Below, one piece after another: positions 1 to 64,000 of a DNA stretch of 64,000 bases. Below the pieces are notes generated by a model that saw only the letters and a list, made by a program, of their open reading frames with translations, was not told the origin of the DNA and did no database searches. Numbering within the stretch: position 1 is the stretch's first letter; each line of letters opens with the position of its first letter. The position numbers and the translations under genes were made by a program. Origin of the DNA: Qipengyuania sp. ABI-127-1 (GTDB taxonomy: Bacteria > Pseudomonadota > Alphaproteobacteria > Sphingomonadales > Sphingomonadaceae); contig JALJCR010000001.1 in the NCBI GenBank assembly GCA_022953095.1, forward strand, positions 248,001-312,000, in the 5' to 3' direction.

Positions 1-346
1 GTTGGCGCGCGGCCCGCAGTCCCGCCATGCCGCACAGTGCGGGCGAATGGGCGTGCAGAATGTCGGGGCGCCAATCGGCGGCCACTCTCTCGATACCTTT
101 TCGCAGCGATTCGATTTCGCGCCATTCGCGCAGACCCGGAGGGCCGGAGGGAATATCGCCAACCCGGTGGAAGGTAAGCCCCTCGACCTGTTCGATCGCC
201 GGACCGCCTCCCGAATGGCGCGCGCCGGTAATCCCGCGAACCTCCATGCCCGCTGCGCGCAGGCTTTTCAGGATAGCGCGCGTACGAAAGGTGTAGCCAC
301 TGTGCAGCGGCAGCGAATGGTCGAGGACATGCAGAATGCGGGTCAT
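1..346 (-). CDS. GT4 glycosyltransferase, exosortase A-associated (partial)
   Basis: The gene runs off the left edge; 115 N-terminal residues are visible, starting at the ATG at 346. The N-terminus MTRILHVLDHSLPLHSGYTF, followed by RTRAILKSLRAAGMEVRGIT, closely resembles the exosortase A system-associated GT4 glycosyltransferase family (TIGR04063 type). The visible part ends in the conserved DILHAHSPALCG stretch that closes the first Rossmann beta-alpha units. Members of this family transfer sugars from nucleotide donors at the cytoplasmic face during exopolysaccharide synthesis linked to PEP-CTERM/exosortase loci. The O-glycosylation ligase on the other side of an 81-bp divergent gap belongs to the same type of locus, which supports the call. 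The catalytic C-terminal half is outside the window. Confidence 0.85.
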   Translation of the reverse strand, partial: MTRILHVLDHSLPLHSGYTFRTRAILKSLRAAGMEVRGITGARHSGGGPAIEQVEGLTFHRVGDIPSGPPGLREWREIESLRKGIERVAADWRPDILHAHSPALCGMAGLRAARQ

Positions 347-427
347 GGGATCGCCGATGTGACACAGTACACTTAACGCCGCGTCAACCCCGGTGCATTA
401 GGGGTTCATGCGAGAAAGCACCCCATA

Positions 428-610
428 GTGATCGATTACCTCGCCCTCGGACTGACTCACGCGCTGATCCTCATCGGGATATTGCGCGTGATTGCGCGCG
501 ATGAACTCGATCGCGAGGATCCGCCCGGTGCCGAAATTGCAGAGGGCAAGCCCAAAGAACGCGCGGCTCGCCGTGCACGCCGCGAGCGGGGCCAAGCCTC
601 CGATGCTTGA
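428..610 (+). CDS. Small membrane protein upstream of the O-glycosylation ligase
   Basis: A 60-residue ORF with a GTG start at 428, preceded by a GAGAAAG Shine-Dalgarno-like stretch about nine bases upstream. Residues 2-22 (IDYLALGLTHALILIGILRV) form one hydrophobic helix. The remainder is strongly charged, with an Arg-rich tail (RAARRARRER). This matches a real single-pass protein better than a chance ORF. Its stop overlaps the ligase start by eight bases, which suggests translational coupling. I do not recognise a family. The position suggests an accessory or stabilising partner of the ligase, but that is inference. Confidence 0.6.
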   Translation: MIDYLALGLTHALILIGILRVIARDELDREDPPGAEIAEGKPKERAARRARRERGQASDA

Positions 611-2009
611 CCTGGCACTGTTCCTGTTTGTGATGGCGCTCTTCGCGCTCGGCCTCAGACGCCCGTTTGTCTGGGTCCTGGCTTATCTCTACATCGACAT
701 CCTCGCCCCGCAGAAGATCGGCTGGACGCTGACCCCGCTGCTCCCGATTTCCCTCATCGCCTTCGTCCTGGCCTTTGTCGGCTGGGCCGTGACCGACACG
801 AAATCGCAGATCCGTTTTACACTGCGTCAGGGTATCATGGTCGCGTTTCTCGGCTGGTGTTTCCTGACGCTGCAATGGGCCGATTTCCCCGTGGAGGCAG
901 CCACCAAATGGGAATGGGTCTGGCGTGCGCTGGTCTTCGCGATCTTCCTGCCTTTCACCCTGGTCACCCGGCTCAGGATCGAACTTGCGACGCTGGTGGT
1001 GACGCTGACCGCGGGGGCGATCATCATTTCCGCCAGCCTCAAGACCGTGCTGGGCGGCGGAGGGTACGGCAATCTCTATTTCTTCGTGAACGACAATTCG
1101 AACATTTATGAAAGTTCGACGCTGTCCACCGTCGCGGTCGGGCTCATCCCGATCATCTGGTGGTTCATGCACCATGGGAAAGTGTTTCCGCCAGACTGGC
1201 GGGTGAAGCTGTTCGGCTGGGCCTTCATCTTCGCCTGCCTGCTGATCCCGGTCGGCACCGAGGCCCGTACCGGCCTCGTCTGTATCGGCGTACTTGCGCT
1301 GTTGCTGCTGCGCGACGTCAAGCGGCGGCTGACCTTCGTCGCTGCCGGTGCGGCGATGGTCCTGATGGCCGCGCCGTTCCTGCCCCAAAGCTATTACGAG
1401 CGTATGGGGCTTATTGCCGGCCACGAAGAGGACCAGTCCGCCTCGACCCGCCTCGCAGTGTGGCAGTGGACCTACGATTACGCGCTCGAGAACCCGATGG
1501 GTGGAGGCTTCGATTCCTATCGCGGAAACCGGTTCGAATACCGCCTGCCGCAGGTCGAGGAGAACGCGAACACGACCATGGTCGAGTATCGGGATGTGGT
1601 CGACGAGGCGCGCGCTTTCCATTCGTCGATCTTCGAAGTGCTCGGCGAACAGGGCTGGGTGGGCCTGTTCCTGTGGCTGTGGCTGCATGCCAGCGGGCTG
1701 TGGCAGATGGAAAGGATCCGCCGACGCTGGCGGGGGCGCGAAGGCGCGAGCTGGCAGGCGCCGCTCGCCAGCGCCCTGCAGATGGCGCAGATCATCTACT
1801 TGGTCGGATCGCTCTTCCAGGGGATCGCCTATCAGCCGGTGATCCTGATCCTGATTGGCCTGCAATGCGGGCTGTGGGCCTATCTCAAGCGCTGCGACGA
1901 GGCCGCTACGGGCCGTACCTCCCGCCGCCGCGCGGCCCAGCGCTCGGACCCCCAGCGCGCAACCAGCCGATCGAATGCTTCGCGCTCGGCCCCCTCGAGC
2001 GAGGCGTAA
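603..2009 (+). CDS. Putative O-glycosylation ligase, exosortase A-associated (Wzy/WaaL-like)
   Basis: A 468-residue polytopic inner-membrane protein. The start at the ATG at 603 is chosen because MLDLALFLFVMALFALGLRR matches the family's conserved N-terminus, with LRRPFVWV and ILAPQKIGW following. About ten membrane segments are visible. A large periplasmic loop carries TRLAVWQWTYDYALENPMGG and AFHSSIFEVLGEQGWVGLFL, typical of O-antigen ligase/polymerase (Wzy_C) proteins and of TIGR03097. Such proteins are thought to join or polymerise lipid-linked glycans at the outer leaflet. The last 35 or so residues are low-complexity Arg/Ser-rich and lie antisense to the end of the convergent sulfatase gene, so the natural C-terminus may have been extended by loss of a stop codon. 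Confidence 0.85.
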   Translation: MLDLALFLFVMALFALGLRRPFVWVLAYLYIDILAPQKIGWTLTPLLPISLIAFVLAFVGWAVTDTKSQIRFTLRQGIMVAFLGWCFLTLQWADFPVEAATKWEWVWRALVFAIFLPFTLVTRLRIELATLVVTLTAGAIIISASLKTVLGGGGYGNLYFFVNDNSNIYESSTLSTVAVGLIPIIWWFMHHGKVFPPDWRVKLFGWAFIFACLLIPVGTEARTGLVCIGVLALLLLRDVKRRLTFVAAGAAMVLMAAPFLPQSYYERMGLIAGHEEDQSASTRLAVWQWTYDYALENPMGGGFDSYRGNRFEYRLPQVEENANTTMVEYRDVVDEARAFHSSIFEVLGEQGWVGLFLWLWLHASGLWQMERIRRRWRGREGASWQAPLASALQMAQIIYLVGSLFQGIAYQPVILILIGLQCGLWAYLKRCDEAATGRTSRRRAAQRSDPQRATSRSNASRSAPSSEA

Positions 2010-3877
2010 TTCCGGCATCGGCCTTGCGAAGTCACGCAGGCCGCGCCGCTGTCGAGCCTCAGCGAGATGACGCCTAATTGCCGGTCGGCCATGCCGATGG
2101 CGGTCGGCGATTCAAGCGGGCCGATATGCAGGAAGGGCTCGAAAATCGGTCCCTCCGGCACCTCGGCCCCGAGCATCCGCAGAATGATCCGCCGGTAATC
2201 GCTCAGGGAAATGGGCGCGGAAACGCCAGCCAGCGGTCGATTGCTGGCGAAAAAGGTCGCGTTCTGGCGATCGTTGATGATGTGGCCATGCCCCAGGAAC
2301 CCTTCTTCGAACAGCGCCTCTCCATGGTCGCCGGTGACCACCAGGACCGTATCGTCCCATACGCCCATAGACTGGAGGCGATCGATGAGGCGCCCGAGTG
2401 CGGCATCGCTGTAGGCCACCGCGTTCCAATAGGTTCTCTGGAGCGCGTCCCGGTTCTCCGCGCTGATCTGGCCGCGTTCCAGCGGCGGGCGCGCGAAGCG
2501 TTCGGGCACCCCCTTATGGTGATAGGGGAAATGCGGGGTCTGGAAGTTGAGGTAGACGAATTGCGGCGTCGCCCAGATGGCGGGATCGCCCAGCAGGTCA
2601 TCGAACCGGTCCAGCACGATGTTCTCGTCGATCAGCAATGAGCCTTGCGCGGCGAAGCTGAAAGCACGCTGCTCCTTGAGCAGTTCTGCATCGACGAAAT
2701 GATCGGCCGCCTCGCGCATTCCGACCGCTTCCGAAATACCGCCGAAATCTTCCGGCTGGCCCGAGAACACGCCGATTTCGTAGCCGCTCCGGTCGAGTTC
2801 GCGGAACAGGCTCGGCGAGCCCGGAGGAACGACCAGACTACCGGCGAATAGCGATTTGAGCGAGGCAGTGGTGAAGCCGACATGGCTGTAGGCGGGGGCG
2901 ATGGCGCCGCCCTGCGCGGCCACCCGGGCAAGATTCGGGGCGACCATTTGCCCGTCGATCTGTTTTCCCAGCACGTCCGCCCGGGTGCTTTCGAGCACTA
3001 CGATGACGAGATGCGGTTTTTCGCCGCTCAACGGCGTTTCGGGAAGAATGCCGGGAACGGGGACGAGCGCGAGGTCGCCGCCATACCCATCCTCGTCGAT
3101 GCCATTGCCGGGCACGTCCAGCGCAAGCGGATGGCGCGCTTCGTCGAAGGGGTGCGGGTCGATCACGCGCCCCGCCAGCCCATAGCCGTCGCCATCGAAA
3201 TCGCTCGCCAGCGAGAGCAGGTCGCCCAGCGCCTGCCAGGCCATGATGCGCTCCAGCCCGCGTGCCCCATCCCCGCCGATCCGCGGAATGACGAGCAGCC
3301 CCCCTATAAGCAAAAGCCATATGGCAGCGACCTTATGCCATCCGGGCCTGGTGGCCTCGAACGCGGGCTGCGGCCCGGTCAGCCGATGCAGCAACCGGGC
3401 CGCGACCCACCATGCGAAGAGGAAGGCGGCGAGGGCTACCAGCCCCAGCATGATTTCGTTTTTGGCGAAGAGCAGCGCGTCGGTGGCACTTCCCCCTCCC
3501 AACTGCTTGAGCAGGGCGAAGCTGACCGCATCGCTGAAATAGGAGTGCAATTGGTACTGGAGGCTCAGGATCAGCAGACTGATCCCGCCATAAAGAAAGG
3601 CGAAATGCAGAACCGCCGCCTGTGCGCCCGAGGATCTCGCGAGCCTCGCCGCGATTTTCCATGCCAGCAGTGCGATGGCGAGCTGGGCGAGCACGAAGCC
3701 CAGAGCGAAGAGGGCGATCTCGCCAGGGGTGTCGACTGCACTCGACTGCCCGAAGCCGCCGGTGAAGACACCGAACTTGCGGTTCGCGACAAGGAGCTCG
3801 GCGAGCGCGACAATCGCCGCTACCAGCGGAACCCCGATTGCGGGGCGAAGCAATCCAGTAACCATTCGTCCCGCCAT
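1880..3877 (-). CDS. Membrane-anchored sulfatase/phosphoglycerol transferase-like enzyme
   Basis: 665 residues with a good GGGAGG site just before the ATG at 3877. The N-terminal 200 residues hold about five membrane helices. The alkaline-phosphatase-fold domain begins near residue 288: HLVIVVLESTRADVL places the probable nucleophile at Thr298, as in LtaS/OpgB-type enzymes, and VTGDHGEALFEEGFLGHG supplies metal ligands. This architecture suits transfer or cleavage of phospho- or sulfo-groups on envelope glycans at the periplasmic face. Residues 226-268 form an unusual Asp/Gly-rich insert (DFDGDGYG, then GNGIDEDGYGGD) resembling MopE/thrombospondin-type calcium loops. The C-terminus overlaps the end of the convergent ligase gene by 130 bp. 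The exact substrate cannot be told. Confidence 0.8.
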   Translation of the reverse strand: MAGRMVTGLLRPAIGVPLVAAIVALAELLVANRKFGVFTGGFGQSSAVDTPGEIALFALGFVLAQLAIALLAWKIAARLARSSGAQAAVLHFAFLYGGISLLILSLQYQLHSYFSDAVSFALLKQLGGGSATDALLFAKNEIMLGLVALAAFLFAWWVAARLLHRLTGPQPAFEATRPGWHKVAAIWLLLIGGLLVIPRIGGDGARGLERIMAWQALGDLLSLASDFDGDGYGLAGRVIDPHPFDEARHPLALDVPGNGIDEDGYGGDLALVPVPGILPETPLSGEKPHLVIVVLESTRADVLGKQIDGQMVAPNLARVAAQGGAIAPAYSHVGFTTASLKSLFAGSLVVPPGSPSLFRELDRSGYEIGVFSGQPEDFGGISEAVGMREAADHFVDAELLKEQRAFSFAAQGSLLIDENIVLDRFDDLLGDPAIWATPQFVYLNFQTPHFPYHHKGVPERFARPPLERGQISAENRDALQRTYWNAVAYSDAALGRLIDRLQSMGVWDDTVLVVTGDHGEALFEEGFLGHGHIINDRQNATFFASNRPLAGVSAPISLSDYRRIILRMLGAEVPEGPIFEPFLHIGPLESPTAIGMADRQLGVISLRLDSGAACVTSQGRCRNYASLEGAEREAFDRLVARWGSERWAARRREVRPVAASSQRLR

Positions 3878-4102
3878 GATCCTCCCGTTCCGCGGCGGCT
3901 CATGCCCCCTGATGCGACCATAGCGGTCGTGCGAATCGGCTCAATATGCACGGGCGCTTTCTCAACGGCAGCAGAGGCTCGCCATGCCGTAGCGGCACAT
4001 GCGATGCGGTTGCGCACCCTCTTTCCATGCGCCATGACTCGCCTCGCATCGCGTGGCCGGAGTCGCGCGAAACCCACGTTTTTGGATAAAGGAGAGGCGC
4101 GC

Positions 4103-4552
4103 ATGAGCCCGCAGGATCTGGCCGAGAAAGTCGGCGAAACCATCGGCACCAGCGAATGGGTCGAGATGAGCCAGGAACGGATCAACCAGTTCGCCGAGGC
4201 CACCGGCGATCACCAGTTCATCCATATCGACGAAGAAAAGGCCAAGATGACGCCCTTCGGCGGCACCATCGCGCATGGCTTTCTCACGCTGTCGATGATC
4301 CCCTATCTCGGCGCCAATTCGGACATGCCCAGGCTCGACGGCGTGAAGATGGGCGTGAATTACGGCGGCAACAAAACCCGTTTCATCAGCCCCGTCCGCA
4401 GCGGCAAGCGCATTCGCGGCCACTGGAAGCTGATCGAAATGAACGAAAAGCGCCCCGGCCAGTGGCAGCAGACCTGCGAGATCACTATGGAGATCGAAGG
4501 CGAGGAGAAACCCGCTTTGATCACCGAATGGATCACCCAAATTTTCGTCTGA
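4103..4552 (+). CDS. MaoC family (R)-specific enoyl-CoA hydratase-like protein
   Basis: 149 residues in a single hot-dog domain. The start at 4103 follows GGAGAGG. The R-hydratase signature is plain: FAEATGDHQFIHIDEEKA supplies the catalytic Asp/His dyad, and TPFGGTIAHGFLTLSM follows. The family hydrates trans-2-enoyl-CoA to (R)-3-hydroxyacyl-CoA, or acts as a related dehydratase. A thiolase gene follows 71 bp downstream in the same orientation, and a PHB depolymerase gene lies about 2.5 kb further on. The protein could therefore feed (R)-3-hydroxyacyl units to polyester metabolism or serve an acyl-CoA degradation route. Longer in-frame upstream starts run antisense through the sulfatase gene and were rejected. 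Confidence 0.85.
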   Translation: MSPQDLAEKVGETIGTSEWVEMSQERINQFAEATGDHQFIHIDEEKAKMTPFGGTIAHGFLTLSMIPYLGANSDMPRLDGVKMGVNYGGNKTRFISPVRSGKRIRGHWKLIEMNEKRPGQWQQTCEITMEIEGEEKPALITEWITQIFV

Positions 4553-4623
4553 TTTCCCCCTCCTCCCCCCAAGATTCTTTAGGGGCGAGGATCGGACAAT
4601 TTTAGCAATTCGAGGAAATATTC

Positions 4624-5802
4624 ATGCGTGACGCAGTTATCGTCTCCACCGCCCGCACAGCCATCGGCCGCGCGTATAAGGGCGGGTTCAACGACACCAA
4701 GGGGCCGACGCTCGGCTCCTATTCTCTGAAGCCAGCCATCGAGCGCGCCGGTATCGAGGCCGGCGAGGTCGACGACGTGTTGTGGGGTGCCGCACTCCAG
4801 CAGGGAACACAGGCCGGCAATCTGGCCCGTCAGGTTGCCTTGCGGGCCGGCTGTCCCGTGTCGGTAGGCGGCATGACCATCGACCGTCAGTGCTCTTCAG
4901 GCCTGATGAGCATCGCCACGGCTGCCAAGCAGATTATCACCGATCGCATGGATGTTGTTGCCGCGGGCGGCCAGGAATCGATCAGCCTCGTGCAGACCAA
5001 GGAAATGCGCGTGATGCCCGATCCCGAGCTGATCGCCATGCACGGGGCGATCTACATGCCGATGCTCCAGACCGCCGAAACGGTCGCCCAGCGCTATGGC
5101 ATCAGCCGCGAGGCGCAGGACGAATATGCCCTGTCCAGCCAGCAGCGCACCGCCGCCGCGCAGGAAGCGGGCAAGTTCGACGACGAAATCGTACCCGTCA
5201 GCACCACGCACAAAGTGCAGAACAAGGAAACCGGCGAGATTTCGGATGTCGAGATCACCATCGCCAAGGACGAAGGCAACCGCCCTTCCACCACGCTCGA
5301 AGGCCTTCAGGGCCTCCAGCCGGTCATGGGTCCCGGCACCTCGATCACGGCGGGTAACGCCTCGCAGCTTTCGGATGGGTCTTCGGCCTCGATCCTGATG
5401 GAAGCCAAGGTCGCCGAACAGAAGGGCCTTCAGCCGCTGGGCCGCTATGTCGGCATGGCGGTAGCGGGTACCGAGCCCGATGAAATGGGCATCGGTCCGG
5501 TCTTCGCAATCCCCAAGCTGCTGAAGCGCTTCGACCTCAAGGTCGACGACATCGGCCTGTGGGAACTGAACGAAGCCTTCGCCGTGCAGGTGCTCTATTG
5601 CCGCGACAAGCTGGGCATCGACAACGACAAGCTCAACGTCAATGGCGGCTCGATCTCGATCGGTCATCCCTATGGCATGACCGGCGCACGCTGCGTCGGC
5701 CATACGCTGATCGAAGGCAAGCGCCGCGGCGCCAAATACGGCGTAGTCACCATGTGTGTCGGCGGCGGCATGGGCGCAGCCGGCCTGTTCGAGATTTTCT
5801 AA
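4624..5802 (+). CDS. Thiolase, acetyl-CoA acyltransferase
   Basis: 392 residues, the normal length for a thiolase. The active-site Cys90 lies in DRQCSSGLM, His348 in [16 protein letters not shown] and Cys378 in [13 protein letters not shown], so the catalytic set is complete. NEAFA occurs before the C-terminal domain. It catalyses reversible thiolytic cleavage of 3-ketoacyl-CoA. The sequence looks more like degradative or acyl-CoA thiolases than a dedicated PhaA, but the substrate cannot be fixed by reading. A co-directional MaoC hydratase precedes it and a DUF5996 gene begins 17 bp after it, so a three-gene operon is likely. Confidence 0.9.
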
Positions 5803-5819
5803 CAGCGGGAGTTCTTTCG

Positions 5820-6779
5820 ATGACCGAGCGGTGGCCCAAACTCGATTTCGAGGCCGACCGCCCGGTCATCGAAAGCCTGCATGCCTATCTCCAGGTCGTG
5901 GGCAAACTGCCCACTCGCGCGCTGCCGTGGTGCAACCACAGTTGGCATCTGGCGCTACGCGTTGTGCCACGCGGTTTCCGCAGCTATCCGGTGTTCTTTC
6001 CGCGCGGAGAGGCGGAAGTTCTCTTCGACTGCCTGGGCTCGACCGTCGCGGTCGAAACCTCGACCGGGTTCGCCGACGGATTCGAAGTGGCCGGTCAGAC
6101 CGTCGCGCGCTTTCACGAACAGCTCGCCGAATTGCTGAAGCGCGCGGGAATACAGACCGATATTTCCGGTGCTCCGAACGAAGTCGAAGAGGCGGTTCCC
6201 TTCTCCCAGGATATGCGCGAGCGGGAATGGGACATCTCCGTCCTGGGGCGTATCCACCGTGCCTTTTCCGACGCAAACCGGGTGTTCGAAACATTCCGCA
6301 CTGGCTTCGTCGGTAAGTCCAGCCCCAGCCATCTGTTCTGGGGCAGCTTCGATCTCGCGGTTACGCGGTTCTCGGGGCGAGAGGCGCCGCTTCATCCCGG
6401 CGGATTTCCCAACCTTCCCGATCGCGTGACGCGCGAGGCCTATAGTCACGAAGTCGCGAGTGCGGGGTTCTGGCTGGGTGGCGGGGGCGTCGATGAGGCG
6501 GCTTTTTACGCCTATGGCTACCCCACGCCTGACGGGTATTGCGATGCCGAGGTCGAACCGGAGGGAGCCTATTGGCACACCGAACTGCGCGAATGGGTGC
6601 TTCCCTATGCCAGTGTACGTGAGGCGAGCGATCCCCAAGCGGCGCTGCTGGAGTTCCTCCATACAAGCTATCGGGCAGTGGCGGACCGTTCGGGGTGGGA
6701 CCGTGCAGCGCTGGAAATTCCGGCGAGCGCTCTTGGGCGACCCTATGATGTCAAGGCGAAGCGTGCAGGCGCTGCCTGA
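5820..6779 (+). CDS. DUF5996 family protein
   Basis: 319 residues. The ATG at 5820 is chosen because MTERWPKLDFEADRPVIESL begins the conserved domain; upstream in-frame sequence is antisense-like and inside the thiolase gene. LPWCNHSWHLALRVVPRGF and LFWGSFDLAVTRFSGREAPL are typical of the DUF5996 family, whose biochemical function is not known. The protein has no signal peptide or membrane helix and is probably cytoplasmic. A weak CGGGAGT site precedes the start. The 17-bp gap after the thiolase implies co-transcription. The next 228 bp (6780-7007), between this gene and the convergent PHB depolymerase gene, contain no recognisable gene or strong terminator. Confidence 0.75.
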   Translation: MTERWPKLDFEADRPVIESLHAYLQVVGKLPTRALPWCNHSWHLALRVVPRGFRSYPVFFPRGEAEVLFDCLGSTVAVETSTGFADGFEVAGQTVARFHEQLAELLKRAGIQTDISGAPNEVEEAVPFSQDMREREWDISVLGRIHRAFSDANRVFETFRTGFVGKSSPSHLFWGSFDLAVTRFSGREAPLHPGGFPNLPDRVTREAYSHEVASAGFWLGGGGVDEAAFYAYGYPTPDGYCDAEVEPEGAYWHTELREWVLPYASVREASDPQAALLEFLHTSYRAVADRSGWDRAALEIPASALGRPYDVKAKRAGAA

Positions 6780-7007
6780 CCGGGCGAGGTATTCGCGCCG
6801 TAGGATGCGACCACTACCGCTGCATTCCCGCTGCAAGATTCGGTCTGCTGAGCGGTAAACGGTGTTTTCCGACCTATCGAGAACAGCATCGACATAAGTC
6901 AGGCGGGTCGGCGCCTGGCCGATATCTCCCGAACCGTTGGTGGCGCGCCGCGTGATCGGACAGCTCTTCGGTCGGCGCAAGGACCCGCCGCGGGGCTGAG
7001 CGCCCGC

Positions 7008-8246
7008 CTAGCCGTGCGCGGTGATGAATTCCTCGACCACCGGAGCGATACGGTTGCGCCATTTGCTGCCATTGAAGATGCCATAATGGCCCGCGCCCTC
7101 GGCCATGTAATAGCGCTTTTTCTCGTCGGACAGCTTCGGGGTGAGGTCGAGCGCGGCCTTGGTCTGGCCCAGCCCGGAAATGTCATCGCGCTCGCCCTCG
7201 ATGGCCAGTAGCGCGGTTTGGGTGATGTCGCCCAAATCGATGCGCTTGCCGCGATGGACGAAGGTGCCATTTGGCAGGGCGTGGGTCTGGAAGACCTCTT
7301 CCACCGTCTGCAGGTAGAATTCGGCCGTCATGTCGCACACGCTGCGGTATTCGTCGTAAAAATCCTTGGTCGCCTGCGCGCTATCCTGATCGCCGATGGT
7401 GAGGTGTTTGAACATCTCGTAATGGCTCATCATATGATTGCCTAGGTTCATACTCATGAAGCCGGCAAGCTGCATGAAGCCGGGATAGACCGACCGTCCG
7501 CCGCCGCGATACTGCATCGGCACCGTGGCGATGACATTGTGGCGAAACCACTCGATCGGCCGGTCCATGGCAAGATCGTTGACGCTGGTGGGGGAACAGC
7601 GTGTGTCGATCGGGCCGCCCATCATGGTCAGCGTTTTCGGTGTGCAGGGATGCGCGTCGCGGTTCATGATCGCGGTCGCGGCGAAGACCGGGACCGAAGG
7701 CTGGCATACCGCCATCACATGCGCGCCTTCGCCAATGTGTTCGAGATAGGCGATCACGTAATCCATATAGTCGTCGAGATCGAAGCTGCCCTCGTGGAGC
7801 GGCACGGTCTTGGCGTCGGCCCAGTCGGTCACGAAGACGCGGTAATTCTCGAGCATCCTTCTCACCGTGCCACGCAGCAGCGTGGCATAATGGCCGCTCA
7901 TCGGGGCGACCACCAGCAGGCGGGGCGCATCGTCGGGCAGATTCTCCCGGTAGAACTCTTTAAGATCGCCGAACGGTTTGTTCAGAACCGTCGCCTCGAC
8001 CACGGGATCGGGTTTTCCGTCCACCTCGACCGCCTCGATCCCCCAGGCCGGCTTGCCATAGGTGGCAGTGGCGTGGGCGAACACTTCGAGCGCGCTTGCC
8101 GCCATAGGCCCGATATTCATATAGCCCATCGGGCCGATATAGTTCACCGGGTTCGCCGGATTGTTGAGCATCTCCACCCCGATCGAGGCGAAGGCGCTGG
8201 CCGAATTTAGCCAGCTGCGCTGCAGTTCATAGGCGTGGTAAAGCAA
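7008..8246 (-). CDS. phaZ: Intracellular polyhydroxyalkanoate (PHB) depolymerase
   Basis: 412 residues with a TTG start at 8246, chosen because MLYHAYELQRSWLNSASAFA is the conserved family beginning. An AGGGGATA stretch lies upstream; the ATG at 8333 would add 29 unconserved residues. The alpha/beta-hydrolase contains LLVVAPMSGHYATLLRGTVR, MAVCQPSVPVFAATA (the nucleophile is probably the Ser of CQPS) and AEGAGHYGIFNGSKWR with the catalytic His. It mobilises stored PHB granules in the cytoplasm. The gene is divergent from an ABC exporter, and the 164-bp gap contains two overlapping TGTGC/GCACA palindromes that could bind a granule-sensing repressor. No PHB synthase or phasin gene is in the window. 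Confidence 0.85.
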   Translation of the reverse strand: MLYHAYELQRSWLNSASAFASIGVEMLNNPANPVNYIGPMGYMNIGPMAASALEVFAHATATYGKPAWGIEAVEVDGKPDPVVEATVLNKPFGDLKEFYRENLPDDAPRLLVVAPMSGHYATLLRGTVRRMLENYRVFVTDWADAKTVPLHEGSFDLDDYMDYVIAYLEHIGEGAHVMAVCQPSVPVFAATAIMNRDAHPCTPKTLTMMGGPIDTRCSPTSVNDLAMDRPIEWFRHNVIATVPMQYRGGGRSVYPGFMQLAGFMSMNLGNHMMSHYEMFKHLTIGDQDSAQATKDFYDEYRSVCDMTAEFYLQTVEEVFQTHALPNGTFVHRGKRIDLGDITQTALLAIEGERDDISGLGQTKAALDLTPKLSDEKKRYYMAEGAGHYGIFNGSKWRNRIAPVVEEFITAHG

Positions 8247-8325
8247 TGCATATCCCCTGCTGGCCCGGCCTATTGTCTTCTGTTCCGCCGGGCGAAAGAC
8301 GGGCATCCTGCCGCTGGATCGTGTA

Positions 8326-8355
8326 TTGTGCAATGCACAAATGCGCTATTTGTGC
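8326..8355. promoter_or_regulatory. Two overlapping TGC/GCA palindromes, possible PhaR-type operator
   Basis: TTGTGCAATGCACAA (8326-8340) is a 15-base palindrome apart from its central base. It overlaps a perfect 8-bp inverted repeat, GCACAAAT / ATTTGTGC (8335-8355), with a five-base spacer. The site lies 80 bp upstream of the phaZ start and 56 bp upstream of the exporter start. PhaR repressors of PHB metabolism are known to bind TGC-N-GCA rich dyads, so PhaR is a reasonable guess. Confidence 0.5.
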
Positions 8356-8410
8356 CTTCGCGTGTGCAGCGCTGTGGATTTTCCAGGCGCGTGGACCTAG
8401 TGGGATCGTC

Positions 8411-10240
8411 ATGTCAGCCAAGGACAACACCGAAATCGAAGGGCGCGGACGGTTTGCGCGCAAGCGTGCGGCAAAAGATGCGCCGAAGCAGCGTTCGCTG
8501 CGCCCGCTCAGGATGGTATGGCAGGCGGGAAAGAACTATCCCGGCCATGTGGCGCTGGCATTGCTCGCCCTGTGCATCACCGCTGCCGCCACTCTGGCCA
8601 TTCCGGCCGGTTTCAAGCTGGTCATCGATCGCGGTTTCGCCGCAGGGGCCGACCCGGCCGATATGGGGCGGTGGTTCCGTTACCTTTTGCTGATCGTCGC
8701 GGTGCTCGCAGCGGGCACCGCCATGCGCTTCTATTTCGTCAGCTGGCTGGGCGAGCGGGTGGTTGCCGATATCCGCCTGCGGGTACAGGAAAACCTGTTG
8801 CGGCTGGCGCCTGGCTTCTACGAGGAAAACAGCCCCAAGGAAATTTCCAGCCGCATGACCAGCGATACCGCGCTGATCGAACAGGTCGTGGGCACGACCG
8901 TTTCGGTAGCGCTGCGCAATCTGCTGATGACGATCGGCGGAACCGCCTATCTTTTCTGGCTGGTGCCGAGCCTGACACTCGGCCTGTTCCTGATCATTCC
9001 GGCGATCGTCATACCGATCACGCTGTTCGGACGGCGGTTGCGCAAGGTTTCGCGCACCAGCCAGGACCGGGTGGCCGATATCGGCGCAATGGTGACCGAA
9101 GTGCTTTCCGCGATGAAGATCGTCCAGGGCTTCAACCAGGAATCGCGCGAACACGGGCGCTTTCGCGAAGCGGTGGAGCGGACCTTCGCTGTGGCGAAAC
9201 GACGTGTCATGCTTCGCGCGGCGATGACGGCGGTGGTTATCCTGCTGGTCTTCGGCGGGATAACCATGCTGGTCTGGCGCGGTGCGCAAGCGGTCAGCGA
9301 AGGCGTAATCTCGGGCGGGACCATCGCGGCATTCGTTCTCACCGCAGGACTGGTGGCCGGGGCGATCGGGGCGCTGACCGAAGTCTATGGCGATTTGCTG
9401 CGCGGGGCCGGCGCGGCCAGCCGGTTGTCCGAATTGCTGGATGAGAGGCCGACAATCAAGGCGCCCGATCGGCCGCAGGTCCTGCCTGTACCGCCGCGCG
9501 GCAGCCTGTCGTTCCGCAACGTGACTTTCCGCTATCCGACGCGGTTGGAAGCCCCCGCGATCACCGATTTCAGTCTCGAGGTCGAGCCGGGCGAGACCGT
9601 GGCCATCGTCGGTCCTTCGGGGGCGGGCAAATCGACCATTTTCCAACTCGCCGAGCGGTTTTACGACCCTCAGGCCGGTTCCATCCGCCTGGATGGCATC
9701 CCGCTGACGAGCGCCGACCCCGCCGAAGTGCGCCGCCGCATGGCCTATGTCCCGCAGGAAGGCGTGCTGTTCAGCGCCAATGCGCGCGACAATCTGCGCT
9801 ATGGGAATTGGGGCGCGGGCGACGACGAGATCTGGGCCGCCGCACGTGCTGCCAATGCCGCCGAATTCCTCGAGAAACTGCCCCAGGGCCTCGATAGCTA
9901 TCTCGGCGAAAGCGGCACGCAATTGTCGGGTGGTCAGCGCCAGCGGATTGCCATTGCCCGCGCTTTGCTGCTCGATGCACCGATTCTGCTGCTGGACGAA
10001 GCGACCAGCGCGCTCGACGCCGAAAGCGAACGGCTGGTGCAGGAAGCGCTTGAACATCTGATGGAGGATCGCACCACTCTGGTCATCGCGCACCGCCTGT
10101 CGACCGTGCGCGCGGCCGATCGCATCGTGGTGATGGAAGACGGACGCATTGTCGAACAGGGGACGCACGAACAGCTTTCGGCTAATGGCGGGCTCTATGC
10201 GCATCTCGCATCGCTGCAGTTCGGCCTTGAAAACGCCTGA
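8411..10240 (+). CDS. ABC exporter, fused membrane and ATPase domains (MsbA-like)
   Basis: 609 residues. The start at the ATG at 8411 avoids an upstream in-frame stretch covering the palindromic regulatory gap. An N-terminal six-helix transmembrane domain (about residues 40-330) is followed by a nucleotide-binding domain. That domain has Walker A GPSGAGKST (about 401-409), signature LSGGQRQRIAIARALL (about 505), Walker B ILLLDEATSALD and H-loop VIAHRLSTV. Half-transporters of this form homodimerise in the inner membrane and export lipids or drugs. UppP follows 42 bp downstream, which fits an envelope-lipid role, but the substrate is unknown. Confidence 0.88.
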   Translation: MSAKDNTEIEGRGRFARKRAAKDAPKQRSLRPLRMVWQAGKNYPGHVALALLALCITAAATLAIPAGFKLVIDRGFAAGADPADMGRWFRYLLLIVAVLAAGTAMRFYFVSWLGERVVADIRLRVQENLLRLAPGFYEENSPKEISSRMTSDTALIEQVVGTTVSVALRNLLMTIGGTAYLFWLVPSLTLGLFLIIPAIVIPITLFGRRLRKVSRTSQDRVADIGAMVTEVLSAMKIVQGFNQESREHGRFREAVERTFAVAKRRVMLRAAMTAVVILLVFGGITMLVWRGAQAVSEGVISGGTIAAFVLTAGLVAGAIGALTEVYGDLLRGAGAASRLSELLDERPTIKAPDRPQVLPVPPRGSLSFRNVTFRYPTRLEAPAITDFSLEVEPGETVAIVGPSGAGKSTIFQLAERFYDPQAGSIRLDGIPLTSADPAEVRRRMAYVPQEGVLFSANARDNLRYGNWGAGDDEIWAAARAANAAEFLEKLPQGLDSYLGESGTQLSGGQRQRIAIARALLLDAPILLLDEATSALDAESERLVQEALEHLMEDRTTLVIAHRLSTVRAADRIVVMEDGRIVEQGTHEQLSANGGLYAHLASLQFGLENA

Positions 10241-10282
10241 TTGCTTGACACCTTTCGCGCAACTGTCTTGAGCCCACCGCCA

Positions 10283-11098
10283 ATGAACGATTTTCTCACC
10301 GCGATCTTTCTCGGCATCGTCGAGGGTCTGACCGAATTCATCCCCGTCTCTTCGACCGGGCACCTGATCCTCGCCACCGAACTGTCGGGCGCGGATCCCG
10401 ACGAATGGGCGATGTTCAACGTCGTTATCCAGCTCGGCGCGATCCTCGCTGTGGTGTACCAATATTGGGGCACCTTCTGGTCGGCGGGTATGGGCGTGCT
10501 GAAGGGTGAGCGCGAGGGCTTGATGTTCGCGCGCAACATCCTGCTCGGCTTCCTGCCCAGCGCGGTCATAGGCTTTGCACTTTACGAAAATTTCGAAGCC
10601 ATGCTCGGCAATCCGGGAATTGTGCCTTGGGCGCTGATTGCAGGCGGGATCGCGATCATCGTGATCGAGCGCGTGGCCAAGCCGCGCGACGAAGGGCGGG
10701 GCGTGGCCGAGCTGCCGCTCAACAAAGTGCTCGCCGTGGGTTTCGCCCAATGCCTGGCCATGGTCCCCGGCGTCAGCCGGTCGGGCGCGACGATCATGGG
10801 AGCGCTGGCCATGGGCGTCAATCGCAAGACCGCGGCCGAATTCTCCTTCTTCCTCGCCGTGCCCACGATGATCGGCGCAAGCACGCTGGAGATTTTCACC
10901 AAATATGACGAGATGATGAGCGGTGCGACACGGGTCGGCTGGGACGAAATCGCGGTGGGCTTTATCGTCAGCTTCATCGTCGCTCTGGTTGTAATCCGGG
11001 CTTTCGTCGCCTTTGTCAGTCGCAGCGGTTTCACGCCTTTCGCGTGGTACCGCATTGTGGCGGGCTCGGCGGCACTGGCCTGGCTGACCTTCGCCTGA
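10283..11098 (+). CDS. uppP: Undecaprenyl-diphosphatase
   Basis: 271 residues, the normal length. The start at the ATG at 10283 gives MNDFLTAIFLGIVEGLTEFI followed by PVSSTGHLIL, the diagnostic BacA/UppP motif. A second motif, VPGVSRSGATIMGAL, contributes the catalytic Ser/Arg region. About eight membrane helices are visible. The enzyme recycles undecaprenyl pyrophosphate to the monophosphate carrier used for peptidoglycan and surface polysaccharides. It lies 42 bp behind the ABC exporter and is probably co-transcribed with it. Confidence 0.95.
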   Translation: MNDFLTAIFLGIVEGLTEFIPVSSTGHLILATELSGADPDEWAMFNVVIQLGAILAVVYQYWGTFWSAGMGVLKGEREGLMFARNILLGFLPSAVIGFALYENFEAMLGNPGIVPWALIAGGIAIIVIERVAKPRDEGRGVAELPLNKVLAVGFAQCLAMVPGVSRSGATIMGALAMGVNRKTAAEFSFFLAVPTMIGASTLEIFTKYDEMMSGATRVGWDEIAVGFIVSFIVALVVIRAFVAFVSRSGFTPFAWYRIVAGSAALAWLTFA

Positions 11099-11147
11099 CC
11101 TTGGCCTGAATTCCGACACAGTCCGGCCATAATTCTTTCAGCTTCGC

Positions 11148-11172
11148 GGAACCATTGTTTAGGCGCTGCTTT
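11148..11172 (+). promoter_or_regulatory. Possible EcfG-type general stress promoter
   Basis: GGAAC at 11148-11152 and CTTT at 11169-11172 are separated by 16 bases. This resembles the alphaproteobacterial EcfG pattern GGAAC-N16/17-CGTT, although the second element has one mismatch. It precedes the GlsB-type stress membrane protein gene by 33 bp, which is suitable for a promoter. Confidence 0.4.
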
Positions 11173-11205
11173 ATCCCCTTGAGTGAAACGCGAAGGTGGA
11201 GACCA

Positions 11206-11460
11206 ATGGGTTTGCTGATCTTGATCGTAGTGGGCGCCCTTCTCGGGTGGCTGGCCACGATTATCCTGCGTATTGAGGATGGCCGGAATATCCTGGCCAA
11301 TGCTCTGGTGGGTGTACTCGGCTCGCTGGTGACCGGCCTGATTGCAGGCAATGGCGCCATCTTCGGGACGGTCAGCGGTATCGCCCTGCTATGGGCGGTG
11401 CTTGGCTCGGTGGTGTCGATCGGTCTGTTTAACGTTGTACGGCAACGCGCCTATCGTTAA
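11206..11460 (+). CDS. GlsB/YeaQ/YmgE family stress-response membrane protein
   Basis: 84 residues with about three hydrophobic segments and glycine-rich turns: MGLLILIVVGALLGWLATII, then ILANALVGVLGSLVTGLI and GTVSGIALLWAVLGSVVSIG. These match the transglycosylase-associated (GlsB/YeaQ/YmgE) family of small membrane proteins, commonly induced under general stress. The start at 11206 follows AAGGTGGAGA; the upstream in-frame ATG would add an unconserved segment. A GGAAC promoter-like element upstream fits stress control. Confidence 0.88.
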   Translation: MGLLILIVVGALLGWLATIILRIEDGRNILANALVGVLGSLVTGLIAGNGAIFGTVSGIALLWAVLGSVVSIGLFNVVRQRAYR

Positions 11461-11539
11461 GCGCGCTTCACAATCATCCGCAATTCTTTACAAACGGGCG
11501 CGGGATGGATTCGCGTCTCGAATACCAAGGGGAACGACT

Positions 11540-11797
11540 ATGAACTTCAACAAGCTTACCATTATCGCTTCGGCTGCTGCTCTGAGCCTCGGCGTTGCCG
11601 CCTGCGACAGCCCGGCTGAAGAAGCCGCCGAAGAACAGGCCGAAGCCATGGAAGATACCGCTGACGCCATGGAAGACGCCGGTGAAATCACCGACGAGCA
11701 GGCCGATGCCATGGAAGCTCAGGCTGACGACATCGAAGATGCTGCCGAAGGCGACACCGACGCGATGACCGAAGGCATGGAAGAAGCCGTCAACTAA
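11540..11797 (+). CDS. Small acidic lipoprotein, unknown function
   Basis: 85 residues beginning MNFNKLTIIASAAALSLGVA and then ACDS. The lipobox LGVAAC places the lipidated Cys at residue 22. The mature chain consists almost wholly of Ala, Glu, Asp, Met and Gln in imperfect short repeats (EAMEDTADAMEDAGE, EQADAMEAQADDIEDA) and probably forms an acidic helix. No known domain is visible. An AAGGGGA site precedes the start and a strong terminator follows 26 bp after the stop. A similar but longer acidic lipoprotein is encoded at 18639-18935. Confidence 0.8.
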   Translation: MNFNKLTIIASAAALSLGVAACDSPAEEAAEEQAEAMEDTADAMEDAGEITDEQADAMEAQADDIEDAAEGDTDAMTEGMEEAVN

Positions 11798-11823
11798 GAC
11801 GCTTCCCATCGGGAATAAGGATG

Positions 11824-11851
11824 CGGCCCGGGAGCGATCCCGGGCCGTTTT
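11824..11851. terminator. Intrinsic terminator between convergent genes
   Basis: A perfect 10-bp stem CGGCCCGGGA / TCCCGGGCCG with loop GCGA is followed by TTTT on the plus strand. It ends the acidic lipoprotein transcript. It lies three bases before the stop of the convergent phhA gene and may serve both directions. Confidence 0.9.
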
Positions 11852-11854
11852 CCG

Positions 11855-12796
11855 TTATACGGGCTTCGCGCCGCTTCCGCGGCCACCGCGCAGCGTATAT
11901 TCCAGCGTTCCGCGGTTGACCACGTAATCGACGTCGATCACCGCCGTATTGGCATAGGTAAAGCCGGGGCCGAGATCGCGATAGAGCTTGTCGAAATCGC
12001 GCTCCACCGTCTGGCGATACAGGTCCTGGAAGCTTTCGATCACGAAATAGGTCGGCTGCAAATCGCTGATGACGTAATCGGTCCGCATCACGCGATCGAC
12101 ATTGAGCATGATGCGGTTGGGGCTTTTCGCTTCCACCGAATAGACCACCTCGGTCGGGCCGGAGAGAATACCTGCACCATAGGCGCGGATGTCGCCGGGC
12201 GCTTCCTGGATCAGTCCGAATTCGACCGTGTACCAATACAGCGCACCCAACGCCTTCAGGCGATTGTACCGCATCGCCTTCCACCCGGCGCGGCCGTATT
12301 CCTGCATGTAATCGGCATAGACCGGATCGGTCAGCATCGGCACATGGCCGAAGACGTCATGGAAGACGTCGGGTTCCTGAATGTAATCGAAGGTTTCGCG
12401 CGTGCGGATGAAATTGCCTGCCGGAAACCGCCGGTTGGCGAGGTGCCAGAAGAACACGTGATCGGGGATCAGCATCGGCACGGGCACCACGCTCCAGCCC
12501 GTCAACTTGTCCAGCTCTTCCGACAGCTTGCCGAATTCGGGCACGCCGCCGCGGCCGAGGTCGAGCTTCTCGGTGCCTTCCATGAAAGCGGTGGCCGCGC
12601 GACCGGGCAATACGCTCATCTGGCGGGCGAACAGATCGTTCCAGATCGCGTCGTCTTCGCTGTCATATTCGGTCTGGCTGGGTTCCAGCCAGTCGTCGCC
12701 GACATGCTCGGGCTTTCTCAGCGGAGCGGTAAAGACGTCTTCCGGAAGGTCGGGCAGACGCGTAAAATCCTGTTCGGGTTCTGCAAGTGTAGCCAT
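11855..12796 (-). CDS. phhA: Phenylalanine 4-monooxygenase
   Basis: 313 residues, the length of bacterial single-domain phenylalanine hydroxylases. VFHDVFGHVP gives the two iron-ligand histidines (146 and 151), and WYTVEFGL gives the third ligand Glu192. GWSVVPVPMLIPDHVFF and FPAGNFIR are also family-typical. The enzyme hydroxylates phenylalanine to tyrosine using iron and a tetrahydropterin. The start at 12796 is the ATG giving MATLAEPEQDF; in-frame sequence upstream is antisense to ppk2. The divergent ppk2 start is only 57 bp away, so the promoters must overlap. No pterin dehydratase (phhB) or Lrp-type regulator lies next to it. Confidence 0.93.
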   Translation of the reverse strand: MATLAEPEQDFTRLPDLPEDVFTAPLRKPEHVGDDWLEPSQTEYDSEDDAIWNDLFARQMSVLPGRAATAFMEGTEKLDLGRGGVPEFGKLSEELDKLTGWSVVPVPMLIPDHVFFWHLANRRFPAGNFIRTRETFDYIQEPDVFHDVFGHVPMLTDPVYADYMQEYGRAGWKAMRYNRLKALGALYWYTVEFGLIQEAPGDIRAYGAGILSGPTEVVYSVEAKSPNRIMLNVDRVMRTDYVISDLQPTYFVIESFQDLYRQTVERDFDKLYRDLGPGFTYANTAVIDVDYVVNRGTLEYTLRGGRGSGAKPV

Positions 12797-12853
12797 ATCG
12801 TTGCCGATGATACTACTAATGTGGCCACCATACAAATGTCGGGCGGAGGAATG

Positions 12854-13624
12854 ATGAAAAAAGACGTTTACGAGAGTGCGCTCGAGCCCATGCAAAAGGA
12901 GCTGGTTGGCATGGCCCGCTGGGCGCGCACCACCGGGCAGCGGATCGTCGTGTTGTTCGAAGGGCGCGATACTGCCGGTAAAGGCGGCGCGATCAAGGCC
13001 GTGCGCGACAGGCTCAATCCGCGCCAGTGCCGCATCGTCGCCCTGGCCAAGCCTACCGAGGCGGAGCGGAGCCAGTGGTACTTCCAGCGCTACGTCCACC
13101 ATCTGCCCTGCGCGGGCGAGATCGTGCTGTTCGACCGCAGTTGGTACAACCGCGCGGGTGTGGAGAAGGTCATGGGCTATGCTGACGATCGCGAGGTTGC
13201 ACAATTCCTGCGGCAGGCACCGACCTTCGAGAAGATGCTTGTCGACGATGGCATCCTGCTGTTCAAATACTGGCTCGCCACCGATCAGGAAAAGCAGGAA
13301 GAGCGCTTGCGCGAACGGCTCGACGATCCGCTCAAGCGCTGGAAACTCTCGCCGATCGACCTTGCCGCGCGCGACAAATACGATGCCTATACCGACGCGC
13401 GAGAGGCGATGCTGGCAGCGACGCATACCGCATGGGCGCCGTGGACGCTGGTCGATTTCAACGACCAGAAGCGCGGCCGACTGACGCTGGTGCGCGACCT
13501 GCTCGACCGGCTGCCCGACATGGAGGTCGCTCCGCCGGAGATCGACTTTGCCGAACTGGGACGCGAACCCAAGGAAGAACGCTATACCGTGATCGAGCCG
13601 ATTGCCGATTATCCGCTCGACTAA
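12854..13624 (+). CDS. ppk2: Polyphosphate kinase 2
   Basis: 256 residues, a single-domain class I PPK2. Walker A GRDTAGKGG lies at residues 37-45, Walker B-like IVLFDRSWYNRAGVEKVMG follows, and DPLKRWKLSPIDLAARDKY forms the lid/C-terminal motif. The enzyme uses polyphosphate to phosphorylate nucleoside diphosphates, or the reverse. Two adjacent ATGs occur (12851 and 12854). The second is chosen because GGAGG at 12845 is too close to the first. The 3' end overlaps the convergent dehydratase gene by four bases. The gene is divergent from phhA. Confidence 0.92.
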   Translation: MKKDVYESALEPMQKELVGMARWARTTGQRIVVLFEGRDTAGKGGAIKAVRDRLNPRQCRIVALAKPTEAERSQWYFQRYVHHLPCAGEIVLFDRSWYNRAGVEKVMGYADDREVAQFLRQAPTFEKMLVDDGILLFKYWLATDQEKQEERLRERLDDPLKRWKLSPIDLAARDKYDAYTDAREAMLAATHTAWAPWTLVDFNDQKRGRLTLVRDLLDRLPDMEVAPPEIDFAELGREPKEERYTVIEPIADYPLD

Positions 13625-14475
13625 GCGAATGTCGCGCTGGCCTTCACCACCTGGCGCCCATCAGAGGCGAAGGCGCCCAATTCGATGTCCTGCCCGGTGC
13701 CGCGTAAGACCAGATGGAGCGGCTCGCCGACGATGGCCGGGCTCAGGCCGCGAAAGGCAAACCGGGTCAGGCGGTTTTCGCCATAGTGCTCGGCGGCGAG
13801 TTGCAGCAGCAGGCTGGCGGTGAGCGGGCCGTGGACAACGAGGCCGCGATAGCGCTCGATCTCGCGCGCATAGGGCGTGTCGTAATGGATGCGGTGTGTG
13901 TTGAAGGTCAGCGCCGAGTAACGGAACAGCAGCCGCTCGTCCGGCACCAGCATCCGGTGCGCGTCCCACGCCGACGCATCGAAGCTCTCGCCGGTCGCTT
14001 CGGGCGGCGAGAGCGGTGCGTCGGGCGCGAGCCCTTCGAGATAGACGATGCTTTGCCGCTCGCTCACCATCAGCGTCCCGTCGGCACGGGTTTCGTGATC
14101 GACCTCGACGAAAACCATGTCCCCGCGTCCGCCGGACTTGGCCTCTACCGATGCGATCCGGCTGATTCGTTCGATACGCGCACCGATCGCGATCGGCCCA
14201 TGAAATTGCATTGCGCTCGATGCCCACATGCGGCGGGGCAGGGGGATGGGCGGCAGGAAGCTTGCCGGGCTGTCGTCGCGCAGGGGATGACCGTCCTCCC
14301 CGAGCCGGTCCGTGGGCGCTTCGGGCGTGCACAGACACAGATGGATGCCTTGCGGCATGGCCTCATCAGGCGGCGCATCGCGGTCGAACGTGGCGCACCA
14401 ACGCGCGGCAAGCGCGGGGTCGAGCCGGTCGGCAGCGCGCATCTCGCGCCCGATCCAATCCGACCACTCGCCCAT
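13621..14475 (-). CDS. FAS1-like dehydratase (mesaconyl-C4-CoA hydratase/HTD2 family)
   Basis: 284 residues with a tandem hot-dog layout. The C-terminal half has FRYSALTFNTHRIHYDTPYA and GLVVHGPLTASLLLQLA, characteristic of the HTD2/mesaconyl-C4-CoA hydratase branch of MaoC-like proteins. The N-terminal half has PIPLPRRMWASSAMQFHGPI, also typical. It should hydrate or dehydrate an acyl-CoA. The start at 14475 gives MGEWSDWIGREM and overlaps the thiolase stop by one base (TGATG), so it is translated as the last gene of a CoA-transferase/thiolase/dehydratase operon. Confidence 0.8.
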   Translation of the reverse strand: MGEWSDWIGREMRAADRLDPALAARWCATFDRDAPPDEAMPQGIHLCLCTPEAPTDRLGEDGHPLRDDSPASFLPPIPLPRRMWASSAMQFHGPIAIGARIERISRIASVEAKSGGRGDMVFVEVDHETRADGTLMVSERQSIVYLEGLAPDAPLSPPEATGESFDASAWDAHRMLVPDERLLFRYSALTFNTHRIHYDTPYAREIERYRGLVVHGPLTASLLLQLAAEHYGENRLTRFAFRGLSPAIVGEPLHLVLRGTGQDIELGAFASDGRQVVKASATFA

Positions 14476-15707
14476 CAGGCGGCGCGCTCGAATACAGCGG
14501 CTATGCCCTGCCCGCCGCCGATGCACATGGTCTCGAGCCCATAACGCACTTCGCGGCGGTGCATTTCATGCGCCATGTCGGCAAGGATGCGGATGCCGGT
14601 CGCGCCGATCGGATGGCCGAGCGATATGCCCGAGCCGTTGACGTTAACGAGTTCGCGGCGGCTGTCGTCTTCGGCAAAGCCCCAGCCCTTCAGCACGGCA
14701 AGCGCCTGCGGAGCGAAGGCTTCGTTCAGTTCGATCAGGCCGATATCGTCCCAGCCCATGCCATTGCGGGCGAAGAGCCGCTCGACTGCCGGGACCGGGC
14801 CGATACCCATCCGGCTGGGATCGCAGCCCGCCGCGCTCCACGAATGGAACCACAGAATCGGTTCGAGACCGAGTTCCTCGACCTTGTCCTCGGCCACGAC
14901 GAGACAGGCCGCCGCCGCGTCGTTCTGCTGGCTCGCATTGCCCGCCGTCACGATGGCGTCAGGGTCACGCTTGAGGTCGATGGCACGCAACTTGCCGAGC
15001 GTTTCCATACTGGCATCGGGGCGGAAGCCTTCATCCTTGTCGAACACAACCGGATCACCGCGCCGCTGCGGGATCTCGACGGGGACGAGCTGCTCGTCGA
15101 ACTTGCCTTCGTCCCAGGCACATGCCGCGTTCTGATGGCTGCGCACGGCGAAGGCATCGGCCTCCTCGCGGCCGATGCCGTAATCCTTGGCAAGGTTTTC
15201 AGCCGTCTCGATCATGCCGGTGATGACGCCATAACGCTCGATCGGCTGGCTCATTAGGCGGCCGCGCGTCAGGCGATCCCACAGCTTCATGTCGCCCATG
15301 CGGACACCGCCACGAACGGCAGTCGTGTAATGTTCGACATTCGACATGCTTTCGACCCCACCGGCGAGCACGCAATCGGCTACACCGGTCTGCACCATCA
15401 TCGCCGCAGTCGCGACCGCCTGCAGACCCGAGCCGCAGCGCCGGTCGAGCTGGAAGCCGGGCACCTCTTCGGGATAGCCGGCAGCGAGCCAGCTCCAGTG
15501 GCCGATCGCGGGCGCCTCGCCGCTGCCATAGCCCTGGCTGAAGACGACATCGTCGACGCGCGCGGGATCGATTCCGCTCCGCTCCACCAGCGCCTTGATG
15601 ATGATGGCGCCAAGCTGTCCCGCCTCCAGCGGGGCGAGGCTGCCGAGATAGCGCCCGACAGGCGTTCTCAGGGGCTTGCAAATGGCTACGCGGCGTGTCG
15701 ACGTCAT
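14475..15707 (-). CDS. Thiolase, acetyl-CoA acetyltransferase family
   Basis: 410 residues. The nucleophile Cys91 is in FQLDRRCGSGLQ; SGISLGHPIGATG holds the catalytic His and MCIGGGQGIAAVF the second Cys. NEAFAPQAL is also present. It cleaves or forms 3-ketoacyl-CoA. The gene lies three bases after the type III CoA transferase gene and overlaps the dehydratase start by one base. These three proteins therefore probably act on one acyl-CoA substrate together with the acyl-CoA dehydrogenase upstream. It is clearly divergent from the thiolase at 4624-5802, so it is not a recent duplicate. Confidence 0.9.
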   Translation of the reverse strand: MTSTRRVAICKPLRTPVGRYLGSLAPLEAGQLGAIIIKALVERSGIDPARVDDVVFSQGYGSGEAPAIGHWSWLAAGYPEEVPGFQLDRRCGSGLQAVATAAMMVQTGVADCVLAGGVESMSNVEHYTTAVRGGVRMGDMKLWDRLTRGRLMSQPIERYGVITGMIETAENLAKDYGIGREEADAFAVRSHQNAACAWDEGKFDEQLVPVEIPQRRGDPVVFDKDEGFRPDASMETLGKLRAIDLKRDPDAIVTAGNASQQNDAAAACLVVAEDKVEELGLEPILWFHSWSAAGCDPSRMGIGPVPAVERLFARNGMGWDDIGLIELNEAFAPQALAVLKGWGFAEDDSRRELVNVNGSGISLGHPIGATGIRILADMAHEMHRREVRYGLETMCIGGGQGIAAVFERAA

Positions 15708-15710
15708 AGG

Positions 15711-16949
15711 TCAATCCTTGTCCGAAAGGCGGGCGATCCCCCGATCGACGAGCGCGTGGATCGTGCCCGAAGCGAGGCCGAGACGGTCCGCCAGGACCTC
15801 CTCGGTATGCTGCCCGAGATAGGGGGCGGGCGCGGGATCGCCCGCTTCATGGCTGGGGATATTGGCGAAGCTGCGCGTCGCAGGATACTCGAATTCGCTC
15901 GGATTTGCGGGTGATGGGCCAAACAGCGGATTGTTCGCGACGAGCTGTGCGTCATTGGCCGCTTCGTGCATTGTGCGGTAGCGCTCGAAAGTCGCGCCGT
16001 TTTCGGCAAGGCGTGCGGAGAGGTCGCCCCAGTCCATCCTATCGGCACGTTTCTGGAATAGGTCGAACAGGCGATGGCGATTTTCGAAGCGGGGGCGATC
16101 GCCGTCGGCGAAGCGCACACCCAGTTCGGTTTCGAGCGCCGCGATCTCTTCCGCGAGACCGAAGGCGGCGACCAGCCCGTCCCATTGTTTCGGCGTCAAT
16201 GCGGCAACCATGAAGCGCACCCCGTCACGGCTGCGGAAATCGCGCCCGAACGCACCCCAGATGGCATTGCCCAGCCGCTCGCGATCGCCGCCGCGATAGA
16301 GCATTTCGGCCATTGCACCGCTGTTGGCCATGGTGCCGATGGCGACATTACCGAGGGGGACGCGGATTTCGCTGCCTGCGCCGGTGGTATCGCGGTGGCG
16401 AAGCCCGGCCAGCATGGCGAAACCGCAATAGGCGCCGGTGATGAAATCCCATGCCGGAAGCACCTGATTGACCGGCGGCGCTGTCTCGAGATCCCACTCT
16501 TCCGGGCCGCACATCAGCGGGTATCCGCTGGCGGCGTTGACGGTGAAGTCCATCGCCTGCCTGCCGTCGTGCCAGCCCATGATCCGCACGCTGACGAGGT
16601 CGGGCGCGCCTCCGGGCTGCCTCGCCGCAATGGCGTCATGCGACAGAAAACTCTTTTCGGGCAGGTTGGTGATGAGGTTGCCGGTTCTCGCCGCAAGTTC
16701 GACCAGCAGCTCGCGGCCCTCGCCACTGCGCAGGTCAAGCGCGACCGATTTCTTCGCCCGGTTGAGGTTTTCCCAGCTTAGCGAGCGCCCGTCTTTTGTT
16801 AGCATATAGCGGTCGTAATCGAGCCCGCCCGCCTTGTGGTCGACGCGGATCACCTCCGCACCCATCTGCGCGCAGTACAGGCCTGCGGTAGGTGAGGCGA
16901 CGAAGCTCGAGGCTTCGATGATCGAGAGGCCGGTGAGAAGCTCGTACAT
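15711..16949 (-). CDS. Type III (CaiB/BaiF family) CoA transferase
   Basis: 412 residues, starting MYELLTGLSIIEASSFVASP at 16949. TAGLYCAQMGAEVIRVDHKA and KKSVALDLRSGEGRELL are hallmarks of the CaiB/BaiF fold, as is NAIWGAFGRDFRSRDG later. These enzymes move CoA between acyl groups in the cytoplasm, often to activate unusual acids for beta-oxidation. It is first in a tight run with thiolase (three-base gap) and dehydratase. A multi-hairpin repeat separates it from the acyl-CoA dehydrogenase gene upstream and may affect read-through. Confidence 0.87.
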   Translation of the reverse strand: MYELLTGLSIIEASSFVASPTAGLYCAQMGAEVIRVDHKAGGLDYDRYMLTKDGRSLSWENLNRAKKSVALDLRSGEGRELLVELAARTGNLITNLPEKSFLSHDAIAARQPGGAPDLVSVRIMGWHDGRQAMDFTVNAASGYPLMCGPEEWDLETAPPVNQVLPAWDFITGAYCGFAMLAGLRHRDTTGAGSEIRVPLGNVAIGTMANSGAMAEMLYRGGDRERLGNAIWGAFGRDFRSRDGVRFMVAALTPKQWDGLVAAFGLAEEIAALETELGVRFADGDRPRFENRHRLFDLFQKRADRMDWGDLSARLAENGATFERYRTMHEAANDAQLVANNPLFGPSPANPSEFEYPATRSFANIPSHEAGDPAPAPYLGQHTEEVLADRLGLASGTIHALVDRGIARLSDKD

Positions 16950-16970
16950 CAGAGAGTCCTTGTCGGGTGC

Positions 16971-17077
16971 GGGTTGGACCTCCGTCCAACCCTTGCTGTT
17001 CCGTCCCACTCCCCCTCCCAGCCAGCCACGGCACTATCCTGATTGGGTGGCCGGGAGGGGGAGTGGGACGGAACAGC
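16971..17077. repeat. Multi-hairpin intergenic repeat, copy A
   Basis: First hairpin: a perfect 8-bp stem GGGTTGGA / TCCAACCC around loop CCTCCG (16971-16992). After a short tag follows a long GC-rich inverted repeat (16995-17077) with arms of about 33 bases, including CCCACTCCCCCTCCC / GGGAGGGGGAGTGGG, and a loop starting ACGGCAC. The same design recurs at 27917-28049 and 29548-29680, and in part at 30906-30995. This copy lies between an acyl-CoA dehydrogenase gene and a CoA-transferase gene and lacks the third hairpin. Confidence 0.9.
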
Positions 17078-17097
17078 CGAGCCGTCAGGCGAGCAAA

Positions 17098-18282
17098 TCA
17101 TACCGTGTTCGCGTATTCACGCAGCATATGCTTGGCGATCTGGAGCTGGAGGATCTGCGTCGTGCCTTCGTAGATGCGATAAATCCGCGCATCGCGGAAG
17201 AAGCGCTCGGCATCGTATTCGGCGAGATAGCCCGCGCCGCCATATATCTGCACCACCCGGTCGACCACGCGGCCGCACATTTCGGAGGCGAAAACCTTGA
17301 AAGCGGCGGCGTGCTTGACCGTATTCTCGCCGCGATCGACCCGCGCGGTGACATCGGCCATCATTGCCTCGGCGGCGTAGATTTCGGTCCAGCTTTCGCT
17401 GAGCATCTGCTGGATCAGCTGGAAATTGGCGATCGGTTCGCCGAAGGCCTGCCGCTCGTTCGCATATTTGATCGCCGAATCGAGCGCGCGGCGGGCATAG
17501 CCGGTGCTGGCCGCGCCGACCGAAATGCGTCCATTGTCGAGGCTCATCATGGCGAAACGGAAGCCCTTGCCGGTCTCGCCGCCCAGCAGCGCTTCGCCCG
17601 GCACATGCACATCGTCGAGCATGATGTCGGAGATATGGCTGCCCGACTGGCCCATTTTCTCGTCCGGGCTGCCGGTGGAGACGCCCGGCGTGTCCATCGG
17701 TACGATGAAGGCGCTGACATGCGCGTTCTTGGGCAGCGCGTCCTTTTCGGTGCGTGCCATGATCAGGCCGACCTCGGCATGCGGCGCGTTGGTGATGTAG
17801 CGCTTGGTCCCGTTGAGGATCCAGCCATTACCATCCGGATCGGGCCTGGCGGTGGTCGCCATGGCGGCGCTGTCACTACCCGAACCGGGCTCGGTCAGGC
17901 CGAAACAGGCGATCGCGCCTGCCGCGATCCGCGGCCACCATTCGGCCTTCTGCGCATCGGTGCCGCCGTTCTTGATGGCCGAATTGAACATGCCGACATT
18001 GATCGAGAAAATCGAACGATAGGCGGGCGCCGCATAGGCCATCGTCTTCACGACCTTGGCATATTGCGTTGTGTTCAGCCCCGCGCCGCCGAAATCCTCC
18101 GGAACCGTCAGGCCGAACAGGCCCATCTCCTTCATCTCGGCGACGATCTCGTCAGGGATCTTGTCATCGGCGATAACTCGCTTTTCCGCCGGGATCAGTC
18201 GTTCGCGGACATAGCGTTCGAGCTGTTCGAGGAACTGGTCGAAGGTTTCGGCGTCCATGCCGGGGTTTGCGAGTTCGCTCAT
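17098..18282 (-). CDS. Acyl-CoA dehydrogenase
   Basis: 394 residues with the full family fold. FGLTEPGSGSD and KRYITNAPHAE are the FAD and substrate-pocket signatures, QAFGEPIANFQLIQ follows, and YEGTTQI near the C-terminus places the catalytic base at Glu372. The enzyme oxidises an acyl-CoA to a 2-enoyl-CoA with FAD, passing electrons to electron transfer flavoprotein. The start overlaps the stop of a small lipoprotein gene by four bases (ATGA). Downstream on the same strand are the CoA transferase, thiolase and dehydratase genes, together a possible complete beta-oxidation set lacking a hydroxyacyl-CoA dehydrogenase. Confidence 0.92.
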   Translation of the reverse strand: MSELANPGMDAETFDQFLEQLERYVRERLIPAEKRVIADDKIPDEIVAEMKEMGLFGLTVPEDFGGAGLNTTQYAKVVKTMAYAAPAYRSIFSINVGMFNSAIKNGGTDAQKAEWWPRIAAGAIACFGLTEPGSGSDSAAMATTARPDPDGNGWILNGTKRYITNAPHAEVGLIMARTEKDALPKNAHVSAFIVPMDTPGVSTGSPDEKMGQSGSHISDIMLDDVHVPGEALLGGETGKGFRFAMMSLDNGRISVGAASTGYARRALDSAIKYANERQAFGEPIANFQLIQQMLSESWTEIYAAEAMMADVTARVDRGENTVKHAAAFKVFASEMCGRVVDRVVQIYGGAGYLAEYDAERFFRDARIYRIYEGTTQILQLQIAKHMLREYANTV

Positions 18283-18548
18283 CGGGGAAGCTCCATTCGA
18301 GCCGGCCCGCCCGATTCGCGCGGCGCCGGGAGGGTCTGCCCGGTGTCCGCGCGGGACTCGCCCGCGCCGTCGTCGCCTTCGGGCCGCAAGACGTCGTCGG
18401 GCAGGCGACGCTGTTCGATCATCTCGGCTGCATCGTCGAGCGCCTTGGCCTCACTGGGCGAAATGGCTTCGACAGGTTCCTCCTCCTCGTAACCGGAGCA
18501 GGCGGACAGCGCGGAAAGCGCGACGATACAGAGCGTGAATCGGATCAT
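18279..18548 (-). CDS. Small lipoprotein coupled to acyl-CoA dehydrogenase
   Basis: 89 residues: MIRFTLCIVALSALSACSGY, with a lipobox of the LSAC type (lipidated Cys17), then an EEEEPVE run and a Pro/Arg-rich tail. No recognised domain is present. The last four bases overlap the acyl-CoA dehydrogenase start, so the two are probably translationally coupled although one product should be exported and the other cytoplasmic. The final 20 or so residues are probably constrained by the following gene's ribosome-binding region. Confidence 0.7.
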   Translation of the reverse strand: MIRFTLCIVALSALSACSGYEEEEPVEAISPSEAKALDDAAEMIEQRRLPDDVLRPEGDDGAGESRADTGQTLPAPRESGGPARMELPR

Positions 18549-18638
18549 GCGGTGAAAGCTAGGCGCTCTCGAGCAGCGTGCAAAGGACGCTACGGCGGCG
18601 CGAGGGTGCGAGCGGGCCGAAGCCCGCCCGCCCTTCGA

Positions 18639-18935
18639 TCAGTTGCCGGTGTCTTCGGCCATGGCATCCATGGCGGCGGCAGCCGTGTCGGCGGCATTAT
18701 CGCCAGCTTCCTGGATCTGCGCCTCTTCGCTGGGCGACATGTCTTCGCGGGTCGGCGCAGCCTCATCGACATTGGCCGCGGGATCTTCGACCGGCTGTTC
18801 ATCGATGTCGGCCAGGGCTTCGTCCGCGGCGATTTCGACGGTGTCGGCTTCCGCTTCGGTGGATGCGTCTTCGGTGCTGCCGCAGGCGGCGAGCGCGACG
18901 GTGGCGGCAGCGGTCAGGGCAAATCGGAACTTCAT
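18639..18935 (-). CDS. Acidic lipoprotein, unknown function
   Basis: 98 residues from the ATG at 18935, preceded by GGAGAG. MKFRFALTAAATVALAACGS carries a clear lipobox (LAAC, lipidated Cys18). The mature part is highly acidic and alanine-rich (EAEADTVEIAADEALADID, later EDMSPSEEAQIQEAGDNAAD). No domain is recognised. It resembles the lipoprotein at 11540-11797 in composition rather than in alignable sequence. It lies 90 bp upstream of the next lipoprotein gene on the same strand and may share its transcript. The 119-bp gap before recQ holds the divergent promoters. Confidence 0.75.
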   Translation of the reverse strand: MKFRFALTAAATVALAACGSTEDASTEAEADTVEIAADEALADIDEQPVEDPAANVDEAAPTREDMSPSEEAQIQEAGDNAADTAAAAMDAMAEDTGN

Positions 18936-19054
18936 GGGCTTCTCTCCAAGCTGAATTGACGGTGCGGGGGTAAAGCGTAAGCGCGGGCCACTCGGCAAGG
19001 GGAAAATCGCCCGGCTATGGTTGCGCGGGCGCGGCTGTCTGGCATCAGGCGTGC

Positions 19055-20824
19055 ATGAGCGGAAATGCAGGCATACTCCAGGCCCTCAAGGACACTTTCG
19101 GTTTCGATGCCTTTCGCGGGCGTCAGGAAGAGGTTGTCGCACGGGTGCTGGCGGGCGAATCGACGCTGGCGGTGATGCCGACAGGTGCCGGCAAGTCGCT
19201 CACCTACCAATTGCCGGCCGTCCTGCTGGAGGGGACGTGCGTGGTGATAAGCCCGCTGATCGCCCTGATGCACGACCAGCTCAGAAGCGCACGGGCAAAC
19301 GGCATTCGCGCGGCAACGCTGACCAGCGCCGATGCCGATTGGCGCGAAACGCAGGATGCCTTCCGTGCTGGCAAGCTCGACCTGCTCTATGTCGCGCCCG
19401 AGCGAGCCAGCCAACCAGCTTTTCGCGAATTCCTGGCGGCTTCGCCCCTGTGTCTGTTCGCCATCGACGAGGCGCATTGCGTATCCGAATGGGGGCATGA
19501 TTTTCGTCCCGACTACCGCATGCTGCGGGGGCTGATGGACGCTTTCCCGCAAGTGCCTCGCCTCGCGCTGACCGCGACCGCAGACAATCAGACGCGCGCC
19601 GATGTGATGGCGCAGCTGGGCATTGCAGATACCGGGCTGGTGCTGGCCGGATTCGACCGGCCAAATATCCGCTACGCGATTCGTCATCGCGACAATCCGG
19701 TGCGCCAACTGACCGAGCTGATGGCGAACGAGCCGGGTCCGGGGATCGTTTATGCGCAAACACGGCGCAAGGTGGAGGACCTCGCCCACAAGCTCGCCGA
19801 TGCAACCGGGCGTCTCGTACTACCCTATCATGCCGGGCTCGATGCGCAGGTACGGGCGGACAACCAGGCGGCCTTCGTCGCCAGCGAGGATGTGGTGATC
19901 GTCGCCACGGTCGCGTTCGGCATGGGGATCGACAAACCCGACGTGCGGTTCGTGGCGCATGTCGGCGTGCCCAAGTCGATCGAGGCCTATTACCAGGAAA
20001 CCGGGCGCGCCGGGCGCGACGGCGATCCTTCGCAGGCGGTCATGTTCTGGGGCGCGGGCGATTTCGCGACTGCGCGGCAGCGGCTGGCGGAGGTGGACGA
20101 GGCGCGGCGCAATGCCGAACGCGCCCGGCTTGATGCACTGGCCGGACTGGTCGAAACTGCCGAATGCCGCCGTGCGGTGCTATTGAGGCATTTCGGTGAA
20201 GACCCGCCCTCGCGCTGCGCCAATTGCGACAATTGTCTCGAACCCGCGAGCGTCACCGACGTTACGCAGCTTGCGCGCAAACTGCTCTCCGCGGTTTACC
20301 GGACCGGACAGAGCTTCGGCATGGGACACTTGCAGAAGGTGCTCACCGGCAACGAAGACGAGCGCGTGCGCCAACGCGGGCACGACCGGCTGAGCGTGTT
20401 CGGCATCGTCGAGCGCGAGGAGGCACGCCTGCTCCAGCCGCTGTCGCGGGCCTTGCAGGCGCGCGGCGATCTTGTCGCGACCGAACATGGCGGGCTGGCG
20501 TTGGGCGGTGCGGCCCGTGCGATCCTCAAGGGCGATAGTCCGGTGGAGATCGTGGTCCCCCCCAGGAGGGCGCGCAGACGAAGGGCCGACGCGACACCCA
20601 ATCCGGTTGGGGACCCGCTGTTCGAAGCGCTGCGGGCCTTGCGCAAGGAGCTGGCCGAGGAAGCCCAGGTCCCGCCCTATGTCGTCTTCCACGATTCCAC
20701 TCTGCGCGAGATGACCTCCGCGCGTCCCGAAACGCTGGCGCAACTGGGCCGGTTGCCCGGCATTGGGGCCAAGAAACTCGAAGCATATGGAGAGCAGTTT
20801 CTGCGTGCCATCCAGGACCATTGA
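19055..20824 (+). CDS. recQ: ATP-dependent DNA helicase RecQ
   Basis: 589 residues. The helicase core has MPTGAGKSLT (Walker A, 41-50), DEAH (138-141), a RecA-like second domain with IVATVAFGMGIDKPDVRF, and QETGRAGRDG (motif VI). Zinc-binding cysteines occur in AECRRAVLL and SRCANCDNCLEP. A winged-helix RQC domain follows, and an HRDC-like domain ends the protein (LAQLGRLPGIGAKKLEAYGE). RecQ unwinds DNA 3' to 5' in recombination and replication-fork repair. The stop lies only 15 bp before the 30-bp palindrome controlling the next operon. Confidence 0.97.
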   Translation: MSGNAGILQALKDTFGFDAFRGRQEEVVARVLAGESTLAVMPTGAGKSLTYQLPAVLLEGTCVVISPLIALMHDQLRSARANGIRAATLTSADADWRETQDAFRAGKLDLLYVAPERASQPAFREFLAASPLCLFAIDEAHCVSEWGHDFRPDYRMLRGLMDAFPQVPRLALTATADNQTRADVMAQLGIADTGLVLAGFDRPNIRYAIRHRDNPVRQLTELMANEPGPGIVYAQTRRKVEDLAHKLADATGRLVLPYHAGLDAQVRADNQAAFVASEDVVIVATVAFGMGIDKPDVRFVAHVGVPKSIEAYYQETGRAGRDGDPSQAVMFWGAGDFATARQRLAEVDEARRNAERARLDALAGLVETAECRRAVLLRHFGEDPPSRCANCDNCLEPASVTDVTQLARKLLSAVYRTGQSFGMGHLQKVLTGNEDERVRQRGHDRLSVFGIVEREEARLLQPLSRALQARGDLVATEHGGLALGGAARAILKGDSPVEIVVPPRRARRRRADATPNPVGDPLFEALRALRKELAEEAQVPPYVVFHDSTLREMTSARPETLAQLGRLPGIGAKKLEAYGEQFLRAIQDH

Positions 20825-20838
20825 CTCGTTTCGCCACT

Positions 20839-20868
20839 CGATATAAATATGATATCATAATTATATCG
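20839..20868. promoter_or_regulatory. 30-bp AT-rich palindromic operator upstream of the SPFH operon
   Basis: A dyad with 14 of 15 base pairs matched: outer arms CGATATAA and TTATATCG, and centre TATGATATCATA. It is strikingly AT-rich against a GC-rich background and ends immediately before the GGAAGGAG ribosome-binding site of the SPFH gene. It therefore overlaps the likely promoter or transcript start. The bound regulator is unknown; the ribbon-helix-helix protein encoded at 21826-22020 is one candidate. Confidence 0.75.
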
Positions 20869-20883
20869 GAAGGAGCGTTGCCC

Positions 20884-21795
20884 ATGTCGGTGGAAATGAA
20901 GGGAATGAAGACCAGTACCGAACGAACCGGATCGAGTTTCAGCGGGTATCCCATACTCGCGCTGATCCTGGTCCTGCTGGTGCTGGTGACGTGGAACCTG
21001 TCCGGCAATCTGCCGCCGGATGGTGCGACCAAGGGGGAGAAACTGGCTTTCATCGGCCTGCTCGTCACGCCGCTCATCGTCCTCGGCTTTCTGGCCGCCG
21101 GGTTTTTCATGATCCAGCCCAACCAGGCGGCGGTGATCACGCTGTTCGGCGAATATCGCGGGACCGAACGGCGCGAAGGGCTGCGCTGGGTGTGGCCGTG
21201 GATGGGCAAAAACAAGATTTCGGTGCGCGCGCACAATATCCATTCCGAACGGGTGAAGATCAACGATCTGCGCGGCAATCCAATCGAAATTGCCTGCAAC
21301 GTGGTGTGGCGCGTAGCCGATACCGCCCAGGCGAGCTTCGATGTCGACGACTACAAGGAGTTCGTGAACATCCAGATCGAAGCCGGACTGCGCACCGTCG
21401 GTTCGCGCCATCCCTATGACGATTTCGAGGGCGAGGAGGTCACGCTGCGCGGCGGTGCGGATGTCATCAATCGCGAATTGCTCGAGGAACTCAACGACCG
21501 GCTCAAGGTTGCGGGTATCGTGGTCGACGAAGCGGGCCTCACACATCTGGCCTATGCCAGCGAGATCGCCAGCGCCATGCTCAAGCGCCAGCAGGCCGAT
21601 GCGATCATCGCGGCGCGCGCGAAAATCGTTCTCGGCGCGGTGGGCATGGTGGAAGATGCGCTGACCAAGCTCGCTCAGGACAATATCGTGGAGCTCGACG
21701 ACGAGCGCCGTGCAGCAATGGTTTCCAACCTGATGGTCGTGCTGTGCGGCGAGAAAGACGCGCATCCGGTGGTCAATGCCGGATCGCTCTACTAG
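20884..21795 (+). CDS. SPFH (band 7) domain membrane protein
   Basis: 303 residues; the start at 20884 follows GGAAGGAG. Two hydrophobic helices (about 22-39 and 54-77) precede the band 7 domain, which opens [40 protein letters not shown] and a long helical region with [19 protein letters not shown] follow, as in stomatin/flotillin-type scaffolds. Such proteins oligomerise in membranes and organise microdomains or protease complexes. It is first in a four-gene operon with an Arc-like DNA-binding protein, a hydrolase and a small membrane protein. The AT-rich palindrome at its promoter suggests induction by a specific signal. Confidence 0.88.
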
Positions 21796-21825
21796 GCGCT
21801 GGTTGCGACGGGATATTGACGCGAG

Positions 21826-22020
21826 ATGTCACGGAAAAAGGCCTTTGCCCTGCGTTTGGATCCGGCAGTCCATGCCGCGATCGAGCGCCTGGCTGCGGCC
21901 GAATTGCGCAGCGCCAATGCGCAGATCGAGATGTTGCTGCGCGAGGCGCTGAACGAACGCGGGATTACAGTACCCATATCGAAGCCGCCCGCACGCGGCC
22001 GACCGAGGAAGGAGCCGTAA
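21826..22020 (+). CDS. Arc-family ribbon-helix-helix protein
   Basis: 64 residues: MSRKKAFALRLDPAVHAAIE, then RLAAAELRSANAQIEMLLREAL. This is the ribbon-helix-helix pattern (KAFALRL strand, two helices, SANAQIEMLL) of Arc/CopG-type DNA-binding proteins. The C-terminal tail is basic and Pro-rich (KPPARGRPRKEP). It is the second gene of the SPFH operon, and its stop is two bases before the hydrolase start. It may autoregulate the operon through the upstream palindrome; alternatively it is an antitoxin-like protein with no partner toxin visible. Confidence 0.85.
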   Translation: MSRKKAFALRLDPAVHAAIERLAAAELRSANAQIEMLLREALNERGITVPISKPPARGRPRKEP

Positions 22021-22021
22021 T

Positions 22022-22993
22022 ATGCGCTTTTCCATACTACTCGCCGCAGTCGGCCTTGTGACAGCCGCACCGCTCATGGCTGTCCCTGAACCGGTTTCCC
22101 TGACCGCAGAGGGACCGCGAGGCGATCTCGCCGGCACGCTGATTGCACCTGCCGAGGGGCGGCCTGTGGTCCTCATCCTTCCCGGATCAGGACCCACCGA
22201 TCGCGATGGCAACAATCCGATGGGCGTCACCGCCGCCCCCTACCGCCTGCTCGCAGAAGCGTTGGCCGGGCGCGGCATCGGCACGGTCCGTATCGACAAG
22301 CGCGGCATGTTTGCCAGCAAGGCGGCAGTCACCGATGCCAATGCGGTCACGGTGTCCGACTATGTCGCCGATACCCGAAACTGGGTGGACGCGGCCCGCA
22401 CCGCCAGCGGGACAGACTGCATCTGGCTTTTGGGTCATAGCGAGGGCGGCCTGGTGGCGCTTGCCGCAGCCAAGCGGGTTGACCATCTGTGCGGCCTTAT
22501 ACTGGTGGCAACGCCTGGGCGGCCGCTAGGCAGCATCTTGCGCGAGCAATTGAGCGCCAATCCGGCCAACGCGCCGATCCTCGATCAGGCGGAAACCGCC
22601 ATCACCGCGCTTGAAGCGGGCGAGCGGGTCGACGTCGCGAAATTCCATCCCGCTTTGCAGGGGCTGTTCGCACCGGCGGTGCAGGGGTTCATGATCGATC
22701 TGATGGCACAGGACCCGGCAGCTATGGCCGATACGATCGAGCTTCCGATGCTCATCGTCCAGGGCGGCACCGATCTTCAGGTGGGTACAGAGGACGCCAA
22801 TGCCCTGGTCGCCGCAGCCCCCGCCGCCGAGTATCTGGCAATTCCCGCAATGAATCACGTGTTGAAAGATATCGCTGATGGCGACGCTGCGGCCAATCGA
22901 GCCAGCTATGCCGATCCATCGCTTCCGGTGTCGCCAGCGCTGGTCGATGGTATCGAAGCATTCACAACCGAGTTCAGGAAAGCGATTCGATGA
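22022..22993 (+). CDS. Exported alpha/beta hydrolase
   Basis: 323 residues with an N-terminal signal peptide (cleavage probably near residue 20, after AAPLMA). The alpha/beta hydrolase fold shows VVLILPGSGPTDRDGNN (oxyanion region), LLGHSEGG with nucleophile Ser140, a later acidic position in IVQGGTDLQVG and catalytic His in AMNHVLKD. It is therefore likely a periplasmic or secreted esterase/peptidase-like enzyme. It is tightly coupled to the preceding RHH gene and overlaps the next gene by four bases (ATGA), so it belongs to the SPFH operon. Confidence 0.85.
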   Translation: MRFSILLAAVGLVTAAPLMAVPEPVSLTAEGPRGDLAGTLIAPAEGRPVVLILPGSGPTDRDGNNPMGVTAAPYRLLAEALAGRGIGTVRIDKRGMFASKAAVTDANAVTVSDYVADTRNWVDAARTASGTDCIWLLGHSEGGLVALAAAKRVDHLCGLILVATPGRPLGSILREQLSANPANAPILDQAETAITALEAGERVDVAKFHPALQGLFAPAVQGFMIDLMAQDPAAMADTIELPMLIVQGGTDLQVGTEDANALVAAAPAAEYLAIPAMNHVLKDIADGDAAANRASYADPSLPVSPALVDGIEAFTTEFRKAIR

Positions 22994-23253
22994 CCGAGAG
23001 GAAAGACGACGTCTGGTTCGAACCCAAACGGTACGGTTACGGAGCGGGCATGCCGGTGTCGTGGCAAGGCTGGGTTCTGATTATCGGCTACGTGCTTCTC
23101 ATCGTTTTCGGCGTCCTCTTGGCGCCGTGGGAAGAGGATGTATGGCTTACCGTTTTCCTGATCCTCATCGTTCCCGTGACTGCGGTGCTGCTCTATATTT
23201 CCGCCATCAAGACACGCGGCGGCTGGCGCTGGCGCTGGGGTGAAGACGATTGA
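22990..23253 (+). CDS. Small two-helix membrane protein in SPFH operon
   Basis: 87 residues with two hydrophobic helices (WVLIIGYVLLIVFGVLLAP and VWLTVFLILIVPVTAVLLYI) and a Trp/Arg-rich C-terminus (TRGGWRWRWGEDD). No family is recognised. The ATG overlaps the hydrolase stop. As the last gene of the SPFH operon it might be the membrane partner of the SPFH scaffold, but this is inference from position only. Confidence 0.75.
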   Translation: MTERKDDVWFEPKRYGYGAGMPVSWQGWVLIIGYVLLIVFGVLLAPWEEDVWLTVFLILIVPVTAVLLYISAIKTRGGWRWRWGEDD

Positions 23254-23314
23254 CGTGGTCGGCCACAGGGCCAAGGTTATTCAGTTGTTAACCATAAGGG
23301 GCTAGGCAACGATT

Positions 23315-24301
23315 ATGGTTTCGCCCTTCGCCTCCTCCGCTTCGCGCATGCCCCGCTGGCTCTTCGCTGCCGTCGCAGCCGTGGCGATAAGCGCGATTCC
23401 GCTCGCCGCCGTGCTGGCGCAAGGCCCATCGACGGCCAGCTTCACCGTTGCCGAAACGGGCCGCGGCTATGCGTCGCTGCAGGCCGCGGTCGATGCCATC
23501 GGCAGTGGCGAGGGAACTGTGGTGATCGCCCCGGGCAACTGGCGCGAATGCGCAGTGCAGCGCGAAGGCGTGGTGCATTTCCGCGCCGCGCAGCCGGGCA
23601 GCGCGCTGTTGGGCGGCAAGGCCTGCGAAGGAAAGGCGGCGCTGGTCCTGCGCGGACGTGGTGCCAGCGTCGACGGAATCGTTTTCGCCGATCTCGCCGT
23701 CGAGGATGGTAACGGGGCGGGCATCCGTCTCGAAAAAGGCCCCTTGCGCGTATCGCAAAGCTGGTTCCGCGACAGCCAGCAGGGCATTCTGACGACCAAT
23801 GGTGAGAACAGCGAGCTGGTGGTCGACAAGTCTACATTCACGCGCCTGGGCACTTGCGAATATTCGGGCGGTTGCGCGCATTCGATCTACGCCGGAGATT
23901 ACGGGCGCGTCGTTGTTACCCGTAGCCGTTTCGAGCAGGGCACGGGCGGGCATTATCTCAAGTCGCGCGCCGCGCACAATGTGATAGAGGATTCGAGCTT
24001 TGACGATGCCAATGGCCGCAGCACCAATTATCTGATCGATCTGCCAAATGGCGGTACAGGCAGTATTCGCGGTAACTGGTTCGTTCAGGGACGCGATAAG
24101 GAAAACTGGTCGACAATGATCGCCATCGGCGCCGAGGGCGCCCATTACAGTTCCGATGGCCTGGTGATTGCGGACAATGAGGCGCGTTTGGTCCCCGGCC
24201 TGTCTCGCAGCCCGGCCTTCGTGGCCGACTGGACCGGCGATGCGCTGGTTATGCAGAACAACACGCTCGGCTCCGGCATCCGGCGGTTGGAGTTGCGCTG
24301 A
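23315..24301 (+). CDS. Exported right-handed beta-helix repeat protein
   Basis: 328 residues with a signal peptide (hydrophobic residues about 15-35, AVLAQ near the cleavage site). The body has repeated short strands typical of parallel beta-helices: SLQAAVDAIGSGEGTVVIAP, GIRLEKGPLRVSQSWFRDSQ, GILTTNGENSELVVDKSTF and VVTRSRFEQGTGGHYLKSRA. Related proteins include polysaccharide lyases and surface-glycan binding proteins, but no catalytic motif can be pointed to. It stands alone between the SPFH operon and a zinc-finger gene. The 61-bp upstream gap includes AT-rich AGTTGTTAACCATAA. Confidence 0.8.
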   Translation: MVSPFASSASRMPRWLFAAVAAVAISAIPLAAVLAQGPSTASFTVAETGRGYASLQAAVDAIGSGEGTVVIAPGNWRECAVQREGVVHFRAAQPGSALLGGKACEGKAALVLRGRGASVDGIVFADLAVEDGNGAGIRLEKGPLRVSQSWFRDSQQGILTTNGENSELVVDKSTFTRLGTCEYSGGCAHSIYAGDYGRVVVTRSRFEQGTGGHYLKSRAAHNVIEDSSFDDANGRSTNYLIDLPNGGTGSIRGNWFVQGRDKENWSTMIAIGAEGAHYSSDGLVIADNEARLVPGLSRSPAFVADWTGDALVMQNNTLGSGIRRLELR

Positions 24302-24347
24302 GGAAACATGCCGTCCCTCACCCGTTTATCGGGCGAAGGAGCAGGCA

Positions 24348-24611
24348 ATGGCAGGCGGTTGGGCACGCGACGGGGCGGTTCAGGATCAGATCGACGATTC
24401 GGTGAATGACGCGGTCAGCGCGGCGCGTTCGCGCCTTCCGCGCGGCGAAAGCGCCGAATATTGCGACGAATGCGGAGAGCCCATCCCGGAAAAACGCCGT
24501 GTGGCGCTACCCGGCGTGCGGACCTGTGTCGAATGCCAGTCCGCACGCGACGGCGCGGTGCGCCATTCCGCCATCAATCGTCGCGGAAGCAAGGACAGCC
24601 AGTTGCGCTGA
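24348..24611 (+). CDS. DksA/TraR C4 zinc-finger protein
   Basis: 87 residues starting MAGGWARDGAVQDQIDDSVN after a GAAGGAG site. The C4 finger is CDECGEPIPEKRRVA followed by TCVECQ, as in small DksA/TraR-family proteins (YbiI-like). These lack the long coiled coil of true DksA, so action on RNA polymerase is uncertain. It is 26 bp upstream of psd and probably co-transcribed with it. Confidence 0.88.
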   Translation: MAGGWARDGAVQDQIDDSVNDAVSAARSRLPRGESAEYCDECGEPIPEKRRVALPGVRTCVECQSARDGAVRHSAINRRGSKDSQLR

Positions 24612-24637
24612 CGCGCGATCGCGTCCACGCATCGGCC

Positions 24638-25477
24638 ATGACATCCCCTTTCATCTGGCTCCAGCATCTCCTGCCTCACCATGCGGTTTCGCGCATGGCA
24701 GGTAAACTCGCCTCGAGCGAAGTTCCATGGCTGCGCGACCGACTGATCCGCCGCTTTATCGTCGCCTATGATGTCGACATGAGCGAGGCGGCGCGCGGTG
24801 TGGGCGAGTTCACAAGTTTCAACGATTTCTTCACGCGCGAACTCAAGCCGGGCGCCCGTCCGCTGGCCGACGCAAGCCAATATGTCCTGAGCCCAGCCGA
24901 CGGCGCGGTCAGCCAGATCGGGCGGATCGAGGAAGGGCGCATCTTCCAGGCCAAGGGCCGTCACTTCACCGCTGCGCAGCTTCTTGGCGGCGACAAGCAG
25001 GCGGCGGCGCGGTTCGACGGCGGCCAATTCGCCACGATCTATCTGAGCCCACGCGATTACCACCGCGTGCACATGCCCGCAGCCGGAACGCTGAAATCCG
25101 CAACCTACGTCCCGGGCGAGCTGTTTTCGGTGAATCAGGTGACGGCCGAGAACGTCGATGGTCTTTTCGCCCGCAACGAGCGACTCGCCTGCCAGTTCGC
25201 AGGGCCGGACGGGCTCTTCGCCAGCGTCATGGTGGGGGCGATGATCGTGGCGGGGATCGAGACCGTATGGTCGGGCCTTGTCGAAACGCACGCCGCGAAG
25301 CGGGTGCGCGAGGAGTTCGGCGATGAACATACCTTCGCGGCGGGCGACGAGATGGGGCGCTTCATTCTCGGATCGACCGTGGTGTTGCTGTTCGAACCGG
25401 GTAAGGTCGAATGGGACGCGCGGCTGAAGGCGGGCGCGGCCGTGCGCATGGGGCAGGCCATCGGGCGGCGGCTCTGA
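24638..25477 (+). CDS. psd: Phosphatidylserine decarboxylase
   Basis: 279 residues. The self-cleavage site is FILGSTVVLLF: cleavage at Gly245-Ser246 would create the pyruvoyl group on the small alpha subunit. FTSFNDFFTRELKPGARPL, LSPADGAVSQIG and YLSPRDYHRVHMP are the family hallmarks. The enzyme makes phosphatidylethanolamine at the inner membrane. The start at 24638 follows the DksA-like gene closely. The 3' end faces a convergent GNAT gene nine bases away with no obvious terminator. Confidence 0.95.
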   Translation: MTSPFIWLQHLLPHHAVSRMAGKLASSEVPWLRDRLIRRFIVAYDVDMSEAARGVGEFTSFNDFFTRELKPGARPLADASQYVLSPADGAVSQIGRIEEGRIFQAKGRHFTAAQLLGGDKQAAARFDGGQFATIYLSPRDYHRVHMPAAGTLKSATYVPGELFSVNQVTAENVDGLFARNERLACQFAGPDGLFASVMVGAMIVAGIETVWSGLVETHAAKRVREEFGDEHTFAAGDEMGRFILGSTVVLLFEPGKVEWDARLKAGAAVRMGQAIGRRL

Positions 25478-25485
25478 GGGGAGGC

Positions 25486-25986
25486 TCAGCCGAAGGCGGG
25501 CGCGTAGCGCACATCCCCGCTCGGTGCATCGCCATCGACCACAAGCCGCTGAAAGTATCTGGGGGGAGGCCCGGGATATCGCAGGGCTGGATCGTGTTCG
25601 AAACCGAAGCGCGAATAATATGCAGGATCGCCCAGCAGCACGATGCCCCGCGCGCCCCGCATGCGCATGTCCGCGATCGCGCGCTGCATCAGCCGCGAAC
25701 CGATCCCGCGGCGCTGCAGCGACGGCAATATCGCGATCGGGCCGAGACCGTACCAGTCGGGTGAGCCATCGGAAATCTGCACTGGCGAAACGGCAACATG
25801 ACCAACGATCCGCTCGCCATCCTCGGCTACCAAGGAGAGCGTCAGATCGCCGTCCAATCTGAGCCGCTCGATGATACGCACTTCGCTGCCGTCGCTATGC
25901 GGCGCATCTGCAAACGCCGCCTGTGCGACCACGCCGATTTCCGCATGGTCGCGCGGCTCTTCGGGGCGGATCGTGATTGCGCTCAC
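25486..25986 (-). CDS. GNAT family N-acetyltransferase
   Basis: 166 residues resembling the YhbS branch. MSAITIRPEEPRDHAEIGVV begins the fold, the acetyl-CoA loop is LQRRGIGSRLMQRAI, and YYSRFGFEHDPALRYPGPPP is typical of this subfamily. Substrate unknown. Its start overlaps the ribA stop by four bases (ATGA), so it is translated as the last gene of an xth/ribA/GNAT run. Confidence 0.85.
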   Translation of the reverse strand: MSAITIRPEEPRDHAEIGVVAQAAFADAPHSDGSEVRIIERLRLDGDLTLSLVAEDGERIVGHVAVSPVQISDGSPDWYGLGPIAILPSLQRRGIGSRLMQRAIADMRMRGARGIVLLGDPAYYSRFGFEHDPALRYPGPPPRYFQRLVVDGDAPSGDVRYAPAFG

Positions 25987-26951
25987 AGCAAATGCCCCGA
26001 CCTGTCGCGTTTGGTAGCGAGGTATCGGCTATTATGCGGATTATCGGGCAGTGCATGCGGGACCCGTTCGGCAATGCGCACGCCCTGTGCGGCGAGCGCA
26101 TCGACCTTGGCCGGATTGTTGGTCATCAACCGGATCGCCTTCACCCCGAGCAGGTCGAGCATTCGCGCCGCGGTGGGAAAATCGCGCGCCTCGTCGGGCA
26201 GGCCGAGACGGGTGTTGGCATCGACGGTGTCGAAACCCTGGTCCTGCAGGCGATAGGCGCGCAATTTGTTGACGAGGCCGATGCCGCGCCCTTCCTGCCG
26301 CATGTAGAGCAGCACGCCCCAGCCGCCCTTCTTCGCCTCGTGCGCCATCGCGTGGAGCGCGGCATCGAGCTGCGGGCCGCAATCGCATTTGAGGCTGCCG
26401 AGGATATCGCCGGTAAGGCATTCGGAATGCAGTCGCACCAGCGGCGCGCTCTCGGCTGTCTGTTCGCCGATAATGAGCGCGACGTGCTCGCGCGTATCGT
26501 CGGGGCTGCGGAAGGCGACGATACGCGCATCCTCTGCCGCTGCGACAGGCAACCTTGCGCGCGAGGCGATCTGCAGGCGCGTGGCATCGGCAAAGGCGGC
26601 GACGTCGGTCGCGCTGAGCGGGACGGCCTCAGCCGCTCCTTGCGGGTCGACGAGAAATGCGGGCAACACCCCGGCCATCCGCGCCAGTTCGAGCGCGGCG
26701 CGCGCCTGGTCCTCCCAGTCGAGAGGCAGCGCCTTGAACGGCCCTTTGAGCGGGTTGGCCATGTCCAGCGCGGGATCGGCCACGGCGAGGGCGGCGGACA
26801 GGTCGAAGGGGTCGGCGGCACGCATCAGTACCGGCTGGCGCGGCGCGGCGGCCTCGATCTGGTTGATAAGCTTGAGCGTGGCCGCTCGCGTGGCGGAAAT
26901 GAGCATCGCCTCGCCCGACACATCGCCGAAAGCCGTCTCGACCGGTTGCAA
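25983..26951 (-). CDS. ribA: GTP cyclohydrolase II
   Basis: 322 residues from a TTG start at 26951. The catalytic C-terminal domain has HSECLTGDILGSLKCDCGPQ (zinc cysteines), MRQEGRGIGLVNKLRAY and MTNNPAKVDALAAQG, all diagnostic of RibA. The first 120 residues are a family-typical extension with weak conservation. The enzyme opens the GTP ring, the first step of riboflavin synthesis. The reading frame upstream of the TTG continues with AVDALRHGWPLAIEGAPL, which looks homologous, yet no ATG, GTG or TTG precedes it near the xth stop. The true start is therefore uncertain. Confidence 0.9.
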   Translation of the reverse strand: MQPVETAFGDVSGEAMLISATRAATLKLINQIEAAAPRQPVLMRAADPFDLSAALAVADPALDMANPLKGPFKALPLDWEDQARAALELARMAGVLPAFLVDPQGAAEAVPLSATDVAAFADATRLQIASRARLPVAAAEDARIVAFRSPDDTREHVALIIGEQTAESAPLVRLHSECLTGDILGSLKCDCGPQLDAALHAMAHEAKKGGWGVLLYMRQEGRGIGLVNKLRAYRLQDQGFDTVDANTRLGLPDEARDFPTAARMLDLLGVKAIRLMTNNPAKVDALAAQGVRIAERVPHALPDNPHNSRYLATKRDRSGHLL

Positions 26952-27049
26952 TAGGGGTGCGCCTTCAATGGCGAGCGGCCACCCATGACGCAGCGCATCG
27001 ACTGCCTGCGCGGCGCGGCGGGAGGGGCTTGGAGGGGAGGCGAACTCGC

Positions 27050-27841
27050 TCAGAGCGTGAACTCCGTCACCAGCGGCACATGGTCGGATGGTTTTTCCCA
27101 GTCGCGTGCATATTCATGGACCGAATGGCGCTGCGCCTGTTTCGCAAGGTCCTCGCTCGCCCACATATGGTCGAGCCGGCGCCCGCGATCGTTGGCCTTC
27201 CAATCCTTCGCGCGATAGCTCCACCAGCTATAATAGCGCTCGGGTGCCTTGATGTGCTCGCGCCCGATATCGGCCCAGCCATGCGCATCCATGAAGCGCT
27301 GGAGGCTCTCGACCTCGATTGGCGTGTGGCTGACGACCTTGAGGAGCTGTTTGTGGCTCCACACGTCGCTTTCGAGCGGGGCGATGTTGAAATCGCCGAC
27401 GATCAGCGTCGGGCGATCGATCGCATCGGCCCAGCGGGTCATGCGCTCGAGGAAGTCGAGCTTCTGCCCAAATTTGGGATTGACCTCGCGATCGGGTTCG
27501 TCGCCGCCGGCGGGCACATAGACGTTCTCGACGATCATCCCTTGGTGATCGGTCAGCTCGACGCCGACATGGCGCGCCTCGCCATTGTCCTGCCAGTCAT
27601 GGCGGCTGAATTCCCTTATCGGTGTTTTCGCGATCGTCGCGACACCGTGATAGCCCTTCTGCCCGTGCACCGCGAAATGCTCGTAGCCGAGTTCGCGGAA
27701 CGCCTCGTAGGGGAACTGGTGCTCCTGGCACTTGATTTCCTGCAGGCACAGAACGTCGGGCGACTGCTCCTTTATGAAGCGTTCGACGATCGGCATGCGC
27801 AGGCGGACGGAATTGATATTCCAGGTAGCGATAGAAACCAT
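27050..27841 (-). CDS. xth: Exodeoxyribonuclease III
   Basis: 263 residues. MVSIATWNINSVRLRMPIVE opens the endonuclease/exonuclease/phosphatase fold, CLQEIKC carries the metal-binding Glu, VGDFNIAP the catalytic Asp/Asn, RLDHMW is the second motif and SDHVPLVTEF the final Asp-His. It processes abasic sites and 3' blocks in base-excision repair. It is the first gene of the leftward xth/ribA/GNAT run. The 290-bp gap upstream contains repeat copy B and the alkaline phosphatase promoter region. Confidence 0.95.
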   Translation of the reverse strand: MVSIATWNINSVRLRMPIVERFIKEQSPDVLCLQEIKCQEHQFPYEAFRELGYEHFAVHGQKGYHGVATIAKTPIREFSRHDWQDNGEARHVGVELTDHQGMIVENVYVPAGGDEPDREVNPKFGQKLDFLERMTRWADAIDRPTLIVGDFNIAPLESDVWSHKQLLKVVSHTPIEVESLQRFMDAHGWADIGREHIKAPERYYSWWSYRAKDWKANDRGRRLDHMWASEDLAKQAQRHSVHEYARDWEKPSDHVPLVTEFTL

Positions 27842-27916
27842 CAGGGCGGGTTAGGCGAGGGCCATCGTTGCTGCAAGCGTCGGAGATCGGTCATGCGGGA
27901 GTCGTTAGTTTCGTGC

Positions 27917-28049
27917 GCCTTCGCCATCCGCCGAAGGCTTGCGGCTGTTCCGTCCCGCTCCCCCGCCCGGCCACCCACGGCACGATACTGGTTGGGTGGC
28001 CGGGCGGGGGAGCGGGACGGAACAGCCACGGGAAGCGCGGATGCGCTTC
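27917..28049. repeat. Multi-hairpin intergenic repeat, copy B
   Basis: Three consecutive hairpins. The first is GCCTTCG / CGAAGGC (27917-27938). After the tag CTTGCG comes the long inverted repeat with perfect 33-base arms (27944-28026; GCTGTTCCGTCCCGCTCC at the left end, its complement at the right) and a 17-base loop starting ACGGCAC. The third is GAAGCG / CGCTTC (28032-28049). It lies between divergent xth and the alkaline phosphatase gene. Copy C carries the same three parts in reverse orientation. Confidence 0.93.
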
Positions 28050-28131
28050 ACGCACGCCACTGGAGACCGTCGCGCTTTCGTCATGCCAAGCGGTGATATA
28101 GAGCGCGCGTTCAAGATCACGGAGTTTTGAA

Positions 28132-29526
28132 ATGACCATTCGTCCGCTTTTCCTTGCCACCGCAGCTGCGCTCGTACTGGGAGGGTGCACGACCACCGCC
28201 GCGCAGGAGGCGCCGCAGTTTGCGGCTGAAGCTCCAGCCGAAAAGCGGGCCAAGAACGTCATCCTCTTCATCGGCGACGGGATGGGGGTTTCGACCGTCA
28301 CCGCCGCGCGCATCTATGCCGGCCAGAAGCTCGGCCAGACCGGCGAGGAATATGTTCTGCCGTTTGAGACCTTCGATAATGTGGCCTTGGTGAAGACCTA
28401 CAATATCAATGCACAGGTCCCCGACAGCGCGGGCACGGCCAGCGCGATGCATACAGGTGTGAAAACCGACATCGGCGTGCTCGGCTACGGCCCCGGCGTG
28501 ACGGAGGGCGATTGCGCTTCGGGAGCGGGGCATGCGGCGCCCATGCTCGGCGAAGAGGTCAAGGCGAGGGGGCTTGCGCTGGGTATCGTCAGCACCGCGC
28601 GGCTGACGCACGCTACGCCTGCATCGGTCTATGCGCGCAGCGTGACGCGCGACTGGGAGGCCGATTCCTGGGTCCCCGAAGACCAGCGCGGGCAGGGCTG
28701 TATCGATATCGCGCGGCAGCTGGTTGAGGCGCCTTTCGATGTCGCGCTGGGCGGCGGCACCGTCGCCTTCTACGGCAAGGACAAAGGCGGGCGCAGGCTG
28801 GACGATGCCGCCGACCTCCCGGGCGAATGGGCGGCTGCGACCGGCGGTACCTACGCGACCACGCTCCAGGATATGGCCGCGGCTCCGGACGACAAGCCCC
28901 TGCTCGGCCTCTTTTCCCTCAGCCATATGAGCTACATGGTCGATCGCGAGGTCGACAGCAGCGAACCCACGCTCACCTCGATGACCGCCACGGCGATCCA
29001 GCGCCTGTCGAGCGATCCGCAGGGCTACTACCTGATGGTTGAAAGCGGGCGGATCGATCACGGCCACCACGAGGGGCGCGCGGGCTATGCGCTGGAAGAA
29101 GCGGTCGAATTCGCGCGCGCGATCCAGTGGGCGATCGACAACACCGATCCCGAAGAGACTCTGATCCTCGTCACCGCCGACCACAGTCACGTTTTCACGA
29201 TCGCGGGCTATCCCAAACGCGGCAATCCGATCCTCGGCCTCGTGTCGAACCCTCGCGATGAAGGTCCCTCGCTGGCCGAGGACGGCAAGCCCTACACCAC
29301 GCTCGGCTATGCCAACGGAATGGGCGCTTTCGAGGGCGAACGACCGATGCCCGAAACCGGCGTGAACGCCCGCCAGCAGGCTGCGATCCCTACCAAATCC
29401 GAAACTCACGCTGGCGAGGATGTGGCGCTCTATGCCCAGGGACCCGGCGCCGAGAACGTGCGCGGGGTGATGGAACAGAACCTGATCTATAATGTGATCA
29501 GGAAGGCCTTCGGCTGGGAAGAGTAA
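28132..29526 (+). CDS. Alkaline phosphatase, lipoprotein
   Basis: 464 residues. The lipobox LVLGGC places the lipidated Cys at residue 19, so the enzyme is probably anchored in the outer membrane or periplasm. IGDGMG holds metal ligand Asp49, PDSAGTASAM holds nucleophile Ser99, ESGRIDHGHHEGR gives metal-binding Asp/His and TADHSHVFT the last ligands, so the PhoA-type active site is complete. It releases phosphate from phosphomonoesters. No Pho box is obvious in the 80 bp upstream. The gene stands alone, bracketed by inverted copies B and C of the multi-hairpin repeat. Confidence 0.93.
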   Translation: MTIRPLFLATAAALVLGGCTTTAAQEAPQFAAEAPAEKRAKNVILFIGDGMGVSTVTAARIYAGQKLGQTGEEYVLPFETFDNVALVKTYNINAQVPDSAGTASAMHTGVKTDIGVLGYGPGVTEGDCASGAGHAAPMLGEEVKARGLALGIVSTARLTHATPASVYARSVTRDWEADSWVPEDQRGQGCIDIARQLVEAPFDVALGGGTVAFYGKDKGGRRLDDAADLPGEWAAATGGTYATTLQDMAAAPDDKPLLGLFSLSHMSYMVDREVDSSEPTLTSMTATAIQRLSSDPQGYYLMVESGRIDHGHHEGRAGYALEEAVEFARAIQWAIDNTDPEETLILVTADHSHVFTIAGYPKRGNPILGLVSNPRDEGPSLAEDGKPYTTLGYANGMGAFEGERPMPETGVNARQQAAIPTKSETHAGEDVALYAQGPGAENVRGVMEQNLIYNVIRKAFGWEE

Positions 29527-29547
29527 GCGGAGTCCTTGCTGCGTGCA

Positions 29548-29680
29548 GGAAGCGCATCCGCGCTTCCCTTGCGGCACCTGCCCACTCCCCCACCCGGCCA
29601 CCCACGGCACGGTATTTTATGGGTGGCCGGGTGGGGGAGTGGGCAGGTGCGGCCGCAAGCCTTCGACGGAGGTCGAAGGC
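29548..29680. repeat. Multi-hairpin intergenic repeat, copy C (inverted relative to B)
   Basis: Read left to right: GGAAGCG / CGCTTCC hairpin (29548-29567), tag CTTGCGGC, the long inverted repeat (29568-29659; core CCCACTCCCCCACCC / GGGTGGGGGAGTGGG), then a hairpin GCCTTCGA / TCGAAGGC around CGGAGG (29659-29680). On the minus strand the order and loop (CCTCCG) match copies A and B. It starts 22 bp after the alkaline phosphatase stop and could act as its 3' end structure. The 384-bp gene-free stretch 29527-29910 holds this repeat, a terminator and a candidate small RNA with its promoter. Confidence 0.93.
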
Positions 29681-29694
29681 GCACCCGAACAATA

Positions 29695-29821
29695 ACACAA
29701 AAAACCCCCGTGCCGGGGGCATTGGCACGGGGGTTTCCTGTGAGCGTTCGTCACGCTTGGAACGAGATGAACCAGGTCGAGGGGGTCAACAGGGGGGAAA
29801 CCCGCCTCGTGTCGTCTCGTG
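29695..29821 (-). ncRNA. Candidate small RNA of about 127 nt
   Basis: A minus-strand promoter (-35 at 29851-29856, -10 at 29828-29833) places a start near 29821. The transcript would end at the strong terminator, giving roughly 127 nt with no convincing ORF or ribosome-binding site. The 5' half contains C-rich stretches (GGTTTCCCCCCTGTTGACCC) that could pair with ribosome-binding sites, loosely held between CGAGG and CCTCG. This is a structural inference; I do not recognise a named RNA family. A 5' leader or processed 3' fragment of a longer transcript is the alternative. Confidence 0.5.
29697..29736 (-). terminator. Strong intrinsic terminator
   Basis: A 13-bp stem AAACCCCCGTGCC / GGCACGGGGGTTT with a nine-base loop (29702-29736). 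The minus strand ends GGGGGTTTTTT, an ideal U-tract, so it mainly ends leftward transcription, most likely of the candidate small RNA. Rightward it has only TTT and may still help end the phosphatase transcript. Confidence 0.9.
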
Positions 29822-29827
29822 ATTTGG

Positions 29828-29856
29828 AGATTATGCCCGGGGCGATTGCTGTTCAA
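29828..29856 (-). promoter_or_regulatory. Sigma70-type promoter for the candidate small RNA
   Basis: On the minus strand TTGAAC (29856-29851) and TAATCT (29833-29828) are exactly 17 bases apart, close to the TTGACA/TATAAT consensus. It lies downstream of lolA and points away from it into the gene-free region. Confidence 0.55.
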
Positions 29857-29910
29857 TGAACGGTCCGAAGCGGGATATCCCGTAGGGCGCACCGCTCACC
29901 GCCAAGGCGT

Positions 29911-30573
29911 TCATCCCGGGCGACGGGACGATCGCCGCGGATCGCGAAAGGTAAAGGCGCTGTCGGCAACTGCCACGCCATAATGCTGGTTCGCCAGCCT
30001 TACAGTGGTCCGGTGATTCTGCGAATCGAGCGCCACCCAATGGGTCAGGCGCAGACCGCCAGGGGCCGAAGCGTCGCGGGCGAAAATCAGGGTTATGACC
30101 CCGAATTCGGGGCGCTTGGTATCGCGCACTTCCACGCTGACGACATCGGGGTGGTTGGTGGGGACCAGTTTGCCGTATCGCTTCACGTCGCGGCTGGGAT
30201 CGAGCAGCGCGCCCAATGGCGAATTCTTGATCGGCCAGCGCTGGACCTGATTGACCTCGTAGTCGACCATATACATCGACTTGCCGTTCGAGACGACGAG
30301 CATCGGCACGCCCTTCTCGTACTGGAAGCGGATCTTGCCGGGGCGTTTCAGCGTCATCACGCCGCGCACGGTCTGCCCGCTGCGGTCGGTCTGGACGAAG
30401 TCCGCCTTCATGGTGGAAATACCGCGCAGCGCGGCGACTGCCCGGTCGAGGTCGCCCTCGGCGGCGACCACCGGGGCGGGCGCGAGGATGGCGGAAACGG
30501 GAAGCGCCGCAGCCAGCGATAAAGCCAGCGCGGCGCGGATCGGTTTGTTCGATTTCGAAGACAAGGTGCTCAT
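29911..30573 (-). CDS. lolA: LolA-family outer-membrane lipoprotein carrier protein
   Basis: 220 residues from the ATG at 30573, which follows AGGAGC at good spacing; an upstream in-frame start at 30609 is less likely. The signal peptide spans about residues 12-38 (ALALSLAAALPVSAILAPAP). The mature part has ISTMKADFVQTDRSGQTVRG, LKRPGKIRFQYEKGVPMLVV and ALLDPSRDV, matching LolA. It carries lipoproteins through the periplasm to the outer membrane, consistent with the many lipoproteins encoded here. It lies 75 bp behind rpmG; a TGAACC direct repeat and an inverted repeat in that gap may be regulatory. Confidence 0.87.
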   Translation of the reverse strand: MSTLSSKSNKPIRAALALSLAAALPVSAILAPAPVVAAEGDLDRAVAALRGISTMKADFVQTDRSGQTVRGVMTLKRPGKIRFQYEKGVPMLVVSNGKSMYMVDYEVNQVQRWPIKNSPLGALLDPSRDVKRYGKLVPTNHPDVVSVEVRDTKRPEFGVITLIFARDASAPGGLRLTHWVALDSQNHRTTVRLANQHYGVAVADSAFTFRDPRRSSRRPG

Positions 30574-30598
30574 GCTCCTGCGATTAGGGTCGGAGCAT

Positions 30599-30636
30599 TG
30601 AACCATCACTGAACCCGGCTCGTTCCCGCGGTTCAG
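30599..30636. promoter_or_regulatory. TGAACC direct repeat and dyad upstream of lolA
   Basis: TGAACC occurs at 30599-30604 and 30610-30615, exactly 11 bp apart, which also forms GAAC-N7-GAAC. The second copy is one arm of CTGAACC / GGTTCAG (30609-30636). The spacing suits an OmpR-type response regulator or, less likely, LexA. The dyad could also be a hairpin at the rpmG 3' end, but no U-tract follows. Confidence 0.35.
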
Positions 30637-30648
30637 CTTGGCAGAGCA

Positions 30649-30816
30649 TTACTTGATCTTGGCTTCCTTGAACTCGACATGCTTGCGCACGACGGGATCG
30701 TACTTGCGGAAGGTGAACTTTTCCGTGTGGTTACGCGGATTCTTCTTGGTCACGTAATAGAAGCCCGTGTCTGCGGTCGAGACGAGCTTGATCTTGACGG
30801 TTGCGGGCTTCGCCAT
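30649..30816 (-). CDS. rpmG: 50S ribosomal protein L33
   Basis: 55 residues: [20 protein letters not shown], then [20 protein letters not shown] and [15 protein letters not shown]. This is the standard proteobacterial L33 sequence and length without the zinc-binding cysteines. An AGGAAC site precedes the ATG. It is part of the large ribosomal subunit near the E site. lolA follows on the same strand. Confidence 0.97.
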
Positions 30817-30905
30817 GGCGTGTTCCTAAAGATCTTTCTGGATGGCCATTGAGGCCGAAAAAATAAGGGCGGCGTGTTCCTTGCGCTTGGTCAGACCGGT
30901 TCCGC

Positions 30906-30995
30906 CCCACTCCCCCTCCCGGCCACCCATCAGCATACCCTAGTGGGTGGCCGGGAGGGGGAGTGGGCTGGTGCCGAAATCGTTTCCCAGAAACG
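30906..30995. repeat. Multi-hairpin intergenic repeat, copy D (partial)
   Basis: A 23-base inverted repeat core (30906-30967; CCCACTCCCCCTCCC / GGGAGGGGGAGTGGG, GGCCACCC / GGGTGGCC) with a diverged loop, followed by CGTTTC / GAAACG (30981-30995). A CTTGCG tag occurs on the left at 30880-30885 but the first hairpin is not convincing. It lies about 90 bp upstream of rpmG. The 345-bp gene-free stretch 30817-31161 holds this repeat and the different element at 31074-31159. Confidence 0.82.
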
Positions 30996-31073
30996 AAAAG
31001 AACGGCTGCACCGCCGTCCGGCGCGCCCTTTGTGTGATTCACGGGGAAAAGTCAAGCGCCGCGGAGCAGGCAG

Positions 31074-31159
31074 GTGTCTCGACTTCGCTCGACACGAACG
31101 GGCCGGTTTTTCGTTTCCCGCTCGTATCGAGCGGAGGCCCATGCCGTAGTCGAGATACG
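31074..31159. repeat. Palindromic repeat of GTGTCTCGACTTCGCTCGACAC type
   Basis: GTGTCTCGACT at the left pairs with AGTCGAGATAC at the right end. Inside are TCTCGACTTCGCTCGACACG and CCGCTCG-TAT-CGAGCGG. The left sequence resembles a short dispersed repeat that I recall as common in sphingomonad genomes. It begins about 100 bp after copy D and ends just before the arfB stop. Only one copy is seen in this window. Confidence 0.5.
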
Positions 31160-31161
31160 TT

Positions 31162-31566
31162 CTACCAGTCCACCTTACCGCGCTTCGCCTTGACCTCGCC
31201 GCGCACCTTCTTGGCTTTCAACCGCTTGACCTTGCCGACGCGGTTGACGCGGCTCTTCTTGCGTTTTTTCGGCGGGGTCAGCGCTTCGCCCAGCAAGGCG
31301 ACCAATCGTTCGCGTGCGGCCTCGCGATTCTGGTCCTGCGTGCGGTATTCGTTCGCGGTCAGCACGATCTCGCCGCCCTTGGTCAGCTTGCTGCCCGCAA
31401 TTTCCTTCAGCCGCTCGAACGCTTCCGGCGGCATGCCGAGCTGGAACACATCGACGCGCAACTGGACTGCCGTGGCGACCTTGTTGACGTTTTGCCCGCC
31501 GGGGCCGGAAGAGGCGATGAACTTCTCCTCCGCGATTTCGAGAGCCTTGTCGGCTATTCTACCCAT
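31162..31566 (-). CDS. arfB: Ribosome rescue factor ArfB (YaeJ)
   Basis: 134 residues. FIASSGPGGQNVNKVATAVQ carries the catalytic GGQ (23-25) that hydrolyses peptidyl-tRNA on stalled ribosomes. The C-terminus is a long Lys/Arg tail (PPKKRKKSRVNRVGKVKR) that in ArfB enters the empty mRNA channel. The length is normal. The start at 31566 overlaps the end of the RluA-type gene by eight bases, placing it last in a pabBC/rluA/arfB operon. Confidence 0.92.
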   Translation of the reverse strand: MGRIADKALEIAEEKFIASSGPGGQNVNKVATAVQLRVDVFQLGMPPEAFERLKEIAGSKLTKGGEIVLTANEYRTQDQNREAARERLVALLGEALTPPKKRKKSRVNRVGKVKRLKAKKVRGEVKAKRGKVDW

Positions 31567-32215
31567 CACCGAAGCCGAGAGCGGTGAAATCCTGCGGCAT
31601 GGGGGCAGTGGCTTCGATGGGCGCCTTGCCTTCGCGCGGAACGGAAAGCGCGGCGGCGTGCAGCATGGTGCGCGCCGCGCCCTTCCCGTTCCCATAGACG
31701 GGATCGCCCAACAAGGGCATGCCCAGCCCTGCCTGGCAATGCACGCGGATCTGATGCGTACGGCCCGTCTCGGGGCGGAATTCGAGCAGTGCTTTGCCTC
31801 CGATTTCGGCAATCACGCGCCAGTGGGTGACCGAAGGTTTGCCCTTCTTGGCCGCGATCATCCGCCAGCCCTTCTCGGCGCTGCTGATTTTAGAGAGCGA
31901 GAGTTCGATCGTGCCCTCGGCCTGTTCAGGCACGCCAGCCAGCACGCCGAGATAGCGCTTTTCCACCAGCCGTTCCTCGAACGCCCTGGCGAAGCGCTTC
32001 AGCGCCTTGGGATTGCGCGCCAGCAACAGGCAGCCGCTGGTATCGGTGTCGATCCGGTGGACGGGCACGGGTGCGCGCTGGAAACCCAGCTTCAGCTCCT
32101 CGAAATGGTCTTCGAGCGCGGGGCCGCCGCGGCGCGGGCGTTCGATCGGCAGGCCTGCTGGCTTGTCGATCACCAGCGCTTCGCCGTCTTCGAACAGGAT
32201 CGGGATCTGGGTCAT
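31559..32215 (-). CDS. RluA-family pseudouridine synthase
   Basis: 218 residues, the catalytic domain only without an S4 domain. VHRIDTDTSGCLLLARNP contains catalytic Asp56, and RPETGRTHQIRVHC and LLGDPVYG are the other conserved motifs. It should convert specific uridines in rRNA or tRNA to pseudouridine; the target cannot be assigned. Its start overlaps the pabBC stop by four bases and its end overlaps arfB by eight. Confidence 0.9.
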   Translation of the reverse strand: MTQIPILFEDGEALVIDKPAGLPIERPRRGGPALEDHFEELKLGFQRAPVPVHRIDTDTSGCLLLARNPKALKRFARAFEERLVEKRYLGVLAGVPEQAEGTIELSLSKISSAEKGWRMIAAKKGKPSVTHWRVIAEIGGKALLEFRPETGRTHQIRVHCQAGLGMPLLGDPVYGNGKGAARTMLHAAALSVPREGKAPIEATAPMPQDFTALGFGDG

Positions 32216-34023
32216 GTCTTGAGTTTCGCGTCCATCATCAGGCGCAGCGCATTGCCGAGAAAGAAGCCGTTTTCCAAGTCTTCGATGCGCAATTCGGCTT
32301 CGCGCGCCTTGCCTTCGTCGAGGAGGGACCGGCGGAACACGCCGGGCAGCAATCCGAGGCTGGCAGGCGGGGTCAGCAATACGCCGTCTTCGCCGCGTAC
32401 GAAGATATTGGTGACGCAGCCTTCGGTGAGCAAGCCGTCCTCGCGCACGAACAGCGCTTCGTGCGCGTCATGCTGCCGGGCGATGCGCTGTGCGTCCTCG
32501 TAAAAGCCGCGATCGGTGGTCTTGTGCCGCAGCCGCCAGTCGCCCGGATCGACGGGGAGCGGCAGAACGATGCAGCGGACAGGTTCCGGCCAGGCTTCGG
32601 GTACATCCTGTGCCTCGAGCGCGATTTCGCCGGAACGGGAGGCGAGCAGTCGGACTCGGCTGGGCTTGTCGAGCACGAAACACAGCGCATGAAGCTGGTT
32701 GCGCGCCTCGTGCCGGTCGAAGGCAAAGCCAAGTTCGCTCGCGCTCGTCTTTATTCGCAGGAGATGGTTTTCGAGATGCGTGATGCCCGTTTCCGGCGAA
32801 AAGCGCATCGTTTCTATCAGGTCGAATTGCGCCGCACGGTGATGGGGCGAAGAGGTCCGGATAAAGGCCCCCTTGAGCAGCGCTTCACGCCATTCGGACG
32901 CCGGTTCGCTGTCGGCGACGATCGCTCCGCCCACACCGAGTACCGCCTTTCCTCGCCCGTTTTCGACTTCGGTCAGGCGCAGCGTTCGGATCGCGACATT
33001 GAACGCCGCATCGCCATCCCTGCCGATCCGCCCGATCGCGCCGCAATAGGGGCCGCGCGGATCGCGCTCGACCGCATCGATCAGTTCCATCGCACGGATC
33101 TTGGGCGCGCCGGTGATCGATCCGCAGGGGAACAGCGCGCGCACCAGATCGATCGCGCCTTCATCCGGTTTCAGCCGCGCGCGTACCGCGCTGACCATCT
33201 GGTGGACCGTGGGGTAGCTTTCGATCGCGAAAGGATCGTCTACCCGCACGCTCCCGGGTTCGGCGACGCGCGAGAGATCGTTGCGCAGCAGGTCGACGAT
33301 CATCAGGTTCTCGGCCTTGTCCTTGACCGATCCGGCAAGCTCTTCGGCCATCGCGCGATCCGAAGCCTCGTCATGGCCGCGTGGGCGTGTGCCCTTCATC
33401 GGCTTGGCCTTGGCCTCGACGCCTTTCAGCGAAACGAAAAGCTCGGGGCTGAGGCTGAGCAGCCAATGCGATCCGTCGAAAACAACCCCGCCATATCCCG
33501 CCTGCGCAGTGGGGCGCAGTGCCGCATAGAGGCCCAGCGGGTCGCCGGTGAAGCTGCCCGCGAGGGGAAAGGTCAGATTGGCCTGGTAGATATCGCCCGC
33601 GCGGATCGCCTCTTGCAACGCCGCGAAGGCTTGCGTGTATCCCCCTGGCGAAATCTGCGGCTCGAGCGGGCCGACACTGCCGCCGCCCGGCGCGTTTTTC
33701 GTCAGCCAGTCGGGCATGTCCTCTGCGGCGATCCGCTGCGGCGTGTCGAACGCGCCAAGCCAGACGAGCGGCCCCGCACCGCCGCTGCGGGCATCGGTCA
33801 GCGGGCGCAATCTGGCCTCCAGCGCCAGCCCGGCCTCGTAGGCGATGTATCCCGCCAGTTCCCCGCCCTTACGGCGAGCCTGTTCGGCAGCGGCGAGCAC
33901 GGTCTCGATTTCGTCGGGACGGCGCGCAACGAAGAGTTCGCGTGGGTTTTCGAACAGCAGGGCGTCGGCCGCGCCGCTATCGCGCGCATCGTCGAGCAGG
34001 ACAAAGGGATGCCGTTCCGCCAT
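32212..34023 (-). CDS. pabB: Fused aminodeoxychorismate synthase component I / 4-amino-4-deoxychorismate lyase
   Basis: 603 residues in two domains. Residues 1 to about 365 are the chorismate-binding PabB domain (DIYQANLTFPLAGSF, KAKPMKGTRPRG, FPCGSITGAPKIRAMELI). Residues from about 370 are a PabC-like PLP-dependent lyase (FDLIETMRFSPETGITHLEN, LLTEGCVTNIFVR). The fusion makes 4-aminobenzoate for folate from chorismate, needing a separate glutaminase (PabA) not in the window. It heads the operon with the RluA-type and ArfB genes and is divergent from the HerA-like gene. Confidence 0.92.
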   Translation of the reverse strand: MAERHPFVLLDDARDSGAADALLFENPRELFVARRPDEIETVLAAAEQARRKGGELAGYIAYEAGLALEARLRPLTDARSGGAGPLVWLGAFDTPQRIAAEDMPDWLTKNAPGGGSVGPLEPQISPGGYTQAFAALQEAIRAGDIYQANLTFPLAGSFTGDPLGLYAALRPTAQAGYGGVVFDGSHWLLSLSPELFVSLKGVEAKAKPMKGTRPRGHDEASDRAMAEELAGSVKDKAENLMIVDLLRNDLSRVAEPGSVRVDDPFAIESYPTVHQMVSAVRARLKPDEGAIDLVRALFPCGSITGAPKIRAMELIDAVERDPRGPYCGAIGRIGRDGDAAFNVAIRTLRLTEVENGRGKAVLGVGGAIVADSEPASEWREALLKGAFIRTSSPHHRAAQFDLIETMRFSPETGITHLENHLLRIKTSASELGFAFDRHEARNQLHALCFVLDKPSRVRLLASRSGEIALEAQDVPEAWPEPVRCIVLPLPVDPGDWRLRHKTTDRGFYEDAQRIARQHDAHEALFVREDGLLTEGCVTNIFVRGEDGVLLTPPASLGLLPGVFRRSLLDEGKAREAELRIEDLENGFFLGNALRLMMDAKLKT

Positions 34024-34132
34024 CAGTGCCAGCCTTTACCGCTTGGTGAGCGCCTGTCGAGGGATTGCTTGACCGCGCCCACAAGCCTGCGCCACACCCC
34101 CGCGACTTGCGAGCAGCGGGAGCGGATTGCGG

Positions 34133-35659
34133 ATGAGTGAAATTTTCCTCGGCCTGGGGGCCAATGGCGAGCGCCAGCACCTCAGGCTCGGTCAGGCCAA
34201 TCGCCATGGATTGATCGCCGGCGCCACCGGGACGGGCAAGACGGTGACGCTGCAGGGGCTCGCGGAAAGTTTCTCCGCTCAGGGCGTCCCGGTTTTCGTT
34301 GCCGACGTGAAGGGCGATCTGGCCGGAATTTCGATGGCAGGATCGCCGCAGTTCAAACATGCCGACAAGCTTGAGGGGCGCGCCAAGGAGCTGGGCATGG
34401 AGGACTATGCCTACGCCGACAATGCTGCGGTCTTCTGGGATCTCTATGGCGAAAAGGGCTTCCCGATCCGGACGACGATCTCGGAAATGGGGCCTTTGCT
34501 GCTGGCGCGGCTGCTCGATCTCAACGACACGCAGGAAGGCGTGCTCAATATCGTGTTTCGTCATGCTGACGAGAACGGCCTGCTGCTGCTCGATCTCGGC
34601 GATCTGCAAGCGATGCTCGCCTATGCCTATGACAATGCGAAGGCGCTGTCGGGCACCTATGGCAATGTCTCGAAACCGAGCGTCGGGGCTATCCAGCGCC
34701 AGCTCTTGAGCTTCGAAAGCCAGGGCGCGGACATGTTCTTCGGCGAGCCTGCGCTGGAAATCGACGATTTCGTCAGCCTCGACGGGCAGGGGCGCGGCGT
34801 GATCAATGTGCTCGCCGCCGACAGGCTGATGCGCAGTCCCAAGCTCTACGCCACCTTCCTCCTGTGGCTGCTTGCCGAACTGTTCGAAAGCCTGCCCGAA
34901 GTCGGCGATCCGGAAAAGCCGAAGCTGGTGTTCTTCTTCGATGAGGCGCATTTGCTGTTCGACGATGCGCCCGAAGCGCTGGAAGATAAGGTCGAACAGG
35001 TCGTGCGGCTGATCCGCTCGAAGGGGGTGGGCGTCTATTTCGTCACCCAGAACCCGATCGACATTCCGGAAAAGATCGCCGGGCAGTTGGGCAATCGTGT
35101 GCAGCATGCGCTACGGGCCTTCACCCCGCGCGACCAGCGCGCGATAAAAGCGGCAGCGGAGACGTTCCGCATCAATCCCGATCTCGATGTCGAACAGGCG
35201 ATCACGGAATTGAAAGTGGGCGAGGCGCTGGTCTCGACGCTCGATGAGGACGGCGCGCCCACCGTGGTTCAGCGCACGCTGATCAAGCCCCCCCGTTCGC
35301 GCCTCGGCCCGGTGACCGAGAAGGAGCGCGAGATCGTCAACTCGGTCAGCGATCTGGACGGAAAATACGGTGAGGCGGTGGATCGCGAAAGCGCGGAGGA
35401 AGTGCTCGCCGCCAAGACCGCCGATGCCGCCGAGACCGCGAAAGAGGTCGAGGAGAAGGGCGAGGCCGAAGTGCGCAAACGCTCTCGCAAGCACAGCTCG
35501 ATGTGGACGAAAGCGGGCAAGGCCGCAGCCAAGGCGGCGGCCGGATCGCTGACCTCGATCGCGGTGGCAACGGTCATGGGCAAGAAATCGCGCGCCGACC
35601 CGCTGCGCACCGGCGCGACCGCCTTCGTACGCAATATCATCGGTGGGCTGATGCGCTAG
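34133..35659 (+). CDS. HerA-type helicase-like ATPase (DUF853)
   Basis: 508 residues from the ATG at 34133. Walker A GATGTGKT lies at 30-37, FADVKGD-like [12 protein letters not shown] follows and Walker B is [33 protein letters not shown] and [16 protein letters not shown] are characteristic of the DUF853/YjgR group of HerA/FtsK-like ATPases. Its function is unproven; the relatives are DNA-processing motors. A Glu/Lys-rich linker precedes a hydrophobic C-terminal patch ([15 protein letters not shown]). It ends with a four-base overlap against the convergent sensor kinase gene. Confidence 0.88.
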
Positions 35660-37065
35660 GTCGGGAGGCGGATTTCCGCCCGGAGGCCCCCTTCCGCGCG
35701 ATTTGCGAGGCTGAGCGTGCCGCCATGCTGTTCGGCCACCGCGCGGGCCAGCGTGAGGCCCAGGCCCGCGCCACCTGTCTCGCGGTTGCGGCTCGCTTCC
35801 CCGCGTGTGAACGGTTCGAGCATCTCCGCCAGCCGTTCCTCCGGAATTCCGGGACCGTCATCATCTATACGGAGCACGGCGTGACCGTCTTCCCGAAGAA
35901 TGGATAGGTGTGCCGATCCGGCATAGCGCAGCGCATTGGTGACCAGATTGCGCAGGCCGCGCTTGAGCCAGGTCAGGTGTACGGGCGCCGCGATGCGTCC
36001 CTGCGTCTCCAGCGTGACGGGCCTGCCCATATCCTCGAACTCCTCGACCACCGATGCGGCGAGTGCGCCGAGCTCGGTCATCTCTGGCTCGGTGTCGCTA
36101 CGGCCGATACGCGCGAGTGAAAGGATCTCGTCGAGGGTCTCGGTGATATCTTCGATCGTCGCGGCCATCTTGTCGCGCGCGGCCGCGTCCTCGACGCTCT
36201 CGATCCGCACGCGCAGTGCCGCAAGCGGCGTCTTGAGATCGTGGCCGATCGCGCCCAGCATGACATCCTTTTCATCGAGCATGGAGCCGATCCGCGCCTG
36301 CATCGCGTTATGCGCCTCGATCAGCCGTCTCACATCGTCGGGTCCGCTCGCTTCCAGTGGCTCTTCGGGCGTGCCGACGCTGCCGAACCGCCGGGTTCGT
36401 TCGGCCAGCGTATAGAGCGGCCGGGTGATCCGGCGCAGCACGAAATAGAGCAGGCCGACCAGCACGAAGAACAAAATCATCGTTTGTATCACCAGCGTGC
36501 GGGGGATGCCGCGATCGAGCGGCGGGACGGGGAGGCGTGCGACTTGCCACACCGCGCTGCCCTCCTGCTTCAAGGCGACCACCATCACCTCGTGCGGGAC
36601 GGTTTCGACCAGAGCCCGCATGCGGGGAAAGTCACGCGCCGCCTCACGCAAGACCGGGTCATCGAGAAAGGGCCGCACGGATATGGCGATTTCCCCGACG
36701 GAAATGCCTTGCGAACGCAGTAGCCGTGCCAGTTCCGCTTCGCGCTGTTGGTCGCGGGGAGCATCCGCCGCCAAGGGCGTGCGGGTGGTTTCGGAGTAAC
36801 GCAGGCTGCGCGGCAGGCGGATCCTGGGCATCCCGTCCCGGCGCGGCGACATCATATGCGGTGGACGAACCATGTGGGCCTTGCGGGCATCGCGATGGCG
36901 AGGACCGCCGAGCAGTTGGAAGGCTGCAGCATGCATGAAAGCCATTTCGCGCCGTTCGGTGGCCGCGCGGTAAAGCATGGTTGCCGAAATCGCCTGGGCA
37001 ATCAGCAGCGCGGCCGCCATGGCCAACATGACCTGACCCAGCAGGCTTCGCGGAAGCAGGCGCAT
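35656..37065 (-). CDS. Sensor histidine kinase (EnvZ-like)
   Basis: 469 residues. The start at 37065 gives [20 protein letters not shown] with a first membrane helix. A periplasmic sensor region of about 150 residues follows, then a second helix ([19 protein letters not shown]), HAMP, HisKA with [14 protein letters not shown] (phospho-accepting His) and HATPase with [21 protein letters not shown] and [13 protein letters not shown]. It phosphorylates the response regulator whose stop it overlaps by one base. The sensor region has His/Met-rich patches ([20 protein letters not shown]), which might indicate metal sensing; this is only suggestive. Confidence 0.93.
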
Positions 37066-37802
37066 CAGCCGTGCGCGCCGCGTTCGAGGCGCGCGACATC
37101 GGCAGCGAAGCGGTAGCCATCGCCGCGTACCGTCTGGATGAAATGCGGATTGCGGCTGTCGGCCTCGATCTTGCGGCGCAGGCGGCTGACCTGATTGTCG
37201 ACCGCGCGGTCGAACAGGTGGGCCTCGCGCCCCTGTACCAGATCGAGCAGGCGATCGCGGTCGAGCACCTGGCGCGGATGCTCGCAAAACGCGCGTAGCA
37301 TCCGGAATTCGGCAGTGGAAAGGGGCACGAGCGCGCCTTCGGGATCGGTCAGGCGGCGTTTGAGAGGGTCGAGCTGCCAGCCTTCGAAAACAAAAACCGG
37401 CTCTTCCGTCGGCGCTGGCGTGGCGCGGTCGGCGCGGCGCAGGACCGAACGGATGCGCGCGACCAGCTCGCGCGGCTCGAACGGCTTGGTGACATAGTCG
37501 TCGGCGCCGATTTCGAGCCCGACGATCCGGTCCATGGCTTCGCCCTTGGCGGTGAGAAGAATGGTGGGAAGGCCGCGGGTCTCGACGAGATGGCGACATA
37601 GCGACAGGCCGTCCTCCCCCGGCATCATGATGTCGAGCAAGACGATATCGGGCACATTCTGCGCCAGCATGGTGCGTGCGGCTGCGGCGCTTTCCGCCTC
37701 ACGCACTTCGAACCCCTGGCGGACGAGATATTCTGCCAGGGGTTCGCGAAGGCTGCGTTCGTCGTCGACGAGCAGGATGGCGATGGGCGTGGGATCGGTC
37801 AT
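37065..37802 (-). CDS. OmpR-family response regulator
   Basis: 245 residues. The receiver domain has DDERS acidic residues, phospho-acceptor Asp57 in IVLLDIMMPGEDG, LLTAKGEAMDR and DDYVTKPFEPREL. The C-terminal winged helix includes LSTAEFRMLRAFCEHPRQVL and NQVSRLRRKIEADSRNPHFI. It is encoded between an EF-hand protein gene (49-bp gap) and its kinase gene (one-base overlap). It probably controls the operon through the TTCAG sites upstream of the EF-hand gene. Confidence 0.94.
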   Translation of the reverse strand: MTDPTPIAILLVDDERSLREPLAEYLVRQGFEVREAESAAAARTMLAQNVPDIVLLDIMMPGEDGLSLCRHLVETRGLPTILLTAKGEAMDRIVGLEIGADDYVTKPFEPRELVARIRSVLRRADRATPAPTEEPVFVFEGWQLDPLKRRLTDPEGALVPLSTAEFRMLRAFCEHPRQVLDRDRLLDLVQGREAHLFDRAVDNQVSRLRRKIEADSRNPHFIQTVRGDGYRFAADVARLERGAHG

Positions 37803-37851
37803 GATCTGTCCTGTCCGCGCCTACCGCCGGGCGATGCGCGCGATCAAGCGC

Positions 37852-38538
37852 TTACTGGCCGCGACGATCGCCGCGCTTGGCCCTGCGTTCGGCACGCATG
37901 GCTTCGCGTGCAGTCTGGCGTTCGGCCTTGGTGATCTGGCCGTTGCCATCGGCATCGGCCTTGGCGAAACGGGCCGCTATCGCCGCGTCGAATTCAGCAC
38001 GGGTGATGGTCTTGTCGCCATCGGTATCGGCCATGCGGAGCATGTGGCGCGGGCCATGGCCGCCACGGCCACCCCGCATGCCTTGACGCTGGCCACGGCG
38101 TTCCGAGCGCGCCTCTTGCATCGCTTTCAGTTCGTCCTGAGAGAGGCCACCCGAATTGTCGGTGTCCATCTGAGCGAAACGCGTGGTCATCCGTTCCTCG
38201 CGGCGCTCCATGCGCTTGGCGCGGCGTTCTTCCCGGCGTTCCATGCGTGCCTGATGCATGGCTTTCATTTCGGCCTGCGAAAGCTCGCCATCGCCATCGG
38301 CGTCCGCTTGGGCGAACATCGCCTCGCGGCGCGCTTGACGGTCTTCGGCATCGATCACGCCGTCGCCATTGGCGTCCATCCTGGCAAAGGCCTGATTGCC
38401 GTGGGTACGCATCTCGTCGAGCGTTACCAGCCCGTCGCCATTGGCATCGGGATTGTACTTGCCGTGATGATTGGCGAGCGCAGCCGTACCGGTCAGCGCC
38501 AGCGCGGCGGCGGAAAGAGTGAGGACGGTCTTGTTCAT
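37852..38538 (-). CDS. Exported multi-EF-hand calcium-binding protein
   Basis: 228 residues with a signal peptide (MNKTVLTLSAAALALTGTAA, cleaved near residue 22). Six EF-hand loops are readable: DANGDGLVTLDE, DANGDGVIDAED, DADGDGELSQAE, DTDNSGGLSQDE, DTDGDKTITRAE and DADGNGQITKAE. Between them are strongly basic Arg/Met-rich helices (MERREERRAKRMERREERM). It should bind several calcium ions in the periplasm. It is the first gene of the operon with the response regulator and histidine kinase, so it may be a sensor accessory or the main output. Confidence 0.9.
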   Translation of the reverse strand: MNKTVLTLSAAALALTGTAALANHHGKYNPDANGDGLVTLDEMRTHGNQAFARMDANGDGVIDAEDRQARREAMFAQADADGDGELSQAEMKAMHQARMERREERRAKRMERREERMTTRFAQMDTDNSGGLSQDELKAMQEARSERRGQRQGMRGGRGGHGPRHMLRMADTDGDKTITRAEFDAAIAARFAKADADGNGQITKAERQTAREAMRAERRAKRGDRRGQ

Positions 38539-38664
38539 TGCAATTCTCCAAAGGTCTGGAGAGCTGCGACGGACCAGAGGTCTGAGGGGGAGGGACTTGA
38601 GAAGCCTGCCGCAGCTCGTGTCCCTGTATCTAGAGCCGCAATGTCGCAGTTCTATCCCGAACCT

Positions 38665-38709
38665 GGGCTGAATTGTAACGCTTTGCATCATTCAGCCCGG
38701 TTCGTTCAG
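38665..38709. promoter_or_regulatory. TTCAG-containing inverted repeat upstream of EF-hand operon
   Basis: GGGCTGAA (38665-38672) and TTCAGCCC (38691-38698) form an 8-bp dyad with an 18-base spacer, and a further TTCAG lies at 38705-38709. It lies 130-170 bp upstream of the EF-hand start. CCCGG(T/C)TCGTTC is shared with the dyad before lolA. It could be the autoregulatory site of the adjacent response regulator. Confidence 0.4.
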
Positions 38710-38746
38710 CGCCGCGAAAGGCGTGCGACGGCTCAGACCTTGTCCA

Positions 38747-39139
38747 TCACGCCTTGTCCATCAAGAAGGCGTTGAGCTTGTTGCCGTCGGGGTCGCGGAA
38801 ATAGGCGGCGTAAAACACCATACCGTTTTCGTCCGGCTCCCCGCGCGGTCCCGGTTCGCCTTCATCGCTACCGCCATTGGCGAGCGCGATGTCGTAAAGC
38901 CGCTTGACCTGGTCGCGGTCCTTGGCCTGCAGCGCGACCATGGTGCCATTACCGACGCTGGCTTCCTTCCCGTCGAACGGCTTGGTCGCTGCGATCCCGG
39001 CGCCGCCGTCCGCTTGGCCCCAAGCGATGAAGGTGTCGAACTCCATCATTCGCCCAACGCCCATTTCGGCGGCGATGGGATCGTAGAACTTCGCGGCGCG
39101 CTCGAGGTCGTTGGTCCCGAGGGTGACGTATCCGATCAT
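38747..39139 (-). CDS. VOC family (glyoxalase-like) protein
   Basis: 130 residues, one vicinal-oxygen-chelate module: MIGYVTLGTNDLERAAKFYD at the start, VALQAKDRDQVKRLYDIAL in the middle and AAYFRDPDGNKLNAFLMD at the end with the metal-site Glu replaced by Asn (DPDGNKL). The function is not determined; relatives include antibiotic-resistance and lyase proteins. An AAGGAGC site precedes the start. A GAAC-N7-GAAC box 50 bp upstream suggests SOS control. Confidence 0.87.
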   Translation of the reverse strand: MIGYVTLGTNDLERAAKFYDPIAAEMGVGRMMEFDTFIAWGQADGGAGIAATKPFDGKEASVGNGTMVALQAKDRDQVKRLYDIALANGGSDEGEPGPRGEPDENGMVFYAAYFRDPDGNKLNAFLMDKA

Positions 39140-39188
39140 GGCAGTGCTCCTTAACTCAAGCGATTTGCGACCGCTTTGTGATTCGACG

Positions 39189-39203
39189 GAACATTACGGG
39201 AAC
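39189..39203. promoter_or_regulatory. LexA-like box upstream of the VOC gene
   Basis: GAAC at 39189-39192 and GAAC at 39200-39203, seven bases apart, fit the alphaproteobacterial LexA pattern GTTC-N7-GTTC read on the minus strand. The position, 50 bp before the VOC start, suits promoter overlap. Such an eight-base pattern is expected about twice by chance in 64 kb, so only the intergenic position gives it weight. Confidence 0.45.
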
Positions 39204-39213
39204 AAACGGTATC

Positions 39214-41016
39214 CTACAAGGGCGCACATTCCGCTTTGAGCCAGGCGAGATCCTCGCCATCGAGCTGAGGAGAGAGGATGGCGAAGGTCTTGGCGTGATA
39301 GTCGTTCCACCAGCCGATCTCGGCGGGAGTGAGCAGGTTCTTGTCGACCAGTCGGCGGTCGAGCGGCACGAAGGTCAGCGTTTCGAAGCCGAGATATTCT
39401 CCTTCGCTTGCGATCCCGGCGGGCACTACCAGCACAAGATTCTCGATCCGGATGCCATAGGCGCCCGCCTTGTAGTAGCCGGGCTCGTTCGACAGGATCA
39501 TGCCTTCGCGCAAGGGCGTTTCGGTGCCGGGGAAGGCGCCGCCGGGTTTGGAAATGCGCTGCGGGCCTTCGTGGACCGAGAGGTAGCTGCCGACGCCGTG
39601 CCCGGTGCCGTGGCCGTAATCGACCCCGCCATTCCAAAGATGCATCCGCGCGAGCGCATCGAGCGCGCCGCCCGTGGTGCGGTCGGGGAATTTCTGCATG
39701 TCGAGCTGGATGTGGCCCTTGAGGACGCGGGTGTTGCGCTCGATCATTTCCGCCGTCGGCTCGCCCGGGCCGACCCACACGGTGCGGGTGATGTCGGTGG
39801 TGCCGTCGAGATACTGGCCGCCCGAATCGCACAGGTAGATCGAGGAAGGCGGGATCGGGATATTGCTGTCCTCGTCCACCTTGTAATGCGGCAGCGCGGC
39901 ATGCGGACCGGCGGCGCTGATCGTGTCGAAGCTCGCATCCTTCAGCACGCCGCCTGCCTCGCGGAATTCGCGCAGCTTGGCCGCTGCAGTCAGCTCGTCT
40001 ATTTCGCCCGAGGGCGCATTGATCGAGATCCAGCGCAGAAAACGCGACACTGCCGCCCCGTCGCGCGCCTGCGCGTCGCGGTGGCCCTGCTGTTCGGCGG
40101 GGTTCTTGATCGCCTTGGGCAGGACGGTGGGATCGTCGGTGCGGACGACAGTGGCGCCGCCTTCCGCGAGAGCATAGAAGATGCCCGCAACCGCATGGTT
40201 CGGATCGACCGCCACGGTCTTGCCTTGCAGCGCTTTGAGCGCGGGCACGAAGTCCGCCCGGTCGCGCACCGTCACTGCATTGCCGAGATGCTTGGTCAGT
40301 TCGGGCGTGACCTTCTCGGGGGCGATGAACAGCTCCGCCGTGCCGTCCGCATGCGCGAGGACATAGGACAGCGCCACGGGTGTGTTGTCGACGTCCTTCC
40401 CGCGCATGTTGAGCAGCCAGGCGACCGAGTCGAGCGCGCTGATGACCGTCGAATCGTAGCCCTCGGCCTTGAGCCAGTCGGCCACCTCGGCGCGCTTGTC
40501 CGCGCTCGAACGGCCCGCGTGTTCGTCATCATGCGGCACTGCTGGCACGAGCGAGGCCTCTGGCCGGTCGTCCCAGATCGCATCGATCGGATTGCCCTCG
40601 ACGGGAACCAGCTCGATGCTCTTTTTTGCGAACAGCTTGTGCGCTTCCTCGGCCCAGCCGATCCCGTGGAGCCAGGCATCGTAGCCGATCCTGGCGCCCT
40701 CGGGCGCGTGCTCGGCGATCCACTTGGCGGGGCTGGTGGCGGGCACATCCTCGTAATCGTAGAGGGAGCCGTCGACCTGTTCGCGCACCTGCACGGTGTA
40801 GCGGCCGTCGGTGAACATCGCGGCCTTGTCGTTGAGCACTGCGGCGCTGCCGGCACTGCCGCCGAACCCGGTCAGCCAGTGGAGGCGCTGCGCATAGGCG
40901 CCGACATATTCGCTCATATGTTCGTCGGAGATCGGGATCACGAAGCCGTCGAGACCGCGCTTGGCGAGTTCGCGGCGCAATCCTTCGAGACGGGCTTCAT
41001 AGGTCTGCATCAACAC
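39214..41016 (-). CDS. Xaa-Pro aminopeptidase (M24B)
   Basis: 600 residues, the long three-domain form. Two creatinase-like N-terminal domains precede the pita-bread catalytic domain. Metal ligands are visible in LCDSGGQYLDGTTDITRTVW (two Asp), GHGTGHGVG (His), ILSNEPGYY (Glu) and FETLTFVP (Glu). It removes N-terminal residues preceding proline in the cytoplasm. The C-terminal WWNDYHAKTFAILSPQL segment is typical of the long form. The gene is divergent from a prolyl-oligopeptidase gene across a 141-bp gap, so two peptide-degrading enzymes share a promoter region. Confidence 0.94.
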   Translation of the reverse strand: MLMQTYEARLEGLRRELAKRGLDGFVIPISDEHMSEYVGAYAQRLHWLTGFGGSAGSAAVLNDKAAMFTDGRYTVQVREQVDGSLYDYEDVPATSPAKWIAEHAPEGARIGYDAWLHGIGWAEEAHKLFAKKSIELVPVEGNPIDAIWDDRPEASLVPAVPHDDEHAGRSSADKRAEVADWLKAEGYDSTVISALDSVAWLLNMRGKDVDNTPVALSYVLAHADGTAELFIAPEKVTPELTKHLGNAVTVRDRADFVPALKALQGKTVAVDPNHAVAGIFYALAEGGATVVRTDDPTVLPKAIKNPAEQQGHRDAQARDGAAVSRFLRWISINAPSGEIDELTAAAKLREFREAGGVLKDASFDTISAAGPHAALPHYKVDEDSNIPIPPSSIYLCDSGGQYLDGTTDITRTVWVGPGEPTAEMIERNTRVLKGHIQLDMQKFPDRTTGGALDALARMHLWNGGVDYGHGTGHGVGSYLSVHEGPQRISKPGGAFPGTETPLREGMILSNEPGYYKAGAYGIRIENLVLVVPAGIASEGEYLGFETLTFVPLDRRLVDKNLLTPAEIGWWNDYHAKTFAILSPQLDGEDLAWLKAECAPL

Positions 41017-41157
41017 GGCGAAATCCTTTCATCGAGGCCAGTCGCAGCTTGCGCGACTGGACGCTTGCGGGCCACGGCGTGGCCGCATAATCACTCCCCC
41101 GTCATAGTCATCCGCGGCGCCGCTTTCCAGCTTTGCGCCGCGCCGGGAGGACCGATC

Positions 41158-43308
41158 ATGCCTTACACCCGATACGCCGCATTCCTATCTGCCGCAGCAC
41201 TGGCGCTTGGCGCGCCGCTCCACGCCCAGACTTCCGAAGGGACCCAAGTGACACAGCCGACTTCGCCGCCGACTGCCGAAAAACGCGACCACAGCTATTC
41301 GCATCACGGAATCACCATTGCCGATCCCTATCACTGGCTCAAAGACCAGTCCTACCCGACAGTCGACGACGAGGACGTGCTCGAGCATCTGAAGGCGGAA
41401 AACGCCTGGTTCGAAGCGCGGATGGAGCCGCACCAGCCGCTGGTCGACGAGCTGTTCGAGGAGATGAAGGCACGGATCAAGGAAGACGATTCCACCGTGC
41501 CGCAGCGCCGCGGCGACTATCTCTACTGGTCCGAATTCGAAGAGGGTGCGGAGTATCGCAAATATTACCGCAAGCCTGTGGCCGGAGGCGATCCTGTGCT
41601 GATCCTCGACGAGAACGAACTGGCCAAGGATGTCGAATACTTCCGCCTGGGCGCTTTCTCGGTGTCGCAGAACGGGCGCTATCTCGCCTATTCGGCCGAT
41701 ACCAACGGGTCCGAACGCTTCACCGCGCGGATCAAGGATATGCAGACCGGCGATCTGCTGCCCGACGAAATTCCCGGCACGCTTTCGGGGCTGGTCTGGG
41801 TCAAGAACGACACCGCGCTGGTCTATGGCACCGCCGACGACAACTGGCGCGTCCACGATGCCACCATGCATGTCCTGGGCACGCCGGTCAGCGAGGATGT
41901 CGAGCTCTATCGCGAGACGCTGGACGAGGGCTTCCGCGTGGGCAGCGGCCTTTCCGCGCAGGAAGACTGGCTGATCATTTCGACCGGCGACAACGAGACG
42001 AGCGAGGTCCGCCTTGTCCCCGCAGGCGATCCGACTGCCGAGCCGATCCTGGTGAAACCGCGCGCCAAGGGCGTCGAATACGATGTCGACGTGCGCGACG
42101 GCACGCTGTGGGTCCACACAAATGACGACCACGTCAATTTCCGGCTGGCCACGGCCTCGCTCGATGCACCGGGTGACTGGACCACGCTGATCGCGGGCTC
42201 GGACGAGTTTTACCTGACCGATTTCGACCTGTTCAAGGACTTCTACGTCACCGAAGGGCGGCTGCGCGGGCTCGATCAGATCCAGCTGCGCTCCTATGCC
42301 GATCCCGCTCTGGTCAAGCCGGTCGCCTTTGCCGAGGCGAGCTTCAGCGCCGGGCTCGATAACAATCCCGAATACGATCAGGACAGGCTGCGCATTTCCT
42401 ACGAGAGCATGGTCACCCCGGATTCGGTCTATGACTACCATGTCGCCAGCGGCGAGCTCGAACTGCTCAAGCAGCAGGAGATACCGAGCGGCTACGACGC
42501 CGATCTCTATACGACCGAGCGGGTCGAGATCGCGGCGCGCGACGGCACCATGGTCCCGGTCAGCGTGGTCATGCGCAAGGACCGTGAGCCGGGCGGACCG
42601 CTGCATCTCTATGCTTACGGCGCCTATGGCTATGCCGTGCCGCCGGGCTTTTCGACCAGCCGCCTCAGCCTGATCGATCGCGGTTTCGCCTATGCCATCG
42701 CGCATATTCGCGGTGGCGACGATCTGGGGCGTAAGTGGTACCTGCAAGGCAAGCTCAACGAGCGGACCAACACCTTCAACGATTTCGTCGATGTGGCGAA
42801 GGGGCTGGTGGCCAAGGGGTATACCGAGAAAGGCAAAATCAGCATTTCGGGCGGATCCGCCGGGGGCGAGCTGATGGGTGTCGTCGCCAATACCGATCCC
42901 GATCTGTGGGGCGCGGTGGTGGCGCATGTCCCCTTCGTCGATGTCCTCAACACCATGCTCGATGCGGAATTGCCGCTCACGCCGGGCGAATGGCCTGAAT
43001 GGGGCAATCCGATCGAAAGCAAGCAGGCCTTCGCTTATATCCTCAGCTACAGCCCCTACGATCAGGTGGTGGCGCAGGACTATCCGCCGATGCTGGTGAC
43101 AGCCGGGCTAAACGATCCGCGCGTGACCTATTGGGAACCCGCAAAATGGGTCGCCAAGCTGCGCGAGCTGAAGACCGACGATAACGAGCTGCTTCTGAAG
43201 ACCAATATGGGCGCCGGGCACGGCGGCAAGTCGGGTCGCTTCCAGTCCATTCGCGAGACCGCCGAGGAGGTTGGCTTTATCCTGTGGCAGATGGAAATGA
43301 CCGAGTGA
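41158..43308 (+). CDS. S9 family prolyl oligopeptidase / oligopeptidase B-like
   Basis: 716 residues. The start at 41158 follows GGGAGG and gives a signal peptide ending near LGAPLHAQ, so it is probably periplasmic, unlike cytoplasmic PtrB. A seven-bladed propeller precedes the hydrolase domain. The catalytic triad reads Ser567 (ISGGSAGG), Asp653 (GLNDPRV) and His688 (GAGHGG). HIRGGDDLGRKWYLQGKL is a family motif. The much longer in-frame extension upstream is antisense to the aminopeptidase gene and was rejected. The stop overlaps the thioesterase start by four bases. Confidence 0.93.
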   Translation: MPYTRYAAFLSAAALALGAPLHAQTSEGTQVTQPTSPPTAEKRDHSYSHHGITIADPYHWLKDQSYPTVDDEDVLEHLKAENAWFEARMEPHQPLVDELFEEMKARIKEDDSTVPQRRGDYLYWSEFEEGAEYRKYYRKPVAGGDPVLILDENELAKDVEYFRLGAFSVSQNGRYLAYSADTNGSERFTARIKDMQTGDLLPDEIPGTLSGLVWVKNDTALVYGTADDNWRVHDATMHVLGTPVSEDVELYRETLDEGFRVGSGLSAQEDWLIISTGDNETSEVRLVPAGDPTAEPILVKPRAKGVEYDVDVRDGTLWVHTNDDHVNFRLATASLDAPGDWTTLIAGSDEFYLTDFDLFKDFYVTEGRLRGLDQIQLRSYADPALVKPVAFAEASFSAGLDNNPEYDQDRLRISYESMVTPDSVYDYHVASGELELLKQQEIPSGYDADLYTTERVEIAARDGTMVPVSVVMRKDREPGGPLHLYAYGAYGYAVPPGFSTSRLSLIDRGFAYAIAHIRGGDDLGRKWYLQGKLNERTNTFNDFVDVAKGLVAKGYTEKGKISISGGSAGGELMGVVANTDPDLWGAVVAHVPFVDVLNTMLDAELPLTPGEWPEWGNPIESKQAFAYILSYSPYDQVVAQDYPPMLVTAGLNDPRVTYWEPAKWVAKLRELKTDDNELLLKTNMGAGHGGKSGRFQSIRETAEEVGFILWQMEMTE

Positions 43309-43703
43309 CGGCCAACTTCACCCGCACCTTCACCGCCGGGGCCGAGCACATCGACGAGCTCGGCCACGTCAACAATGCAGTGTGGGTGCAGTGGATTCAG
43401 GACATGTCCACCGCGCATTGGGACGCGGCGGCCCGGGCAGAGGATCGCGCGGCGTTCTTCTGGGTCGTGACGCGTCACGAGATCGACTATCGCGGCAATA
43501 TCGATGCAGGCGAAAGCGTTACCGGCGAAACCTGGATCGAGGGGCCTGCGCGGGGCGCGACCTCGCTGCGCCGCGTCGATTTTCGCAACGCGGCGGGCAA
43601 GGTCATTGTCAGCGCGGCGACCACCTGGGCGATGCTCGATCGCGCGTCGGGCCGGCTGGTCCGCGTCCGGCCCGAAGTGCTTGCCGGGTTCCTATCGGGA
43701 TGA
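43305..43703 (+). CDS. Acyl-CoA thioesterase (4HBT hot-dog family)
   Basis: 132 residues from a GTG start at 43305 that overlaps the peptidase stop (GTGA). ITEHIDELGHVNNA-type sequence is present as EHIDELGHVNNAVWVQWIQD, the YbgC/FadM-like signature, and VTRHEIDYRGNIDAGESV follows. It hydrolyses acyl-CoA to the free acid and CoA. Coupling to a periplasmic peptidase gene gives no functional clue. 35 bp separate it from the convergent diguanylate cyclase gene. Confidence 0.88.
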   Translation: MTANFTRTFTAGAEHIDELGHVNNAVWVQWIQDMSTAHWDAAARAEDRAAFFWVVTRHEIDYRGNIDAGESVTGETWIEGPARGATSLRRVDFRNAAGKVIVSAATTWAMLDRASGRLVRVRPEVLAGFLSG

Positions 43704-43738
43704 TCGATTCGAAGACTCCCGGCCTGTAAGAGCAGCCC

Positions 43739-45496
43739 TCAGGCGGTGACGGCGGTCGGGCCTTCCGGAACGAACAATGAGAGTCGTTCCATCACTACTC
43801 GGTCACGGCCAGCGCATTTCGCATCGTAAAGCAGCTTGTCGGCGCGCGAATAGAGACTGGAGAAGTCGACTTCCGATTCGTTCGCGAGGGCCGAGAAATC
43901 GACCAGCCCCATGCTGGCCGTTACGGGATTGTCGAGCTCTTCCATCTCGGACAGGAGATGTGTGGTGATTGCGCGACGGCGCTCCTCCGCATTGCTTCCG
44001 GCATCAGCGCCACGCAGAAGCAGCAGAAATTCTTCCCCGCCGATGCGAAATGCCGCAATATCCTCCTCGTTCTCGCTTTCGCCCAACACCGACGCAACGC
44101 GTTGCAGGACTTCGTCCCCGACTGGGTGACCATGCATGTCGTTGATCGACTTGAAGAAATCTATGTCGATAAGAGCCATCGTATTGAACCCATCGGCAAC
44201 CATGGTTTCGAACCGTGCCGAAAGCGCGCGCCTGTTCGCCATGCCAGTCAACTGGTCGCGCTCGCTCAGTGCCTCAAGCATCTTGGCCTCGTTCACGGCA
44301 TGATCGCGCTGGCGCCGGATGATCATGAAGCGATCAGCCACTGCCACCGTCGTGGCGATGACCTCGATCAGCAGCAAAGAGCTGTGAAGCACCGCATTTT
44401 CGACGAGTACCATAGAGTCGAAAACAAGGAGCGAGAATATCTGCAGGGGCAGGAAGGAGGCAAAAGGAGCGAGGCCTAGGACGAGGTATTTCGCAGTATT
44501 GCTGCCTCGTCGCCACGCGACCGCCAGAACATAGAAATAGGATCCGAAACCGATCAGGGCGAACAAAAGATAGATGATCTCGAACAAGAAAATGCTTTGC
44601 TCAAGTAGCTCGAGAGCGCTCAATCCGACATTAATCGCGGCCAGAGCGAGAGCGATACGCAGAATTGTGCGATGCTTCGGATCGATATATTCCGGCTTCA
44701 CGAAACTGTTTGCGAACATGATGATCGTCAGCAGCATGAAATCGATGCTGAGATAGTCGATCATCAGCTCAGTCTGTAGCGGGACGAGGCCGGTGAGTGC
44801 TGTCAAGCCGGAGGTAGTCGCACTGTGTGCCACAGCGGTGAGGCAGAACAGGGCATGGTAGAGCGGGAAAGGCTGGCGCAGGACGCGATAGTAGATGAGA
44901 TCGAATATGATCGGCGCGAACAGTATCGCGCAGATCATCGCGGCGACTATATGTACCCAGCCCGCCACCAAAACGACCGATGGTCGATCGTTCAACGAGG
45001 CCTCGACAAAGGCGTAAGGATAATCGCTACCATCGACCGTCACCACAACGGCTTCGAGCGGCGCGGAAGAATCAGGCAATTGGGCTATCGAGCGCGAGCT
45101 GGATATGCCGAGCTGCAAGTCCCTTTGAGCCAGGCTTTGCGATACCGCACTGCCATCACGCCCGATGGCGGAGATCGAAAGGGTCTCGAACGCGTTTCGC
45201 TCGAATTCGAAGTAGCGAGGGTTTGCTTGTGCGGAAGGACGATCGGTCAAGTCCAGGCGGATGATATGGCGTTCGGCATCAAGATCCATATCGCCATCGC
45301 TGCAGTCCCAACCTCCGGGATCGCCGACCAGATCGGCATAGGATACCGTTTTCGGCCCGGAAATGTGGCAGATCGATCCCCGCGCAAAACCGGATTGTGC
45401 CACCACCACGCTAGGCAGACCAACCGCTACCGCGAAGAATGCGGCTAAGAAGAGCTGCCGGGCCTGCAGCCAGACGACGCGAGGGATGCGTTTCAC
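43739..45496 (-). CDS. Membrane diguanylate cyclase with 7TM-type sensor
   Basis: 585 residues: a signal peptide, a periplasmic region of about 140 residues, seven or so membrane helices (about 175-390) and a C-terminal GGDEF domain. The active site reads FRIGGEEFLLLL (GGEEF, a catalytically competent variant). DQLTGMANRRALSARFE and LIDIDFFKSINDMHGHPVGD are also conserved. The layout matches 7TMR-DISM sensors. It should make cyclic di-GMP in response to an extracellular signal. No EAL domain or product-binding RxxD I-site is obvious. The gene is monocistronic with 55 bp to ald. Confidence 0.92.
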   Translation of the reverse strand: MKRIPRVVWLQARQLFLAAFFAVAVGLPSVVVAQSGFARGSICHISGPKTVSYADLVGDPGGWDCSDGDMDLDAERHIIRLDLTDRPSAQANPRYFEFERNAFETLSISAIGRDGSAVSQSLAQRDLQLGISSSRSIAQLPDSSAPLEAVVVTVDGSDYPYAFVEASLNDRPSVVLVAGWVHIVAAMICAILFAPIIFDLIYYRVLRQPFPLYHALFCLTAVAHSATTSGLTALTGLVPLQTELMIDYLSIDFMLLTIIMFANSFVKPEYIDPKHRTILRIALALAAINVGLSALELLEQSIFLFEIIYLLFALIGFGSYFYVLAVAWRRGSNTAKYLVLGLAPFASFLPLQIFSLLVFDSMVLVENAVLHSSLLLIEVIATTVAVADRFMIIRRQRDHAVNEAKMLEALSERDQLTGMANRRALSARFETMVADGFNTMALIDIDFFKSINDMHGHPVGDEVLQRVASVLGESENEEDIAAFRIGGEEFLLLLRGADAGSNAEERRRAITTHLLSEMEELDNPVTASMGLVDFSALANESEVDFSSLYSRADKLLYDAKCAGRDRVVMERLSLFVPEGPTAVTA

Positions 45497-45551
45497 GCAC
45501 CCACGCTAAAGCCAAAGCGTTAACGCCGACTTATTTCATCGTAACCATGAA

Positions 45552-46667
45552 TTACCGGGTGAGCTCCGCCACCGGCCGATAGTCGTAGCCAAGCTCGCTG
45601 GCGACCGCTTCATAGGTCACTTCGCCCTTGTGTACATTGAGGCCTTCGGCAAGGTGCGGATCGGCAGCCAGCGCTTCCTTCCAGCCCATCCGCGCGATAC
45701 GCAGCGCATGCGGCAGGGTGACGTTGTTGAGCGCATAGGTGCTGGTGCGCGCCACCGCGCCGGGCATGTTGGCGACGCAGTAATGGACGATGTCGTCGAC
45801 CACATAGGTCGGGTCGGCATGGGTGGTGGGTTTCGACGTTTCGAAGCAGCCGCCCTGGTCGATCGCCACATCGACCAGCACCGCGCCCTTTTGCATGTCC
45901 TTGAGCATGGCGCGCGTTACCAGCTTGGGCGCCGCCGCACCGGGGATCAGCACCGCGCCGATGACGAGATCCGCATTGCACACGGCGTCATAGAGATTGG
46001 CGGCGTTGGAAAAGCGCGTGCTCGCGCGTGCTTCGAAATGGGTGCCGACTTTTTCCAGCACTTCCGGATCGCGGTCGAGGATGGTGACGTCCGCACCGAG
46101 GCCGACGGCCATCTGCGCGGCATTAAAGCCGACAACACCGCCGCCGATCACCACGACCTTGCCCGGCATCACGCCCGGTACGCCGCCCAGCAGGACGCCG
46201 CGCCCGCCATGCGCCTTTTCGAGCGCGGTCGCGCCCGCCTGCACGCTCATCCGCCCGGCGACCTGGCTCATCGGCTTCAAGAGCGGAAGCTGGCCGCGCG
46301 GACCGGTGACGGTCTCGTAAGCGATGGCGGTGACGCCGCTGTCGACGAGGTCCTTCGTCTGCTCGGGATCGGGTGCAAGGTGGAGATAGGTATAGAGGAT
46401 CTGGCCCTCGCGCAGCTTCTTACGCTCGACCGCCTGCGGTTCCTTGACCTTCACCACCATCTCGCACTCGGCGAAGATCGCGTCTGGCCCGTCGACAATC
46501 TTCGCGCCGGCAGCGATGTATTGTTCGTCAGTAGCATCGATTCCGCAGCCCGCTTCGGTCTCGATCCAGACCTCGTGCCCCTGCATGACGAGCTCTTTCG
46601 CACTCTCGGGCGTCAAGCCGACGCGGTATTCGTGATTCTTGATTTCCTTGGGGCTGCCGATGAGCAT
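45552..46667 (-). CDS. ald: Alanine dehydrogenase
   Basis: 371 residues, the exact family length. [26 protein letters not shown] with the substrate Lys, YTYLHLAPD with the catalytic His, [14 protein letters not shown] and the NAD-binding [20 protein letters not shown] are all present. It interconverts L-alanine and pyruvate with NAD. It is co-directional with the DUF389 gene (77-bp gap containing a GCGGGC-TT-GCCCGC hairpin without a U-tract). Confidence 0.96.
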
Positions 46668-46744
46668 GGGGAGGACTCCTTATGTGCGCCCGCCCGTTAC
46701 AACTGCAACCAGGCGCGGGCAAGCCCGCCGCTATCCCTGTCGGT

Positions 46745-48322
46745 TCAACGGGCGGTCGTGGTCGACCAGGCGGCGGTCACCACATTACCCTGGCCCTGGC
46801 TGCGCGTGTCGACGAAGCGAACGTCCTCGCCCAGCCCCGCATTCAGCGCGCGGAGCGCCTCTGCGCTGCCCGAAAGGGTAATGCGCAAGCCGGTGCGCTT
46901 CGCTGCCCAGCCGATCAGCGCCAGCCGTGTTGCATTCTCGGCATCGAGGCCATCGTCGCCCACCGTGACTTCGGGCAAGGCGGCAAGGGGAGGCCGCAAT
47001 TCGACCGTCCAGCCGGGCACCGTGCGTTCGAGCCGGCGCTCCAGTTCACGATAGCCCGCCAGGGTCAGCCCTTCGAGCGGTTGCGCGGCCGCCTGGGCGC
47101 GCTTGTTCTCGCGGTCGAGCAGGACATCCTTGCGCTCGACCCCCGCGACTAAAGCCAGGCTGCGCGCCAGGGCGGCGATCTGACGTTCGCTGGCCTCGGC
47201 GGCTTCGCGCGCGCGGGCGCGGGCCAGTGCCGCCTGTTCCGCCGCGCCAGGATCGGTTCCGACCTGGAACTGGTCGATAGTGACGGCGACGGCGCGCCCC
47301 AGCCTTTGCTCCAGTCGGCGTGCGACTTCGGCATCGGCATCGGCGTTGAATTCGGGTGTGAATACGCTGGCCGATACCGTCACCGGATCGGTATCCCAGT
47401 TGACGACCGGCTGTTCCACCCGCGCGCGATTGGTGAAGGCTTCGGAAACCTCGTGGTTTACAATTCGCTGGCCATTTGCCTCCCAGGCGATCGTTCGTAA
47501 CGAAAAACCGAGCGGTATGGCCATGGCGACGAACACCGTCAGGATGATGATCGATGCCAACCGTCCCTGACGGTTCGTCACGCCCGACTGGAAGCCATAA
47601 AGGCGCGCCATGACCGCAGCGGTCAGCCCGATCGTCACGAGGTTGGTAATGAACAGGCCCAATGCGCCGGCGAACACCGTCCAGTTGAACGTTGCCAGGC
47701 CGAAGCCGACCACGGCCAGCGGCGGCATCAAGGCGGTGGCAATGGCCACGCCGACAATCGTACCTTCGCGCCCGCGGATCACTGCATAGGAGCCTGCCAG
47801 CGCCGAAAACAGTGCTACCAGCAGATCGAACAGGTTGGGGCGGGTGCGCGACGCAATCTCCTCGGTCACGGTTTGCAACGGAGAGAGGAAGACGATCAGG
47901 GCGCAGAACAGGATTGCGAAAAGCGAGCCTGCGGCCAGTGCCTTGCCGCAGCGCCTCAGCCAATTGGCATCGCCCGTCGCCAGCGAAAATCCGGTGCCGA
48001 TGATCGGGCTCATCAGCGGCGAGAGCAGCATCGCGCCGATGACCACTGCGGGCGAGGACAGCAGCAGGCCGAGTATGGCGATTCCGGCGCTCATCGCGGT
48101 CATGAAGATATAGCGGCTGGTGAGCAGCGATTCGCCGCGCACCCGTTCGATGGTGGCGACATGGTCGAGATCGGCGATCACCCCGTCGCGCCACCAGATG
48201 CGTATCTCGGCCAGCGCGCGCAGGATCGTCCACCGGCTGATAGGACGACGCTTGGCCTGGCCGTCACCGTCCGTGTCTTTCGGGGGCGGGGCGCTGGCAG
48301 CAGTGTCTGTCGCGGTAGCCAT
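46745..48322 (-). CDS. DUF389 / TIGR00341 family membrane protein
   Basis: 525 residues. The N-terminal DUF389 membrane module has SRYIFMTAMSAGIAILGLLL, AVVIGAMLLSPLMSPIIGTG and GVAIATALMPPLAVVGFGLA (seven or so helices to about residue 290). A long soluble C-terminal part follows, alternating helices and strands (EVARRLEQRLGRAVAVTIDQ; AALARARAREAAEASERQ), probably periplasmic. No function is established for the family. The start at 48322 (MATATDTAAS) is preferred over a longer one. It lies 82 bp after ftsK. Confidence 0.88.
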   Translation of the reverse strand: MATATDTAASAPPPKDTDGDGQAKRRPISRWTILRALAEIRIWWRDGVIADLDHVATIERVRGESLLTSRYIFMTAMSAGIAILGLLLSSPAVVIGAMLLSPLMSPIIGTGFSLATGDANWLRRCGKALAAGSLFAILFCALIVFLSPLQTVTEEIASRTRPNLFDLLVALFSALAGSYAVIRGREGTIVGVAIATALMPPLAVVGFGLATFNWTVFAGALGLFITNLVTIGLTAAVMARLYGFQSGVTNRQGRLASIIILTVFVAMAIPLGFSLRTIAWEANGQRIVNHEVSEAFTNRARVEQPVVNWDTDPVTVSASVFTPEFNADADAEVARRLEQRLGRAVAVTIDQFQVGTDPGAAEQAALARARAREAAEASERQIAALARSLALVAGVERKDVLLDRENKRAQAAAQPLEGLTLAGYRELERRLERTVPGWTVELRPPLAALPEVTVGDDGLDAENATRLALIGWAAKRTGLRITLSGSAEALRALNAGLGEDVRFVDTRSQGQGNVVTAAWSTTTAR

Positions 48323-48404
48323 GACCGCGCCGCTTAGCGGGATAAAGCGCGGAAGTCGTGCCAAATTTGCGGTGCCCGCCGATCGCTGGCGCCGCAGCTA
48401 AGGG

Positions 48405-50741
48405 CTAAATCGGATTGCCGTCCTGATCGCGGAAGATTTCGCGGCGACCGACATGGTTGGCGGGGCCGACCAGCCCCTCGGCTTCCATTCGCTCGATCCA
48501 TTTGGCCGCTGTGTTGTATCCGACGCCCATTTGGCGTTGCAGCCAAGAGCCGGAAGCCTTCTGGTTCTCGATCACGATCTGGCAGGCCTGGCGGTATTTG
48601 CGCTCGTCGGGATTGTCCGAAGCCGTGAATTCGTCCTCGAAATTGAAGCCGCCGTCTTCGGGCTCTTCGGTCACTGCGTCGACATAATCCGGTTTGCCCT
48701 GGGCGCGCCAGTGATCGGCCACCCGTTCGACTTCTTCGTCCGACACGAACGGCCCGTGCACGCGGATCATCGCGCCGGTATTGGGCTTGTAGAGCATGTC
48801 GCCCTTGCCCAGTAGCTGCTCCGCGCCCTGTTCGCCCAGGATCGTGCGGCTGTCGATCCGGCTGGTCACCTTGAAGCTGATACGGGTGGGCAGGTTGGCC
48901 TTGATGACGCCGGTGATGACATCGACCGAAGGGCGCTGTGTTGCCATGATGAGGTGGATGCCTGCGGCGCGCGATTTCTGCGACAGGCGCTGGATCAGAA
49001 CCTCGATCTCCTTGCCGACAGTAACCATCAAATCGGCCAGTTCGTCGACGATCAGCACGATCAGCGGCAGCGGTTCGTAATCGAGCTGCTCTTCCTCGTA
49101 GAGCTCCTCGCCGGTCTCGGGATCGAAGCCGGTCTGCACCCGGCGGCCGAGCGGCTTGCCCTTCTCGATCGCCTTCTTCACTTTCTCGTTGAAGCCCGCG
49201 ATGTTCCGCGAGTTCACCGAAGACATCATGCGATAGCGTTTCTCCATCTCCTCCACCGCCCATTTGAGCGCGCGCACCGATTTGTGCGGTTCGGTCACCA
49301 CCGGGCTGAGGAGATGCGGAATATCGTCGTAGCTCTTCAATTCGAGCACTTTGGGATCGATCAGGATCAACCGGCACTCGTCGGGCGTGAAGCGATAGAG
49401 CAGCGATAGCAGGATCGCGTTGAGGCCGACCGATTTACCAGAACCCGTCGTACCCGCGACCAGCAAATGGGGCATAGCGGCAAGGTCGGCGACGATCGGC
49501 TCGCCCGCAATATCCTTGCCGAGGATCATCGGCAGGCTGCCCCGGCTATCGACGAAGGCGGCCGAATTGGCGAGCTGCTTGTAGCTGACCATCTGGCGGT
49601 CGGCATTGGGCAGTTCGATCCCGATCACGGTCTTGCCTGGAATGGGCGAGACGCGCGCGGAGATCGCGGACATGTTGCGCGCGATATCTTCGGCCAGACC
49701 GACGACGCGGCTGGCCTTGATGCCGGGCGCGGGCTCAAGTTCGTACATGGTCACGACCGGCCCCGCTCGGACGGCGGTGATCTCGCCCTTGACGTTGAAA
49801 TCGTCGAGCACGTTTTCGAGCAGGCGCGCATTGCGTTCGAGCGCCATCTTGTCGAGCTTGGGCGCGCCGCTGTCCGGCGCATCGTCGAGCAGGTCGTGGC
49901 TCGGCAATTGGTAGTTGGCGAACATATCGCGCTGCTTCGACTTGGCCGGCTTGGGCTGCGCCGGAGTTGGGGCGGGATCGGCGATCTCGGGCGCCCGGCG
50001 CGGCTCGCGCATGGCGACCGGTTCGGGATCCTCGTCGTCTACCAATGGCTGCCTGGCGGGCTTTTGTTTCTTCGGCCCCAGTGGCAGGTCGAGCTCGGGC
50101 AGGCGCGCCTTGCGTTTGACGAAATCGGGCAGGGTGAGGAACTGCGCCCAGTCGATCGCGAAGACGCGGGTGACCAGCGCGATCCCGCCGCCCAGCGCCA
50201 CCAGTGCGAGCGCCAGCACGATCCAACCGGCGAAATCGCCGCCGAAGCGTTCGGCCACCGCCTCGATCGACAAGCCCCCGAGCTGGCCGAACAGGCCGCC
50301 TACCCCGGCGGGCAGGCTGCCGGTCGCCGGATCGACCATCAGCGCGAGCACCGTGCCGAGCAGCACGATGGCGGCCAGCAGCATGGCGAAAGGCCCCCAC
50401 CAGCGACCCGGTGTCTCTTCCTCGTCCTCCTGCTCGACCCCGGACCACAGCCTGCGGGCGGAGATGTATAACAGGGGTAGCAGCAGCACTGCCGGAAGGC
50501 CGAGGAAATTGAGCGCGCGTTCGCTGGCCCAGGCGCCGCTGGCGCCCATCCAGTTGCGGATGTCCTCGCCGCTGGCAGCCGTCGAGGGACTGGGGTCGGT
50601 CTGCGTGTAGCTTGCCAGTGACAGCGTCAGAAAGACGAGCAGCATGAACAGCAGCCCCGCGCCGGCCATATGCGTGGCGCGGCGGAAGGAGCGGCGGAAG
50701 GCCGCGCGCCAATCGGGTGCTGCGCTTGCGCGCGAAGCCAT
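48405..50741 (-). CDS. ftsK: DNA translocase FtsK/SpoIIIE
   Basis: 778 residues. Four N-terminal membrane helices (about 27-200) anchor it at the septum. A short linker rich in Pro/Lys follows, then the alpha/beta motor with LLVAGTTGSGKSVGLNAIL (Walker A) and PLIVLIVDELADLMV (Walker B). IMATQRPSVDVITGVIKANL is also characteristic. The C-terminal gamma winged helix (GSWLQRQMGVGYNTAAKWIE) reads KOPS-like polarity sequences. It pumps chromosome ends apart during division. The start at 50741 is chosen over upstream in-frame codons that give Arg-rich sequence. Confidence 0.96.
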   Translation of the reverse strand: MASRASAAPDWRAAFRRSFRRATHMAGAGLLFMLLVFLTLSLASYTQTDPSPSTAASGEDIRNWMGASGAWASERALNFLGLPAVLLLPLLYISARRLWSGVEQEDEEETPGRWWGPFAMLLAAIVLLGTVLALMVDPATGSLPAGVGGLFGQLGGLSIEAVAERFGGDFAGWIVLALALVALGGGIALVTRVFAIDWAQFLTLPDFVKRKARLPELDLPLGPKKQKPARQPLVDDEDPEPVAMREPRRAPEIADPAPTPAQPKPAKSKQRDMFANYQLPSHDLLDDAPDSGAPKLDKMALERNARLLENVLDDFNVKGEITAVRAGPVVTMYELEPAPGIKASRVVGLAEDIARNMSAISARVSPIPGKTVIGIELPNADRQMVSYKQLANSAAFVDSRGSLPMILGKDIAGEPIVADLAAMPHLLVAGTTGSGKSVGLNAILLSLLYRFTPDECRLILIDPKVLELKSYDDIPHLLSPVVTEPHKSVRALKWAVEEMEKRYRMMSSVNSRNIAGFNEKVKKAIEKGKPLGRRVQTGFDPETGEELYEEEQLDYEPLPLIVLIVDELADLMVTVGKEIEVLIQRLSQKSRAAGIHLIMATQRPSVDVITGVIKANLPTRISFKVTSRIDSRTILGEQGAEQLLGKGDMLYKPNTGAMIRVHGPFVSDEEVERVADHWRAQGKPDYVDAVTEEPEDGGFNFEDEFTASDNPDERKYRQACQIVIENQKASGSWLQRQMGVGYNTAAKWIERMEAEGLVGPANHVGRREIFRDQDGNPI

Positions 50742-50855
50742 GTGGGTTCCCCTGATCCGTCGAGAGCGCACAGTATGAATCCTCGGGGACTCCGAGGTCA
50801 AGCGGCGTCTGTTTCGGTTCGCCTCAAGCGCCGACGTTCGCATCCGCTCACTTGG

Positions 50856-51428
50856 CTATCCTCGCTCCTTGCAGTCGCTGCGGGCGGGCGATCGCTCCTG
50901 CCCCCCTTCGGTCGGAGATGAACCGAGTCCATCGATCGCGCCCCAGCGTGCGATGCCGTAGGTTTCAGCCCGCTCGCGCGTCATGCCGCCGAGCGCGATG
51001 ACCGGCACTGGCGATTGCTGGGCGAGGACCGAGAAACCGTGCGGGCCAAGAGTATCGCTTCCCGGATGCGAGGCGGTCGGAAAGACGGGGGACAGGAAGA
51101 TGCCGTCCGCCCGCGCGGAGATGGCGCGCTGCAGTTCCTCCCCGTCATGTGCGGTCGCCAGGTAGAGACCCGGTCCGCGAGCGCCGTAATGCCCGTCCGC
51201 GCCCCAGTCCTCCTGACCGGACAGGAAGACGAGGTGTCCGGCTTCGTGAGCGAGCGCTGCCAGCTCGTCGAAACGCGCACGCCGGGCCACCGGATCGAGG
51301 TGATAGTGGCGGAATACGAAGCCGGATCCTCTCGGCAATGCGCGCAGCGCGCGCTCCAGCCCCGCATCGTTGCGCCGGTCGCTAAGCAACCACAATAGGG
51401 GGAGGGACTGGTTTCGTGTCACGCACAC
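50856..51428 (-). CDS. Thiamine phosphate synthase-like protein (ThiE/TenI fold)
   Basis: 190 residues from a GTG at 51428. LPLLWLLSDRRNDAGLERAL and RHYHLDPVARRARFDELAAL begin the TIM barrel; GLYLATAHDGEELQ, IFLSPVFPTASHPGSDTLGP and VIALGGMTRE are ThiE/TenI phosphate-binding motifs. It may condense the pyrimidine and thiazole precursors of thiamine phosphate. The Cys-containing tail is low complexity. No other thiamine gene is near, so a TenI-like or divergent role is possible. Its start is only 16 bp from the divergent yggS start. Confidence 0.82.
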   Translation of the reverse strand: MCVTRNQSLPLLWLLSDRRNDAGLERALRALPRGSGFVFRHYHLDPVARRARFDELAALAHEAGHLVFLSGQEDWGADGHYGARGPGLYLATAHDGEELQRAISARADGIFLSPVFPTASHPGSDTLGPHGFSVLAQQSPVPVIALGGMTRERAETYGIARWGAIDGLGSSPTEGGQERSPARSDCKERG

Positions 51429-51444
51429 GGTATAGCGCGGCGTG

Positions 51445-52116
51445 ATGGAAAAGGCAGAGACTCCGCTTCAACAAGTGCAGGCGAATATCGTCAAGGCCTG
51501 CAAGATCGCCCGCCGCGAACCCGCGGAGGTCACGCTGATCGCGGTCAGTAAGACGCATCCCGCAGAGGCGATCGAACCGCTGCTGCGCGAAGGCCAGCGC
51601 CATTTCGGCGAGAATCGGGTGCAGGAAGCGCAGGGCAAATGGCCCGCGCTGCGCGAGGCGCATCCCGCGGCGCAATTGCACCTCATCGGCCAATTGCAAT
51701 CGAACAAGGCGGAGGACGCCGTGGCATTGTTCGATGTGATCCACTCACTCGATCGACCAAGCCTGGTTAAAGCGCTCGCCAAGGCGATGGACAAGCTCGG
51801 CAAACGCGTGCCGTGTTTCGTGCAGGTCGATGTCGGCGAGGAAGACCAGAAGGGCGGCTGCCCGGTGGCGGACCTGCCTGCATTGCTCGAACAGGCGCAA
51901 GGCGCCGACATCCCGGTGGCAGGCCTGATGTGCATTCCGCCCTTCGATATCGAGCCCGCGCCCTTCTTCGCTTTCCTCGACAAGCTCGCCCGCGATCATG
52001 GCCTGGACGGCCTCAGCATGGGCATGAGCGGGGATTACGAAACCGCGATCAGGCTAGGCGCGACGCATGTGCGCGTGGGCACGGCCCTGTTCGGCGAGCG
52101 CAGCAAACCCGCCTAG
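51445..52116 (+). CDS. YggS family PLP homeostasis protein
   Basis: 223 residues, a PLP-binding TIM barrel. LIAVSKTHPAEAIEPLL carries the PLP Lys, HFGENRVQEAQGKW and HLIGQLQSNKAEDAV are typical, and SMGMSGDYETAIRLGATHVR with VGTALFGER ends the protein. It buffers PLP and affects amino-acid and keto-acid balance. The ATG at 51445 is preferred to GTG at 51442. A TATAGC hexamer eight bases upstream would leave almost no leader, so the message may be leaderless. Confidence 0.93.
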   Translation: MEKAETPLQQVQANIVKACKIARREPAEVTLIAVSKTHPAEAIEPLLREGQRHFGENRVQEAQGKWPALREAHPAAQLHLIGQLQSNKAEDAVALFDVIHSLDRPSLVKALAKAMDKLGKRVPCFVQVDVGEEDQKGGCPVADLPALLEQAQGADIPVAGLMCIPPFDIEPAPFFAFLDKLARDHGLDGLSMGMSGDYETAIRLGATHVRVGTALFGERSKPA

Positions 52117-52122
52117 CCCCAT

Positions 52123-52184
52123 CCCCAAGCAGCGACGCGGTAGGGGGAGGAAGATCCCCGCCCTCAAGTAGCGAAGCGGTAGGG
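52123..52184. repeat. Two imperfect tandem copies of AAG(C/T)AGCGA(C/A)GCGGTAGGG
   Basis: CCCCAAGCAGCGACGCGGTA followed by GGGGG (52123-52147) and CCCTCAAGTAGCGAAGCGGT followed by AGGG (52161-52184) are direct repeats of about 24 bases. They fill the 75-bp gap between the convergent yggS and glnD ends. The CCCC/GGGG ends allow each unit to form a small hairpin. Confidence 0.75.
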
Positions 52185-52191
52185 CGATAAA

Positions 52192-54951
52192 TTACGCGTT
52201 TTCCAGCCGGTCCTGCGTGGCGTCGCTGGCGGCTTCGATCAGGCGCGCCTCGATGCGGTTCATCCGTTCGCCCGGCTCCAGCTTTCCTCCGGTCAGGTCG
52301 GTCACGTAGAACGTGTCGGCCGCGCGCTCGCCATAATTGGTGATATGGGCGGAATGGACCACCAGCCGGCTTTCGAACAGCGCTCGCGCCAGCCGGTTCA
52401 GCAGCGCCGGGCGATCGCGGGCATTCACTTCGATCACCGTGAAGCGGTTCGAGGCCTTGTTGTCGAACAGCACGCGCGGTGCGACATCGAAGGCGCGCGC
52501 GCGGCTGTGCGCCAGCGGGCGCTGCGCCAGGCGCGGGGCGAGATCGACCTTGTTGGCCAGCGCATCGGCGATGCTGGTCTTGAGCCGTTCGAGCTGCCCC
52601 TCTTCGGCAAAGGGATCGCCATGCGGGTCCTGAACGAGGAAATTGTCTAGTGCCCAGCCGGTGCGCGTGGTGTGGATGCGTGCATCGATGATGTTCCCGC
52701 CCGCCAGATGGATACCTCCGGCGATGCGATAGAAAAGGCCGGGGTGGTCCGCAGCGATCACCGTCACCAGTGTCGCGCCGCGTGCCTCGTAATATTCGCA
52801 GTGGATCGACAGCTCGTGTTCCTGCTCGCGCGCGGCGGAATAGTGAACGAGATTGAGCGCGATGATGTCGGGCGGCTCTGCGATCCAGTAAGCATCCCCC
52901 ATCGTATCGGCCAGATTCTCGACCAGTCCGGCCTTAGTGCCCAGCAGTTCAACCACTTCGGCCTGCTTGTGGGCGATTGTCTGCTCGCGGCCATGACGCA
53001 TATGGCCGAGGCGAAGCCGCTCGCTCGATATATCGTAAAGTTCACCCAGAAGCTGGCCCTTCCAGCTATTCCAGGTGCCCGGACCCACCGCGCGGATATC
53101 GACTGCCGTCAGAATGGCGAGATGGCGCAGCCGCTCGGCGCTCTGTACCTGCGCCACGAAATCCTCGATCGTCTTGGGATCGGTCAGGTCGCGCTTCTGC
53201 GCGGTGTGGCTCATCAGCAGGTGATTGAGCACCAGCCAGGCGACCAATTCCGTTTCGCTCTCGCTCAGGCCGAAGCGCGGGCAGAGTTCCCTTGCCACTT
53301 CCGCGCCCAGCACCGAATGGTCGCCCCCGCGCCCCTTGGCGATATCGTGCAGTAGTACGGCGACATAGGCGACGCGGCGCGAGCCGACCTTGTGGATCAG
53401 CCGCGTGGCGCGCGGGTGGTCGTCGGCCAGTTCACCCTTCTCGATCTTGTTGAGCAGGCCGATCGCGCGGATAGTGTGTTCGTCCACCGTGTAATGATGG
53501 TACATGTCGAACTGCATCTGCGCGTTGACCTTGCCGAAATCGGGCACGAATTTTCCGAACACGCCCGCTTCGTTCATCCAGCGCAGCACTGTTTCGGGAT
53601 CATTCCGGCCGCATAGCAGATCGAGGAACAACGCGTTGGCGCGCTCGTCTTCGCGGATCGCGTTGTCGATCAAGCCGCTGTCGCGGTTCGCCTGCCGCAT
53701 GGTTTCGGGATGTATCTCCAGCCCTTCCGCTTCTGCGAGCTGGAAGATTTCGATCAGCCGCACCGGGTTGCGCTTGAACCAGTCGTCCGATGGCGCGCCG
53801 ATCTTGCCGCCATGGACCCGGTAACCCTTGACCTGCCGCGATCTGGCCTTCCAACCGGCGAAAAAGCCGGCCCGCGCGGTCTTGGCTTCGAACTGCTCGT
53901 CGATATGCGCCAGGAACACGCCGGTGAGCGAGCCGACGCGCTTAGCCTGCAAAAAATAGAACTGCATGAAGCGCTCGACCGCGCTTTTGCCGGGACGCTC
54001 GGCAAAATTCATCCGCTCGGCGATGCGGCGCTGGAGGTCGAAAGTGAGACGATCTTCTGCCCGCCCGGTAATCACATGCATATGGCCGCGCACGGCGAGG
54101 AGAAAGTTCTCTGCCCTGCGAAAACTGCGATATTCCGCGCGGGTGAACAGCCCCACATCGACCAGTTCCGACGCGGTGCGCACGCGGTGGATGAACTTGC
54201 CGATCCAATAGAGCGTGTGCAGGTCGCGCAAGCCCCCCTTGCCGTCCTTCACATTGGGTTCGACGACATAGCGGCTGTCGCCCATGCGTTTGTGGCGCGC
54301 GTTGCGCTCGGCGAGCTTCTCGGTGACGAACAGGCGTTCGTTGCCGCGCACCACCTCCATGGTGAATCGCCGCGATCCCTCATCGTACAGCTCCTGGTCG
54401 CCCCAGACATAGCGCCCCTCGAGCAACGCTGTCCGAATGGTCAGATCGGTCTTCGACAGCCGTATCGCATCATCGAGCGTGCGCGTGGAATGGCCGACCT
54501 TCAGGCCCAGGTCCCATAGGAGGTAGAGCATCGCCTCGACCACCTGTTCGCACCAGGCGGTCTTCCGGCCGCCTACCAGAAAGGCGATGTCGACATCCGA
54601 ATGCGGTGACATTTCCGAGCGTCCATACCCACCCACCGCCATGACCGCGAGCCGCTCGGCCTGCGAACGATTGGCGCTGGGGTACAGGTGGGTCGTCGCG
54701 TGGTCGTGGATGACCCGGATCAGCTGGTCTATCAGAAACGCAAACCCGCCCGCGTTTTCGTGCCCCGCCGACGGTTTTTCTTCCAGGCGGCGGGCAAGCT
54801 CGGCGCGCCCGTCGTCGAGCGCTCCCTTGAGCAGTTTCACGACGTGCGGGCGCGCCTTGCCACCGTGCTCCCCGACGAGGGCTTCGATCGCGGAGGCAAG
54901 TCGGCGCCTGTCGATGATCGCGCGCTGTCGGGGGACACGGTCCGGGCTCAA
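52192..54951 (-). CDS. glnD: [Protein-PII] uridylyltransferase/uridylyl-removing enzyme
   Basis: 919 residues from a TTG start at 54951, chosen because the conserved N-terminus (RAIIDRRRLASAIEALVGE) follows at once. The longer ORF would run back inside the acyl-CoA synthetase gene. The nucleotidyltransferase domain has AVGGYGRSEMSPHSDVDIAF (about 105-125), the HD domain HDIAKGRGGDHSVLGA (middle), and two ACT domains close the protein. It adds or removes UMP on PII according to glutamine. The TTGA overlap with the synthetase stop suggests coupled translation, an unusual pairing. glnB is not in the window. Confidence 0.95.
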   Translation of the reverse strand: MSPDRVPRQRAIIDRRRLASAIEALVGEHGGKARPHVVKLLKGALDDGRAELARRLEEKPSAGHENAGGFAFLIDQLIRVIHDHATTHLYPSANRSQAERLAVMAVGGYGRSEMSPHSDVDIAFLVGGRKTAWCEQVVEAMLYLLWDLGLKVGHSTRTLDDAIRLSKTDLTIRTALLEGRYVWGDQELYDEGSRRFTMEVVRGNERLFVTEKLAERNARHKRMGDSRYVVEPNVKDGKGGLRDLHTLYWIGKFIHRVRTASELVDVGLFTRAEYRSFRRAENFLLAVRGHMHVITGRAEDRLTFDLQRRIAERMNFAERPGKSAVERFMQFYFLQAKRVGSLTGVFLAHIDEQFEAKTARAGFFAGWKARSRQVKGYRVHGGKIGAPSDDWFKRNPVRLIEIFQLAEAEGLEIHPETMRQANRDSGLIDNAIREDERANALFLDLLCGRNDPETVLRWMNEAGVFGKFVPDFGKVNAQMQFDMYHHYTVDEHTIRAIGLLNKIEKGELADDHPRATRLIHKVGSRRVAYVAVLLHDIAKGRGGDHSVLGAEVARELCPRFGLSESETELVAWLVLNHLLMSHTAQKRDLTDPKTIEDFVAQVQSAERLRHLAILTAVDIRAVGPGTWNSWKGQLLGELYDISSERLRLGHMRHGREQTIAHKQAEVVELLGTKAGLVENLADTMGDAYWIAEPPDIIALNLVHYSAAREQEHELSIHCEYYEARGATLVTVIAADHPGLFYRIAGGIHLAGGNIIDARIHTTRTGWALDNFLVQDPHGDPFAEEGQLERLKTSIADALANKVDLAPRLAQRPLAHSRARAFDVAPRVLFDNKASNRFTVIEVNARDRPALLNRLARALFESRLVVHSAHITNYGERAADTFYVTDLTGGKLEPGERMNRIEARLIEAASDATQDRLENA

Positions 54952-56642
54952 GCGGCGAGATGCTCCTTGGCAAAGGTCGCCTTGACTGTGCGCTTGTCGA
55001 CCTTTTGGGTGCCCAGGCGCGGCAATTGTTCCTCGCTGCGCCACATGATCGTCGGAACCTTGAAAGCGGCAATGTGCTCATGCAGGAATTCCTGCAGATC
55101 CTCGGGCGTCAGGTCCCTGCCTTCATGCGTGTGATAGACGGCTGCCGGGATTTCGCCGAAGCGTTCGTCGGGCAGGCCGAAGACCGAGCACTCCGCCACG
55201 GCAGGATGTGCGTAGATCGCCTCTTCCACCTCGAGACAGGAAATATTCTCGCCGCCGCGAATGATGATGTCCTTCTTGCGGTCGACGATGAACAGGTAAT
55301 TGTCTTCGTCGAGATAGCCGAGATCGCCGGTACGGAAATAGGCATCGTCCGAATAGGCGGCCCTGGTCGCGTCCTCGTCCTTCCAATAGCCGAGGAAGTT
55401 GCACACCGAACGGATCGAAACCTCGCCGATCACACCCTGTTCCAGCGGTGTACCGTCATCATCGAGGATCGCCATATCGACCAGCGGGAGCGAGGGCATG
55501 CCTGTGCTGCTGGGCTTGGCGAGATAGTTCTCGTTGAGATTGCCCGCGCCCACGCCGTTGGTTTCGGTCAGGCCGTAACCCAAAACCGGATAGCCGTCCT
55601 GAAAGGCGTCCTTGATCTTCTTGACGTGTTCGATGGGGCGCGCCGCGCCGCCGCCGGCAAAGGTCTTGCATTGCGACAGGTCGTATTTCTCGCGCTCGGG
55701 ATGGACCGCGATTTCGTAGCTCATCAGTGGAACGCCGACGAAATAGGTGATCTGTTCCTCGGCCAGCAGGCGCAGTGCTTCGGTCGCATCCCACTTGGGC
55801 ATGAGCACCAGCTTGCGGCCCATGGCGAAACTCTGAAGGAACAGCGGGACCTCGCCGGTCACATGGAACAGCGGCACTGCAACCAGAGCGGATGGCTGGA
55901 CCGTGGGAGCCTCGCCCCGTTCGGTCAGTAATTGCAGCATCATCGCGGTCTGGCAGACGTAGTTCATCGTGCCCGAAACGACCCCAAGATGATCCGAATA
56001 GGCCCCCTTGGGGTGGCCGGTCGATCCCGACGTGTAGAGGATGGTGGCCAAATCGTCAGGCCCGATCTGGCCGAGCATCTTCATCGCCGTGTCGCCTGCG
56101 GCCCATACCGAAGCCAGGCCTTGGGACGGAACGCCATGGTCGAACACGATGACCTTGGCCGGGTGGTCTTCGTCCTCGAGCCGTGCGGCACGCTGCGGAT
56201 CGGCCAGCACCAGCTTGCATTCGCACAGCTTGATTCCATAAGCGAGTTCCTCGCCCGTCCACCAGCCGTTGAGCAGCGTTGCGCAGCCGCCGGCCATCAG
56301 AATGCCCATATAGGCGACGATCCAGTTGGACGAATTGCGCGCGGCGATGCCGACACGGTCGCCCTTCTCGATGCCATGCTCGGTGGCCAGGCTGTGGGCC
56401 ACATGCGTGGCGGCATGCCAGACCTCGCCAAAGGTCATCCGCTGGTCGCCTTCGACAAGGAAGGTCTCGTCCTTCTTCTCGTTGCAGAAATGCGCGAAGT
56501 AATGGACGACGCTGGGCGGGGCGTTCTTGAAGGCGGGCATGGTCACGCCGCGGCGGGTGACTTCGGTGAGCTCGAACATCTGGCCGGGCGCGGTCACGGC
56601 CTTCGTGATCCGGTCGATATCCTGGTCGAGTTGTGTCGGCAT
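54948..56642 (-). CDS. Acyl-CoA synthetase (AMP-forming, class I)
   Basis: 564 residues. The P-loop-like ATILYTSGSTGHPKGAYSDH, LGYGLTETNG, YFRTGDLGYLDEDNYLFIVD and RKKDIIIRGGENISCLEVEE are the adenylation motifs; the C-terminal catalytic Lys lies in RLGTQKVDKRTVK. It activates a carboxylic acid, probably a fatty acid, to its CoA thioester in two steps. The ATG at 56642 is chosen over one eleven codons upstream. The stop overlaps the glnD start. The gene is divergent from lgt across 165 bp. Confidence 0.92.
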   Translation of the reverse strand: MPTQLDQDIDRITKAVTAPGQMFELTEVTRRGVTMPAFKNAPPSVVHYFAHFCNEKKDETFLVEGDQRMTFGEVWHAATHVAHSLATEHGIEKGDRVGIAARNSSNWIVAYMGILMAGGCATLLNGWWTGEELAYGIKLCECKLVLADPQRAARLEDEDHPAKVIVFDHGVPSQGLASVWAAGDTAMKMLGQIGPDDLATILYTSGSTGHPKGAYSDHLGVVSGTMNYVCQTAMMLQLLTERGEAPTVQPSALVAVPLFHVTGEVPLFLQSFAMGRKLVLMPKWDATEALRLLAEEQITYFVGVPLMSYEIAVHPEREKYDLSQCKTFAGGGAARPIEHVKKIKDAFQDGYPVLGYGLTETNGVGAGNLNENYLAKPSSTGMPSLPLVDMAILDDDGTPLEQGVIGEVSIRSVCNFLGYWKDEDATRAAYSDDAYFRTGDLGYLDEDNYLFIVDRKKDIIIRGGENISCLEVEEAIYAHPAVAECSVFGLPDERFGEIPAAVYHTHEGRDLTPEDLQEFLHEHIAAFKVPTIMWRSEEQLPRLGTQKVDKRTVKATFAKEHLAA

Positions 56643-56807
56643 GGGTTGTTTCGTGTCCTCTCCAATACGGCGCACGGCCTCATGTTCGAGGCTCGCGCAT
56701 AAATAGCGGCTCGACGCAGGCTTTCCCCAAAACCCCTGCTATGCCAAAAGCCGCTCCCGATGGGTCGCCGGTTGCGGCCTTGAACATACCTCTAAGGGGA
56801 ATACGAC

Positions 56808-57683
56808 TTGCTGTCACTACTGGCTGCATCGGGCGCGGCGGAACCGATCTACTGGGAAAATCTCGGGCTCAGGCCCTATCTTTTCGAGATCGGCGGTTTC
56901 CAGCTGCGCTTCTATTCGCTCGCCTATCTGGTCGGCATATTGCTGGCCTATTGGCACCTGTCGAAGATGATCAAGGCGCCTGGTGCCCCGATGGCGCAGC
57001 GCCATGCCGACGACCTGTTCTTCTACTGCACGCTGGGCGTCATCCTGGGCGGTCGGCTCGGTTATGCGGCTTTCTACAAGCCCGAACTGTTCGGCGGGGT
57101 GGAACTGTTCAAGCTGTGGGAAGGCGGGATGAGCTTCCATGGCGGGGTGATCGGCGTGCTCGTGGCGATCAGCTGGGTCGCCTGGCGCGGCGGCCTGAAC
57201 TGGCTGCGCATCTGCGATTATATCGCGGTTAACGTGCCGTTCGCCTACATGCTCGGACGCTTGGCCAACTTCATCAATGGCGAACTTTACGGCCGGCCGG
57301 TGGAAGGCGATTTTCCTCTGGCGATGGTCTTCCCGACCGATCCCGACCAGCTCGCGCGCCATCCCAGCCAGCTCTATCAGGCCGGGTTCGAGGGGTTGCT
57401 GCTCGGCTTGCTGCTCTTCGCGCTCTTCTGGAAAACGCGTGCGCGCTACCGTGCAGGCCTGCTGGTCGGTCTGTTCACCGCCGGCATGGGGCTCGGCCGG
57501 TTCCTGATGGAATTCTTTCGCGAACCCGATGCGCACCTCGCCTATGTCGTGGTCGAAACCGGCCTCTCGCGCGGGCAATGGCTGAGCCTGCCGATGATCG
57601 GAATCGGCCTGGTGGTCATGGTGTATGCGCTGGTCAAACCTCCCGTCGGGGGGGCTGCCGGGGCAAGACCGCAGGCCGCATGA
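56808..57683 (+). CDS. lgt: Prolipoprotein diacylglyceryl transferase
   Basis: 291 residues from a TTG start at 56808, preceded by AAGGGGA at good spacing. Seven or so membrane helices are visible. The signature GRLANFINGELYGRP and the catalytic region GGMSFHGGVIGVL are intact, and HPSQLYQAGFEGLLL ends the core. It transfers diacylglycerol to the lipobox Cys of prolipoproteins and so acts on every lipoprotein encoded in this window. The stop overlaps the following methyltransferase start by four bases. Confidence 0.96.
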   Translation: MLSLLAASGAAEPIYWENLGLRPYLFEIGGFQLRFYSLAYLVGILLAYWHLSKMIKAPGAPMAQRHADDLFFYCTLGVILGGRLGYAAFYKPELFGGVELFKLWEGGMSFHGGVIGVLVAISWVAWRGGLNWLRICDYIAVNVPFAYMLGRLANFINGELYGRPVEGDFPLAMVFPTDPDQLARHPSQLYQAGFEGLLLGLLLFALFWKTRARYRAGLLVGLFTAGMGLGRFLMEFFREPDAHLAYVVVETGLSRGQWLSLPMIGIGLVVMVYALVKPPVGGAAGARPQAA

Positions 57684-58774
57684 GCGCAGGCACTACCGAG
57701 CTTGCGGGCATCTTCCGCCGCCTGATCGAAAGCCACGGGCCGATGCCGGTTTCGCGCTATATGGGCGAAAGCAACGCGCGCTATTACACCACCCGCGACC
57801 CGCTGGGGGCGCCACGCGAATCGGGCGGGGGCGATTTCACCACCGCGCCCGAAATCAGCCAGATGTTCGGCGAAATGGCCGGACTGTGGCTGGCCGATAT
57901 CTGGGTGCGCGCAGGCCGCCACAGCGATGCCATATATGTCGAATTGGGGCCGGGCCGCGGAACGCTGGCCAGGGATGCGCTGCGCGCCATGGCCAGCCAG
58001 GGTCTGCGGCCCGAGGTGCATCTGGTCGAGGGATCGGAAGCGCTGCGCAAGATCCAGGGCGGCACTCTGGCCGGAGCGCAGTTTCACGATTCGATCGATA
58101 CGCTGCCGGAGAATCGCCCGCTTTTGCTGCTCGCCAATGAATTCCTCGACGCGCTCCCGATTCGCCAATTGGTGATGACCGCCCAGGGCTGGCGCGAGCG
58201 CATGGTCGGGCTGGAGGGGCGCGCGTTCGCCTTTGTGTCCGGCCCCAGCCCGATGACCGAGGCCGTTCCCGAAGATCTGCGCGCCGCGCAGCCGGATACG
58301 GTGATCGAAACCTGTCCCGCTGCGGCGGCATTGATCGAGGCGCTGGCCCGGAGGCTCGATGTGCAGGGCGGGGCGGCGCTGTTTATCGATTATGGCCATC
58401 TCGCGCTGCGGACCGGGTCGACGCTGCAGGCGGTCAAGGCGCATGAAAAGGTCGATGTGTTCGACGCACCGGGCGAGATGGATCTGACCGCGCATGTCGA
58501 TTTCGCCACGCTCGATGCGATCGCGCGCCGGGAAGGTGTGGCGAGCTCGCTCACGACGCAGGGTGCATGGCTCGCCGCGATGGGCATCGGCCTGCGCGCG
58601 CAGTCTCTGGCGAAGGCATCGCCCGCCCGCGCCGAGGAAATCGGGCTGGCACACGACCGGCTCGTCCAGCCCGACGCGATGGGCGAGTTGTTCAAATGCA
58701 TGGCGCTGACCGCGCGCGACTGGCCGCGCGGAGCGGGTTTTCCCGAAGGTCAGCGGAGGAAACCTGACGGATGA
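57680..58774 (+). CDS. SAM-dependent methyltransferase, MidA/NDUFAF7 family
   Basis: 364 residues. GPMPVSRYMGESNARYYTTR and GGGDFTTAPEISQMFGEMAG are diagnostic of the DUF185/NDUFAF7 family. YVELGPGRGTLARDALRAM is the SAM-binding motif, followed by LLLANEFLDALPIRQLV. The mitochondrial homologue methylates an arginine of complex I subunit NDUFS2, so a respiratory complex I role is likely. The start overlaps lgt (ATGA); this lgt-MidA pairing suggests joint expression. A tiny ORF overlaps its stop. Confidence 0.9.
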   Translation: MSAGTTELAGIFRRLIESHGPMPVSRYMGESNARYYTTRDPLGAPRESGGGDFTTAPEISQMFGEMAGLWLADIWVRAGRHSDAIYVELGPGRGTLARDALRAMASQGLRPEVHLVEGSEALRKIQGGTLAGAQFHDSIDTLPENRPLLLLANEFLDALPIRQLVMTAQGWRERMVGLEGRAFAFVSGPSPMTEAVPEDLRAAQPDTVIETCPAAAALIEALARRLDVQGGAALFIDYGHLALRTGSTLQAVKAHEKVDVFDAPGEMDLTAHVDFATLDAIARREGVASSLTTQGAWLAAMGIGLRAQSLAKASPARAEEIGLAHDRLVQPDAMGELFKCMALTARDWPRGAGFPEGQRRKPDG

Positions 58775-58854
58775 AGCGCTTGATTGCGCTCCCCGCCCTC
58801 TCGCTCCTAGCAACCTGCCGACCGCAGCCGAACCGATCGAGGAGCGCTGGGTAA
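58771..58854 (+). pseudogene. Tiny lipoprotein-like ORF, possibly frameshifted
   Basis: 27 codons: MKRLIALPALSLLATCRPQP then a short Ser/Arg tail and TAA. The start overlaps the methyltransferase stop (ATGA) and the N-terminus looks like a signal with a lipobox-like LLATC. In another frame the same region continues open to 58925 (EPIEERWVTAERDAVGQIGA), so an original lipoprotein of about 50 residues may be broken by a frameshift. A chance ORF is possible. Confidence 0.35.
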
Positions 58855-58926
58855 CCGCGGAGAGGGATGCCGTCGGCCAGATCGGCGCCAGCGGGCGGAC
58901 GCAGCTATGGTGCAGGGCGCGCTAGG

Positions 58927-60462
58927 TCACAGACCGATGCGTTCCGCCAGCCTGCGTGCGGCCTCCTCGAAGGTGAGCTTGTCTTCGCCGCGATCGACCG
59001 AGAGATTGGCCTCGCGCATCGCCGCAACGTCGATCGCGCCCACCAGCGGTGAGAGGGCTACGACGATGCCCTCGTCCTCGCTCGCTTCCGGGCTGAGCAG
59101 GATAATTGCATCATAGTTCGGAAAGGCGCGTTCGGGATCGTCGAGAAAGACGAGATCGTCGGCGGCGATCCGCCCGTCTGATGTATAGGCTCCGATCACG
59201 TCCGCCTCGCCGGATTTGAGCGCGTTATACATGAAGGTAGGCGAGAAATTGCGCTGGGCAGCAAAGCGCAGCCCATAGGCATTGCGCACGGCCTCCCACT
59301 CGGGCCGCTCGAAGAACTCGGGATCGCCGCCGATGGTCATGGCCTGCCCGCGCGCGGCCAGGTCGCCGATGTCGTTGAACATGCCGAAATGTGCCACTTC
59401 GCGCTGCATCGCTAGGCCATAGGCATTCTCGAAGCCCAACCGGCCGAGGACATGGGTGCCGCTTGTGCGCGCTTCCCACTCGGCGATCTCGGCCAGCATC
59501 GTGTCGCGATCGGGATTGTCGCTGCGCCCCATTTCGTTGGTCCAGATCGTGCCGGTGTAATCGACCAGAATGTCGATCGCCCCGGTCGCCACCGCCCGGT
59601 GCGCCACCGCCGAGCCGAGGCCGTCGCGGTAGTCGACGGCGTAACCTTCCGTCTCGAGCCGCTGCCCGATGAGGCGGGCGAGGATGTACTGCTCGGAGAA
59701 ACCTTTCGCGCCGATCACAATGCGCTCGTCCTTCCCGCCGCCGAACTGGACGAAAAGAGCGGCCAGGATGCCGATCAGTACAGCGCCGAGCGCGCCGAAG
59801 GTCAGCCTGCGGCGGCGCGAGGCCAGGCCTTTCTCAATAGTGCCAAGCAGCGCGTCGGTCACCAGCGCCAGTCCCGCGCTGGCAAGGCATCCGGCCAGCA
59901 CCAGCACCCAGTTCTGCGTCTGCAAGCCGGCGAAGATCGGATCCCCCAGGCTTGGCTGGCCGATGGTGGTCGACAGCGTCGCTGCGCCGATGGTCCACAC
60001 CGCAGCGGTACGGATACCGGCCATGATATAGGGCGCGGACAGCGGCGCCTCGACCAGCCGCAGGCGCTGCCAGAAGGTCATGCCCACGCCGTCGGCAGCC
60101 TCGATCACGCCCGGATCGAGATTGGTCTGCGCAGTCACCGCATTGCGCAGGATCGGCAGCAGGGCATAGAGCGACAGGGCGAGCAGCGCGGGCAAAAAGC
60201 CGAGCGTCGGCAGCCCTTCGCCGAATACGGCGCGCAAGCTGAGCAGGATCGGGAAGAACAACGCCAAGAGGGCGAGGGCAGGAATCGTCTGGACGAGGCT
60301 GGCGAAGCCCAGCGTCGCGCGCGCCACGGCTGGCGAGCGGCTGGCCCAGATGGCGAGCGGCAGGGCAACGGCAATGCCCAGTGCGATGGCGGCGGCCGAC
60401 AGGAGCACATGCGCTGCCAGCTTGTCGCCCAGGCCAAGCAGTATGGTCCCGATGTCGCTCAC
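58927..60462 (-). CDS. Osmoprotectant-type ABC permease fused to substrate-binding domain
   Basis: 511 residues in two parts. Residues 1 to about 235 are an OpuCB/ProW-like permease of about six helices (SLVQTIPALALLALFFPILL, VIEAADGVGMTFWQRLRLVE). From about 245 a glycine-betaine/choline-type binding domain follows (IVIGAKGFSEQYILARLIGQ, VDYTGTIWTNEMG, NAYGLAMQREVAH). The fused layout keeps the binding domain tethered at the outer face of the membrane. Likely ligands are quaternary amines or related small zwitterions; this is family knowledge, not shown here. The start overlaps the ATPase stop by four bases. Confidence 0.9.
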   Translation of the reverse strand: MSDIGTILLGLGDKLAAHVLLSAAAIALGIAVALPLAIWASRSPAVARATLGFASLVQTIPALALLALFFPILLSLRAVFGEGLPTLGFLPALLALSLYALLPILRNAVTAQTNLDPGVIEAADGVGMTFWQRLRLVEAPLSAPYIMAGIRTAAVWTIGAATLSTTIGQPSLGDPIFAGLQTQNWVLVLAGCLASAGLALVTDALLGTIEKGLASRRRRLTFGALGAVLIGILAALFVQFGGGKDERIVIGAKGFSEQYILARLIGQRLETEGYAVDYRDGLGSAVAHRAVATGAIDILVDYTGTIWTNEMGRSDNPDRDTMLAEIAEWEARTSGTHVLGRLGFENAYGLAMQREVAHFGMFNDIGDLAARGQAMTIGGDPEFFERPEWEAVRNAYGLRFAAQRNFSPTFMYNALKSGEADVIGAYTSDGRIAADDLVFLDDPERAFPNYDAIILLSPEASEDEGIVVALSPLVGAIDVAAMREANLSVDRGEDKLTFEEAARRLAERIGL

Positions 60463-61226
60463 CGGGCCAGCTCCGCGAGCCGATTTGCCTGCGCGCGCGG
60501 AACGGCGACAAGCCCCTGAGCGATTGCGCCCCCCGCACCGCCGAGCAGAGCGCGCGGGACTTCGTCGGCGACGATTTCGCCATCCTCCATCACCAGCACC
60601 CGATCGGCCAGCAGCAGCGCCTCGGCCATGTCGTGTGTGACCATCACGCTCGTGAGGCCGAGTTTCTCGTGGAGCGCGCGGACGCGATTGCCCAGCGCGT
60701 CGCGGGTAACCGGGTCGAGCGCGCCGAAAGGCTCGTCCATCAGCAGGACTTGCGGCTCGTTCGCCAGCGCGCGTGCCACGCCGATCCGCTGGCGCTGTCC
60801 GCCGGACAGTTCGTCGGGCATGCGGGCGCCCATGGCGGGATCGAGATCGACGAGCTCGAGGAGTTCTTCGACCCGCCTGGCGGCCAGCTTTTCGCCGACC
60901 AGACGCGGGCCGATCGCGATATTTTCGCTCACGGTCATATGGGGAAACAGGCCGATCGACTGGAACACATAGCCAATTCGGTGTCGGAGCGCGGCCAGGG
61001 GCAGGTTCGCGATGGGTTCGCCATCGAAGCGCACGGTGCCCGATGTCGGCTCGACCAGTCGGTTGACGGTCTTCAGGAGTGTCGACTTGCCTGATCCCGA
61101 AGCGCCCACCAGCGCGACGAACTCGCCGCGGGCAATGGCGAGCGAAACTCCGGACACCGCATCGGTCGTCTCATAGCTCTTGCGCAGGTCGCATAGCTCG
61201 AGCAGCGGCCCGGGCGCCTCGGTCAT
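60459..61226 (-). CDS. ABC transporter ATP-binding protein (OpuCA/ProV-like)
   Basis: 255 residues from the ATG at 61226. Walker A GASGSGKSTLLKTVNRL, Q-loop YVFQSIGLFPHMTV, signature DELSGGQRQRIGVARAL, Walker B VLLMDEPFGALDP and H-loop VMVTHDMAEALLLADRV are all present. It lacks the CBS domains found in many OpuCA/ProV proteins, so ionic-strength gating by CBS is absent. Overlaps of four bases on both sides tie it to the upstream lipoprotein and downstream permease genes. Confidence 0.92.
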   Translation of the reverse strand: MTEAPGPLLELCDLRKSYETTDAVSGVSLAIARGEFVALVGASGSGKSTLLKTVNRLVEPTSGTVRFDGEPIANLPLAALRHRIGYVFQSIGLFPHMTVSENIAIGPRLVGEKLAARRVEELLELVDLDPAMGARMPDELSGGQRQRIGVARALANEPQVLLMDEPFGALDPVTRDALGNRVRALHEKLGLTSVMVTHDMAEALLLADRVLVMEDGEIVADEVPRALLGGAGGAIAQGLVAVPRAQANRLAELAR

Positions 61227-61690
61227 GTCGGCTCTTCGTCGACCTCGGGGGGCAGGCTGTATTCCACGCGCTCGAGTTCGATCGAAATCCCGGTTTCGCT
61301 TTCCGCGCGCATGGCGCCGTCGCTCATCCGGCCCGGCTCCCAGCAGCGCTCCACGCCATTGTCGTGATCGGGCGTGAAACACAGAAGCCGACCTCGCGGG
61401 CTGTCGGCATGGGTCCATTTGCCGGTCTGCCAGGGATCGCCATTGCGCAAATCGCGATAGGTGCCATCGGCGTCGAGATATGTGGTGTAGCGCGCGCCAT
61501 CGGCAGCCAGAGCGCGCCAGGCGGTCGCGGAGAATGCGTCGGGAGCCGGCTCGTCCGAAGGTGTGACAGCGGTTTGCGGGGCGGGCGCTGTCTCATTGTT
61601 TTCCTCCGCTCCGGGCGAGCAAGCCGCGAGTGTCGCCATGGCTATGGCCAGGACCGGCAAACGGCGCCTGTATTCCCCTTTGCTTCGCAT
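61223..61690 (-). CDS. Lipoprotein encoded with the OpuC-like transporter
   Basis: 155 residues from the ATG at 61690. RRRLPVLAIAMATLAACSPG has a clear lipobox (LAAC). A Pro/Thr/Glu-rich linker follows. The folded part includes TYLDADGTYRDLRNGDPWQT and RLLCFTPDHDNGVERCWEPG with two Cys that could pair. I do not recognise a family. The stop overlaps the ATPase start by four bases, so it is the first gene of the transport operon. Confidence 0.75.
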   Translation of the reverse strand: MRSKGEYRRRLPVLAIAMATLAACSPGAEENNETAPAPQTAVTPSDEPAPDAFSATAWRALAADGARYTTYLDADGTYRDLRNGDPWQTGKWTHADSPRGRLLCFTPDHDNGVERCWEPGRMSDGAMRAESETGISIELERVEYSLPPEVDEEPT

Positions 61691-61739
61691 GGTGTCAGCG
61701 AAAGCACAGGCGGGCGACCGGTTCAAGGCCGGTGCGGGG

Positions 61740-63296
61740 TCAGCTATCGACCGCGGAGCGGGGGAAGCCGATGCGCACGTCCAGTCCATCCTCCGAATAG
61801 GTGCGTTCGAAGGTCCCGCCAAGCTGGCCTTCCACCGCCATGCGCAGCAGACGCGAACCGAAGCCCTCGCGATCCGATTCGCCGGGTAGGCCGCAGCTTC
61901 GCGCATTTTCCCGCCAGGTGACGCAGATATTGCCCGTGTCGCTGCAATCGTCCTCCACGGCGACCGTCACGGTTCCTTCGGGGCAGGACAGCGCGCCATA
62001 TTTGGCGGAATTGGTCGCCAGTTCGTGGAATATCAGCGCCAGCGGCGTGGCCGCGCGCGGACCGATCGCGATTCCCGGACCGCTTACGCTGAACCGTTCC
62101 TCGCCGGGTGTTTCGTAGGGCGCGAGCAGGTCTGCCAGCAGGCCGGAGAGCGTGTTCGCCGTTGGCCCGTGATCGGGGCGGACGTAACTGTGCGCCGTAT
62201 TCAGGTCGCGAATCACCTGATTGAGTTCCGCCGCGAATTCCGCAACCTCCGGTTTCCCGCGCGAACGGATCGCGACGAGGCCAGAGACGACTGCGAAGAT
62301 GTTCTTGATCCGGTGCGATAGCTCGTTTGCCAACAGATCGCGCGCGTCGGAAAGGCGGTGCTGGTGGTCGATATCGATCACCGTTCCGAACCAGCGATTG
62401 GCATCCTCGCCCATCGGCATCCGGACAGCGCGAGACAGCATCCAGCGGTATTCGCCGTCAGACATCTTGAGGCGCCATTCGCGTTCGTAGGGTCGGCCAC
62501 TTTCGAGCGAGGTACGAAATTCGGTCGCTGCGGCGTCCCAGTCTTCGGGGTGGATCGCGGCGCGCCAGTCTTCGACCGTATTGGGTTTTGGCAGTCCTGT
62601 CAGCCCTTCCCACTGCGCATTGACCTGGTCGAAACGCCCGGATGAGTCGGCCGACCAGGCGATTCCCGGAACGCTGTCGATCATCCGCTGGAGATAGTCA
62701 TCGCGAGCGGCGACCGCTTCCTGCGCGGTTTCCCCCAACCGCCGTTGCGAGATGCGCCGCATGACGGCCCGTGCCAGGGTGGCCAGGCTTTCGCTCTGGA
62801 AGGGAGTGAGCCCCGCGTTGCGCGGCTCGGTATCGATCACGCACAAGGCACCGAGCGGGGCGCCCTCCGACGAAATTAACGGGTGGCCGGCGTAGAAGCG
62901 AATGTGCGGGGGGCCGGTGACCAGCGCGTTCTTGGCAAAGCGCTCGTCCTTTTGCGCATCGCTCACTTCCATCGCCTCTCCGCCGAGCATCGCGTGCGCG
63001 CAGAAGCTTGTGGACCGGGGCGTTTCGCGCGCCTCGATCCCGGCACGCGTGAGGAATAGCTGCCGACCTTCCTCCACCATGGTGACCATCGCCATGGGCG
63101 CTCCGCACAGCTTGGCAACCAGTTCGACCAGTTCCTGCAATTCGGGGTCGTCGACCAGGCCGTCTACACCATGCGCTGCGAGGATCGCGAGGCGCTTGTC
63201 CTCGTCGCAATGGGCATCCGAAGGTGTTTTTCCTTCGGGCCACGGGATGGGACTCTTCCGCAACATGCCGATGCTCATGCGCCTAGGAGCAAGCAT
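61740..63296 (-). CDS. GAF-PAS HWE-family sensor histidine kinase
   Basis: 518 residues from the first in-frame ATG; starts at 63278 and 63266 are alternatives. A GAF domain (about 30-180; RSTSFCAHAMLGGEAMEVSD, FYAGHPLISSEGAPLGALCV) precedes a PAS domain (about 200-320; PGIAWSADSSGRFDQVNAQW). The kinase core has ELSHRIKNIFAVVSGLVAIR (phospho-His), FHELATNSAKYGALS and VTWRE, the defining H and WxE of the HWE family. No membrane helix is present, so it is cytoplasmic. HWE kinases in alphaproteobacteria often feed light, redox or general stress pathways; no cognate regulator is adjacent. Confidence 0.92.
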   Translation of the reverse strand: MLAPRRMSIGMLRKSPIPWPEGKTPSDAHCDEDKRLAILAAHGVDGLVDDPELQELVELVAKLCGAPMAMVTMVEEGRQLFLTRAGIEARETPRSTSFCAHAMLGGEAMEVSDAQKDERFAKNALVTGPPHIRFYAGHPLISSEGAPLGALCVIDTEPRNAGLTPFQSESLATLARAVMRRISQRRLGETAQEAVAARDDYLQRMIDSVPGIAWSADSSGRFDQVNAQWEGLTGLPKPNTVEDWRAAIHPEDWDAAATEFRTSLESGRPYEREWRLKMSDGEYRWMLSRAVRMPMGEDANRWFGTVIDIDHQHRLSDARDLLANELSHRIKNIFAVVSGLVAIRSRGKPEVAEFAAELNQVIRDLNTAHSYVRPDHGPTANTLSGLLADLLAPYETPGEERFSVSGPGIAIGPRAATPLALIFHELATNSAKYGALSCPEGTVTVAVEDDCSDTGNICVTWRENARSCGLPGESDREGFGSRLLRMAVEGQLGGTFERTYSEDGLDVRIGFPRSAVDS

Positions 63297-63420
63297 CTAT
63301 GGCGTAAAGCATTTAGCATCGTGCCTGGCCTTGCCCGCCTATTCGGTTTGCTCCGTGCCGCCCGCTCCGCTACGGGCTCGCTCCGCATACGAATTTTCGC
63401 GAGGCGTTTGAGGAGAGACC

Positions 63421-64000
63421 ATGCGCGCGACCCCCGATTTCGATTTCCAGCTCGGCGAAAGCGCCGAGATGATCCGCGAGAGCGTGTCTCGCTTCGCCGA
63501 CGAGCAGATCGCTCCGCTGGCAGAAAAGGTCGATCGCGAAGATTACTTCCCGAAGGCCGAGCTGTGGCAGCAGATGGGCGAGCTGGGCCTGCACGGCATC
63601 ACTGTGAGCGAACAGGATGGCGGGCTCGGTCTCGGCTATCTGGAACATGTCATCGCGGTGGAGGAAGTCAGCCGTGCAAGCGCGAGCGTGGGCCTCAGCT
63701 ATGGGGCGCATTCCAACCTCTGCGTCAACCAGATTGCGCGCTGGGGTAACGCGGAACAAAAGGCCAAATATCTTCCGAAGCTCATCAGCGGCGAACATGT
63801 GGGCAGCCTGGCGATGAGCGAGGCAGGCGCCGGTTCGGACGTCGTCTCGATGAAGGCGAAGGCCGAGAAGGTCGATGGCGGTTATGTGCTCAACGGCACG
63901 AAGTTCTGGATCACCAACGCGCCTTACGCCGATACGCTGGTGGTCTATGCCAAGACGTCGCCTGACGCCGCCAGCCGCGGCATCACGACCTTCCTGATCG
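63421..64000 (+). CDS. Isovaleryl-CoA dehydrogenase (partial)
   Basis: The first 193 residues are visible; the gene runs off the right edge. The ATG at 63421 follows [66 protein letters not shown] and [20 protein letters not shown] closely resemble isovaleryl-CoA dehydrogenases of leucine degradation; [20 protein letters not shown] follows. The enzyme oxidises isovaleryl-CoA with FAD. The catalytic Glu region is outside the window. The 124-bp gap to the divergent kinase gene has no notable motif. Methylcrotonyl-CoA carboxylase genes would be expected beyond the edge. Confidence 0.88.

Follow-up and report, generated by a model that had tools for sequence, protein, structure and literature searches.

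Several described systems resemble the repeat family analysed here. BIMEs serve as binding sites for gyrase, IHF or Pol I, and small inversions, linked to 3′ hairpins, are known in chloroplast hairpins. The pairing of unlike palindromic units has precedent in the accessible parts of two papers, where the five inverted pairs of BoxC all join type A to type B (PMC4666352) and some E. coli REPs are likewise dimorphic (PMC2817692). REPs have also been counted in Erythrobacter cryptus, and the accessible part of that report names no such element as ours (PMC12306157). No title or abstract in our literature search, from which subscription journals were largely absent, describes the present family.

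The window, a 64,000-nt stretch of the Qipengyuania sp. ABI-127-1 genome, contains four copies of the element, and reading the sequence at each bore out the positions at which they had been noticed (Table 1). A full element consists of a small hairpin, a GC-rich hairpin of 34 bp that closes a 15-nt loop, and another small hairpin in inverted orientation; the outer units have the form GTGCG-hairpin-CTTGC and flank the long hairpin in opposite orientations. A layout shared by all four copies had been proposed. Copies 1 to 3 do comprise three modules, with a weakly folding right module in copy 1, whereas copy 4 is degenerate, lacks a proper left small hairpin and carries an unrelated right one. 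When the 64 kb were scanned for exact inverted repeats whose arms lie up to ~60 nt apart, long arms were found at the four copies only (25 bp from 16995, 34 bp from 27944, 31 bp from 29574 and 24 bp from 30906), the arms of all other repeats being just 12-13 bp; the gap in copy 1 is 33 nt because mismatches break up the inner stem. All four copies are predicted to fold far better than dinucleotide shuffles, both as RNA (z from -11.4 to -13.2) and as DNA (z from -10.2 to -13.6), with 0 of 200 shuffles as good in either case. Rfam matches on the elements at a permissive threshold were mostly to miRNA models, which a long perfect hairpin attracts, and fell far below the gathering scores of these models. 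A pattern search of the genome for solo small-hairpin units gave 59 matches, against 19 with the reversed pattern, so that matches at two mismatches are partly due to chance.

Table 1. Element copies in the window, their parts and the adjacent genes (window positions).
Feature	Position	Strand	Description or basis
Copy 1, whole element	16950..17097	.	Sequence reading
Copy 1, small hairpin	16971..16992	+	Nearest class F2
Copy 1, long hairpin	16995..17077	+	Inverted-repeat scan, covariance model, folding
Copy 1, alternative outer module	17078..17094	+	Type C, CGAGCCGTCAGGCGAGC, weak fold
Copy 1, neighbour: CoA-transferase gene	15711-16949	-	Pfam name
Copy 1, neighbour: acyl-CoA dehydrogenase gene	17098-18282	-	Pfam name
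Copy 2, whole element	27897..28068	.	
Copy 2, small hairpin 1	27917..27938	+	Class F1
Copy 2, long hairpin	27944..28026	+	34-bp arms, 15-nt loop
Copy 2, small hairpin 2	28032..28049	+	Class F3, inverted
Copy 2, neighbour: Exo_endo_phos family gene	27050-27841	-	Pfam name; divergent pair
Copy 2, neighbour: alkaline phosphatase	28132-29526	+	Pfam name; divergent pair
Copy 3, whole element	29527..29697	.	
Copy 3, small hairpin 1	29548..29567	+	Class F3
Copy 3, long hairpin	29574..29650	+	31-bp arms, 15-nt loop
Copy 3, small hairpin 2	29659..29680	+	Class F1, inverted
Copy 4, degenerate element	30897..30995	.	
Copy 4, long hairpin core	30906..30967	+	24-bp arms
Copy 4, small hairpin	30979..30995	+	Outside classes F1-F3 (by eye)
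Copy 4, neighbour: ribosomal protein L33	30649-30816	-	Pfam name
Copy 4, neighbour: RF-1-domain gene	31162-31566	-	Pfam name

The search with a covariance model that the earlier note had proposed revealed further copies genome-wide: there are 38 matches, one per strand at each of 19 sites. Three of these sites (C6:14462, C3:270438 and C1:1452088) are weak (best E values from 1e-7 to 1.4e-9) and decayed, and a pattern search added a damaged copy at C6:3000, which brings the count to 20; these four are excluded from the alignment of 16 copies used below. Across the genus, where 150 candidates were scored per genome, 40 of the 60 genomes, including the present one, have matches, compared to 3 of 39 other genomes of the order. 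Copy number among species of the genus ranges from 0 to ~26, the eight high-copy genomes yielding 32-53 matches on both strands (~16-26 sites). The stem sequence is found again across the taxonomic family, as well as in some further families of the Alphaproteobacteria, and two plasmid records contain partial matches with no annotated feature beneath the match. The collected set comprises 171 copies in 74 ortholog groups. Sites filled in some species are empty in others, and even close species can differ at one and the same site; among 30 genomes, including the present one, site 1 is occupied in 10 and empty in 20.

What is new here is that, at orthologous sites, the long hairpin frequently has its loop inverted while the outer hairpins stay in unchanged order. 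We compared 304 ortholog pairs with equal loop length, which are not independent of each other and one of which consists of two neighbouring copies of the present genome that share flanks. Among the strong cases, in which the loops match at no fewer than 14 of 17 positions and the outer hairpins are clearly in the same order, 70 pairs have the same loop orientation and 27 are inverted. The entire element, outer hairpins included, is inverted in a single pair; in 13 pairs the loop is the same and the outer hairpins are swapped, and the remaining 193 are weak or lack a clear outer order. Both orientations occur in 18 of the 28 ortholog groups with at least two callable loops, and copy 2, for example, has its loop the other way round from its ortholog in genome G005. 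Inverted loops also occur between identical arms (L100/L120), and they match at up to 17 of 17 positions (L104/L177), against an average of 4.5 of 17 and a maximum of 10 for a loop compared with its own reverse complement. The ACGGCAC loop start that had been singled out as typical is real and serves as an orientation mark, but the loop is found both ways round. Where the flanks are at least 93% identical, 10 of 37 pairs are inverted, and at 85-90% flank identity 34 of 72 are, all of this evidence coming from comparisons between species. The loops of the small hairpins read the same way in all 140 sides that could be called (142 were uncalled).

The arms themselves differ between copies mostly by matched, Watson-Crick changes: at arm position 13, A:T is found in 97 and T:A in 56 of 162 elements, with 3 unpaired. 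The earlier view that the structure is preserved and the exact sequence is not proves half right: the arms do pair, but the stem has nearly fixed C/G runs, and variation is mainly confined to the bases between them. Doubly changed pairs number 9 among the 16 aligned copies and do not exceed shuffles (7.5), 115 of 500 of which reached this count. Exchange between copies acts as well, given that whole modules are replaced in many ortholog pairs (62 of the 304, classed as weak and neither same nor inverted), and such exchange can mimic matched arm changes.

The two outer hairpins of an element are almost never alike. Of 86 elements, none has both in one class (12.7 expected) and 1 has both in one super-class (25.8 expected); counted per group, the same super-class is found in 1 of 28 against 8.5 expected (p 0.0002). 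These counts and that of the small-hairpin loops draw on 141 of the 171 copies, with those from other genera (L245-L271) and those too near a locus end set aside; 86 of the 141 have a class-A hairpin on both sides and 12 have no class on either side.

With regard to genes, only 1 of 162 elements lies inside a predicted one. No more than 12 nt separate the element edge from a stop codon in 40.8 of 58 groups (37-44), compared to 21.2 expected under uniform placement, when a random member is drawn per group and the outer part is assumed to be 36 nt; with the member nearest to a stop, the count is 44 of 58 against 23.1. Position alone is not special because inverted repeats in bacteria, according to the accessible part of a published study, are generally most frequent +50 to +80 bp past the stop codon (PMC13155455). 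Copy 1 occupies the whole gap from the stop codon of the acyl-CoA dehydrogenase gene to the start codon of the CoA-transferase gene. Copy 3 directly follows the TAA (29524-29526) that ends the alkaline phosphatase gene, and both this copy and its orthologs sit between the stop codon and a terminator-like hairpin that persists where the element is absent. The orientation of the loop relative to the upstream gene is not quite random (49 sense, 25 antisense, 6 unclear).

The frequent inversion of the loop in place points to DNA copying, and not selection alone, as what keeps the arms matched. We conclude that the family probably represents a REP/BIME-like composite extragenic palindrome whose long stem would be rewritten by hairpin-templated DNA copying. 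The long inverted repeat would fold when the DNA is single-stranded, for example, at the replication fork, and DNA synthesis could then switch template between the arms. Such a switch would copy one arm onto the other, preserving the pairing, and two switches, or an exchange between arms, would turn the loop round. The unlikeness of the outer hairpins might reflect loss of copies with matching ones, because in these the palindrome would grow from 34 to ~60 bp per arm. By analogy with REP sequences, the element may act as a barrier at mRNA 3′ ends. The nearly fixed C/G runs call for an additional constraint and are a point against this explanation, as are the doubly changed pairs, no more numerous than in shuffles, the not quite random orientation of the loop, the exchange of modules between copies, the precedents for unlike pairing and, for the 3′-end role, the groups between divergent genes.

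The pattern of C/G runs could be kept for formation of G-quadruplexes or triplexes, as proposed for BoxC/TM_ECO, and all 7 G4 motifs in the window fall in element arms, with a motif on 158 of the 171 3′ arms. We nevertheless consider this explanation improbable: the excess in the window is just modest (in 60 trials, first-order Markov sequences of the same make-up averaged 3.0 motifs and reached as many as 7), which speaks against G4 as the sole cause of the C/G runs, and the fixed stem positions include G/C bases beyond the G-triplets. The TM_ECO pattern (CCCTCNCCC-N3-6-GGGNGAGGG-N3-GGGNGAGGG) is missing from the window and from all collected loci, and identity with BoxC/TM_ECO was rejected. 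The pairing could alternatively be kept by selection on transcripts if the elements were mRNA 3′-end stabilisers or terminators. The suggestion of RNA 3′-end structures in the earlier note fits the location behind stop codons, the arrangement at copy 3 and the very stable RNA fold. It is harder to reconcile with the frequent inversion of the loop, with the location of 10 of the 72 ortholog groups with a context call, such as that of copy 2, between divergent genes, and with the lack of a U-tract after the hairpins in the copies examined by eye, where an outer hairpin and CGCACCCAACAAAGACTCC-type sequence follow instead. Furthermore, no Rfam family matches in the window at the gathering score, and the sense-strand mismatches of 80 elements (38 G-U, 25 A-C and 52 other) include no clear excess of G-U over A-C that would indicate selection on RNA. 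On balance, a purely RNA-level explanation appears rather unlikely.

Mobilisation in trans of a REPIN or MITE by a transposase, either a RAYT or another hairpin-binding enzyme, would account for the presence and absence of the element between species and for the patchy copy numbers. The inverted, palindromic, mosaic and extragenic build agrees with the REP-like identity suggested earlier, inverted doublets being typical of REPINs in the accessible part of the source (PMC3116915), and an insertion sequence that replaces inverted repeats, IS1272, is already described in the part available of another (PMC5678879). The RAYT expected under this identity is missing: the Y1 transposase domain (Y1_Tnp, PF01797) has 0 matches in the present genome and is found in 5 of the 60 genomes of the genus, four of which carry few or no copies, with G055 the sole high-copy genome among them. 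Site 1 has no clear target duplication, site 2 has one possible 7-bp duplication by eye, and visual inspection of sites 1-3 revealed nothing consistent. Within this search, which covered the Y1 family, we regard transposase-driven spread as doubtful. Neither suggestion of the earlier note, REP-like or RNA 3′-end, covers the inversion of the loop or the unlikeness of the outer hairpins. A site-specific inverton, in which a recombinase acting on inverted sites would flip the intervening loop as a switch, does provide for frequent inversion in place within inverted repeats. It is very unlikely here, considering that the invertible part is just ~15 nt, the arms differ between copies, ~20 copies are scattered over the genome and a scan of 7 flanking window proteins detected no recombinase domain. 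A segment of 15 nt does not offer a recombinase enough length for synapsis. Several genomes appear to be short-read assemblies, to judge by their NODE-type names, and the inversions could in principle be assembly artefacts of the 34-bp inverted repeat. This would be a most surprising outcome given that, of the 55 pairs between genomes of no more than 7 contigs, 19 are inverted (30 same, 6 unclear; L069-L076 and named records, which have no assigned genome handle, are outside this count) and that some inverted loops bear substitutions of their own. The hairpin spans ~83 bp, which is shorter than common sequencing reads.

Starting from the hairpin-templated copying that we favour, a further, tentative proposal is that the hairpin maintains itself: the near-perfect stem might be kept by template switching and not by selection for pairing, with flips and arm copying frequent enough to be seen within one culture and with unlike outer hairpins holding the palindrome within a tolerated length. 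If so, compensatory changes, which commonly pass as proof that an RNA structure exists, would arise as a side effect of DNA copying. Matched stem changes are routinely taken as evidence of a working RNA; here, the inverted loops suggest that hairpins are commonly rewritten at the DNA level, and covariation alone could therefore mislead. The family could be used to report on template switching in bacteria, and the unlike outer hairpins suggest a test of the palindrome length that cells tolerate.

Among known systems, the family resembles BIMEs in its palindromic units that alternate in orientation, its linker motifs and its extragenic location, and differs in that every full element has a long hairpin with an invertible loop. 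Loop inversion at hairpins is shared with the small inversions of chloroplasts, which occur in organelle genomes, whereas our element forms a dispersed repeat family. The following comparisons refer to the accessible parts of the cited papers. With REPs and REPINs accompanied by RAYTs (PMC3116915, PMC2817692), the element has in common the inverted palindromic doublet, extragenic location, compensatory changes and a possible clover fold. Unlike these, its left units are of the GTGCG-hairpin-CTTGC form and lack the GT(A/G)G head, it has a 34-bp central stem, the genome has no Y1 domain, and copies number ~20 (19 sites; up to ~26 elsewhere) instead of the usual, although not strict, more than 100; its ends are inverted but unlike, in contrast to the matching 16-mers of Pseudomonas fluorescens REPINs. 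BoxC/TM_ECO triplex motifs (PMC4666352) similarly form C-run/G-run hairpins, are intergenic and patchy among relatives, and occur as inverted pairs of unlike types, as do the outer hairpins here; they have three blocks instead of two arms and do not tend towards a set distance from genes. Template switching, as described for mutations in RNA hairpins (PMC8794818), is predicted to leave matched stem changes and inverted loops, both of which this family has, but loop inversion there is rare (69 loop-only cases, typically of 4 nt), whereas here 18 of 28 groups hold 15-nt loops of either orientation.

The four repeat copies lie where the earlier note had placed them, as confirmed by direct reading of the sequence, and an exact inverted-repeat scan of the window, with gaps of ~60 nt or less allowed, detects arms longer than 13 bp solely at these copies. 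One layout is common to copies 2 and 3 and to most copies in relatives; in copy 1, the right module differs and folds weakly, and copy 4 is a degenerate element. The common layout begins with a small hairpin in a GTGCG/CTTGC frame (stem of 8-9 bp; loop, e.g., ATCC or CTCC), followed by a long hairpin of 34 bp with a 15-nt loop and a second, inversely oriented small hairpin; the outermost bases of the element are also able to pair (about GGAGTCTTTGTTGGGTGCG ... CGCACCCAACAAAGACTCC). The predicted stability of all four copies, folded as RNA or DNA, is far above that of shuffled sequences.

Locations of the elements and associated features (G000, genome of the window; G055, a high-copy genome; C, contig)
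Feature	Genome	Location	Strand
Copy 1	G000	window 16950-17097	
Copy 2	G000	window 27897-28068	
Copy 3	G000	window 29527-29697	
Copy 4	G000	window 30897-30995	
sRNA-like gene adjoining copy 3	G000	window ~29702-29876	minus
Damaged extra copy	G000	C6:3000	
Two small hairpins, long hairpin absent	G000	C1:438032-438101	
Two small hairpins, long hairpin absent	G000	C1:725362-725433	
Two small hairpins, long hairpin absent	G000	C5:188724-188793	
Ortholog site with type B outer hairpin		C5:138791	
Weak Y1 transposase matches (L170, L174)	G055	C6:76396-77017	

Further copies sought in the same genome were indeed present: a long-hairpin covariance model built from 16 copies gave 38 matches at E up to 0.01, that is, 19 sites each matched on both strands, 3 of them weak, and a pattern search added the damaged copy. 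At three loci of this genome, two small hairpins, unlike by eye, stand 10-12 bp apart. Solo as well as tandem half-units adjoin several elements; the tandem ones (a small hairpin with one long arm, some decayed) accompany full elements at L083, L099, L101, L107, L108, L111, L114 and L115, and at L008, L010 and L016 in the window's genome, and several half-units terminate in CCGGAGTCTTTGTTG-type sequence.

With the best 45 candidates scored per genome, the model matched at least 43 of the 99 genomes compared, at least 40 of 60 within the genus (own genome included in both counts) and at least 3 of 39 in the rest of the order; in a rerun with 150 candidates per genome, eight high-copy genomes yielded 32 to 53 matches (~16-26 sites). 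A family-level search (E up to 1e-5) gave matches in 84 of 199 genomes, belonging to 52 of the 96 genera covered, and a class-level search (E at 1e-7) in 17 of 289 genomes, the window's own and 16 outside the family. Where loci of other genera and families were read (27 and 18 loci), most sequences combine a core like CCCRCTCCCCCWCCCGGCC[AT]CCCA with different outer hairpins. A pattern scan of named genomes retrieved 70 stretches, chiefly from Qipengyuania and Erythrobacter; the others came from Parerythrobacter, Pontixanthobacter and Altererythrobacter, or from a small number of MAGs labelled Erythrobacteraceae, Novosphingobium or Sphingomonadales. The type B outer hairpin, GGCGTCTATTCGCTCCCTTCGGTCGCTGCGCC, recurs at one ortholog site in several species (L025, L062, L092, L100, L120, L056), so that the type of outer module can be site-specific.

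By our own simple gene calls, 162 elements lie between tandem (93), convergent (31) or divergent (29) genes, at a locus edge (8) or inside a predicted gene (1). Among 155 facing stop codons, 80 are 30-49 nt from the long hairpin, so that the edge of the element falls close to the stop codon. With one member per ortholog group drawn at random and an outer part of 36 nt assumed, this edge is at most 12 nt from the stop codon in 40.8 of 58 groups (range 37-44) vs 21.2 expected from even placement in the free spacer. Start-codon distances are broad, and copy 2, with divergent genes on both sides, is a clear exception to the stop-codon position. Because bacterial inverted repeats in general peak behind stop codons, according to PMC13155455, this trend is not unique to the element. 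The site of copy 1, read in the best 30 of 60 genus genomes by match (own included), is empty in 20, where a few nt separate the stop codon of the acyl-CoA dehydrogenase gene from the start codon of the CoA-transferase gene (names from Pfam), and filled in 10, one of which (G013) has the core deleted. At the site of copy 3, the element is preceded by the alkaline phosphatase stop codon and followed by a conserved terminator-like hairpin, with its T-run on the minus strand; among the sequences listed, this hairpin persists where the element is absent. The adjoining conserved sRNA-like gene, recovered from 28 of the 29 loci in which it was sought, has a strong terminator and two invariant parts, a CCCCCCTGTTG stretch and a GCGTGACGAACGC hairpin, shows double changes in 9 of 32 predicted pairs (21 aligned sequences), and has no Rfam match at the gathering score.

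Requiring both flanks (up to 1.3 kb) to match on the expected sides, we obtained 323 ortholog pairs and assigned 171 elements to 74 groups, 44 of them single. Full flanks and loops of equal length were available for 304 pairs. Among these, the pairs with strong loop matches (at least 14 of 17 positions) and a clear order of the outer hairpins comprised 70 with the loop in the same orientation and 27 with an inverted loop between straight outer hairpins; where the outer hairpins were swapped, the loop was inverted once and the same 13 times. Another 63 strong loops (42 same, 21 inverted) lacked a clear outer order, and 130 pairs had a weak loop match. Clean cases include L104/L177 (inverted, 17/17), L100/L120 (inverted, 16/17, with identical arms and 94.5% flank identity) and copy 2 of the window compared with its G005 ortholog (L002/L274; inverted, 16/17). 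Of the 28 groups in which at least two loops could be called, 18 contain both orientations, and pairs in which neither genome has more than 7 contigs gave 30 same, 19 inverted and 6 unclear (n=55). The inverted share is 10/37 at flank identity of 93% or more (one of these pairs being two neighbouring copies of the window's genome), 13/34 at 90-93%, 34/72 at 85-90% and 61/161 below 85%, as if inversion were near saturation by ~10% flank divergence; the pairs are not independent. All 140 callable small-hairpin loops keep the same direction (142 sides were not called). Relative to the upstream gene, the long-hairpin loop is sense in 49 elements, antisense in 25 and unclear in 6.

The claim that the arms vary between copies yet pair with themselves was borne out for the variable stem positions (5, 8, 13, 19, 21, 25, 26, 29, 30 and 32 from the loop), which change mostly as matched pairs across 162 copies (at position 13, A:T 97, T:A 56, unpaired 3), but the C and G runs are nearly fixed in sequence too. 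Pairing holds in 94.1% of the cells of the 16-copy alignment, and the covariation score is 0.220 vs 0.101 in shuffles (reached by 0 of 500), but the number of double-change pairs is not in excess of shuffles (9 vs 7.5). Among 45 ortholog pairs with flank identity of 90% or more and uninverted loops, both bases had changed without loss of pairing in 104 base pairs, and another 142 base pairs had changed in some other way; double changes affect 6.8% of base pairs vs ~0.24% predicted for independent change at a one-sided rate of ~4.9% per base. Part of this excess is accounted for by exchange between copies that replaces whole modules. Selection at the transcript level should favour G-U, and in 80 elements, read on the same strand as the upstream gene, there is no clear excess of G-U (38) over A-C (25). 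The element might act as a barrier at mRNA 3' ends, as an analogy with REP sequences would suggest. We infer a route of folding, switching and copying, in which the hairpin would fold, DNA synthesis would switch template and the other arm would be copied.

As for new copies, the route through a RAYT (the Y1 transposase typical of REP/REPIN systems) that the earlier note had raised is without its enzyme in the window's genome. Weak Y1 transposase matches, one in a 240-aa open frame, were seen in G055. A literature search without most subscription journals found no description of the element family. Template switching at hairpins has been proposed to invert loops and to change stems in a matched manner (PMC8794818); in that study, inverted loops were rare, whereas both orientations are common here. 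By build and setting, the elements belong to the REP/BIME kind of extragenic palindromic repeats; several features of REP/REPIN systems are absent from them.
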